Origin: Phycisphaerales bacterium
Lineage (GTDB): Bacteria > Planctomycetota > Phycisphaerae > Phycisphaerales > SM1A02
Length of the DNA: 37,670 bases
Direction: 5' to 3'
NCBI GenBank assembly: GCA_009692015.1
Contig: SIAB01000006.1
Span: forward strand, 1 to 37,670
Part shown: piece by piece, positions 1 through 37,670 of the stretch
Layout: every line of letters starts with the position of its first letter
How positions within the stretch are numbered: the first letter of the stretch is position 1
Translations under genes and position numbers: made by a program
The notes under the pieces: model-generated
What the model was told of the DNA's origin: nothing
The model's database searches: none
Seen by the model: the letters and a program-made list of their open reading frames with translations, nothing else

Positions 1-35
1 TGCCCTGCGGAGTTCTTCGGGTGCCTGCGGGCGGG

Positions 36-41
36 TAGCCT
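36..41 (+). promoter_or_regulatory. Putative -10 box TAGCCT of the FG-GAP gene
   Basis: TAGCCT ends 6 nt before the ATG at 48. A weak TTCTTC lies 17 nt further upstream (13-18). The spacing puts the transcription start at or next to the ATG, so the mRNA would be leaderless. The same arrangement recurs at many genes in this window. Confidence 0.4.
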
Positions 42-47
42 TTCGGA

Positions 48-1391
48 ATGCTCTCACTTTTCGTTACCGTCGCAAGCGCCGCGCTCTTGGGTCCTCCCGT
101 TCCGACGATCCGCGAAACCGCGGTCCTTGATGCGACTTCGCCCACGGTGTCGCCGACCTTCGGCATGAATGTTGCAATCTCGGGCGATCGCGTGACGGCA
201 ACGGGACCCGATCCATCACGGACCGGCGGATCCATCGGACAGATCGCGACCTTTCAGATGCAACCAACGGGTGCCTGGACCGCCTTCCGCGAGATGCAAT
301 CCTGTGATCAGGTGCGCCAGGGCGATCTGGTGCTTGGACGAATGGTGATGTCAGGCGATGTCATGCTTGTTTCCGAAGATCGGCGCGATGGTCGCAGCAG
401 CGATGTCATCGCCTTTGAGAGCAGCGACGCGAACTCGGGCTGGAAGCAGGTGATGCGCCTCGAGCCGCCGAGTGCTTCCATCGAACCTGCCTTCGGCGGC
501 GTGATTGCAACCGATGGTGTTCTCGCCGCGATTTCAACGGTCGATATGCGCGTGCTGGGTGAGAAGGCCCGAACAGTGCAAGCGTCACCCCGTGTGTTTC
601 TGTTCAAGCGCGGCGCAGAAGGGTGGGCGGGTATCGGATTTCTCCAGCGCGACGAGGCGCAGAAACCAACTTTTTTCGGTGCGTCACTGGCGATGACACC
701 AGGACAGATCGTCATCGGCTGCCCCAAGGCGATCATGGCTGCCCCCCATCAGGATCTCGTGGTTGGAGGCGATGCGGTGGTGGTGGTCTATCGCCTGAAT
801 GCGGCGGGTTCTTGGGCGATCGATGGCGAGCTGCGACCACCTGCTGAGAGTTTGGACTTTCTTGGATTTGGTTCAATCGTTGCTGCGGACGAATCGACAA
901 TCGCAGTACGAATGTCAAAGGTCACCGTGGCGACCGCCAGTGTCTTGGTGTATCGCCGAGCCCAGACCGGATGGGTGTACGACGGCCAACTGACCCCGCT
1001 CATCGATGTCACCCCGGGAGTGGGCTGGGGCGTTGCCCTGGCGATCGCGGATGGTCGAATCATCGTTGGCGATCCGACCGCGCTCAACGGCGATCAACCA
1101 CCGGGATATGTCGGCGCGTTTGCACGGGGCAAGGACGGAAACTGGGCTGAGTCGGTGCGACTGCAACCATCGGTCAAGGTCATGACTGCACGCTGGGGAG
1201 TCGCGGTGCGCGCGGATGGTCGGCGCGTCGTCGTGGCGCGACCACAAAGTGAACGGGAGGGGATCATGCCGGGTGGCGCATTGGTGTTCACACTTCCAGC
1301 TGCTGACCAAGTGCCGCCGCCCACTGCGATCCAGTCAGTGCCCGCATCAACGACGCCACTGATTGCACCGCCGACGCCGACCCCGAAGTAG
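48..1391 (+). CDS. Secreted FG-GAP/integrin-alpha-like repeat protein
   Basis: A 447-residue protein with a short hydrophobic N-terminus that looks like a signal peptide (about residues 1-15). The rest is a series of degenerate repeats of roughly 50-60 residues. Each combines a phrase like FGxxVAxxG.I.VG.P with a strand pair of the type VxVFxRxxxGW and a following L.P. This is the layout of FG-GAP (integrin alpha-type beta-propeller) repeats seen in many planctomycete surface proteins. The C-terminus is a Pro/Thr/Ala-rich tail with no obvious anchor. An in-frame TAG at 36-38 excludes an earlier start, so the ATG at 48 is the first usable one. No enzyme motif is visible. A structural or adhesive extracytoplasmic role is inference from the fold only. 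Confidence 0.7.
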   Translation: MLSLFVTVASAALLGPPVPTIRETAVLDATSPTVSPTFGMNVAISGDRVTATGPDPSRTGGSIGQIATFQMQPTGAWTAFREMQSCDQVRQGDLVLGRMVMSGDVMLVSEDRRDGRSSDVIAFESSDANSGWKQVMRLEPPSASIEPAFGGVIATDGVLAAISTVDMRVLGEKARTVQASPRVFLFKRGAEGWAGIGFLQRDEAQKPTFFGASLAMTPGQIVIGCPKAIMAAPHQDLVVGGDAVVVVYRLNAAGSWAIDGELRPPAESLDFLGFGSIVAADESTIAVRMSKVTVATASVLVYRRAQTGWVYDGQLTPLIDVTPGVGWGVALAIADGRIIVGDPTALNGDQPPGYVGAFARGKDGNWAESVRLQPSVKVMTARWGVAVRADGRRVVVARPQSEREGIMPGGALVFTLPAADQVPPPTAIQSVPASTTPLIAPPTPTPK

Positions 1392-1418
1392 TGCAAGCAG
1401 GGCGTCCGCCGCAGCGAC

Positions 1419-1724
1419 TCACTCCCAGTTTCGCACCACGCAGGCCGCGCAGAGCACGCCGCAGACGATGTTGAATGGTCCCACGGCGTCCGGTGGCCAC
1501 TGAATCGGTGCCAGCACATTGAGCGCGACAGCCATCGCTCCAAAGATCGCGGCCCACGCCGGGAGTTTCAAAGTGACCAGCCAGACCGCACTCACAAACG
1601 CCGCAATCGATAGTGCCCACGCGACGATGGCGCGCAACTGTTCAGCCTCGAGCGGCGCAAACTTTGCCGCGCGTGCGAAGAGAAGAGCGCCGATGCAACC
1701 GATGATGATGAGCAGGATCTTCAC
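1419..1724 (-). CDS. Small integral membrane protein, unknown function
   Basis: A 101-residue protein that is mostly hydrophobic. Likely membrane segments are residues 2-18, 32-52, 55-74 and perhaps 82-97, with a short polar loop (about 20-31) after the first. The C-terminal part, with an N-V-L-A-P-I turn before the last helix, recalls small bacterial membrane proteins of the DUF6804 kind, but that match is from memory and weak. The GTG at 1724 is chosen because a TAGGCT box sits 7 nt before it. An upstream start would run into the divergent kinase gene. There is no Shine-Dalgarno sequence. Confidence 0.55.
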   Translation of the reverse strand: MKILLIIIGCIGALLFARAAKFAPLEAEQLRAIVAWALSIAAFVSAVWLVTLKLPAWAAIFGAMAVALNVLAPIQWPPDAVGPFNIVCGVLCAACVVRNWE

Positions 1725-1731
1725 GCCGCAG

Positions 1732-1737
1732 AGCCTA
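1732..1737 (-). promoter_or_regulatory. Putative -10 box TAGGCT of the small membrane protein
   Basis: Read on the minus strand, TAGGCT is followed by exactly 7 nt and then the GTG at 1724. It supports the GTG start and predicts a leaderless transcript. Confidence 0.4.
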
Positions 1738-1743
1738 CCCGTT

Positions 1744-1760
1744 GGGTTACTCTGCAACCC
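1744..1760. repeat. Inverted repeat GGGTT-N7-AACCC over the kinase -10 box
   Basis: A perfect 5-bp inverted repeat (1744-1748 and 1756-1760) encloses the TACTCT hexamer and ends directly before the kinase ATG. The divergent start sites are only 36 bp apart, so a protein bound here could affect both. Five base pairs can arise by chance. Confidence 0.2.
1748..1753 (+). promoter_or_regulatory. Putative -10 box TACTCT of the kinase gene
   Basis: TACTCT is followed by 7 nt and then the ATG at 1761. This is the spacing expected of a leaderless transcript. Confidence 0.45.
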
Positions 1761-3368
1761 ATGACCCCAGCGCAACGCGATCTTGCGCAGCGACTTTTCG
1801 AAGAGGCGATTCGCGAGGGAACCCCCGATCCCTCCGCATGGATTGCCACGAAGACACTCGACTCAACCGTGTGCGCCGAGGTCAAGCGAATGCTCGCTGT
1901 GCACGGCGCGCGCCCCACCCACGCCGAGTCGACCAGCGATCGCACGGCGACGCGCTTAGCTGACTCACTCTTGGGATGCGTCTTGGGCGGTTACCGCATC
2001 GATCGCTTGATCGGCACCGGAGGGATGGGGCGGGTTTACCTCGCCGTGAGTACGACCGATCCAGCCAACGAGGTCGCGATGAAAGTCTTAGGTCGCTCGG
2101 TGACTGGCGCGGTCGCTCTCTCTCGCTTCGCACGCGAGGCAGAGGTGATGGCGCGCTTGAAGCATCCCGGCATCGCGGCTTTCTTCGGTGGAGGCATGTA
2201 CGACGATGGTCAAGGTGCGGTGCCTTGGTTTGCCATGGAGCACATTGCCAATGCCACCGAACTCGCTGATTGGTGTGACAAGCGCGATGTGAATCTTCGC
2301 GGTCGCTTGAGCCTCGTTGCCGAGATCAGCGATGCCATCGGTCACGCGCACCGCGCCGGCATCATCCACCGCGATCTCAAGCCGGCCAACATCCTGATCA
2401 CTTCATCCGGCGAACCGAAGGTGATCGATTTCGGGGTTGCCCGATGTGTGGGTTCCGATTCGGGTGTCGGTGCGGTGCAGACGCAAACTGGGCAACTCCT
2501 CGGGACCCTGCAGTACATGAGCCCCGAACAGTTCGCGGGAGATCCTCGCAAGATCGACCAGCGCGCCGATGTGTATGCGCTGGGAGTGATTCTGTTTGAA
2601 CTCATCACCGGGAGTTATCCGCACGATGTTCGCGCAGTTTCAGTCACCGAAGCGGCGCGCATTGTCTGTCAGGAGGATGCCCCCGACATGCGCGGCGCGG
2701 CCGCCGACATCGATGATGCGCTTGCTGCGATCGTCGCCAAGTGCCTCCGTCGCGAACGATCCGAACGATTCGATGATGCCCGCGAATTGAGCCAGATTCT
2801 GCGCAACTGGCTGCGCGGCGAGACCGATGCGGAACCAATGCCAATCTTGGATACCAAGGGTTCGCCGTTGGCGACTGGATCGAAGGCTTCGACCACCACG
2901 AAGCCACCCGCCCGTGCCAAGAGTGCGGCGCATCCACTTGAATCACAAAGCATTCAACGATCCAGCGGATGGCTCGTGCCGACGCTCTCGGTCCTCTTGG
3001 TTGCGGTGGTGGCGCTGGTGGCAACGGGCGTGATTTCCCCCAAGAGTCTGGCCCAGTGGTGGCGGGCGCTGTCGAGTGGTGTTGCGGATGTGACAGCGAG
3101 AGACAGCGCCGCGATCGTGGAAGCGATTTCGATTGACAGCGATCCTGTCGGCGCACGGGTCACCATTGACGGCCGTGATGTCGGCGTCACTCCGGTGCGC
3201 TCTTCGATCGCTTGGCAACCAACAAGCCAGGGAGCCACCATTTCCATTTCGATGGGGGGCTACAAGTCTCAGACGCACGTGATTTCTGCGGCGCCTCGGG
3301 GCGGGCGCACCGCACCTCTGCAGATGCGCGTGCGCCTCGACCCCGCGGCCGAAACCCCTTCGCCCTGA
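1761..3368 (+). CDS. Transmembrane Ser/Thr protein kinase with PEGA domain
   Basis: A 535-residue PknB/Hanks-type kinase. Residues 1-75 are a helical N-terminal region of the sort common in planctomycete kinases. The kinase domain (about 78-350) has a complete set of motifs: Gly-rich loop IGTGGMGRV (84-92), ATP-binding Lys108 in AMKVL, HRDLKPAN (203-210), DFG (223-225) and SPEQ (254-257). A Thr/Pro/Lys-rich linker leads to one membrane helix (about 404-424). A PEGA domain (about 455-525) follows outside the membrane and starts with a typical SDPVGARVTIDG phrase. The kinase should therefore phosphorylate cytoplasmic targets and sense or bind something through PEGA. It is convergent with the secretion gene gspF (53-nt gap), but nothing in the sequence ties it to that machine. 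Target and signal are unknown. Confidence 0.93.
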   Translation: MTPAQRDLAQRLFEEAIREGTPDPSAWIATKTLDSTVCAEVKRMLAVHGARPTHAESTSDRTATRLADSLLGCVLGGYRIDRLIGTGGMGRVYLAVSTTDPANEVAMKVLGRSVTGAVALSRFAREAEVMARLKHPGIAAFFGGGMYDDGQGAVPWFAMEHIANATELADWCDKRDVNLRGRLSLVAEISDAIGHAHRAGIIHRDLKPANILITSSGEPKVIDFGVARCVGSDSGVGAVQTQTGQLLGTLQYMSPEQFAGDPRKIDQRADVYALGVILFELITGSYPHDVRAVSVTEAARIVCQEDAPDMRGAAADIDDALAAIVAKCLRRERSERFDDARELSQILRNWLRGETDAEPMPILDTKGSPLATGSKASTTTKPPARAKSAAHPLESQSIQRSSGWLVPTLSVLLVAVVALVATGVISPKSLAQWWRALSSGVADVTARDSAAIVEAISIDSDPVGARVTIDGRDVGVTPVRSSIAWQPTSQGATISISMGGYKSQTHVISAAPRGGRTAPLQMRVRLDPAAETPSP

Positions 3369-3421
3369 TCCTTCGCCAACCGCGCGAACGCGATGGCTGG
3401 TCTCGAAGACCTCCACGAAGA

Positions 3422-4681
3422 TCAGGAATGAATGGCCTTGCTCAATCCAAAGATCGGTAGCAACATTGCCGCTGCAATGCCACCGACCACCACACCCATA
3501 CCAAGAATCATGATCGGTTCGATCAAGCTCGTCGCCGCCTTGATGGCAGAGTCGAGCTCGTCTTCAGCGAACTGCGCTGCGTAGTCGAGGGTTTCAGAGA
3601 GCCGTCCGCTGCGTTCGCCGGCGTTGATCATGGCCGAGACTGGGCGCGGGACGAGTGGAGAGTTCAGAAACGCCGTGGACATGTCCTGCCCGCGATTGAC
3701 GCGATCCTCGAGTTCGTCCCAGAGTTGTTTGTACAGCGCATTGCCCGTGACCGTGCGAAGAATCCTGATGACGTCGAGCAGACTCACGCCCGCGGCGAGC
3801 AAGACGCCCATCGTTCCAGCGAATCGCACGGTGTAAAGCTGCAGGAACATGGTGCGAATCACTGGAACATTCAACCGCGCCCAATCGAGCGCCAGCCTTC
3901 CGGGTGTTGAACGGCTCCACAAGACGGATCCGATGACGACCGCAGCAATTGTGGCGATCCAAATCATCCAGTGCGCGTGCAGACTGTCGGCGATCGCCAT
4001 CAGCACGCGCGTCAGCATCGGCAGACGATCGCCCTGCGCCGCAAAGAGGGGCTTGAACTTTGGCAAGACGAAGGTCATGATGATCGCCACCGCCGTCACC
4101 GCCACAAAGAGCATGATGCCTGGATAGGCCATCGCACCCTTGACCTGCTTGGTGAATTTGCGTTGCTTGGCGAGATCCTTTGAGATTCGCGCCAGCATCT
4201 GATCGAGCATGCCCGTGGCCTCGGCAGCCTTGAGCAAGGCGATCATGACCGCTGGGAAGACGCGCGGCCACTTCGCCATCGCAGTCGAAAGATCTTCGCC
4301 CTCGCAGACATCGTCCCGGATTCGATTGATGACCGCCGCAGCCTCTTTGCTAGGGGTTTGTGCGGCGTATGTTTCGAGTCCCTCAACCAGTGAGACGCCA
4401 GTCTTCATCATCACCGAGAGTTGTGTGCAGAGCGAGAGCACTTCGTCGCGCTTGAATCGGGCGCTGAGCGATCGATCGCCAGGCGTGGCCCGGGCGACTG
4501 GTTTCGCATCCAGCGCGGCGCGGGCGATCGAAATGACCGCGAGTCCTTGACGATGCAATTCACGCACGACTCCCGCGTGGTTCGCGCACTCCATCACACC
4601 GCGGAGCGGTGCGCCGTCGGCACGGCGGGCGCGCCAATCGAAACGTGGGGTGACGAGTTGTTCAGCGACGGCAAGCGCCAT
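3422..4681 (-). CDS. gspF: Type II secretion inner-membrane platform protein GspF
   Basis: A 419-residue protein of the GspF/PilC family, the polytopic platform that couples the GspE ATPase to pseudopilus assembly. It has a short cytoplasmic N-terminal domain (about 1-60) and then two T2SSF repeats. The first (about 75-195) has the LCTQLSVMMKTGVSLVEGLE opening. The second (about 280-400) has the parallel FAGTMGVLLAAGVSLLDVI opening. Membrane helices lie after the first repeat, around 190-210 and 240-260, and near the C-terminus in a Gly-rich segment. Length is normal for the family (about 400). Its ATG lies inside the 3' end of gspE (20-nt overlap), so the two are translationally coupled. It is the last gene of the minus-strand operon. 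Confidence 0.95.
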   Translation of the reverse strand: MALAVAEQLVTPRFDWRARRADGAPLRGVMECANHAGVVRELHRQGLAVISIARAALDAKPVARATPGDRSLSARFKRDEVLSLCTQLSVMMKTGVSLVEGLETYAAQTPSKEAAAVINRIRDDVCEGEDLSTAMAKWPRVFPAVMIALLKAAEATGMLDQMLARISKDLAKQRKFTKQVKGAMAYPGIMLFVAVTAVAIIMTFVLPKFKPLFAAQGDRLPMLTRVLMAIADSLHAHWMIWIATIAAVVIGSVLWSRSTPGRLALDWARLNVPVIRTMFLQLYTVRFAGTMGVLLAAGVSLLDVIRILRTVTGNALYKQLWDELEDRVNRGQDMSTAFLNSPLVPRPVSAMINAGERSGRLSETLDYAAQFAEDELDSAIKAATSLIEPIMILGMGVVVGGIAAAMLLPIFGLSKAIHS

Positions 4682-6404
4682 GGACTTCCTCCAGTGTGGT
4701 CAATCCGGCAAGCACCTTGTGCATGCCATCATCCCACAAGGTCTCAAATCCCTGCTTCGAAAGCAAATCGCGGATCGCACTCAGATCAACTTTCGCCGAA
4801 ATTGCATCAAGAATCCTGCTGTCGGGAACGAGGAGTTCATAGAGTCCGATGCGTCCAGAGCAGCCGCGCTCCTTGCACCTGCGACATCCAATTCCCTTGC
4901 GAAGTTCTGTGACCGTCTCGCCGTACTTGCCCATGCTCGCGCGCTCGTGCCCATCTGGAACATAGGTGGTGCGGCAGTGCACGCAAGTCTTCCGCACCAG
5001 CCGTTGGGCCAGCACGCCGCGCAGACTTGCCGCCACCAGGAAGGGTTCCACGCCGAGGTTGGTGAGTCGCGTCACGGCGCTCGGCGCATCATTTGTATGC
5101 AGCGTGGAGAGCACGAGATGACCGGTCAGCGCCGCTTGCACGGCAGTCTGAGCCGTTTCACCATCGCGGATTTCTCCGACCATGAGGATGTCGGGGTCTT
5201 GTCGCAATAGTGATCGAAGCGCGCCGGAGAAGGTGAGTCCAGCCTTCACATTCACCTGCGTCTGATGGACGCCAGGAAGATTGCTCTCAACTGGATCCTC
5301 AACCGTCGAGACATTCAGGCACTCGGTGTCAAAGCCAGCGAGAACCGAGTAAAGCGTGGTGGACTTTCCGCTGCCGGTGGGACCAGTGACGAGCACCACG
5401 CCATGGGGCTCGTCGATGACCTTGCGGAAAGTTGCTTCGGTCGAGGCGCGAAAGCCAAGTTGCTCGAGTCCGATCCGTGTCCCGCCAACATCGATGACGC
5501 GCATGACGACCTTTTCGCCAAACTTGCCCGGAAGGGTCGAGACGCGAAGGTCGATTGGCCGACCATTGACGCGCACGCTGATTTCGCCATCCTGCGGGAT
5601 GCGCCGCTCCGAGATGTCCAGCCGCGCCATGATTTTGATGCGACTGGCGATCGCCGAATGCATGCGATAGGGCGGACGAACGCGAACATGGAGGACCCCA
5701 TCGACCCGCAGGCGCACGCGAAGTTGGGCATCGTCTGGTTCGATGTGGATGTCCGAGGCACCCTCGGCGACCGCACAGGCAATGATGTGATTCACCAATC
5801 GGACCACAGGGCCGCTCGACGCTTCATCGGGACTCCCCGACATTTCTGCGGTCGCCGGCTCAGAGACCGCGCCGACAACATCATCCAGATTGTCGAGAAG
5901 TTCGGCAACGATCTCTTGGGTGTCGGCTCCGGAGCGATCGGTCGACGATTCGACCTCGGGAAGCACCATCGCAAGCGCGGTCTCAAGAGCTTCCTGGGTG
6001 CTGACCGTCACGCGCACATGGAATCCAGTCATGCGCGCGAGGTGCTCGCAGACGACGAAATCGTCTGGGTTGGAGGTGCAGACGACCAGTTCGCCATCGG
6101 CGAGTGAGAGTGGCACCACCAGGTGCTCATGTCGGATCGACTCAGGAATCAGAGCCCGAACTCCAGGGTCGGCGACCTCGCTGGGGTTCTCAATGAATTC
6201 CATCGACTTCGCGTTCGCGAGTGCGCGAAGCAATTGCTCCTGCGAAACAAATCCGCGTTCGATCAGAATCTCGCCGAGCATCTTGCGACGCGAATCAGAG
6301 GACTGCGCGAGCAGTGCATCGCGCAGTTGTTCGGCGGTCAAGAGACCGGAGTCCATCAAGACCTGGCCGAGTGAGACAGAGATTGGACGGGGATGTTCAG
6401 CCAT
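4662..6404 (-). CDS. gspE: Type II secretion / pilus assembly ATPase GspE
   Basis: A 580-residue hexameric secretion ATPase of the GspE/PilB family that drives pseudopilus extension from the cytoplasmic face. The N-terminus carries two tandem MshEN-type helical motifs (about 10-34 and 41-65), then the rest of the N-terminal domain (to about 150) and a linker. The core has Walker A GPTGSGKST (341-349), the Asp-box region around 370, Walker B ILMVGEIRD (406-414) and a His-box near STLHTND (433-439). A zinc-binding four-cysteine motif is present (Cys474, Cys477, Cys507, Cys510). The ATG at 6404 overlaps the upstream stop as ATGGCTGA. An ATG 7 codons earlier is possible, but the chosen start leaves the MshEN domain a normal length. 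All catalytic motifs are intact. Confidence 0.95.
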   Translation of the reverse strand: MAEHPRPISVSLGQVLMDSGLLTAEQLRDALLAQSSDSRRKMLGEILIERGFVSQEQLLRALANAKSMEFIENPSEVADPGVRALIPESIRHEHLVVPLSLADGELVVCTSNPDDFVVCEHLARMTGFHVRVTVSTQEALETALAMVLPEVESSTDRSGADTQEIVAELLDNLDDVVGAVSEPATAEMSGSPDEASSGPVVRLVNHIIACAVAEGASDIHIEPDDAQLRVRLRVDGVLHVRVRPPYRMHSAIASRIKIMARLDISERRIPQDGEISVRVNGRPIDLRVSTLPGKFGEKVVMRVIDVGGTRIGLEQLGFRASTEATFRKVIDEPHGVVLVTGPTGSGKSTTLYSVLAGFDTECLNVSTVEDPVESNLPGVHQTQVNVKAGLTFSGALRSLLRQDPDILMVGEIRDGETAQTAVQAALTGHLVLSTLHTNDAPSAVTRLTNLGVEPFLVAASLRGVLAQRLVRKTCVHCRTTYVPDGHERASMGKYGETVTELRKGIGCRRCKERGCSGRIGLYELLVPDSRILDAISAKVDLSAIRDLLSKQGFETLWDDGMHKVLAGLTTLEEVHGACRR

Positions 6405-6924
6405 CGAGCGCGATCTCAAAGACATGTGATCCACAGCGAATTCGGGCGTGTCGGTCGCCAACTTCAATGAGTTGGAAAGATCGCTTGCTCTTCGCGTCGG
6501 TCCAGGTCTGACCCACGCGGAGAGTCTTGCCATTGATGACCGCAAGTGAGCGGTCGAGCGTGGCTTGGAGGTCGAGGTCGGGTCCCGCCGACGAACCAGA
6601 ATGTTCCGCCGCGGCCGTGGTGAGGTCGAGGGCGGGATTCATGTCGGCAGGCGAAGCAAAGGGGCTTCGCGCAGGCAATCGCGCAAGGTCCCAGTGCGGA
6701 GTCGCGATGAGGAGCGATTCAGGAATCAGGGCAACCGCAGGTTCCGCGGGCTTGGCGATAACAGCTGCGGCAACAGGTGCCGCTTCGGCACTCTTGGGGG
6801 CGAAGGCGAGTTTCGCGCCGAAGATTCCGACGGTCGCGAAAAGCGACGCGAGCAAGAGTGCCAATTGGCGGGGCGATGTCCCCAGCCGGGCTGCAAACGC
6901 ACCCCATTTTACTTGGAACGACAT
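6397..6924 (-). CDS. PilP/GspC-like inner-membrane protein with HR domain
   Basis: A 175-residue bitopic protein. It has a short cytoplasmic N-terminus, one membrane helix (about 20-40), an Ala/Pro-rich periplasmic linker (about 43-115) and a small C-terminal beta-rich domain (about 120-174). That domain contains the phrases AVINGKTLRVGQTW and RIRCGSHVFEIAL. It matches the pattern of the homology region of PilP and GspC, in which 'INGk..r.Gd' is followed by paired strands ending in a hydrophobic 'v.l...G..f.l.l'. In known systems this domain links the PilN/O or GspL/M inner-membrane complex to the secretin. Its position between the pilO-like gene and gspE fits that job. No PDZ domain follows. 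The start is a TAATG junction with the gene upstream, and the end overlaps gspE. Family assignment is by pattern and context. Confidence 0.72.
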   Translation of the reverse strand: MSFQVKWGAFAARLGTSPRQLALLLASLFATVGIFGAKLAFAPKSAEAAPVAAAVIAKPAEPAVALIPESLLIATPHWDLARLPARSPFASPADMNPALDLTTAAAEHSGSSAGPDLDLQATLDRSLAVINGKTLRVGQTWTDAKSKRSFQLIEVGDRHARIRCGSHVFEIALDG

Positions 6925-7472
6925 TAGCGTTGACCCTCCGCAGAGAGGAAGTATTCGTCGATGCCGACAATTGCCTGGACCTGCGCGCCGCTGCGACGAA
7001 TGTCGATCGACCGCACTCGCGTCATACCCGCTTCACTCTCGGCCGTTTTTACGGTCGAGAACAGGGCCTCAAAAGACCCCGTGAGTTGCACGTCAATGGT
7101 CCTCCGATCGATCGCGATCCCAGCTGGTCGCACGGTCAGCGCCTCCCGATCGCCAATGCGAATCGATTGGTCGAGTACTTCCTGGCCATCAATTTGTCGG
7201 GTCAGCGATGGGATGAGTTTGCTCTCATTGAGATCGCTGCGAAGTGCGTGCCCACTCTCATCGCGCTGCGTGCGTAGGTGATCGACATCTGCACGAAGGC
7301 GATCAAAGTCATCGCGTTGAACGAGGTATTGGTCGGTTGCCTTCGAAAGATTGCGGCTGTCGGCGCGCATCGTTCGCGCCGCGCTGAAATTCGGAATCGC
7401 CATCGCGCCGATCACGGCCGCGCACACGAAGGATGGAACGAGTATCCACTTCCACGAGAGAGAGAGTTTCAT
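6924..7472 (-). CDS. PilO/GspM-like inner-membrane assembly protein
   Basis: A 182-residue bitopic protein. The membrane helix is about residues 9-28, followed by a periplasmic coiled coil (about 35-80, rich in Arg, Asp and Leu with heptad spacing). A C-terminal alpha/beta domain (about 95-175) contains the phrase VQLTGSFEALFSTVKTAES. 'V.l.G.y..l..fl..le' is typical of the ferredoxin-like domain of PilO/GspM. Such proteins pair with PilN/GspL to form the periplasmic scaffold of the platform. The start overlaps the pilN-like stop as ATGA, and the stop overlaps the next start as TAATG. Sequence identity to any named PilO is likely low. The call rests on topology, the domain phrase and gene order. 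Confidence 0.75.
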   Translation of the reverse strand: MKLSLSWKWILVPSFVCAAVIGAMAIPNFSAARTMRADSRNLSKATDQYLVQRDDFDRLRADVDHLRTQRDESGHALRSDLNESKLIPSLTRQIDGQEVLDQSIRIGDREALTVRPAGIAIDRRTIDVQLTGSFEALFSTVKTAESEAGMTRVRSIDIRRSGAQVQAIVGIDEYFLSAEGQR

Positions 7473-8149
7473 TGCACGCCACCCCCCTCGACAGATGCGG
7501 CATGCGCGGTGACTGCGGGAGCCCAGGGTCGTGTCGCGGCTGCAGGCGCGCTGGCCGCGGCAGTGGGATCGATCCGCGCGCGCATCACGAACTGCTGCTC
7601 AGATCCTCCGCTGGTTCGAGCTGCCGCGCGCTGTTCAAGCACGGTGACCGCAGTGAACGGCGGGGTCTTTCGCAGACTGGACGCGAGTTCTTGCACAGAC
7701 TCTGGTGTCGGAGCAATGCCATTCATCAGGATGAGATACGCGGGGCGCGCCGATATGGCACCCTTGGCGAGCTTTGTTTCTTCGAGCGAGATTTTCATCG
7801 ATTCGAGCCAACTTCCCTCAGGGAGCAAATGCGAAATGGTCGCAATGATCTCGCTGGCACTGACAGGCGATCGCAGGATTGCATCCACTGCAATTTCACC
7901 GCGAAGCGTGGTCCGCTCCTGCGTGGACTTCGCAACCATCTCGTCGATCTTGCTGGCGCGATCCCGCAATTGTGCAAAAACTTCATACTCGGCTCGGGCG
8001 TTGCGCAGTTCGACATACGAATTGATGGCCACACCCGTCACAATGGTGAGCGCAAGAATTCCACTCAATTTGACGAGCCGAAATGAGGCGCGCTCGCGCA
8101 GGATCCTGCGGGCATCATCGGGCAGAAGATCGACATAGAACTCGTTCAT
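7469..8149 (-). CDS. PilN/GspL-like inner-membrane assembly protein
   Basis: A 226-residue bitopic protein. The N-terminus contains NEFYVDLLPDDARR (2-15), the counterpart of the conserved 'iNLLP' peptide of PilN that docks into PilM. A membrane helix (about 29-48) and a coiled coil (about 49-85) follow. The periplasmic domain (about 90-190) includes LLPEGSWLESMKI, a usual PilN/GspL phrase, and an Ala/Pro-rich tail closes the protein. The ATG at 8149 overlaps the pilM-like stop as ATGA, which decides this start over a longer reading frame. It should bind the PilM-like protein inside the cell and the PilO-like protein outside the inner membrane. Confidence 0.82.
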   Translation of the reverse strand: MNEFYVDLLPDDARRILRERASFRLVKLSGILALTIVTGVAINSYVELRNARAEYEVFAQLRDRASKIDEMVAKSTQERTTLRGEIAVDAILRSPVSASEIIATISHLLPEGSWLESMKISLEETKLAKGAISARPAYLILMNGIAPTPESVQELASSLRKTPPFTAVTVLEQRAAARTSGGSEQQFVMRARIDPTAAASAPAAATRPWAPAVTAHAASVEGGGVQ

Positions 8150-9165
8150 GCGACCCTCTGAACCTTGTTCTCGACAAGCGCGGGCTGTTGCGGAAGCGCA
8201 AGAGAGAGCGCGCTGCTCCAGGCGGAGAGAGGACCCTTCGGTCTCGTGACCTTGGACCAATCGGCCAATTCTTCGATCTGTATCAGACGCGCCTCAGCAC
8301 CACAGACGGATCCAATCGCTGAGACGACTCCGGGTTCTTCGGCCAAGGCGCCGCTGAGCAACACGAATTCTGGCCACGATCCGCCAGCATGTCTCTCAAC
8401 ATGGCGCAGACAGAGCAAGATCTCCTCGGCCAAGTGGCGCCATCGCCAAGCATTCGATTCGTCTTCCTCTCCGGCCACCGGGATGGCGCTGGGATTCGAG
8501 CCCGCGCTTGAGTCCCAGGGGAATGCGCGGTGAAAGATCAGTCCCGCACGATTGAGTAACGCCAGCGTCGCCCGATCTGATTCCAGGTGAAGAAACGCGA
8601 AGTGCGGCACCAGAGAGGTCGATTTGATTTGGTTCCAAGCGAGTCGCATGGCAGCAAGTGCGCCCAGTTCGGCGCGGTGCGGTTCAAGACCAGCGGCTGT
8701 GAGTAGCAGGGCGGCGCGATTGACAACGGCGCGGCGAGCTGCGATGAGCAGTACCTCAGAGGGGGCACCACCGAGCGTGCCAGCCCGAATGGAAAGGTGG
8801 CCCGCAACAACATCGGCGCGGTCCACACCGAGACGATCCACGGCAGTCCAGGCAATGCTCTCCTTCATTTCATCGCTGGCGAGCGCTGGAACTTCGATGG
8901 ATTCGGTCAGAATGGACTTTGCGGGAAGAGCCAAGGCACACGCGCGGCCGGAGAATCCGCCCCCGCGCAGTGCGTCCTTGAGTCGACGAACCGTAACTTC
9001 GTCGACGATTGCTTGTTCAAACAACGGGGTCGATCCAGCCCCATCGACATGCGCGATCGCCTGCACGATTGGTGATGCGGAGCTTCCCGAAAGTTGCAGC
9101 AGCCGAAGGACGGTCGAGCCGCACTCGACTGCGATCACATTGCGTTGGCTTGGGGAATTGAACAC
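8146..9165 (-). CDS. pilM: PilM-like actin-fold ATPase of the secretion platform
   Basis: A 339-residue cytoplasmic protein of the PilM/FtsA/GspL-cytoplasmic family. The opening IAVECGSTVLRLLQLSG corresponds to the 'iGiDiGs.siKlvql' phosphate-1 strand pair of actin-fold ATPases. A LALPAKSILTESIEVP stretch and an 'LLIAARRAVVNRAALLLTAAGLEP' type region match the 1C/2A parts of PilM. The GTG at 9165 is chosen because AAAGGA lies 8 nt upstream. A start further upstream (9234) adds about 23 residues that fit nothing in the family. In type II systems the same role is played by the cytoplasmic half of GspL. Here it is a separate gene, as in type IV pili. It overlaps the pilN-like gene by ATGA. Confidence 0.8.
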   Translation of the reverse strand: MFNSPSQRNVIAVECGSTVLRLLQLSGSSASPIVQAIAHVDGAGSTPLFEQAIVDEVTVRRLKDALRGGGFSGRACALALPAKSILTESIEVPALASDEMKESIAWTAVDRLGVDRADVVAGHLSIRAGTLGGAPSEVLLIAARRAVVNRAALLLTAAGLEPHRAELGALAAMRLAWNQIKSTSLVPHFAFLHLESDRATLALLNRAGLIFHRAFPWDSSAGSNPSAIPVAGEEDESNAWRWRHLAEEILLCLRHVERHAGGSWPEFVLLSGALAEEPGVVSAIGSVCGAEARLIQIEELADWSKVTRPKGPLSAWSSALSLALPQQPALVENKVQRVA

Positions 9166-9173
9166 GGGATTGA

Positions 9174-9179
9174 TCCTTT
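9174..9179 (-). promoter_or_regulatory. Shine-Dalgarno AAAGGA that sets the pilM-like start
   Basis: Read on the minus strand, AAAGGA stands 8 nt before the GTG at 9165. It is the best ribosome-binding site near this gene, and it argues for GTG over the upstream in-frame start. Confidence 0.5.
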
Positions 9180-9258
9180 GATTTGAAACTCGACCCACAC
9201 AACACTGCGCGCCGCGGACAGACTTGGAGTCCATCCGCGGCGCGCTGCTCTACTGACT

Positions 9259-9282
9259 CGGGTTCCCGCCGCGGGGAGCCCG
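9259..9282 (-). terminator. GC-rich hairpin between gspG and the pilM-like gene
   Basis: A 9-bp stem with one G-T wobble (9259-9267 with 9274-9282) closes a 6-nt loop. No T-run follows on the minus strand, so it is not a classic intrinsic terminator. It may instead pause or partly stop transcription, or protect the 3' end of gspG mRNA. Either would raise the major pseudopilin over the downstream platform genes. Confidence 0.35.
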
Positions 9283-9305
9283 ACTGAATCTTGGTTGCAG
9301 CCCGA

Positions 9306-9665
9306 TTATGGGGTCGGGATGACCTTGCCTGTTGCGAAGGTCCAGTTCGCCGCGCCGTCAGCTTCGAGTTGGTTCTCGATGTCCGCTGCGGTGCAGTAAC
9401 CGGCCGTTGTCAACTTGGTGAGATCCGCTGCAGCGATTGCGCCGTCCGCAGTGGAGATGGCGGTTCCGCCACCTGGCAAGAACTGGTTGTAGCGGGTGAT
9501 CATGGTCAAGATCTGGCTGCCACGGGCATCCGCCGCTTCACTTTGGGCGTCTGCCAATGCGCTGACGACCGAAGGCACGACCAGTGCCGCGAGGACGCCA
9601 AGAATGACGACCACGATCAGAATTTCGATGAGTGTGAATCCACGCTTGATGCTTCGGGAAATCAT
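9306..9665 (-). CDS. gspG: Major pseudopilin GspG
   Basis: A 119-residue prepilin. A short basic leader (MISRSIKRG) precedes the cleavage site G/FTLIE, and Glu is at position +5 of the mature protein. The hydrophobic helix (about 10-32) is followed by a helical spine (to about 60). The small C-terminal region lacks cysteine pairs and is shorter than in Proteobacteria (about 135-145 residues). It is the first gene of the minus-strand operon and has a strong ribosome-binding site (GGAGG, 6 nt before the ATG). This fits its expected role as the most abundant subunit. No prepilin peptidase gene is present in the window, so processing must depend on one elsewhere. PilA/GspG-type major pilin of a hybrid system is an equivalent reading. 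Confidence 0.9.
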   Translation of the reverse strand: MISRSIKRGFTLIEILIVVVILGVLAALVVPSVVSALADAQSEAADARGSQILTMITRYNQFLPGGGTAISTADGAIAAADLTKLTTAGYCTAADIENQLEADGAANWTFATGKVIPTP

Positions 9666-9908
9666 GTTGAACCTCCAAGTTCAGTGGTCGTTGGTGATTG
9701 CCACCAAAGACCGTTTGTAGAGCGGGTCGGCGACATCCGCCTTCCAACTCCCCAACAATCGGATTCGGTTTCGCGTCAATCCAACAAACTTGATGCTTTT
9801 CTAAAGATTTGCAGACAGTTATTCGTCGCTGGGCTGAATCCAGGGCTTTATCAGCGATTGTGCACATCTCGCCTTGCAGCGCAGGGTTGTGAATCTGACC
9901 TTTCGCAT
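9666..9908. promoter_or_regulatory. Divergent promoter region of the two secretion operons
   Basis: These 243 nt separate gspG (minus) from gspI (plus) and must hold at least one promoter for each half of the system. A perfect inverted repeat TTGGTG-N5-CACCAA (9691-9707) lies in the gspG leader, 26 nt before its ATG, and could be an operator or an mRNA hairpin. A more AT-rich patch (9784-9833) is the likeliest place for promoter elements. I could not settle on a -35/-10 pair, and the TANNNT-plus-7 spacing seen elsewhere is absent for both genes. Confidence 0.45.
9672..9676 (-). promoter_or_regulatory. Strong Shine-Dalgarno GGAGG of gspG
   Basis: On the minus strand GGAGG stands 6 nt before the gspG ATG. 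It is among the clearest ribosome-binding sites in the window, which suits the expected high expression of the major pseudopilin. Confidence 0.6.
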
Positions 9909-10397
9909 ATGAAGTTGATCTCTGATCGAGTGGAGGGGGCGGCGAGACACCGCGCCATGACGCTCATTGAGTGTCTCATCGCCATGGTGGTGCTCACAAT
10001 CTCTGCGAGCATTCTGGTGATGGCCGTGCAAGGGGGACTCTCTGCGCAAGAGGACGCGCTCTCCATGACACTCGCGGGAACCGCAGCAGAATCGCGCGTG
10101 GCGGATTACTTGGCGCGCGATTACAACGCAATCGTTTCGGGTGATGTCACCGAACCGATTGGTGGCATCGATACCCCAAATGGTGACTCATTCAGTGCCA
10201 GTTATGACACGATGGGACGACGCACGGTCATCGCATCAGGTGACTTGACTGTTCCCGACTTTCCTGGACTCGTTGTTCCTGGCTACAGCATCGATGTGAC
10301 CGTCTTCGACACACGCAATGGTGAGACCCGCAACTTGGTCGCATTGCAGCGCTTTCGTCCCCGCACGATTGAAGAATCCGCCGAGGAGACGCCATGA
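9909..10397 (+). CDS. gspI: Minor pseudopilin GspI-like
   Basis: A 162-residue prepilin. The leader of about 16 residues ends in R-H-R-A, and the mature protein starts MTLIECLIAMVVLTI. Glu is at +5 and the -1 residue is Ala instead of Gly. The helix is followed by a small beta-rich domain of about 120 residues, a usual size for GspI. The reading frame is open upstream for a long way, but only because it runs antisense to gspG. The ATG at 9909 gives a normal leader and no earlier ATG is in frame. The stop overlaps the gspJ start (ATGA). The I/J assignment rests on order, size and the short MTLIECLIA start typical of GspI. Confidence 0.82.
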   Translation: MKLISDRVEGAARHRAMTLIECLIAMVVLTISASILVMAVQGGLSAQEDALSMTLAGTAAESRVADYLARDYNAIVSGDVTEPIGGIDTPNGDSFSASYDTMGRRTVIASGDLTVPDFPGLVVPGYSIDVTVFDTRNGETRNLVALQRFRPRTIEESAEETP

Positions 10398-11098
10398 TGC
10401 CCTCGCGCCGCGCCTTCACCCTCATCGAACTCATCATCGCGACGATGGTGACAACGATGGTTGCAGCGACGGTCGTCGCCATTGTCGGTGCGGTGACTTC
10501 TGCGCTGGCGATCCAGGATCTTCGCAGCGAGGCGATCGTTCGCAGCGCTGGATTGCAGTCGCATATCGGTCTCTTGAGTCTGAAGACTCGTATGACGCTG
10601 GCGTTGAGTCCGCAGCGGGTGCTGCTCTGGCTTCCCTCAGAAACCCTCGAGGAATCAGGCAGTGGCAGCGATTCTGCATTTGACCGAATCGATCTGGTGC
10701 AAGACGAGTTGCATTGGCTCGAGTTCTTCCAGGAAACGGATCAAAGTTGGACGCTGATCGAATGGACGGTCAAGGCAGAGGCCGTTCCGACCGACCAGTC
10801 TGAAGTGTATTTCACTTCTGACGGCGAATTCTGGGACAACCTCTTCGTGCAACTGCGCGACACCGAGCAATTGCGCCGCTCGCCAATCGCCAGCGGATTG
10901 GCAGCACCCGAAGTCTCTGGGGTCATTGCCGACGCGCCACGGTTTGTCTGGCAGACCGAGCAGTGTTGTGACAATCGTTCGGTGGGGGCTGAGTTCGCCT
11001 TTGTCGCCATCGATGGCGAAGAAGTCTTGCGCGCCGATATGCGCCTCGAGAGCGCTTTGGCATTCTTCGATCGACATCCCATTTGTACGGAGTCCTGA
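10394..11098 (+). CDS. gspJ: Minor pseudopilin GspJ-like
   Basis: A 234-residue prepilin with a very short leader (MMPSRRA) and mature start FTLIELIIATMV. Glu is at +5 and Ala at -1. The long C-terminal domain (about 35-234) is mostly strands. Its FVWQTE, EFAFVAIDG and VLRADMRLES phrases fit the GspJ fold. In type II systems GspJ, GspI and GspK form the tip complex that starts pseudopilus assembly. Two adjacent ATG codons (10394 and 10397) could serve as start. The first gives the ATGA overlap with gspI. Confidence 0.82.
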   Translation: MMPSRRAFTLIELIIATMVTTMVAATVVAIVGAVTSALAIQDLRSEAIVRSAGLQSHIGLLSLKTRMTLALSPQRVLLWLPSETLEESGSGSDSAFDRIDLVQDELHWLEFFQETDQSWTLIEWTVKAEAVPTDQSEVYFTSDGEFWDNLFVQLRDTEQLRRSPIASGLAAPEVSGVIADAPRFVWQTEQCCDNRSVGAEFAFVAIDGEEVLRADMRLESALAFFDRHPICTES

Positions 11099-11100
11099 CC

Positions 11101-12873
11101 GTGACCCACCATTCAACAACATCCGCTTCGAATCGCAAGGTCACTGCGCCGCGCGTACGCCGTGGTGTGGCATTGCTGATGGCCCTCTTTGCGCTCGGTG
11201 TCGCAGCAACCGCCGGCACTGCATTCGTGAAGTCACGGGATCACAGCGTCGATGTTGGGCGCAGCATGGGCCAGGCCGCCCGCGCCCGTCTTGCGGCCGC
11301 CGAAGGACTGGCGATTTCCCGCGAAGTTCTCGCGGCGATCTTCTGTCAGCCCGACGCGATCGTCGCCGCCCAGTGGCGCGCCCAACTCGCAGACGGAACA
11401 CTGCTGACCAACTACCAGATCAACGGGGCGACCCTCAATGTGACGGTCGCAGACCTCACCACGGGCGCTCCACCAACCATCACCACCACCGAGTTCCAGG
11501 CGAACATCACCGTCACCGTTGGCGAGACGAGCTACTCCATGAGTGCTCAAATGAGTCTGCAAAGTCTCATCAAGGGTCAGTACGCAATCTTTGCCAACAA
11601 ACTTTTCCGAATGGACGACGACAACTTTGTTGGTCGTTGGGAGAAGTCACCAAAGGCTTCGCAGAAGTACCCAATCAATCTCGGCACACAAGCGCAACGG
11701 ACCTGGTGGGGGAACGAGGGTGCGTACTTCGACACCGATGCCTACTTCGAAGACCAAGCGGTGGCGATCAGCGGCACCTATGTGAATCTCGCCGCGGCAA
11801 TCGCGGCGACGCCCACGCAGTTCACGCGCGCGTCGCGCGCGGGCTATGCCGGCACCACGATCTTGGGAGAACCGAAGGTCTACAAGTTTCTGATCGGCGC
11901 CAACCCACTCCTGAGCGCATCCTGGGAGCTGACCAATGATTTCGCCACAAATCAGGCCTATCTCTATTACCCAAACAACGCAGAGACAGCGACCGTGACG
12001 GGTGGAAGTGCAGAGGAAGTTGAACTTGTGCGAATGACAGCCGGGGCATCCATCGCCATGCCGACTCCGCCGAACGAACCCTCATTCGTTCCGGGCACCA
12101 CCTACACGGGCAACAAGACCTACTCGGGTCAAACGCTCACTCTGAATCCCATCCGCGTGAAGTGCAATGAGTTCTTTGGGATTCCATTCGGCGGCGGCGA
12201 CCTCAAGATCACCAACAACTCGGTGATCACGCTCAAGAGCGGCGTCTACCGCGTTGATGACAAGTTTACGCTCAGCAACAGCAAGCTCATCATCGATGGC
12301 AATGTCAAGATCGTCTCCAAGGCACGGATGTGGTTCGATCTCGACGCCAAGAGTCTTGAACTCTCCAATTCGTCCATCGAGTTGAAAGAGAACTCGCAGT
12401 TGCTGCTCTTCGTTGCCTACGACCTCGTCATGAATGGCTCATGGATCGGCAAGCAATACACCTGCCCGAGTGAACCAAACCCAGCACTCGCAGCGGGCGA
12501 TCCGCACCGCAAGAAGTGGATGAATCAATGGGTCGCAAATGCCTGCTCGACCTTCGCCCCCGAGGAGCCTCAGTACATCGAACCCTGGCGCATTCGCATC
12601 TATCCCGATCCGGCATTTCTCTCGAGCATCTTCATCTGGGACTTCGCCTCAACCTGCGTGGTTGGTTCGATCTATATGCCGACAAACCCAGTCGTTCTGA
12701 GGGGAACCACCGAGATCTACGGGCGGATCGCCGCGAATCACGTGCTGCTGCGCGATACGGCGAGCTTCTTCTACGACCACGCGCTCGATGACATAACCGG
12801 AATGACTGAAGGGTCGCCTCCACCTCGTGGTGGAACGCAGCAGATTCCAACGAGGATCCAAATTGACTTCTAA
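11101..12873 (+). CDS. GspK/PilX-like tip protein with large beta-solenoid domain
   Basis: A 590-residue protein. The N-terminus has a basic leader (about 1-20) and mature start GVALLMALFALGVA after R-R. The +5 residue is not Glu, as is usual for GspK and PilX. Residues about 45-160 form an N-terminal domain with regular helices. The C-terminal half (about 340-585) is rich in short repeated strands such as ITNNSVITLKSGVY, KLIIDGNVKI and LELSNSSIELKENS. It ends in a region with GSIYMPTNPVVLRGTTEIYG and an FFYDHALD phrase. That matches the beta-solenoid domain found after PilX/GspK-like N-termini in many environmental bacteria (DUF7305-type), and differs from the alpha-domain of proteobacterial GspK. 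The GTG at 11101 is 2 nt after the gspJ stop. A TTG at 11083 is the alternative. Confidence 0.72.
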   Translation: MTHHSTTSASNRKVTAPRVRRGVALLMALFALGVAATAGTAFVKSRDHSVDVGRSMGQAARARLAAAEGLAISREVLAAIFCQPDAIVAAQWRAQLADGTLLTNYQINGATLNVTVADLTTGAPPTITTTEFQANITVTVGETSYSMSAQMSLQSLIKGQYAIFANKLFRMDDDNFVGRWEKSPKASQKYPINLGTQAQRTWWGNEGAYFDTDAYFEDQAVAISGTYVNLAAAIAATPTQFTRASRAGYAGTTILGEPKVYKFLIGANPLLSASWELTNDFATNQAYLYYPNNAETATVTGGSAEEVELVRMTAGASIAMPTPPNEPSFVPGTTYTGNKTYSGQTLTLNPIRVKCNEFFGIPFGGGDLKITNNSVITLKSGVYRVDDKFTLSNSKLIIDGNVKIVSKARMWFDLDAKSLELSNSSIELKENSQLLLFVAYDLVMNGSWIGKQYTCPSEPNPALAAGDPHRKKWMNQWVANACSTFAPEEPQYIEPWRIRIYPDPAFLSSIFIWDFASTCVVGSIYMPTNPVVLRGTTEIYGRIAANHVLLRDTASFFYDHALDDITGMTEGSPPPRGGTQQIPTRIQIDF

Positions 12874-13366
12874 GCCAACAAAGGGAAACACATTGCGAAG
12901 AGCCTTCACACTGATCGAACTCATCATCGCCACGATCATCATCTGCATCATGGTCGCGCTGGCACTTCCCATGTTCTCGGACCAAGATGGCGACCGAGTG
13001 AGCGCCGCCACGCACCGCCTCTTCGCCGACATCCAGTATGCCCAAGCCTGGACCATCGCAAATCCTTCCAATCCCGCGACCATCAGCTTTCTCTCCGATG
13101 GCTACACCATCGCGGGACCGCCCGACGGCGGCACCGTTCGGTTCACGCGCAGTGGGTTTTCCGAGGCATCCGGAGTGAGAGTAACAGTCTCGGATGTGCC
13201 GGCGACTGGAATCCCATTCACCCATTCGGGCGCGCTGAACATTGGACTCGATGCACCAGAACCGCGGATTCACCTCTCCACCGACACAGGTGTGGAGTCC
13301 ATCGACCTCGTTCTGCAGCCCACATCGGGACAAATCCGACTCGAAAAAGCGATCGGAATCCCCTAA
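12863..13366 (+). CDS. gspH: Minor pseudopilin GspH-like
   Basis: A 167-residue prepilin whose mature start is FTLIELIIATIIICIMVALA, preceded by R-R-A, so -1 is Ala and +5 is Glu. The C-terminal domain (about 45-165) is beta-rich, and phrases such as TISFLSDGYTIAGPPDG and ALNIGLDAPEPRI fit the GspH/FimT fold. No ATG is available. The TTG at 12863 has GAGGA 6 nt upstream and overlaps the preceding stop by 11 nt. A TTG at 12893 has AAGGGA 6 nt upstream and gives a leader of four residues. I chose the first because of the overlap, but the second is nearly as good. In known systems GspH sits between the tip complex and GspG. Confidence 0.8.
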   Translation: MTSKPTKGNTLRRAFTLIELIIATIIICIMVALALPMFSDQDGDRVSAATHRLFADIQYAQAWTIANPSNPATISFLSDGYTIAGPPDGGTVRFTRSGFSEASGVRVTVSDVPATGIPFTHSGALNIGLDAPEPRIHLSTDTGVESIDLVLQPTSGQIRLEKAIGIP

Positions 13367-13423
13367 AAGCGTCGACTACTCATCACCCTCACTGAATTGG
13401 TGGTGGTGGATTCAGGCGCGTCG

Positions 13424-15415
13424 ATGCACACATATGACAATCTCATTGGAAATCAGGGTCGCGTACGCCGGTGGGTTGTCACTTCGCTCGTTCTGGCGAG
13501 CCTGACGGCTCTTGTCGTACGGGTTGCTGTTGCGTCGCAGGCCACGCAGAGTCCCGTACCTTCGGGCGGGATAGCCCCAGTCGCAGCGGGTGCACCACAA
13601 GCAGACGCACCACAAGCAAGTGAGAGGGAGCCAGCCGCGCAGTCCGTTCCTGTCGCCACGACCGTTCCCGAACCTGCGACCCCGGTCGACGCGTTGGCAT
13701 CCATCGAGGTCTCACCGAGTGGAACCATCACCCTCGCCGCTCAAAATGTAGATGTCGATTCGCTCCTCGAGTTGCTCGCAGTTCGGAGCAAGCAAAACAT
13801 CGTTGCCAGCGACAAGGTCGATGGCAAGGTCTCTGTCAATTTGTACGATGTCCCATTCGACCAAGCGCTCGAGGCGATCCTGTCAGTCAATGGCCTCGTG
13901 TCGAACCGTGAGGGTGGGTTCATTTTCGTTTACACCAAGACTGAATTTGACGAAGCGGTCAAGGCGGCTCGCAAGACCGCAACCCGGGTCTACACCTTGC
14001 AGTTTCTCAATTCGGACGATGCCGAGTCGTTCGTCAAGCCGATCCTCTCGAAGGAGGGGCTTGTGGCCACTCGCGGCAAGGTGCCAGCCGGATTCGAATC
14101 GACGATCACGAATGGCGGTGCAGACGATTATGCGTTTACCGCCCGGCTCCTCGTAACGGATTACGAAGCCAATTTGGATGAAATCGCCCGCATTTTCAAG
14201 GAAATCGATGTGGCGCCAAAGCAAGTGCGCGTGGAGTGCACGATCGTTTCAGCCACCGTCGATGAAAACAATGCGTACGGAGTGGACTTTGCCGCCATCG
14301 GCAATCTCAATTTCGCCAATGTGACCGATGCGGTGACGAGTACCCTCGTGCCGCCACTCGGGATCCCCGACGCGCTCAAGGGTGGAACTGCGGTTCCTTA
14401 TCCAACAACGAGCGCACAAGCAGGAGCCGTCAGCAATATTGTTTCGCTCCCGGGCGCTCCGGTCGCAAATGTAAAAATGGGTCTCATCGCCGGCGACATG
14501 GCAGTCTTCCTGAACATCCTCGATGATGTCACCGACACCACGGTGCTGGCGCGCCCAGCTGTCACCTGCCTCAACCGTCAACGCGCGACCCTAGAGGTCG
14601 GTGAACGGGTTGCCTACGTGACCACGACGATCAACCAGACCAGCACCACCCAAACCGTCAACTACCTCGATACGGGAATCCGACTCTCGTTTCGCCCATT
14701 CATCGCCGATGACGGGATGATTCGCATGGAACTCATTCCGAGTATCTCGGATTACAAACTTCGAAATGTTGGCGCGAAGGACACGACCTCGGAGACCACC
14801 GTCCCCGACGAAAACAAGCAGGAAATCCGCACAAATGTGCGCGTGAGAAGCGGACAGACTGTGGTGCTCGGCGGACTCTTCAGCGACAAGATTATCACCC
14901 AGCGCAAACATGTTCCTGGTCTCAGCGAGATTCCATTCATCGGTGGTCTCACGGGTGGGCAGGCCGATCAAGTGCAGCGAAAGGAGATCATCTTCATGGT
15001 CACTCCCACTGTGATCGAGGATGAGAAGCTTTACGAGGAGGGTCGCGACTCGCTCGAGATCACCGACAATGTGCGCGTAGGTGCGCGGGCTGGACTGCTT
15101 CCCTTCTCTCGTGAACAGGTCACGGCCAACTATCAGCAGGACGCATTCGACGCCTATACCAACGGCGAACTCGCGAGGACGCTCTTCTACTCGAACGCCG
15201 CACTTCGAATGAAGCCGATCTCTCCCGCAATGCGCCAACTTCGTGAGCGGGTCATGTCGATGCCTGGGTCGGACTATCAGGACAGGATCGACCAGACGCT
15301 CATCGAGCGGCGGACTTTCTCGCCAGCACAGTTGGTGGTGCCCGCACCTCCACCGCCGCCACCACCGGCTCCACCGCCACCACCACGCGCCGAACCAGAG
15401 CAAAGTCCGACATGA
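13424..15415 (+). CDS. gspD: Secretin GspD/PilQ-like outer-membrane channel
   Basis: A 663-residue secretin. A basic stretch and hydrophobic helix (about 14-38) form a signal peptide, followed by an Ala/Pro/Gln-rich linker. The periplasmic domains start with an N0/STN-like unit (about 95-160, with VDVDSLLELLAVRSKQNIV) and a second secretin_N unit. The C-terminal gate domain (about 260-530) contains VLARPAVTCLNRQRATLEVG, the long DTGIRLSFRPFI strand and the hallmark VPGLSEIPFIGGL (from 497). The tail (about 640-663) is almost pure proline and alanine. There is one secretin for the whole cluster. The ATG at 13424 is the first ATG in frame. Its stop overlaps the TPR lipoprotein start (ATGA), which suggests the lipoprotein serves this channel. 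Confidence 0.93.
   Translation: MHTYDNLIGNQGRVRRWVVTSLVLASLTALVVRVAVASQATQSPVPSGGIAPVAAGAPQADAPQASEREPAAQSVPVATTVPEPATPVDALASIEVSPSGTITLAAQNVDVDSLLELLAVRSKQNIVASDKVDGKVSVNLYDVPFDQALEAILSVNGLVSNREGGFIFVYTKTEFDEAVKAARKTATRVYTLQFLNSDDAESFVKPILSKEGLVATRGKVPAGFESTITNGGADDYAFTARLLVTDYEANLDEIARIFKEIDVAPKQVRVECTIVSATVDENNAYGVDFAAIGNLNFANVTDAVTSTLVPPLGIPDALKGGTAVPYPTTSAQAGAVSNIVSLPGAPVANVKMGLIAGDMAVFLNILDDVTDTTVLARPAVTCLNRQRATLEVGERVAYVTTTINQTSTTQTVNYLDTGIRLSFRPFIADDGMIRMELIPSISDYKLRNVGAKDTTSETTVPDENKQEIRTNVRVRSGQTVVLGGLFSDKIITQRKHVPGLSEIPFIGGLTGGQADQVQRKEIIFMVTPTVIEDEKLYEEGRDSLEITDNVRVGARAGLLPFSREQVTANYQQDAFDAYTNGELARTLFYSNAALRMKPISPAMRQLRERVMSMPGSDYQDRIDQTLIERRTFSPAQLVVPAPPPPPPPAPPPPPRAEPEQSPT
15338..15392 (+). 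repeat. Proline-rich CCACCG low-complexity tract in gspD
   Basis: A run of CCN codons encodes two polyproline blocks separated by Pro-Ala in the C-terminal tail of the secretin. It is slippage-prone DNA and could vary in length between strains. It is an in-frame coding repeat and does not form a separate element. Confidence 0.6.
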
Positions 15416-16575
15416 AGCAGATTGCCCTGCTCCCGCGAATTCTCTGCATCACGGGTTCGATGACGCTTGCGCTGGGACTTCTTCCAGCCTGCAAGGGTCC
15501 ATCGAGCGGTGGGCTCGAAGCTCGCAAAGCTGCCAAGGTCCGATTCGATCGGGTTGGTGCAGGCGTCGCGATGGATCAAGCCGGACAGGCGCTTGAGTCG
15601 GGTCAGTTCAGCGCTGCGCTCGACCACATCGATAAAGTCGTGGCTCTCCTGCCCGATGCTCCCAAGGCCCGGCTGATGCGAGGCAGAGTCGTCCTCGAGA
15701 TGGGCCGACTCGAATCCGCGGCAGCAGAATTCAAGACCGCCTATCGACTCGATCCAAGTTGTGACGAGTGCCTGTACTACCTCGGCGTCATCTATCAACG
15801 ATGGAGTCGCGACGATGACGCGCTCGCGCATTATGCCGCGGCCTTGGCGATCGAACCAACGAACACGCACTACCTCCTAGGTGAAGCAGAGACACTTCTC
15901 GCCCTAGGCCGTCCGAGCGACGCCAAGCAACTTGTCGACGACTCTCTCTGCCACTTTGAGTTCAATTCGGCGCTCGCGCACCTTCGCTCAGAAATAGCGG
16001 CAGCAGAGGGTGATGATGCCCAGGCACTTCACTTCATCGAACTCGCAGTCACGCTTGCCCCCGATCCAGCGGTCTATCAAGAGGACGCCGCAATGGTCGC
16101 CTTCAATGCCCAGCAGTGGGATCGCTGCCTGATTGCACTTGCCACCCTTCCGCCCCCAACCGCCGACCGCGACGATCTACTGCGTATGCGCGCCCGCTGC
16201 CTGATGTTGACGGGTCGTGGACAGGAGGCTCGTGACTTGCTTGTTCGCGCCGAAGCCGCCGTTGCCTCAACGCAAGGAGGAGTCACCCTCGAGCAAGACC
16301 TCTCTCTTGGATACATCGCATGGTTGGTTGGTGACGTCGGGAGAGCAGAAGTTTGCGCGAAGAGAATGATCGCCCGTAATCCGACTCTTTGTGATGGGTA
16401 TTTGCTCAAGGGGTTGGTTCAGGAACATCAGGGCGATTTCGCGGGTGCCATCCAGTGTGTTGCAAAGGCCTACGAATTAGCCCCACATCGCAAGGTCACG
16501 CGCGACTTGCTCCTGCGAATGCAGGCAGCGCAACTGTCGATTTCAGGTCTCGTCCTCGCCACGAATCGCCCCTGA
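15412..16575 (+). CDS. TPR lipoprotein, candidate secretin pilotin
   Basis: A 387-residue protein. The signal peptide ends in LLPAC, with the lipobox Cys at about residue 27, so the mature protein should be lipid-anchored. From about 55 to 385 it consists of helical pairs with TPR spacing, roughly seven to eight repeats. Examples are ALESGQFSAALDHIDKVVAL, ARLMRGRVVLEMGRLESAA and CLYYLGVIYQRWSRDDDAL. TPR lipoproteins of the PilF/PilW type guide secretin PilQ to the outer membrane. The ATGA overlap with gspD makes the same role likely here, but this is inference from context. The protein is longer than PilF (about 250 residues), so it may also bind other parts of the machine. It is the last gene of the plus-strand operon. 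Confidence 0.8.
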   Translation: MKQIALLPRILCITGSMTLALGLLPACKGPSSGGLEARKAAKVRFDRVGAGVAMDQAGQALESGQFSAALDHIDKVVALLPDAPKARLMRGRVVLEMGRLESAAAEFKTAYRLDPSCDECLYYLGVIYQRWSRDDDALAHYAAALAIEPTNTHYLLGEAETLLALGRPSDAKQLVDDSLCHFEFNSALAHLRSEIAAAEGDDAQALHFIELAVTLAPDPAVYQEDAAMVAFNAQQWDRCLIALATLPPPTADRDDLLRMRARCLMLTGRGQEARDLLVRAEAAVASTQGGVTLEQDLSLGYIAWLVGDVGRAEVCAKRMIARNPTLCDGYLLKGLVQEHQGDFAGAIQCVAKAYELAPHRKVTRDLLLRMQAAQLSISGLVLATNRP

Positions 16576-16612
16576 CGGGCGCGGAATCGCTAGAAACGCA
16601 CGGAAGTTTTGC

Positions 16613-16636
16613 ATTCGCTCTGCGTCGTGGTATCTT
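16613..16636 (+). promoter_or_regulatory. Putative promoter of the secreted beta-sandwich gene
   Basis: TTGCAT, a gap of about 16 nt and TATCTT (16631-16636) form the best -35/-10 pair in the window. The start codon lies about 18 nt further on behind AAGGAG, so this gene has a short true leader, unlike most of its neighbours. Confidence 0.4.
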
Positions 16637-16654
16637 GCATGATCCAAGGAGTTC

Positions 16655-17701
16655 ATGATGAGCACCCATCTTTCTATCGTGGCGGCACTCGCACTTGTTC
16701 CCTCTGTGTTCGGTCAGATTGTCGTGGATGGCGTGAATTCAGCCGAGTACTTGACGCCGATCTCGTTGCAGAACACCACAACAGGCTTTGGTGACTCCAA
16801 CCTCGGTCTCGTTGACGCCGCAAATGGGTCGGAGCTCGACAACGCATATGCCACGATCGACGGCGACTTCCTGTACCTCTTCTTTGGTGGCAATCTCGAG
16901 AGCAACTTCAACAAGTTTGAGCTCTTCATCGATAGCGGTGTTGGTGGGCAGAACGCTCTCCGCGGCGATAACGCGGATGTCGATTTCAACGGCCTGAATC
17001 GGCTTGGCGAGAGCGCCGCTGGTGTTGGTGATGGACTGAAGTTCGATGAGTGCTTCTCTGCGAATCTCTATCTCACCGCGACCTGTGGTGGCGTCCCAAC
17101 GGCGCTGTACGCAAACGTCGCGCAGGTGCTCACCGACGGTGGCGGCAACGGTGCCTATCTGGGAAGCGGTGCGCCTGGCACCATTGCGATCGACAATGTG
17201 AAGTATGGCGTGCGGGTTGCCCTCAACAATTCCAATGTGGGGGGTGTTGGCGCAGATGGTGGCAGTGTCGATGGATCCACTGTTATCACGGGTATCGAGG
17301 TCGCGATCCCCTTAGCGCTGATGGGCTATGACGCGGCATCACAGAAGAACATCAAGATCTGCGCCATGATCAATGGAGGCGGACACGATTGGCTCTCCAA
17401 CCAATTCATCGGCGGGTTGGGTCTCGGCAGCGCCAACCTCGCCGAGCCACGACTGGTCAACCTCTCGACGATTGCTGGCAGCCAATATGCCGTTCTGGTG
17501 ATCGACGCAAATGAGCCAGATTGTCCAGTTGCCCCGCCTGCCTGCCCGGCGGATCTGAATGGCGATGGCGCGATCGACGGTTCGGATCTTGCGGCGGTGC
17601 TCGGTGGTTGGGGAACCGACGCAGCGGACACCAACGGCGACGGCACGACTGATGGTTCAGACCTCGCCACCGTTCTGAGCGCCTGGGGTCTCTGCGTCTG
17701 A
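16655..17701 (+). CDS. Secreted beta-sandwich protein with dockerin-like EF-hand tail
   Basis: A 348-residue secreted protein. The signal peptide ends near VFG/Q (about residue 20). The body (about 22-285) starts VDGVNSAEY and has alternating strands with phrases such as DGDFLYLFFGGNLESNFNK and LFIDSGVGG, a layout like CBM9/DOMON-type beta-sandwiches. After a C-P-A-D turn, the last 45 residues hold two calcium-loop motifs, DLNGDGAIDGSDL and DTNGDGTTDGSDL, each followed by a helix ending in WG. This is the duplicated F-hand arrangement of type I dockerins. ATG codons at 16655 and 16658 compete. AAGGAG is 6 nt before the second, which may be the true start. No catalytic residues are recognised. 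Its place directly after the secretion operon makes it a plausible substrate. Confidence 0.75.
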   Translation: MMSTHLSIVAALALVPSVFGQIVVDGVNSAEYLTPISLQNTTTGFGDSNLGLVDAANGSELDNAYATIDGDFLYLFFGGNLESNFNKFELFIDSGVGGQNALRGDNADVDFNGLNRLGESAAGVGDGLKFDECFSANLYLTATCGGVPTALYANVAQVLTDGGGNGAYLGSGAPGTIAIDNVKYGVRVALNNSNVGGVGADGGSVDGSTVITGIEVAIPLALMGYDAASQKNIKICAMINGGGHDWLSNQFIGGLGLGSANLAEPRLVNLSTIAGSQYAVLVIDANEPDCPVAPPACPADLNGDGAIDGSDLAAVLGGWGTDAADTNGDGTTDGSDLATVLSAWGLCV

Positions 17702-17708
17702 CGCGTTG

Positions 17709-17714
17709 TAGACT
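17709..17714 (+). promoter_or_regulatory. Putative -10 box TAGACT of the SYLF gene
   Basis: TAGACT lies about 50 nt before the ATG at 17766, and GGAGG (17754-17758) stands 7 nt before that ATG. This gene therefore appears to use a normal leader with a ribosome-binding site. Confidence 0.25.
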
Positions 17715-17765
17715 CCGCTGGTCGACGCAACGGACGCGCCGCATTCGCACCACGGAGGTTCGCTC

Positions 17766-18425
17766 ATGAAACGGACTGGAATTTCAATTTTGGGATCTAT
17801 CTTCTGCGCAGTTTTCGCCGCCACGAGCATCGGCTGCAGTTCGCAGAACTCGATGTTGGATCACATCACCGAGGGGACTGGCGCGCTCCAGAGCATTCAA
17901 ACTTCTGGAGCGCCGATCCCAGTGGAAGAACTGAATTCTGCGGTCGGAATTGCGCTTGTGAAGTGCTTTCAGGCCGGCGTGGTCTTTGGGATGATGGGTG
18001 GCAACGGCGTGGTCGTCAAGAAACTTCCTGCGGGGTGGTCGCCCCCAGTGGCGATCGGAATTGTGAAGGGAGACTTCGGTGCGCTGATCGGTGCGCAGCA
18101 CCTTGACATCGCCATGGTCTTCTCCGACGCAGCTGCGTTCGACGAATTCATTGCCAATGGAAGTTATTTCTATGCGGGAGCGCAGGGCACTGCGGTGACC
18201 GCGACAGGTCAGACACAGGCGGCGGGCGCTCCAGTCAAGACATTCGTCCGCGCCGCGGGTCTCTATGGCGGGGCCTCCATTGGTGGATTTGGAATCACCT
18301 TCAAGCAGAAGACGAATGAGTCTTCATACGGCGCCGGTGCCACATTTGTGGACATTCTCAACGGTAAGTTTCCACAGCCTGCCGGTGGAATCGAACTCTC
18401 GAAGAGACTGAGCGGGGGCAGCTGA
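17766..18425 (+). CDS. SYLF-domain lipid-binding lipoprotein
   Basis: A 219-residue protein with a lipoprotein signal (S-I-G-C at about 21-24). The mature region has the glycine-rich pattern of the SYLF/YSC84 domain: GIALVKCFQAGVVFGMMGGN, GWSPPVAIGIVKGDFGALIG, a short IAMVF strand, and later GLYGGASIGGFGITFK. SYLF proteins bind phosphoinositides in eukaryotes. In bacteria they are small periplasmic or outer-membrane proteins of unclear function. The length (about 190-220) is normal. A GGAGG site 7 nt upstream supports the start. The gene lies between two secreted proteins with EF-hand tails, but does not carry that tail itself. Confidence 0.85.
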   Translation: MKRTGISILGSIFCAVFAATSIGCSSQNSMLDHITEGTGALQSIQTSGAPIPVEELNSAVGIALVKCFQAGVVFGMMGGNGVVVKKLPAGWSPPVAIGIVKGDFGALIGAQHLDIAMVFSDAAAFDEFIANGSYFYAGAQGTAVTATGQTQAAGAPVKTFVRAAGLYGGASIGGFGITFKQKTNESSYGAGATFVDILNGKFPQPAGGIELSKRLSGGS

Positions 18426-18481
18426 CGGGGGCGATTGGTCTTGAATTCAGCGACAAAATAGGAATTCTGCGCAGGTCGGTG

Positions 18482-18487
18482 TACCCT
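18482..18487 (+). promoter_or_regulatory. Putative -10 box TACCCT of the secreted GH13 gene
   Basis: TACCCT is followed by 8 nt and then the ATG at 18496, which predicts a leaderless transcript. No Shine-Dalgarno sequence is present. Confidence 0.4.
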
Positions 18488-18495
18488 TCGATTGC

Positions 18496-20535
18496 ATGAA
18501 TTCGATCGATCGGGCAATCTTCGTGCTGCTCGGTGTGGCAATCGCCGTGCCGCCCACGCTCGGGCAAGTTTCGGCGCGACCCGGCATCGGGGCGATCCCA
18601 TTCACTTCGGCCACGGGCAACGGAACCACCTTTCGCACCTTCGCACCGTTCGCAGACACGGTCGCGGTCGGTGGCACATTCAACTTCTGGAGCACGACCA
18701 GTCGACCGCTCTATAACGAAGGAAATGGCTACTGGTCGGTTGACGTGCCGACCGTGCAGGCGGGGGCGCAGTACAAGTTTTACATCAAGCGCGGGACGCA
18801 ACTGATGTGGAAGAACGACCCGCGCGCCCGGGATCTGGTGAGTTCCGTTGGGAACTCGGTCATCTACGACCCCAACTCATATGTCTGGCAAACCCAGAAC
18901 TTCTCGATTCCGACTTGGGACAAGATGGTGATGTATGAGATGCATCTCGGCACCTTCGGCACATCGACCAGTGGATTTCCGCCCGCAACGCTGGATCAAT
19001 GTGCAGTGAAGTTGGATCACCTCGCAGAGCTTGGGGTCAATGTGATCGCCTTGATGCCCGCTTGCGAGTTTCCGACGGATCGCTCGTGGGGATACAACGG
19101 CTCATACCTGTATGCCGTTGAGAGTGCCTACGGCACGCCCAACGACCTCAAGGAGTTCATCGACGCAGCGCACGCCCGCGGCATCGCCGTGACCTCTGAT
19201 GTGGTTTACAACCACATCGGTCCAACCGACCTGGATATGTGGCAGTTTGATGGTTGGTCACAAAACGGTCTAGGTGGCGTGTTCTTCTATAACGACTTTC
19301 GCGCCTACACCCCCTGGGGCGATACCCGCCCGGACTTCGGTCGGGGCGAAGTGCGCTGGTTCCTGCGCGACAACGCCATGATGTGGCTGAACGAATTTCG
19401 CATGGACGGCCTGCGCGTCGATGGAACCAAGTACATCCGCCGCGTCGGTCAGGATGGTCCTGAGATTCCCGATGGCTGGTCGCTCTTGCAGTGGCTGAAC
19501 AACGAGGTTGATGCAGTGTCGCCCGAGAAGATCATGATTGCGGAAGATATGGATGTCGAGGAATTCATCACCAAGACCACCGGGGCTGGTGGCGCTGGGT
19601 TTGACAGTCAATGGGATGCCAGTTTTTATCCACAGATTCGCGCGGCGGTGATCACACCCAACGACGCCGATCGCAACATGAACTCGTTGCGCGACGCGAT
19701 TGCATTCTCCTACAACGGGTCCATGCAGCAGCGGGTGATCTATAGCGAGAGTCACGACGAAGTTGCCAATGGCAGACAGCGCGTTCCTGAGGAGATTTCA
19801 CCGGGCGACGCCGCCTCGTGGTACGCGCGGAAGCGCTCGACGCTCGCCGCGGCGGTGGTGATGTCATCGCCGGGGATCCCGTTGATCTTTCAGGGCCAGG
19901 AATTTCTCGAGGATGAGTGGTTTCGCGATGATGTGCCACTCGATTGGTCGCGCAAGACGACCTACGCAGGCATCTTCAAGCTCTATCAAGATCTGATCGC
20001 CCTGCGCAGGAATTCAACAGGCGTCAGCCGCGGACTCTCTGGCTTCAGCACCAATGTCTTCCATGTCAACAACACCGACAAGTTGGTCGCCTATCACCGC
20101 TGGCAAAGTGGCGGAGAGTTGGATGACACGATCATCGTGGCCAACTTCTCGGGGACACCACGGCTCAATTACCGGATCGGCATGCCCCGCGCAGGTTTGT
20201 GGAAATGCCGATTCAACAGCGACTGGATCGGCTATTCGACCGATTATGCCAACACCCTCTGCGTGGCGACTGCGGCTTCGGGTCCTGCCTGGGATGGACT
20301 CGCCCAGAGCGCGCTGGTGTCGGTGGGCGCCTATTCGGTGATCATGTTTTCACAGGGCGATCCACCGCCGGTCTATGCCCCGCAAGACTTGAATCAGGAT
20401 GGATTCGTCAACGCCGCTGATCTCACAATGCTCTTGTCTGCGTGGGGAACCACGGGTGGTCCCGCGGATATCAACGGCGATGGCTTTGTCAATGGCGGAG
20501 ACCTCGCGAGCATTCTCAGCGCCTGGTCGTCGTAG
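18496..20535 (+). CDS. Secreted GH13 alpha-glucan enzyme with dockerin-like tail
   Basis: A 679-residue secreted glycoside hydrolase family 13 protein. The signal peptide covers about 1-23. An E-set/CBM48-like domain (about 40-130) is followed by a TIM barrel (about 140-510). Region I is DVVYNH (235-240), and region II LRVDG contains nucleophile Asp309. Region III IAEDMD contains acid/base Glu350, and region IV ESHDEV contains Asp421. All catalytic residues are present. A beta-rich C-terminal domain follows. Two calcium-loop motifs, [13 protein letters not shown] and [13 protein letters not shown], end the protein. The barrel resembles branching enzymes and trehalohydrolases (WGYNG and [20 protein letters not shown]). 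I cannot say whether it hydrolyses or transfers. Its 3' end overlaps the convergent ATPase gene by 20 nt. Confidence 0.88.
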
Positions 20536-21721
20536 CAGCGCCTGGAGCCGCGAGCCCAATCGCCTCTCCCGATACCGAGTCAAACAAATGCACCGAACTC
20601 GTATCAATCGTCAGTGCTACTTCATCACCCTGTTGAACTGCGCCGCACGCATCGCTTGAGACCCGCGCGATCACAAGGAGGCCAGCCAACTGGATGGCGA
20701 AATCTGCCGTGGCTCCGTATCGCTCAACCGCGACCACCCGGCCAGTGGGAGTCGCGGAACCCGTTCCAGATACGACGGTCGGACTGAGTCTCTCGGGTCG
20801 AATCCCCAGGGTCACAGCGTGCTCGCCAACAACTGGAAGCGAGCGGGGATCCCAGCGGTCCGGGGGGAGGGCGATCTCAATGTTGTTCCAGTGAAAGGTG
20901 AGAGCACCACCGGTCGCGTGCGCGAGTCTTCCTTCGATCATGTTCATCGGGGGTGTGCCGATGAATCCAGCGACGAATCGATTGGTCGGTCGCGAATAAA
21001 CCTCTGCTGGAGTTCCAACTTGCTGGACGACGCCATCCTTCATCACCACGATTCGATCGGCGAGGCTCATGGCCTCCTCTTGGTCGTGGGTGACATAAAC
21101 CATCGTCGCGCGAAGCGTGCGGTGCAGGATTCGAAGTTCGGTACGCATCGCACCGCGGAGGTGGGCGTCGAGATTCGAGAGTGGTTCATCGAACAGGAAG
21201 ACGGCTGGATCGCGCACCAGCGCCCGTCCAACCGCCACGCGTTGCCTCTGACCGCCGGAGAGTTCGCGGGGTTGACGATGCAGAAGCGAATCGATCCCAA
21301 GCGTTCGCGCGGCCTTCTCAACCCGCCCCTGGATTGCGGCGAGTTCCGTGCGACGATGGGTGCGATACTCCCGATCCCAAAGCCCGCGCCATCGACTCTT
21401 GAATGTGCGCCGGCGCTCAAGTCCAAACGAGAGGTTCTGGCGAACATTGAGATGCGGATAGAGCGCGTAATTCTGAAAGACCATCGCGATGTCGCGATCC
21501 TTTGGGGCCACGGCATTCACCACGCGGTTGGCGATCGAAACCGTCCCCTCGGAAATCTCCTCGAGGCCGGCGATCATCCGCAGCGTGGTGCTCTTTCCAC
21601 ACCCCGAAGGACCAACGAGCACGATGAATTCTCCGTCGGCGATCGAGAGATCAACCGACCGAACCACCCGAGCATTTCCGCCATAGGTTTTCGAAAGGGC
21701 CCTCAACTGAACGGATGCCAT
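20516..21721 (-). CDS. malK: MalK/UgpC-type sugar ABC transporter ATPase
   Basis: A 401-residue ATPase of the CUT1 (MalK/UgpC/MsmK) family that powers import of oligosaccharides. Motifs present are Walker [10 protein letters not shown] (37-45), Q-loop [10 protein letters not shown] (81-90), signature LSGGQ (154-158), Walker B VFLFDEP (174-180), D-loop SNLDAHLR and switch His212. The regulatory C-terminal TOBE/MOI domain (about 255-390) is complete. Between the Q-loop and the signature lies an unusual basic insert (about 103-128, rich in Arg, Trp and His) that most MalK proteins lack. The ATG at 21721 is preceded by TATCTT 8 nt upstream. The matching permease genes are 1.4 kb away on the same strand behind an unrelated plus-strand gene. 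The ATPase may also serve other transporters. Confidence 0.93.
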
Positions 21722-21729
21722 TGACACAG

Positions 21730-21735
21730 AAGATA
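21730..21735 (-). promoter_or_regulatory. Putative -10 box TATCTT of the MalK-type gene
   Basis: On the minus strand TATCTT is followed by 8 nt and then the ATG at 21721, a leaderless arrangement. The divergent starts are only 45 nt apart. The octamer CATTGACA occurs at 21719-21726 and again at 21760-21767, at both start codons. Confidence 0.45.
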
Positions 21736-21766
21736 CTCGACAGCACCGATGCGGTACAACATTGAC

Positions 21767-23152
21767 ATGATGCTTACGACGCCATTTCTCGTTGCCACAC
21801 TCTGCACTCTTGTCCAATCGCCCAGTGCCCCGGCGCCGATTCCCGTGCGCGGTCCAGCCACGGCGATCACCCAGCAAGTCGCGGCAGATGAGGGACCGAT
21901 TGACGCCGTGCCAGCGTCGTCAAGGTGCGCCACGGATCGCCGACTCGCCCGCACGGTTCGATATGCCATCCTCAAACTCGACGGTGTGGTCGGCGACTCC
22001 GATGTCACCGACGCCCTCACCGAGTTTCTCAAGCGCCACTCGGCCGCGAGCAGCGTGAACACGCTGGTCATCGAGTTCAATCTCACGGGCGGCGATCACC
22101 AGGCCACGATGGCACTGGCAGATCAAATCGTCCAGGTTCGCAAGCGCATGCCAGTCATTGGAGTCTTCGGCTCGTGCAGCGGGGTTGGCGCGATTCTGCC
22201 ATTGGTCTGCGACTATCTCGTGGTTCTGAATCCAACCGCGCAGGGAATGGTGTTGGAGTGGTCGCCGGGATGCGATGTGGCAGACAAAGACATCGCGGTC
22301 GAAGTGGGTCAGTGTTTAGACGCGATCACGACCCGTGCTGCGGATCGCCCATATGTCCAAGCCGTTGTGAAGGCGCTCCTCGATCCATCGCTCGATCTCT
22401 TCCTCTGGCGCGGTGCTGACGGTTGCCCGCAGTCCGCGCTGACCGCCCCGAGTGGGGTGACGGCCGTGCAAGTTTCAAGCGGCAAAGATGCGCTGGCAGG
22501 AATGACCGGGGCAGAACTCGTTGCGTCGGGTCTGGCTCTGGCGAGCACCGGGACGATCGATGGCATCGGCAAAGTTCTCGGTGTCACGAATTGGATCGTC
22601 CAGCCAGAGGTCGTTGCCAAGCTCGTGAAGCAGGTTCGCGATGGCCGGGAACAGGAGTACACGCAGATGATGCTTGGTTTGAAAACGGGATTCACCGCCG
22701 TGAAGACGGCGCGCGCACTGGTCGGGGGACTGGTCGAAGCCGAGTCCAATGCCCGCGCGAGCGATCCAAGAAAGCAGCAGTATCGCAAGACCTACGCGCG
22801 GAACTGGACCAATGCGACGGCCAACGCCACGCAAGGCAGCAGTTGGCAGTTCACACGGGTGACTTCTGCTGCGTGGCAGTCCAACTGTGACTATGCGATT
22901 CAGGCCTGGGAGGGAGCGCTCAAGATGTATGTGCAAGCGAGTTCAGTCACGGCGCAAGCGAATGCGGTCGCGGCGACCCTTGCGAAGAGTTCGCTCATGG
23001 CGAGCGATCCAGAGTTCAAGGCCGAAGTGGCAATCCTGCAGTCTGAAGTTGATGCGTTGATGGCGCAGGCACCGGCACTGACCATCAAGGGCGACAACGC
23101 CAAGCAGGCACTGGCCTGGCTTCGCAAGAATCGCTTGAATCCAGCCATGTAA
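21767..23152 (+). CDS. Secreted ClpP/NfeD-fold protein, unknown function
   Basis: A 461-residue protein. The N-terminus (about 1-18) is a likely signal peptide, followed by a Pro/Ala linker. Residues about 65-270 show the crotonase/ClpP plan of the NfeD and SppA families. The strand [20 protein letters not shown] matches 'l.i.inTPGG....a'. [20 protein letters not shown] matches 'vi.yv...asSAGa.ialaaD'. [20 protein letters not shown] matches the 'lta.eA...GlAdgia' phrase. Ser138 is the natural candidate nucleophile, but the spacing to the following Gly differs from active members, so it may be inactive. The last 180 residues are helical with no known domain. ATG codons at 21767 and 21770 compete, and TACAAC lies 6 nt before the first. 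It is convergent with the permease gene. Its link to sugar uptake is unclear. Confidence 0.6.
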
Positions 23153-23176
23153 TGTGGCGTGGTCAGCGGGTGGGAG

Positions 23177-24040
23177 TCAGCCCTTGACCGCGCCACGCGC
23201 CAGCCCCTCGATGAACTGTCGTTGCGCGGAGACGAAGAGCAAGATGCAGGGGACCATGGTCACCAGGCTCGCCGCCATCAACAGATGGACATCCTCGAGT
23301 CCGCCATACTGATTGCGAAACGAATTGAGCGCGACGGCGAGAGTCGCCTGATCGTCAGAGTGCAAGTACACCAGCGGTCCCATGAAGTCGTTCCAGACGA
23401 AGATGAAGGTGAAAACTGCGCAGATCGCCGTGACCGGCTTGCAGAGTGGCAAGATGATCCGCCACCAGATCGCCAGGAGTGTGTAGCCATCGACCTGCGC
23501 GGCTTCGATGAGACTCTCTGGAATCTGCCCGATGAACTGGCGGTACATGAAGATGAAGAACGCGTTGCCAAAGAAGGCCGGGATGATGAGCGGCAAGAGC
23601 GAATCGATCCAACCGAAACTTCGAAAGAGGATGAAGAGCGGAATGAGCGTGACTTGCCCCGGAAGCATCATCGTTCCCAGCATGATGAGGAAGAGCGGAC
23701 GACTGCCGCGAAACCGAACCCGGGCGAAGGCGAACCCAACGAGACTGCTTGAGGTCACGGTGCCGACTACCACCAGCATTGTCACCACGATGGAGTTCGC
23801 CAGGGCGTTTTGAAATCCCTGCCACGGCACAGATCCCATTTCGCGCAGCGCCAGTGGGTAGTTCATCCACTGCGGCGAATCGGGCCAGAGTGTGAGTCCC
23901 CCCGCGCCGCTCACCGCTGCGCCGGCTCGCTCGGGAGTCTCCAGACTCACAACCAGCATCCACCAGAGCGGCAAGAGCATGATGAGTGCGCCGCACACCA
24001 ACAGCGTGTATTGAAAAGCCCGCCAGAGGGTGCGATTCAT
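23177..24040 (-). CDS. MalG-type sugar ABC transporter permease
   Basis: A 287-residue CUT1 permease with six predicted membrane helices, the first about residues 12-32. The EAA loop EAAQVDGYTLLAIWWRIILP (about 200-219) contacts the ATPase. The C-terminus ends in the usual ARGAVKG found in MalG-type subunits. Length is normal (about 275-300). The start overlaps the MalE-MalF fusion gene as ATGA, so both are made together. It completes an importer with that fusion and the MalK-type ATPase. Neighbouring GH13, MalQ and GlgP genes make maltodextrin the likely substrate, but the sequence alone does not show specificity. Confidence 0.92.
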   Translation of the reverse strand: MNRTLWRAFQYTLLVCGALIMLLPLWWMLVVSLETPERAGAAVSGAGGLTLWPDSPQWMNYPLALREMGSVPWQGFQNALANSIVVTMLVVVGTVTSSSLVGFAFARVRFRGSRPLFLIMLGTMMLPGQVTLIPLFILFRSFGWIDSLLPLIIPAFFGNAFFIFMYRQFIGQIPESLIEAAQVDGYTLLAIWWRIILPLCKPVTAICAVFTFIFVWNDFMGPLVYLHSDDQATLAVALNSFRNQYGGLEDVHLLMAASLVTMVPCILLFVSAQRQFIEGLARGAVKG

Positions 24041-26421
24041 GTTCGAAGTCCTTCGGCGTGTACCCAGCGATTACTGGTGCGCAGAATGAGGACAGTGAGT
24101 CCCAGCACGATCAACAGCAGGAGCCACGCCATGGCACTGGCGTAACCCATCTCGTAGAACTCGAATCCCTGATTATAAAGATAGAGCACATAGAAGCGGG
24201 TGAGATCGCCCGGCTCGCCGCCAGTCATCACAAACGCTTGGGTGAAAATCTGAAAACTCGCGATGAGCGCCATGATCACATTGAAGAGGATGATCGGCGA
24301 GAGCATCGGCAGCGTGACCGACCAGAATTGGCGGCGCTTGCTAGCCCCATCGATGGATGCCGCTTCATAGAGCTCGCTTGGAATCTGCTGCAATCCTGCG
24401 AGATACACGATCATCGTGGCGCCCATGAACCAGAGACTCATCAGCGCAAATGCCGGCGCACCCCAGATGCGCGCGTCGATCCCAAACCATTCAGGTGCGG
24501 TCAACCCCAGCGGCGTGAGCAGTGGTTGAATTGCGCTGTTGAGGAGTCCGCCATCGGCGTCAAAGATCCAGCGCCAAAGCACGGCGACTCCTACACCCGC
24601 CAGCACGCTCGGCAGATACCACGCGGCGCGAAAGAGATGGATCCCACGCAACTTCGCATTCATCAAGAGCGCAGCAAGGAGCGCCAGCACCTGCCCAGCT
24701 GGGACCGCGATGATCGCGTAGTACGCAGTCACCCAAAGACTCGCGCGAAAGCGATGATCGAAGGCGAGCAGTTGCTCGAAGTTTGCAGTGCCGGCAAAGT
24801 CTGCCGCACCGAGTGGCGAGACTCCCTTCCAGCGGGCGAATGCCAGCGCCAGGCTCATACCGATTGGAAAGACCATGAAGAGTGCGAAGCCGATTATCCA
24901 TGGTGAGGCCAGTAGGAAACCAACGCGCTCCTCGCTGCGACGGGCGAGAGTCAGCGCGCCACCTCTGAGTTTCAGCGTCGCGGCAACGATGCCGATGATC
25001 ACAAACGCGATGGCGATCCAGCTCAGCCACTTCCATGGCATCGGCGGCATCGAATCGCTGCGAAGCGGACTCTGCCTCTGCGCTTTCCAGTCGCGCTCAA
25101 AGTTCGCGACTGCTTCCGCGAGCGGAAGGTCTCCTGTCTTGAGTCCTTGATCGAGGCGCGATCCCAACAACGCTTCAAACTGTGGGTCGGGTGGCCAATC
25201 AACAATACGGGCGTGCTCTGCCGCGTCGAGAAAACCTTGATCGTTGGCGGGTGCCTGCGTGGGATCGGCAAATGACTCGCTTTCTGCGGCGCGACGAATG
25301 GTCGGAATGGCGAGCCCGAGTTGCGCGAGTGCGCGCTGATTCTGCTCACCCGAAAGAAAGCGCACCAGCTTCCAGGCTTCTTCTGGATGCTTGCTCTCAC
25401 TTGAGATTGACCAAGAAACAGTGAGGACGATGTTGCTCTCAACTTCACCGCGCGGAAGGGGAGCGAAGTCCCACTCGAATCCGCCCGCGGCTGGCGAGGG
25501 AATCTTGCGGTAGCTCGGCACCACCCAGCGCCCGAAGGGTCCGGCGAGACCAACCTTGCCGCTCAGGAAGACGCTTGAACCTGTGGCGATCTTGCTCTTT
25601 CCACTCGTGAGTGCCCCCGATTCGTCGTGTCGCCAACTTCGCAATCGCTCGAGCGCAGCGAGCACCTTCGGATCAGATGTCCGAAGGTCATCGAAGGACG
25701 ATCCCTTCACATCAAGACCGTCACTCATCAAGTATGCGCGCACCATCGCCGGCCAGGTCACAAATTCTGCGCCGGTGCAGCCGGGCAGTCGTCCGATCGC
25801 CCGGGCATCTGCGATGAATTCGTCCCAGCTCCAGTTCGCGCTGGGTGGCTGCAGTCCCGCGCGCGCAAAGAGATCCTTGTTCCAATAGAACCCAACCGTC
25901 GTGAAATCTTTGGGGATGCCATAGAGCGCACCGCGACCACACTGCTCGCCGTCATACTGGAAGGCGGCAACGGTCGCGGGATAAAACGCGGCGAGGTCGA
26001 GGCGATCGCTGACTTGCGACCGCGCGTCGGCCGCCAGTAACCCATCGAGCGGGGCGAGCAGTCCGAGGGTTACAAACGCGGGGATCCGCTCCGATCCAAC
26101 ATAGAAGACATCTGGTGGATCTCCCGAGGCCATCATGGTCTGCAACTTTGTATAAAAACTCCCCGCATCGCCGGGGTTGATCCGCCGGACGCGCAAGGTC
26201 GGATGGTCGCGCTCGAATGTGCGCAGGGCATCTTCAACGATCTGGTCTTCCTCCTGGCCGCCCTCGCCCGACCAGTGCATGACCACCAGTTCTGTGCGCG
26301 AATCCAGCGCCCAGAATCGGTTGAGTTCTCGCGTGCCCACCGTGACGAACGCCCAGAGCACGATCGCGCAAACCGCAACCGTCAGCAGTGCGCGCATCAA
26401 GCGGACGAAGCGACGAGTCAT
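24037..26421 (-). CDS. MalE-MalF fusion: solute-binding protein joined to permease
   Basis: A 794-residue protein joining two normally separate parts of a CUT1 importer. Residues 9-29 form an N-terminal membrane helix with no lipobox. Residues about 44-447 are a complete family 1 solute-binding domain, with MASGDPPDVFYVG, YGIPKDFTTVGFYWNKDLF and HPEEAWKLVRFLSG phrases typical of MalE-type proteins. A second helix (about 464-483) is followed by a short Arg-rich cytoplasmic stretch. The MalF-type permease domain (about 500-794) carries the EAA loop EAASIDGASKRRQFWSVTLP (686-705). The binding domain is tethered at both ends by membrane helices and so sits directly over the channel. There is no frameshift or internal start to suggest two genes. 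The ATG at 26421 is preceded by TATGCT 8 nt upstream. Confidence 0.92.
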   Translation of the reverse strand: MTRRFVRLMRALLTVAVCAIVLWAFVTVGTRELNRFWALDSRTELVVMHWSGEGGQEEDQIVEDALRTFERDHPTLRVRRINPGDAGSFYTKLQTMMASGDPPDVFYVGSERIPAFVTLGLLAPLDGLLAADARSQVSDRLDLAAFYPATVAAFQYDGEQCGRGALYGIPKDFTTVGFYWNKDLFARAGLQPPSANWSWDEFIADARAIGRLPGCTGAEFVTWPAMVRAYLMSDGLDVKGSSFDDLRTSDPKVLAALERLRSWRHDESGALTSGKSKIATGSSVFLSGKVGLAGPFGRWVVPSYRKIPSPAAGGFEWDFAPLPRGEVESNIVLTVSWSISSESKHPEEAWKLVRFLSGEQNQRALAQLGLAIPTIRRAAESESFADPTQAPANDQGFLDAAEHARIVDWPPDPQFEALLGSRLDQGLKTGDLPLAEAVANFERDWKAQRQSPLRSDSMPPMPWKWLSWIAIAFVIIGIVAATLKLRGGALTLARRSEERVGFLLASPWIIGFALFMVFPIGMSLALAFARWKGVSPLGAADFAGTANFEQLLAFDHRFRASLWVTAYYAIIAVPAGQVLALLAALLMNAKLRGIHLFRAAWYLPSVLAGVGVAVLWRWIFDADGGLLNSAIQPLLTPLGLTAPEWFGIDARIWGAPAFALMSLWFMGATMIVYLAGLQQIPSELYEAASIDGASKRRQFWSVTLPMLSPIILFNVIMALIASFQIFTQAFVMTGGEPGDLTRFYVLYLYNQGFEFYEMGYASAMAWLLLLIVLGLTVLILRTSNRWVHAEGLRT

Positions 26422-26486
26422 GCCTGGCAAGCATAGTTCGCCACCCGGGAGTGCATTGCAGGGTCACGCTCTACCATCGCAGCGCT
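26422..26486. promoter_or_regulatory. Divergent control region of MalEF and the secreted amylase
   Basis: In 65 nt this region holds a minus-strand -10 box TATGCT (26430-26435, 8 nt before the malEF ATG) and a plus-strand -10 box TACCAT (26472-26477, 9 nt before the amylase ATG). It also holds the palindromes TGCCTGGCA (26421-26429) and TGCATTGCA (26452-26460). The first palindrome lies just at the predicted malEF transcription start and the second between the promoters. Both could be operator half-sites or whole sites for a sugar-responsive repressor. No regulator gene is in the window. Confidence 0.4.
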
Positions 26487-28928
26487 ATGCGCGGTCGCCA
26501 CTTCGTTCTCTTGTCTCTGGTCCTCGCATCGATTGCGACAGGTGCAGCGAGGGCGCAGCAACCATCACTGTGGCCGCCGCGTGAAGACAAGATCACCCAA
26601 ACGGTTCCGGAGTTCTTCAGTGACGCGCCGCCAAGTCTTGAAGTGCGTCCAGTGGTGGGGGGTCTCTTTGACTGCCAGTTCGCGTTTCAACCCACAACGG
26701 CTGTGAAAGCGGTCAACATTGCCGGAGACTTCAATGGATGGAGCACAACGGCGACGCCGATGAGCCGCGGGGACGATGGAGTCTGGCGAACGACGATCCA
26801 ACTCTTGGCCGGCGAGCGGTTGTACAAGTTCGTTGTCGATGGCAAGAACTGGGTGAGCGATCCGCGCAATCTGCTGGTCGTGGATGATGGAAATGGGGGC
26901 AACAACAGTCTGCTGCGATTGGGTGTGCAGGCGAATCTGGCGCGCCTTCACCCGCGCGTCGCCGATGGCAAGATCGCAGGCAGCGGCGTGCTGCACGATC
27001 CATCCAAGGCCGCATTCGTGCAGAAACTCACGGATGGTCGCCTGCTCGTTCGGGTTCGCACATTGCGCAACGACATTGAAGCGGTTGAGTTCGCCGCGAT
27101 GGGGAGCCCGCGCTTGCCAATGAGGGATTCTGGATCGGACCAACTCTTCTCGTGGTGGGAAGTTGCGATTGCGCCACCCCGTGGCCCAGTTCCCTATACC
27201 TTCCTCTTCTCGGATGGAGCAACACGCTTGAGCGATTCACGAATCTATTCACTGACCACTTCGCCCGACGCTCTCTTCACGACACCGGCGTGGGCGAAGG
27301 ATGCCGTGTGGTATCAGCTCATGCTCGAGCGATTTCGCGATGGTGATCCGCTCAACAATCCCGAGCCATGCAGACCGTGGACGAGCGAGTGGTACACCGC
27401 GAGCGATTGGGAAGCGAAGGACGGGCAGTCGTTCTTCAACTGGTATGTCTTCTCGCGCCACTACGGAGGTGACCTGGCCGGGCTTCGAAATCAATTGCCA
27501 TACCTAAAAGATCTCGGGATCAATGCGCTCTATCTGAATCCCATCTTTCAAGCGACGACGCACCATAAGTACAACGCGACCAGCTTCATTCATGTCGATG
27601 AACACTTCGGCACCCGCGGCGATTATGAGAAGGCAGAGGCTGTTGAAGATCTTCGCGATCCAACGACTTGGACTTGGACTGCGACCGACCGCCTATTCCT
27701 CGAGGTGTTGCGCGGGGCGAAAGCGCTGGGAATCCGCGTGATTCTCGATGGCGTCTTCAATCATGTCGGCACGGCGCATCCGGCATTTCGTGATGTGCAA
27801 GCCCGCAAGGAGGCAAGTCCCTATCGCGATTGGTTCAGCATCCGATCGTGGGATCCATTCGAGTATGACGGCTGGGCTGGCTTTCAGGAACTACCGGTCT
27901 TTCGCAAGAACGATCAGGGGTTCACCAGCGACGAAGTGAAGCAGCACATATTCAATGTCACCCGTCGGTGGATGGATCCCAACGGCGATGGCGATCCAAG
28001 CGATGGGATCGATGGCTGGCGTCTCGATGTCCCAAATGAGGTGGCCATGCCCTTCTGGCACCAATGGCGAACCCTCGTCAAGTCGATCAACCCGGATGCG
28101 TACATCGTGGGCGAGGTTTGGCGGCGCGCCGATTCGTGGCTCGATGGCCGATCCTTCGATGCGGTGATGAACTATCCCTTCGCAGAAGCAGTCTTGCAGT
28201 GGATCCGCGACAAGGATCGAAAGATCACCGCGAGCGAATTGGATCGCCGGCTCGCGGAGCTGCGTCACGCCTATCCCGCGCAAGCGACCTATGTCTTGCA
28301 GAATCTCGTCGACAGCCATGACACCGATCGACTCGTTTCGAAGTTGCGCCACCCCGATTCGGAGTATGACAAGGGCAATCGCGAGCAAGAAAACGCTGGG
28401 TATCAAGGTGGAAAACCATCGGACCGCGAGTACAAGCGGGCGCGATTGATCGCGCTCATTCAGATGGTCTATGTCGGTGCGCCGCTGGTTTACTACGGCG
28501 ACGAGGTTGGGATGTGGGGGGCGGACGATCCGACAAATCGCAAGCCGATGCTCTGGAAAGATCTCGAGCCATTCGAGAAGCCCGAAGAAAACCGAGTCGA
28601 TTCGGATCACCTCGCCTGCTACAAGCGGATGATCGCACTGCGAAACGCCCACCCAGCGCTGCGCGGCGGGTCTTTCGAGAGTGTGCTCTGCGACGATGCC
28701 CAAGATGTCTGGGTCTTTCTTCGCAAGTGTGAAGGGGAGACCTTGCTCGTGGCGATCAACGCCTCCGAGCATGAAGCGCGACTCGATCTCACTCAGACGA
28801 CGATCGGTTCGCACACTGGTCGTTGGCGCACCATCTTTGGTGGCGAGGGTGCGGCAATCGTCGACGATGCATTTCCCAAGGTCTCGGTTGCTGCGCTCTC
28901 GGGCCGTGTCTGGCTGCTCGAACCATGA
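26487..28928 (+). CDS. Secreted neopullulanase/alpha-amylase-like GH13 enzyme
   Basis: An 813-residue GH13 enzyme. The signal peptide ends near ARA/QQ (23/24). A CBM48/AMPK-type starch-binding domain (about 62-145) has VNIAGDFNGWS. A second beta domain (about 165-255) resembles the N-terminal domain of neopullulanase-type enzymes. The barrel (about 270-760) has GVFNHVG as region I and GWRLDVPNE with nucleophile Asp514. It also has GEVW with acid/base Glu543 and DSHDTDR with Asp612. WYQLMLERFRDGD is the typical start of maltodextrin-active members (GH13_20/21). A C-terminal beta domain ends the protein. The expected reaction is hydrolysis of alpha-1,4 bonds in maltodextrins, cyclodextrins or pullulan outside the cytoplasm. 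It overlaps malQ by ATGA, which joins an exported and a cytoplasmic enzyme in one operon. Confidence 0.92.
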   Translation: MRGRHFVLLSLVLASIATGAARAQQPSLWPPREDKITQTVPEFFSDAPPSLEVRPVVGGLFDCQFAFQPTTAVKAVNIAGDFNGWSTTATPMSRGDDGVWRTTIQLLAGERLYKFVVDGKNWVSDPRNLLVVDDGNGGNNSLLRLGVQANLARLHPRVADGKIAGSGVLHDPSKAAFVQKLTDGRLLVRVRTLRNDIEAVEFAAMGSPRLPMRDSGSDQLFSWWEVAIAPPRGPVPYTFLFSDGATRLSDSRIYSLTTSPDALFTTPAWAKDAVWYQLMLERFRDGDPLNNPEPCRPWTSEWYTASDWEAKDGQSFFNWYVFSRHYGGDLAGLRNQLPYLKDLGINALYLNPIFQATTHHKYNATSFIHVDEHFGTRGDYEKAEAVEDLRDPTTWTWTATDRLFLEVLRGAKALGIRVILDGVFNHVGTAHPAFRDVQARKEASPYRDWFSIRSWDPFEYDGWAGFQELPVFRKNDQGFTSDEVKQHIFNVTRRWMDPNGDGDPSDGIDGWRLDVPNEVAMPFWHQWRTLVKSINPDAYIVGEVWRRADSWLDGRSFDAVMNYPFAEAVLQWIRDKDRKITASELDRRLAELRHAYPAQATYVLQNLVDSHDTDRLVSKLRHPDSEYDKGNREQENAGYQGGKPSDREYKRARLIALIQMVYVGAPLVYYGDEVGMWGADDPTNRKPMLWKDLEPFEKPEENRVDSDHLACYKRMIALRNAHPALRGGSFESVLCDDAQDVWVFLRKCEGETLLVAINASEHEARLDLTQTTIGSHTGRWRTIFGGEGAAIVDDAFPKVSVAALSGRVWLLEP

Positions 28929-30382
28929 GCCACGCGGCGAATCCGTTGATGGTCCGGCGCAGCGCGGGCATTCTTTGTCATCTCTCCAGCCTGCGTGGGT
29001 CTTGTGCCATCGGCGATCTCGGTTCGTGCGCGCACGAATTCGTTGCTTGGTGCCAGGGCGCCGGAATGACCTGGTGGCAGATGCTTCCAGTGGGACCGAT
29101 CGGTCCCGGAGAATCGCCCTACGCCAGCACCTCGAGTTTCGCAGGAGAATCGCTCTTTATCTCGCTCGAAGGTCTGCGCGATATCGGTCTGCTCGCTCAA
29201 CGCGACCTCCGCGAGTCGTCGCAGGCTGCCAAGAAGTTCTCACGGGGCCGAGGTGACCGCGCGGGATCGCACGCCAAGACCGATTATGACGCGGCGCGCC
29301 GGGCGAAAGAACCAGCATTCCTGCGCGCCTTCGAGTCGTTTCGATCCGACGGAGGGTTTAGCAGCAAGGACTACCGCGCGTTTTCCAAGCGCGAGCGGTT
29401 CTGGCTTTCTGGATGGCAATCCTTCATGCGCGACGCAACGGGATATCACGCCTTCCTGCAGTTCGCATTCGACACCCAGTGGCGCCAGTTGCGCGATTGT
29501 GCCAAACGGCACGGAGTCAAACTGCTTGGCGACCTTCCCATCTTCGTTACCCGCGAGAGTGCCGATGTCGATGAGCACCAAGAACTCTTTCGGCTCGATC
29601 GTCGCGGACGACCCGAAGTTCTCACTGGCGTTCCACCGGATTGCTTCTCGAAGAATGGGCAACTCTGGGGACACCCGCACTACAGGTGGCGCGCGCACCG
29701 AACCGAGCGGTTCGCCTGGTGGACCGCACGCATCGCAGCATCGCTTTCTCGCTTCGATGCCGTTCGAATCGATCACTTTGTTGGATTCCACCACGCGTAC
29801 GAGATTCCTGCAGGCGCGCGAACCGCGCGGCGCGGCGCGTGGAAGCCGCAAGCTGGAGCCGAAGTTCTCGCGGCGGCGAGGCGGGCGCTCAAGAGGCTGC
29901 CACTTCTGGCCGAGGACTTGGGGGCGGTCACGCCTGAGATCAGCGCACTGCGCAAGCGCTTTGGACTTCCAGGAATGACTGTGCTGCATCACGCCTTTGG
30001 TCACGACCGCGCTGCGAGTGAACGGCAGTCGGCCGCGCGGGCAAGCGTGGTTTACTCTGCAACGCACGACAACGACACCACGCTCGGATGGTTCGCGAAA
30101 CTCGACAGTCCCGCAAAAACGCGATTCTGCAAGGCTGCTGGCGATGGCGCAGCGGTCAATCCAAGCGAGGCGATCATCCGTCTGGCGTTCGAGTCGCCGG
30201 CGCAGTTGGCAATCATCCCGCTTCAAGATGCGCTAGGGCTGGATCGAAATGCACGGATGAATCTTCCCGGCACTCCCCGAGGAAACTGGAGATGGAGACT
30301 GGGCGCTGATTGGCGGCTTCGTGCCAAGAAGACAGCGCAGAATTTGCAACGCCTCGCGGTGTTGACGCATCGGATCCCCTGA
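28925..30382 (+). CDS. malQ: 4-alpha-glucanotransferase (amylomaltase) MalQ
   Basis: A 485-residue GH77 enzyme that transfers alpha-1,4-glucan segments between maltodextrins and releases glucose, making chains long enough for phosphorylase. The start GILCHLSSLRGSCAIGDLG and the WQMLPVGPIGPGESPY phrase are typical. GDLPIFV begins the barrel region around 205. Asp283 in RIDHFVGF is the nucleophile, Glu330 in AEDLG the acid/base, and Asp382 in THDND the transition-state stabiliser. Length is normal (about 490-510). No signal peptide is present, so it acts in the cytoplasm. The ATG at 28925 overlaps the preceding stop (ATGA), and the protein starts where family members start. Confidence 0.95.
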   Translation: MSHAANPLMVRRSAGILCHLSSLRGSCAIGDLGSCAHEFVAWCQGAGMTWWQMLPVGPIGPGESPYASTSSFAGESLFISLEGLRDIGLLAQRDLRESSQAAKKFSRGRGDRAGSHAKTDYDAARRAKEPAFLRAFESFRSDGGFSSKDYRAFSKRERFWLSGWQSFMRDATGYHAFLQFAFDTQWRQLRDCAKRHGVKLLGDLPIFVTRESADVDEHQELFRLDRRGRPEVLTGVPPDCFSKNGQLWGHPHYRWRAHRTERFAWWTARIAASLSRFDAVRIDHFVGFHHAYEIPAGARTARRGAWKPQAGAEVLAAARRALKRLPLLAEDLGAVTPEISALRKRFGLPGMTVLHHAFGHDRAASERQSAARASVVYSATHDNDTTLGWFAKLDSPAKTRFCKAAGDGAAVNPSEAIIRLAFESPAQLAIIPLQDALGLDRNARMNLPGTPRGNWRWRLGADWRLRAKKTAQNLQRLAVLTHRIP

Positions 30383-30419
30383 CAGGCACCTCACCCGGCG
30401 CGCCGCGGGGGAGATTTGG

Positions 30420-30426
30420 TATCAAT
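30420..30426 (+). promoter_or_regulatory. Possible internal promoter element TATCAAT before glgP
   Basis: TATCAAT lies 9 nt before the glgP ATG at 30436, close to the spacing of other TANNNT boxes here. A purine-rich GGGGGAG lies just upstream. It may give glgP its own leaderless transcript in addition to readthrough from malQ. Confidence 0.3.
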
Positions 30427-30435
30427 GCGCGGCTC

Positions 30436-32565
30436 ATGGCGTTTGCCCCGCGACATCCTGCGATCGCAGTCGACGAACTCGTCAGTCATCTGCGCGATCT
30501 CGCGTCGAATCTCTGGTGGTCGTGGAACGAAGAGGGATGGTCGGTCTTCCAAACCCTCGATCCGACGGAGTGGCGCGCAACCAATCACTCACCGATTGGA
30601 ACGCTCGAACGAACTTCGCAGGCTCGAATTGCGGCACTTGCCTGCGATCCAATGTTCGTCAAACGGGTCTACGACGGCTTGGCTGCGCGGGCCGCCTATC
30701 TCGGTGAACGCGCCTGGTTTCAACGCAGTGCGGCTGCCCGACACACCAATTTTCGCGTTGGCTACTTCTGCAGCGAGTTTGGATTGCACGAATCGATCCA
30801 ACAGTATGCGGGAGGACTTGGCATTCTTGCCGGCGATCACCTGAAGAGCTCTTCAGATCTCGGAATTCCGCTTGTCGCCGTCGGTCTCGCCTATCGCCAT
30901 GGCTATTACATCCAACAACTCGCCCGCGATGGGTCGACACAAGTGCTCTATCCAGACTATGACTTTGGTCGCTTTGGAATCGAAGACACCCGCGTGACGA
31001 TCGGCTGCCCAATCGGTGCGCACATCGTCACCGCGCGCGTGATGCGGATGTGGGTGGGACGGATTCCGCTCTATTTGCTCGATACGGATCTGAAGGCCAA
31101 TGCACCAGAGGATCGCAAGTTGACCGAGGGTCTTTACAAGGGCGAGCCCCTCCTTCGTTTGCGGCAGCAGGTTCTGCTCGGCGTTGGCGGCATGATGGCA
31201 TTGAAGGCGCTCGGCGAAAAAATCACGGTGTTGCATCTCAACGAGGGGCACGCGGCATTCGCAGCGCTGCAGCGCGCGGTCGATTTGCATGCGGTCGGCC
31301 GTTCGATTCAGGAGTCGTTCGATGCCGTACGTCGTGCCACGGTTTTCACAACACACACTCCCGTGCCAGCGGGCCATGATCGCTACGACCCCAAGATGGT
31401 CTGTGAAGAGCTGGCCTCGATCGCCGCGCGTAGCGGACTTTCGCCGGCCGAATTCGCTGACCTCGGTCGCATCCGTGGGGGCGATGCCAGCGAGACATTC
31501 TGCATGACCGTGCTCGCCCTGCGCTTGGCACAGCGGGTGAATGGCGTGTCGCAGTTGCATGGCGAAGTGAGCCGGGAGATGTGGAAGGATTTCTACGCCG
31601 GGACCGCAAGCAAGGCTCCCATTGGGTCGATCACCAACGGCGTACACACCAAGACCTGGATCGACCCCGACGCAGAGCGATTCTGGAGAACTGAGATCGA
31701 ACTGCGCCTCGGCAAGCAGGCGCCGAAAGCGACAGGATGGCGGCGCGCAACCGAGGTGAACCGCGCGCGATTCTGGGAACTCAGGTCGCGGCTTCGCAGT
31801 CGACTCGTGCACTTCGTGCGGGATCGATTGGCGATGCAGTGCAAACGCCGGGGCGAGGGTCAGTCGGCCGTCGCAGCCACCTACTCACTGCTCAATGACG
31901 ACGCGCTGACAATCGGATTCGCGCGACGATTCGCCACCTACAAGCGGGCTCCGCTGATCTTTCACGATCCTGCCCGCCTCGCCGCGCTGCTCGCTCGAAC
32001 AGATCGCCCGGTGCAATTGATTTTCGCGGGCAAGGCGCATCCGCGCGACGAGGCTGGGCAAGCCTTCGCGCAGAAGATCTTCACGATGACCCGCGACCCG
32101 CGATTCGCAGGGCGCGTTGCCTTCGTGGAGGAGTACGACATGCATGTTGGTCGAATGCTCACTTCGGGATGCGATGTCTGGCTCAACACCCCGACCCGTC
32201 CATATGAGGCAAGTGGCACGAGTGGCATGAAGCCACCCCTGCACGGAGGCCTCAATCTCTCCATCCTCGATGGATGGTGGCCTGAGGCAACCGATGGCAT
32301 CAATGGATGGAGCATCGGAGGCACCGAGGCGGAACCCGATTCGAAGTTGCAGGATGCGGCGGATGCCGCGAGTCTCTATCAATTGCTCGAAGAGTCGGTC
32401 GTTCCACAGTTCTACCAACGCGACGCGGCGGGTCTGCCACAGGGTTGGATCGCCCGCGCGCTGCAAAGCGCAGCGACTGTGCCGGCTGAATTCAATTCAC
32501 ACCGGATGGTCGCGCAGTACACGCGCAAGGCATACTTGCCCGCGAACGAGATTCGCGGAAGTTGA
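30436..32565 (+). CDS. glgP: Alpha-glucan (glycogen/maltodextrin) phosphorylase GlgP
   Basis: A 709-residue phosphorylase of the short, Thermotoga-like type that cleaves alpha-glucans with phosphate to give glucose-1-phosphate. The N-terminus has LRDLASNLWWSW (19-30), usual for this subgroup. FCSEFGLHESIQQYAGGLGI and LAGDHLKSSSDLG (from 111) belong to the substrate-binding core. The pyridoxal phosphate lysine is Lys599 in ASGTSGMK, followed by GGLNLSILDGWW. Length is normal for this type (about 700-850). The ATG at 30436 gives the usual N-terminus, and the earlier open frame overlaps malQ. Synthesis genes (glgA, glgB, glgC) are absent here, which fits a degradative role with malQ. It is convergent with the next gene (3-nt gap). 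Confidence 0.95.
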   Translation: MAFAPRHPAIAVDELVSHLRDLASNLWWSWNEEGWSVFQTLDPTEWRATNHSPIGTLERTSQARIAALACDPMFVKRVYDGLAARAAYLGERAWFQRSAAARHTNFRVGYFCSEFGLHESIQQYAGGLGILAGDHLKSSSDLGIPLVAVGLAYRHGYYIQQLARDGSTQVLYPDYDFGRFGIEDTRVTIGCPIGAHIVTARVMRMWVGRIPLYLLDTDLKANAPEDRKLTEGLYKGEPLLRLRQQVLLGVGGMMALKALGEKITVLHLNEGHAAFAALQRAVDLHAVGRSIQESFDAVRRATVFTTHTPVPAGHDRYDPKMVCEELASIAARSGLSPAEFADLGRIRGGDASETFCMTVLALRLAQRVNGVSQLHGEVSREMWKDFYAGTASKAPIGSITNGVHTKTWIDPDAERFWRTEIELRLGKQAPKATGWRRATEVNRARFWELRSRLRSRLVHFVRDRLAMQCKRRGEGQSAVAATYSLLNDDALTIGFARRFATYKRAPLIFHDPARLAALLARTDRPVQLIFAGKAHPRDEAGQAFAQKIFTMTRDPRFAGRVAFVEEYDMHVGRMLTSGCDVWLNTPTRPYEASGTSGMKPPLHGGLNLSILDGWWPEATDGINGWSIGGTEAEPDSKLQDAADAASLYQLLEESVVPQFYQRDAAGLPQGWIARALQSAATVPAEFNSHRMVAQYTRKAYLPANEIRGS

Positions 32566-32568
32566 GTT

Positions 32569-33708
32569 TCAAGGCGCCGTCGCGGGATGCGAGTCCCGCA
32601 TCGGCGCGGGCATCGGCGCGGCGCGGCGCGACTCGAGCTGCAGCGTCCGATCAAGAATCATCTCGGTCTCCTCGGGCAGGGCGAGCATCATCGCCCGATC
32701 GAGCGAAATTGTGGCGAGAGCGAGTTCGCCGGCGCGCGCCTGGACATCTGCGAGCGCGCAGTAGGCGATCGCTTCGGTTCGCTTGGAGAGTTCGATTGCC
32801 TTCAACGCCGCCGCCGACGCACGGGTGAGGTCGGGGCGTTCGAATGTCTCGGCGACGAGCGTGCTAGCAATCGCAGCCGCAACTCTCCAGTTGGTGGTGG
32901 CCCCAACGACGGTGTCGCTCAAACTCAGAGCATCCTCGACGCGCCCAAGCTGCTGCAGCGAAGAGATGTGCAACAGCACTCCCTCCTGCGCGAGAATTGG
33001 ATTCGAGTCCTTCGCCATCTCGACCGCGGTCACCACCAACCCGTCCCAGTTCTTTCGCTCGCGGTGGTCCGCGATGCGCGCATCAAAGGCGGTCGCCCGG
33101 CTGGTCGTCGCCACACTCTCAGCGCGTGCGTTGCTTCGACCCTCCGCAGACCATGTTCCGGCAACAACGAGTCGGATCACATCTCCGACATCGCGTGGAT
33201 TCCCGATCCAAAGAATCTTTCCCCGCTGAGCGAGAAATGCAGTCGGCAGCGAATTCTGCCAAGCCGGAGCCATCAGTTGTTGATACACGCTTCGGTCAGG
33301 ATCGCATCCGATCGCGAAGCGCACCAGCTCGTGATATCTGGGCGATTCCAACAGCGGTTGAATGAGCGTGAGAGGTTCATCGGTCACGCCAACGATCACG
33401 AGACCCCGCGCGCCATAGTCATCCGCAAGTTTCGACAACCGACCGAGCGACTCGCGTGCAGGTGCGATCTTCGATGACCAGAAGTTGATCAAGAAAATCT
33501 GGGATGGATCCGTGAAATCTGGGGCACTCCCGCGAGCCCAGAAATCGATCTCGGGCAGCGGCAGCAGGGACCCGATTGTGAGCGGGGGGCGCACCTCGGT
33601 TGGGCCGGATTGGCCCGTCGTCGGTGGTGGTTGCGCGGGCTGCCGCGCCGGTACGGCGCCCTCTTGAATCACGGTTGCAACGAACATCAATAGTGCGTAA
33701 CCCAGCAT
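32569..33708 (-). CDS. TlpA-like redoxin-fold protein lacking CxxC, with TPR-like tail
   Basis: A 379-residue exported protein. A hydrophobic N-terminus (about 1-16) is a signal peptide or anchor, followed by a Pro-rich linker. Residues about 45-215 have the thioredoxin fold of TlpA/ResA proteins. IFLINFWSS is the strand before the active site, LGRLSKLADDYGARGLVIVG follows it, and SLPTAFLAQRGKILWIG is the cis-Pro strand with its partner. Where TlpA has the active-site CxxC, this protein has Ile81-Ala-Pro-Ala84, so disulfide chemistry is not possible at that site. Residues about 245-365 are helical with TPR-like spacing. It is probably a binding or scaffold protein in the periplasm. The ATG at 33708 is chosen by TACGCT 7 nt upstream and by the signal peptide. 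Confidence 0.72.
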   Translation of the reverse strand: MLGYALLMFVATVIQEGAVPARQPAQPPPTTGQSGPTEVRPPLTIGSLLPLPEIDFWARGSAPDFTDPSQIFLINFWSSKIAPARESLGRLSKLADDYGARGLVIVGVTDEPLTLIQPLLESPRYHELVRFAIGCDPDRSVYQQLMAPAWQNSLPTAFLAQRGKILWIGNPRDVGDVIRLVVAGTWSAEGRSNARAESVATTSRATAFDARIADHRERKNWDGLVVTAVEMAKDSNPILAQEGVLLHISSLQQLGRVEDALSLSDTVVGATTNWRVAAAIASTLVAETFERPDLTRASAAALKAIELSKRTEAIAYCALADVQARAGELALATISLDRAMMLALPEETEMILDRTLQLESRRAAPMPAPMRDSHPATAP

Positions 33709-33715
33709 GACTCCA

Positions 33716-33721
33716 AGCGTA
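33716..33721 (-). promoter_or_regulatory. Putative -10 box TACGCT of the TlpA-like gene
   Basis: On the minus strand TACGCT is followed by 7 nt and then the ATG at 33708. This picks that ATG over several upstream in-frame starts. Confidence 0.45.
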
Positions 33722-33738
33722 CCGATGCGAAATGCGAT

Positions 33739-33744
33739 TACATT
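33739..33744 (+). promoter_or_regulatory. Putative -10 box TACATT of the antiporter gene
   Basis: TACATT is followed by 7 nt and then the ATG at 33752. It supports this start over the ATG codons at 33707 and 33725, which would overlap the divergent gene. Confidence 0.45.
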
Positions 33745-33751
33745 CTCACCG

Positions 33752-34924
33752 ATGCCAAATCCCGCGCGCAGATCGCTGAGAGAGATTGGCTGGATCGCCG
33801 ACCTTGCCGTTGTCGCAGCCATCCTGTTTGGGGTCATGGTGATACTCCAACCGAGTTGGGTCGGGCTTGAGGTGATCGAGGCAAGCGCAGCTGCCACTGG
33901 GGGTCACACGACCACATCCGGACCGTGGTTCCTCTTCCCGCTCATCCTCTTGACAATCCTGCTCTGTGCATTTCGAGCGAGTCGCCACGCTGAGCGGTTC
34001 GCGCATCTGCTGCGCGAACCGTTTGGCGTGCTCATTCTCACCCTTTCCGCTGTCACGATTGAGGTCGCGCTGGTCATTGGAGTCATGTTGACCGGGCCGC
34101 AACAGGACGATGTGGCGCGCAACGCGATGTTCGCAGTGCTCATGATGATCATGAACGGACTCGTCGGCATTGCGCTCGTTGCCGGTGGACTTCGAAAGCG
34201 CGAACAGACATTCAATGTCCAGTCGACCAATGCGTTCTTGGCGCTCATCACTGGGATCTCTTTCATTGGACTGGTGATGCCGCGGCTCACTGTCTCACGG
34301 CCGGGCGGATACATGACCGAGCAGATGGAACTCTTCGTGGCTGGTGCTTCGCTCGGGGTGTATTTTGCATTCTTGGTGCTGCAGTCATCCTCGCACACCC
34401 AAATGTTTACGCATCGCGCCGACGGGGACGAGATGACCGCCACGGTGGAGGCAACTGACCGTTCATCAAAGTCTGGCGCGATTTGGAATGCAGTCGGTTG
34501 GCTGGTCGCTGCACTCCTTGGCGTTGTGCTGCTGTCGCATTCCCTCGGTGGACTTCTCTCAACATTTTTCGCGCGGCGTTACCTTCCGGGAGCGTTCGAG
34601 GGAGTCGTGATCGCCCTGCTCGTCCTGCTTCCCGAGGGCATCGCGGCGGTGCGCGCGGCACTGCGATCCAATGTTCAGCGGACGGTCAACATTCTGCATG
34701 GCTCTGCGCTGAGCACAATAGGCTTGACGATCCCCGCCATCCTGGCGGTGTCGTTGGTGATAAAGCGACCGGTCGAACTGGGATTGAGTTCACCCGAGAT
34801 CGGCTTGCTCGCGGCGACGATTATCCTTTCGATGCTCAATGTTTCGCTGGGAAAGTCCAATCTCATGCAGGGCATCACCCACCTCATGCTCTTTGCAATG
34901 TGGATCGCGCTGCTCTTGGACTAG
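33752..34924 (+). CDS. chaA: ChaA-type Ca2+ (Na+, K+)/H+ antiporter
   Basis: A 390-residue inner-membrane antiporter of the CaCA superfamily, ChaA branch, which exports calcium, sodium or potassium in exchange for protons. About eleven membrane helices are visible. The two inverted alpha repeats contain the ion-binding acidic residues: Glu104 in LSAVTIEVALVIG and Glu295 in LLPEGIAAVRAAL. The phrase REPFGVLILTLS and the second-half QRTVNILHGSALSTIGLT closely follow E. coli ChaA. A hydrophilic loop (about 215-240) separates the halves. Length is close to the family norm (about 366). Its stop interlocks with the convergent lipoprotein stop in a shared CTAG (34921-34924). Confidence 0.93.
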   Translation: MPNPARRSLREIGWIADLAVVAAILFGVMVILQPSWVGLEVIEASAAATGGHTTTSGPWFLFPLILLTILLCAFRASRHAERFAHLLREPFGVLILTLSAVTIEVALVIGVMLTGPQQDDVARNAMFAVLMMIMNGLVGIALVAGGLRKREQTFNVQSTNAFLALITGISFIGLVMPRLTVSRPGGYMTEQMELFVAGASLGVYFAFLVLQSSSHTQMFTHRADGDEMTATVEATDRSSKSGAIWNAVGWLVAALLGVVLLSHSLGGLLSTFFARRYLPGAFEGVVIALLVLLPEGIAAVRAALRSNVQRTVNILHGSALSTIGLTIPAILAVSLVIKRPVELGLSSPEIGLLAATIILSMLNVSLGKSNLMQGITHLMLFAMWIALLLD

Positions 34925-35619
34925 CGCGGCGGCTGCGCCACGCCACCAAAGGCCGCCTGTCGCGGCGGCATTCCGTTCGGAACGCGCGCTCGACCAGTCG
35001 CGATCGCCTGCTGCACGAAGTGGGCCACCATCCCATCCGCCAGCGCATCGCCCGACGAGGCGACCATCGCATGGTTGCACTTGGTGATCGCCCAGGCCGA
35101 CGAATTCCAACTCGCTCGGTGGGTGGTGGCACGCATGGCATCCACGAAGAGCTCGGCGTTGTCAACATAGGTCGTCTGATCGAGAATCAGGTGACCGCTA
35201 TCGTCGTAGCGCCCAACGAAACAAAACCAGGCGCAACCTCCAGCACCGCCGGCAGACGCGGACCGAACGACGCGACCAGCGATCGCCAGGATGAATGTGC
35301 TCTGCGCGGGGCGAAAGGCGTAGGCCACGCCATCGATGAACTGCTGCCGCGTGACGATCACGCCAGTCGAATCCACCTCCTCAACCGTCTGACTGAGTTG
35401 ATCGACCGTGCGCAGGACGATCTGCTCGCCGAGCGAGGTATCAGGTAGTCGACCATCGTGACTGCGCGCGTAGTCCAAGATCGCTGCGCGCGCGCGGGGA
35501 ATCTGGGATGCGGCCAGCGGCGGAACTTGGAAGTCGGCTGGGATCGCCGGAGGAGTTGAGCAACCCGTCGCAACGGCAAGAACAAGACAGAGTCCAACAA
35601 TGCGATGCGAACTTTGCAT
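34921..35619 (-). CDS. Hypothetical lipoprotein
   Basis: A 232-residue protein with a clear lipoprotein signal (LAVATGC, Cys at about residue 20). The mature part has a helical region (about 40-80) and then alternating strands, with a small Gly/Cys/Trp-rich segment (GGAGGCAWFCFVGRYDD) around residue 130. The C-terminal 30 residues are rich in Arg and Pro and look disordered. No known domain is recognised. TACAGT 7 nt before the ATG at 35619 supports the start. The stop overlaps that of the convergent antiporter gene by 4 nt. Confidence 0.7.
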   Translation of the reverse strand: MQSSHRIVGLCLVLAVATGCSTPPAIPADFQVPPLAASQIPRARAAILDYARSHDGRLPDTSLGEQIVLRTVDQLSQTVEEVDSTGVIVTRQQFIDGVAYAFRPAQSTFILAIAGRVVRSASAGGAGGCAWFCFVGRYDDSGHLILDQTTYVDNAELFVDAMRATTHRASWNSSAWAITKCNHAMVASSGDALADGMVAHFVQQAIATGRARVPNGMPPRQAAFGGVAQPPR

Positions 35620-35626
35620 GGGCGCT

Positions 35627-35632
35627 ACTGTA
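35627..35632 (-). promoter_or_regulatory. Putative -10 box TACAGT of the lipoprotein gene
   Basis: On the minus strand TACAGT is followed by 7 nt and then the ATG at 35619. The box lies in the 42-nt gap after the upstream gene, which suggests a separate leaderless transcript. Confidence 0.4.
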
Positions 35633-35661
35633 GCGGGTCGCGGTGCAATTCTTGGAGCGGG

Positions 35662-36240
35662 CTAGACCGTTGCCCGAGCGGATCCCGAGAGCGACTGCAA
35701 TGCGAACGAACTCAGATCTGGCAGCGACTCAAGAACAACCCGCACAGTCTCGCCGCGGCGCGGAGGTCCCAGCGCGGGGAACTTGCTTGAAACCAACGCG
35801 CTATGCACCCGACTCAGAGGGATATAGACGATCGCAGAACGCTCGGTGAACTCCACCATCATTCCTTCGACTGTCAATCCCGCGAGAGTGCCGGTCATGA
35901 AGTGCTCGCTCTGGTCGGCGCAATCGTGCGCCACCAACTGAATCGGCATGTGGAGCGCGCGGTGGAGCAGGTGGTGGATCGACTCGGGCGGCCGCTGCGA
36001 CTGGCGCTGATCCGCGCGTGCTGACTCGCTCTCGCGTTCAACGGGCTCGACCGGCGCAGCAATCACGGGTGAAGGAAAGAGACCAGGGATCGACCGGGCC
36101 GAAACCCAATCCTCGCGACCCGCCTGCTGTATCTGCGACTCTTGTGAAAGCGTTTTTGCTTTCGCAGCCTCGCGCAACCCATCGGCGAGCAACCATCCAG
36201 AGATAAAGTCCCCGCTCTTAAATCGGTACTTGAGTCCCAC
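35662..36240 (-). CDS. GYF_2-domain protein with possible Sm-like C-terminal domain
   Basis: A 192-residue soluble protein. Residues about 4-55 match the GYF_2 pattern: an N-terminal YRFKSG strand, a helix LLADGLREAAKAKTL, then SQIQQAGREDWVSARSIPGL, where 'W.pa..ipgL' is typical. A charged, probably flexible linker (about 58-88) follows. Residues about 88-150 contain IHHLLHRALHMPIQLVAHD, FMTGTLAGLT, GMMVEFTE and AIVYIPLSRVHSAL. This helix-plus-strands order recalls the Sm fold of Hfq-like proteins, with an I-P-L-S-R-V-H phrase at the last strand. That second call is inference. The GTG at 36240 is set by AAGGAGG 5 nt upstream, and the longer open frame adds nothing recognisable. There is no signal peptide. 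Confidence 0.65.
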   Translation of the reverse strand: MGLKYRFKSGDFISGWLLADGLREAAKAKTLSQESQIQQAGREDWVSARSIPGLFPSPVIAAPVEPVERESESARADQRQSQRPPESIHHLLHRALHMPIQLVAHDCADQSEHFMTGTLAGLTVEGMMVEFTERSAIVYIPLSRVHSALVSSKFPALGPPRRGETVRVVLESLPDLSSFALQSLSGSARATV

Positions 36241-36245
36241 GAATG

Positions 36246-36252
36246 CCTCCTT
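36246..36252 (-). promoter_or_regulatory. Shine-Dalgarno AAGGAGG that sets the GYF_2 gene start
   Basis: On the minus strand AAGGAGG stands 5 nt before the GTG at 36240. It is a near-perfect anti-16S match and rules out the upstream in-frame starts. Confidence 0.6.
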
Positions 36253-36373
36253 CCGCACGGATCGTGCGTCTGGTTGACCGCGGCTACCAGGCGATCGACG
36301 ACCGCCCGCTGACCAAATGCTATCGTCTGCCCAATTCCAATCGGCATACACCTTGGAGTTTTACGGAATTTCT

Positions 36374-36447
36374 GTCCCGGTAGCTCAGTTGGATAGAGCA
36401 GCAGATTTCTAATCTGCAGGTCGGTGGTTCGAGCCCACCCCGGGACG
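36374..36447 (+). tRNA. tRNA-Arg (anticodon TCT)
   Basis: A 74-nt cloverleaf. The acceptor stem is GTCCCGG/CCGGGAC (7 bp) with discriminator G. The D-arm has the usual TAGCTCAGTTGG start. The anticodon stem is GCAGA/TCTGC with loop TTTCTAA, so the anticodon is TCT, which reads AGA and AGG arginine codons. The T-arm is GGTGG-TTCGAGC-CCACC. CCA is not encoded, since the next bases are CTT. A TATCGT hexamer at 36320-36325 is a possible -10 element about 48 nt upstream. The coding region downstream begins only 6 nt after the tRNA 3' end. Confidence 0.96.
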
Positions 36448-36453
36448 CTTAGC

Positions 36454-37670
36454 ATGACGAGGTTTCGACGACTCTTTCGTTCTCCGACCGCGCTCTTTTG
36501 GCTGACGACGCTCGCGATGTACCTGGGATGGTCGCTGGTCACGGCGTTGTGCTCCGGGAACCTGCCCTACGACCACATCGAGATGCTTATTTGGGGCAAG
36601 GGGTGGCAGCTGAGTTACTGGAAGCATCCGCCGCTGCCTGCGTGGGTGTGCGAGGCGGTCTCGGTTGCCACCAATCGCGCGATCTGGCCGCAGTTCTTCC
36701 TCGGACCCGCAACGACAGCAACTGCCGCGTGGGTGGTCTGGCGAGCGGCGCGTGATGTTGCAGGTCCCTGGCGCGCGCTGATCGCGGCGCTCTCTTTGCA
36801 AGGGTGCGTTTACTACAACTTGGAATGCGACCTCTTCAACCATAACACCATCCAGCTGCCCTTCGTGGCAGCGCTGATCTGGGCAGGGTGGCGTGGTCTG
36901 CGAGGATCAAACCTCGCGTGGATCTGCTTTGGCGCATGCTCCGCGCTCGCGATCTACGGAAAGCACTCCGCAGGCTTCGCTCCCGTTGGCGTGCTCGCAT
37001 TTACGCTGGTCAACAAAGATGCGCGCAGACTCTGGCGCACGGCAGGTCCTTATCTGGGTCTCCTCACGGGCACGATCGTGATGATTCCACACTTGATCGG
37101 ACTCTGGCAAGTCGACTTCACTCCATTCCACTCAGCATTCTTGTACGACACCGAGCCCTCGCCGTGGTGGGGTCGCATCACCTATCCAGCGGAGTTCGTC
37201 GCGGCTCAATTCGTGATGATGTTTGGGGTGTGGATCATGATGTTCTTGCTCTTTGCAATCCCAGGTCAGCCCACGATCGAACATGAGTCTCCTGCAGTCG
37301 AAACTCGCAAGGCCGCGCTCTACTTTTTCTGGTGTACCGCCTTTCCGCTTGCGCTCGCAGCGGTGCTTTCGTGCGTGCTCAATTTGTATATGCACCGATT
37401 CTGGGCGATGGGCTGGCTGCCTTACACCGGTCTCGTGGTGCTGCTCTTTGTGCGCCGTCCCATTGGATGGAGTGGACTTCGAACAATGTGGATTGCATGG
37501 TGCGTGCTGGCGTTTGGCATTCTGGGTTTCGTGGCACTTCGATTCACGGTTCGACCGCACCTCACAGGGAATGTTCCAAATGTCTGCTTCAATGGCGATG
37601 AGTTGGCAGAGCATGTTGGGGGCCGCTGGAAGGAGGCGACGGCTGGCGCTCCAATTGGGATCGTGATCGG
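36454..37670 (+). CDS. GT-C membrane glycosyltransferase (PMT_2/GT39-like), 3' partial
   Basis: The reading frame stays open for 405 codons to the window edge, so the C-terminus is missing. The protein is an integral membrane glycosyltransferase of the ArnT/PMT_2 type, which moves a sugar from a lipid-linked donor to a periplasmic acceptor. The first helix is about residues 13-32. The first periplasmic loop has LPYDHIEML, with the catalytic-type Asp40 and Glu43, and WKHPPLPAW (from 56). ECDLFNHNTIQLP (about 125-137) and YGKHSAGF are also usual in this branch. At least eight membrane helices are visible. Acceptor and donor cannot be told. The ATG at 36454 is 6 nt after tRNA-Arg and has no ribosome-binding site, so the mRNA probably shares the tRNA transcript. 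Confidence 0.85.
   Translation, partial: MTRFRRLFRSPTALFWLTTLAMYLGWSLVTALCSGNLPYDHIEMLIWGKGWQLSYWKHPPLPAWVCEAVSVATNRAIWPQFFLGPATTATAAWVVWRAARDVAGPWRALIAALSLQGCVYYNLECDLFNHNTIQLPFVAALIWAGWRGLRGSNLAWICFGACSALAIYGKHSAGFAPVGVLAFTLVNKDARRLWRTAGPYLGLLTGTIVMIPHLIGLWQVDFTPFHSAFLYDTEPSPWWGRITYPAEFVAAQFVMMFGVWIMMFLLFAIPGQPTIEHESPAVETRKAALYFFWCTAFPLALAAVLSCVLNLYMHRFWAMGWLPYTGLVVLLFVRRPIGWSGLRTMWIAWCVLAFGILGFVALRFTVRPHLTGNVPNVCFNGDELAEHVGGRWKEATAGAPIGIVI

Follow-up and report, generated by a model that had tools for sequence, protein, structure and literature searches.

Ten TANNNT boxes lie at short distance from start codons

The window, that is, the whole 37,670-nt stretch of DNA analysed here, carries ten hexamers of the form TANNNT ending 6-9 nt before a start codon, all of them at the spacings claimed in the initial annotation. 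On the plus strand these are TAGCCT (36-41; 6 nt to ATG 48), TACTCT (1748-1753; 7 nt to ATG 1761), TACCCT (18482-18487; 8 nt to ATG 18496), TACCAT (26472-26477; 9 nt to ATG 26487 of an amylase gene) and TACATT (33739-33744; 7 nt to ATG 33752 of a gene of the Na/Ca exchanger family). The minus strand holds TAGGCT (1732-1737; 7 nt to GTG 1724, divergent from 1761), TATCTT (21730-21735; 8 nt to ATG 21721, MalK-like ABC ATPase), TATGCT (26430-26435; 8 nt to ATG 26421, solute-binding protein plus permease), TACGCT (33716-33721; 7 nt to ATG 33708) and TACAGT (35627-35632; 7 nt to ATG 35619). The start codon is thus ATG in nine cases and GTG at 1724. Two near matches, both on the plus strand, were likewise confirmed: TACAAC (21755-21760), 6 nt before ATG 21767, and TATCAA (30420-30425), which lacks the final T, 10 nt before ATG 30436. 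Screening of the window for TANNNT 6-9 nt 5' of any ATG returned 12 sites, nine of which belong to the listed ATG genes.

Nine window genes overlap a gene on the same strand or lie shortly downstream of one, and none of them has a box. Contrary to the pattern, the box is absent at the leading or possibly leading genes 9665, 9066 and 6864 (minus strand), 9684, 17853, 29066, 13424 and 16655. As for the Shine-Dalgarno (SD) sequence, which had been described as poor at boxed genes, tabulation revealed no AGGA, GGAG or GAGG 3-12 nt before eight of the ten boxed starts, and inspection by eye found none of these words in the letters upstream of the remaining two (48 and 33752).

The box is enriched at a fixed position before divergent genes

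Gene-based counts were obtained from a 731-kb sample (42% of the genome) with a gene finder that takes no account of upstream sequence. A first, codon-only caller (548 genes) gave way to a caller with a longer word memory (624 genes), which omits 33752-34924 and puts a start at 33822, not 33708. Seventeen of the 624 genes, including that at 48, begin no more than 60 nt from the end of a stretch and were dropped from the counts. Start calls made for E. coli agreed with hand-listed annotated starts in 19 of 22 cases.

In this sample, a box ends 6-9 nt before the called start of 64 of the 190 head-to-head (divergent) genes, against a mean of 5.3 (sd 2.2, maximum 11) among 200 sequence shuffles. 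Five other 4-nt windows at the same genes held 1, 4, 9, 7 and 6 boxes, and only 18 of 4200 in-frame internal ATGs were preceded by a box at this distance. Closely spaced same-strand genes of the sample were boxed in 25 of 211 cases, still an enrichment, though a weaker one than at divergent genes (p = 1.6e-7). Counting of bare patterns over the whole genome, with no gene calls involved, yielded 182 occurrences of TANNNT-N6-ATG vs 51 of TANNNT-N15-ATG. The same pipeline scored 2/56 genes as boxed in E. coli and 9/22 on Deinococcus plasmids. Collectively, the comparison with shuffles, internal ATGs and closely spaced genes that the initial annotation had called for reveals, in the 42% of the genome covered, the positioned peak that it predicted. 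Nonetheless, only 9 of 79 same-strand genes separated by a gap of at least 80 nt carry a box at the called start, which runs counter to a simple rule that every leading gene has one.

Widening the spacing to 6-10 nt gave boxes at 71 of the 190 divergent genes at the called start, and at 103 when nearby alternative starts were allowed (control windows, 7, 15 and 19), so that about half, not all, of the head-to-head genes are boxed. The reversed motif T...AT scored 22 and 51 of the 190 genes, respectively, under these settings; since it shares words such as TAGGAT with TANNNT, windows at other spacings were favoured as controls.

In the aligned boxes, T, A and T occupy set positions and the bases between them vary freely; the middle is unlike TATAAT, and A stands at position 3 in just 3% of cases. 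Across 116 aligned boxes, information content stayed at or below 0.07 bit at every position between 35 and 4 nt upstream, and a search for TTGACA (up to 2 mismatches, spacers of 15-19 from the box) revealed no peak. SD-like words occur more often before closely spaced downstream genes (64/211) than before divergent genes (31/190); within the latter they precede 9 of 64 boxed and 22 of 126 unboxed genes, a difference that falls short of significant mutual exclusion (p = 0.68).

Box spacing in relatives and start-codon choice

Orthologues were sought in assemblies of lake Phycisphaerales and Planctomycetes. Rows with no start codon near the aligned N-terminus, or with the N-terminus missing, were dropped, and five duplicate or own-genome loci were excluded from the count. 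From G061, six stretches shorter than 2 kb were omitted. For five window genes, a box lies 6-12 nt from the start in 64 of 71 congeneric orthologues, whereas three control windows in the same set held 4, 2 and 1 boxes. By gene, it was found in 16/16 congeneric orthologues of 21721 (spacings 7-12) and in 2/12 from other genera, in 14/16 congeneric orthologues of 26421, in 10/11 of 33708 and 12/12 of 33752, and in 12/16 of 26487 at the nearest start, rising to 16/16 with other nearby starts. Each of the 11 named relatives retains both boxes of the 1724/1761 divergent pair; in one 1761 orthologue (L052), the box precedes an upstream, in-frame ATG by 6 nt. Judging from these alignments, the distance of the box from the start codon is conserved.

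The initial annotation had further held that the box fixes start codons that coding length alone would get wrong. In 13 of 16 congeneric orthologues of 26421, the alignment begins at residue 1 and a start codon is present at that point, so that 26421 is preferred over the coding-only choice at 26397. The start at 33708 is consistent with the orthologue boxes, yet the N-termini of the orthologues vary. Of 21767 and 21749, either may be the true start: GGTACAAC, upstream of 21767, is retained in 15 of 16 congeneric loci by visual count, but would equally serve as the conserved N-terminal codons of a gene starting at 21749.

The signal across the phylum

We then scored 262 genomes by a one-sided binomial test against one control spacing, with per-genome uncorrected p values. 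Within the family, 4 of 73 genomes missed the p < 0.001 level; elsewhere in the order this applied to 8 of 48, and beyond the order to 77 of 141. On these counts, the box signal is common within the order, with a patchy occurrence in the wider phylum. This spacing-ratio test has little power in AT-rich genomes. In family f21 the ratio stays near 1.0 even with low background (130 vs 124 in G204; 230 vs 231 in G215), and it falls below 1 in G200 (234 vs 327), indicating that its null is not exactly 1. Genome reduction alone was considered as a cause of leaderless genes and rejected, given the strong signal in larger genomes such as G160 (3.9 Mb, 321 vs 14) and G149 (4.4 Mb, 412 vs 69).

The boxes as probable -10 elements of leaderless genes

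We conclude that the boxes very probably are -10-only promoters giving leaderless or near-leaderless mRNAs, in line with the initial annotation; the positioned peak, the conserved distance, the lack of a -35 signal and the presence of the pattern in Deinococcus but not in E. coli all support this reading. The box would serve as the -10 element, most likely of the housekeeping RNA polymerase, and transcription would begin at the first nucleotide of the start codon or a few nucleotides upstream. Of the head-to-head genes, roughly one in three judged by the called start, and about one in two once nearby starts are admitted, would then yield leaderless or near-leaderless mRNAs, whose 5' AUG or GUG would be bound by ribosomes carrying initiator tRNA. 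What the data show directly is the position of the box, its enrichment, its conservation and the lack of a -35 element. We infer the leaderless state from box-to-start geometry; use of the box as a -10 element, the sigma factor, the 5' ends and the mode of translation are inferences as well.

How short the leaders are bears on the strongest alternative, in which the promoter role is right and most mRNAs carry leaders of ~1-6 nt. Given the established distance between a -10 element and its start site, a spacing of 6 means that transcription would usually begin with the codon's first base. Among the 190 divergent genes, the spacing profile rises sharply at 6, its commonest value (25 of the 64-79 peak boxes), and tails off to 12; at spacings of 9-12, leaders some nucleotides long are suggested. 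The range from 6 to 12, together with that of the malK orthologues, speaks for such leaders, and the peak at 6 against them as the rule, giving this alternative a modest probability. An artefact is extremely improbable. TAA or TAG stops upstream of called starts, or the start choice of the gene finder, could produce TA-led words, and an upstream stop codon does lie within the box in 15 of 90 closely spaced pairs (gap 0-25) and in 6 of 8 at gap 9; however, among divergent genes spacings 7 and 8, which are out of frame, also score high (15 and 12 boxes), A is rare at box position 3, pattern counts made without gene calls agree, and the gene finder is blind to upstream sequence.

Two further alternatives concern what reads the word. 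Assignment of the box to an alternative sigma factor is unlikely: its middle is not TATAAT-like and PMC6461901 describes sigma factors at high density in freshwater Phycisphaerae, but the box precedes genes of many kinds and is similar to the TANNNT form reported for high-GC groups (PMC3160421). There is only a very slight chance that the word is a translation signal of leadered mRNAs, such as an AU-rich or S1 site. Upstream AT bias is inseparable from S1 sites by composition alone, according to PMC5397173; a fixed T, A and T with freely varying bases in the middle would nevertheless be odd for such a site, which should be equally common at downstream genes, where enrichment is poor.

Very short divergent spacers, a few of them with overlapping boxes, are an unusual feature of this genome. 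For the analysis of pairs, starts lying within 4 in coding score were shifted towards boxes. This inflates the number boxed on both sides, 32 of 95 as compared with 27.9 expected under independent sides. Overlapping boxes occur in 7 of the 32 doubly boxed pairs, and TANNNTA lies between the starts in 3 of the 95 (gaps of 18, 21 and 22 nt), both raw counts with shifted starts. We tentatively propose that divergent genes of these compact genomes stand start to start (often <70 nt) with back-to-back or overlapping -10 elements and leaderless mRNAs, the spacer consisting of hardly more than the two -10 elements, and that a palindromic TANNNTA may serve two leaderless coding genes simultaneously. 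Such spacers would leave no room for two polymerases, so that the pairs would be coupled by competition. As a related economy, the -10 box of the next gene may take its first bases from an upstream stop codon.

If the boxes are -10-only promoters, leaderless genes would be a major expression mode in lake Phycisphaerales, patchy across the phylum, and would extend past the best-known groups. The box would also provide a rule for correcting start codons of such uncultured genomes, and the graded signal over the 262 genomes would allow tracing of the gain and loss of leaderless initiation.

Comparison with known systems

The initial annotation knew of no prior description for this planctomycete group, and the literature searched yielded none; still, PMC5397173 scores one planctomycete as leaderless and/or S1-like, and the bacteria-wide scan in PMC12340547 (Fig S7) may include planctomycetes. 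In enterobacterial bidirectional promoters (PMC10268837), start sites ~18 bp apart share -7T and -11A of a symmetric -10 element. The three TANNNTA pairs may resemble this arrangement, yet both planctomycete arms would give leaderless coding mRNAs, and most boxed pairs have separate boxes. TA-led leaderless genes are known from Actinobacteria and Deinococcus-Thermus (PMC3160421, main text), where the first T of TANNNT likewise lies ~12 nt before the start, with no leader, and the middle bases are uninformative in high-GC genomes; these are other phyla, and the string 'planctomycet' is absent from that main text. In Deinococcus radiodurans (Zhong 2025, PMC12340547), TANNNT next to ORFs has been tested experimentally, whereas the planctomycete case is known from DNA alone. 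In that species TANNNT is a functional -10 element with no leader, and a GGAG motif is found at other genes. In their apparent mode of action, the boxes of this lake planctomycete resemble those of TA-led genes in Deinococcus and the actinobacteria.

TANNNT boxes precede start codons at a preferred spacing

The initial annotation had reported a TANNNT box 6–9 nt before ten start codons of the window, namely 48, 1761, 18496, 26487 and 33752 on the forward strand and 1724, 21721, 26421, 33708 and 35619 on the minus strand, with near matches at 21767 and 30436; all ten boxes, their spacings and both near matches were verified. TANNNT lies 6–9 nt before any ATG at 12 places in the window, 9 of them at these genes. 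The box is absent at all nine window genes that overlap a same-strand gene or lie close behind one, and eight leading or possibly leading genes lack it too.

We then sampled 41 stretches of the genome (731 kb, 42%) with a self-trained gene finder blind to upstream sequence, which called 624 genes, 607 of which were counted. Upstream of the 190 genes with a head-to-head, opposite-strand neighbour (divergent genes), TANNNT counts at spacings 0 to 5 were 0, 2, 1, 0, 0 and 1, those at spacings 6 to 12 were 25, 15, 12, 12, 7, 5 and 3, and positions further out held 0–4 each. The box stood at 6–9 nt in 64 of 190 divergent genes (shuffle mean 5.3), with ATG as start codon in 53 and GTG in 11. Same-strand genes had it in 9/79 cases at gaps of at least 80 nt (shuffle mean 1.2), 26/91 at 25–79 nt (1.8) and 25/211 below 25 nt (1.7), contig-edge genes in 6/36, and in-frame internal ATGs, taken as control, in 18/4200. 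When alternative starts within 4 score units were allowed, 103 of the 190 divergent genes showed a box at 6–10 nt, versus 7, 15 and 19 in control windows. Whole-genome counts independent of gene calls gave 182 TANNNT-N6-ATG versus 51 TANNNT-N15-ATG, a control pattern matched in make-up and codon phase. The identical pipeline found the box at 2/56 divergent genes of E. coli K-12 (200 kb) and at 9/22 of D. radiodurans plus D. deserti plasmids (100 kb). Among closely spaced same-strand genes of stretches L003 to L042, the upstream stop codon formed the first three bases of TANNNT in 15/90 pairs with gaps of 0–25 nt and in 6/8 with a gap of 9 nt.

The box resembles a −10 element without a −35

In an alignment of 116 boxes, information stayed at or below 0.07 bit throughout the stretch 35–4 nt upstream and was 0.07–0.12 bit at the three bases directly before the box, with no TTGACA peak. 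Within the box, the third base is A in 3% of cases, and the fifth is C in 56% or A in 27%. The element therefore behaves like a −10 box that lacks a −35 partner. Since transcription starts ~7 bp past a −10 box, a spacing of 6 would make the first nucleotide of the start codon +1. In other bacteria, binding of leaderless mRNAs takes place at the 5' AUG with initiator tRNA, and the same would hold for those predicted here. The anti-Shine-Dalgarno word CCTCC is present in ten 16S genes of the family, and Shine-Dalgarno initiation is therefore still possible. Shine-Dalgarno-like words precede 64/211 closely spaced genes versus 31/190 divergent ones (p 0.001), and within the latter box and word are not significantly exclusive (p 0.68).

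The box is conserved in relatives

At the pair 1724/1761, both boxes are kept at 6–7 nt in 11 named relatives, with variable middle bases; the gap is 36 nt in seven, 34–35 in three and 52 in locus L052, which has an in-frame upstream ATG 6 nt from the box. Congeneric orthologues of five window genes, measured from whichever start lies closest to the aligned one, carry the box at 6–12 nt in 64 of 71 cases (malK, 21721 minus, 16/16; exchanger, 33752, 12/12; amylase, 26487, 12/16; binding protein, 26421 minus, 14/16; 33708 minus gene, 10/11), versus 4, 2 and 1 in control windows at 14–20, 21–27 and 28–34 nt. The box follows the start codon, which differs in position by up to ~20 nt from one species to another. 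Among the best 30 loci listed, malK loci from other genera have it in 2/12, and several unboxed ones appear to come after the end of a gene on the same strand. The box observation holds, and DNA-level evidence supports the earlier proposal of widespread leaderless mRNAs in this planctomycete. Solute-binding and permease parts are usually separate in sugar transporters; the binding protein gene (24037-26421, minus) encodes SBP_bac_1 and BPD_transp_1 domains in a single protein.

The trait is common in the order and patchy in the phylum

In relatives sampled at 80–200 kb each, boxes stood 6–9 nt before 10/44 divergent genes in G042 (same genus), 12/44 in G022 and 4/36 in G009 (family), 1/16 in G061 and 7/32 in G117 (order), 4/24 in the AT-rich G102 (class), and 1/28 in G078 and 4/28 in G103 (phylum). 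By whole-genome counts, which rest on a single control spacing and include one genome well below a ratio of 1, spacing 6 exceeded spacing 15 (p<0.001) in 69/73 genomes of the family, 40/48 of the order's other families and 64/141 outside the order; among low-background genomes alone these were 40/40, 18/18 and 43/55 (p<0.001). The trait is therefore common within the order and patchy across the phylum, and it is not confined to small genomes. An extreme contrast, 321 versus 14 for the N6 and N15 patterns, was evident in G160 (same order, family f41, 3.9 Mb).

The window is contig C67 of a 1.74 Mb assembly (98 contigs, 86% complete). Its T2SS-F protein shares 77–86% identity with the counterpart in 12 of 23 loci found, from lake and other assemblies labelled Phycisphaerales, Planctomycetia, Planctomycetaceae, 'Singulisphaera sp. 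GP187' or uncultured bacterium. The source genome likely belongs to the Nemodlikiaceae, freshwater Phycisphaerae for which PMC6461901 reports genomes of 2.6 Mb, spacers with a median of 43.5 nt, and dockerins; the word 'leaderless' is absent from its text. The window likewise encodes a dockerin protein, an amylase-like product of 18496-20535 (forward strand). In the literature searched, with most subscription papers outside its reach, leaderless genes were not described for this group; one planctomycete shows a bias attributed to leaderless mRNA and/or S1 (PMC5397173).

Divergent spacers are unusually compact

Gaps of at most 70 nt separate 42 of 95 divergent pairs (37 at 9–69 nt, 5 overlapping), and such gaps occur in 1/28 pairs of E. 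coli, 2/11 of Deinococcus, 10/22 of G022, 6/22 of G042, 2/14 of G103 and none in five other relatives. With starts moved towards boxes, both sides are boxed in 32/95 pairs, versus 27.9 expected under independent sides; 26 of these 32 lie within 70 nt, and the boxes overlap in 7. Boxed sides, scored likewise, amount to 72/100 at pairs within 70 nt versus 31/90 at longer ones. At such compact spacers, two polymerases would be expected to exclude each other. A palindromic TANNNTA lies between, and is shared by, divergent start codons 18–22 nt apart at L012:18366-18385, L024:919-941 and L030:7014-7037. The leaderless genes proposed here are of a known kind, and the most novel part is the unusually compact divergent arrangement. 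In other bacteria, symmetric −10 elements usually lead to divergent start sites 18 bp apart (PMC10268837), an arrangement that the three tightest divergent pairs resemble.
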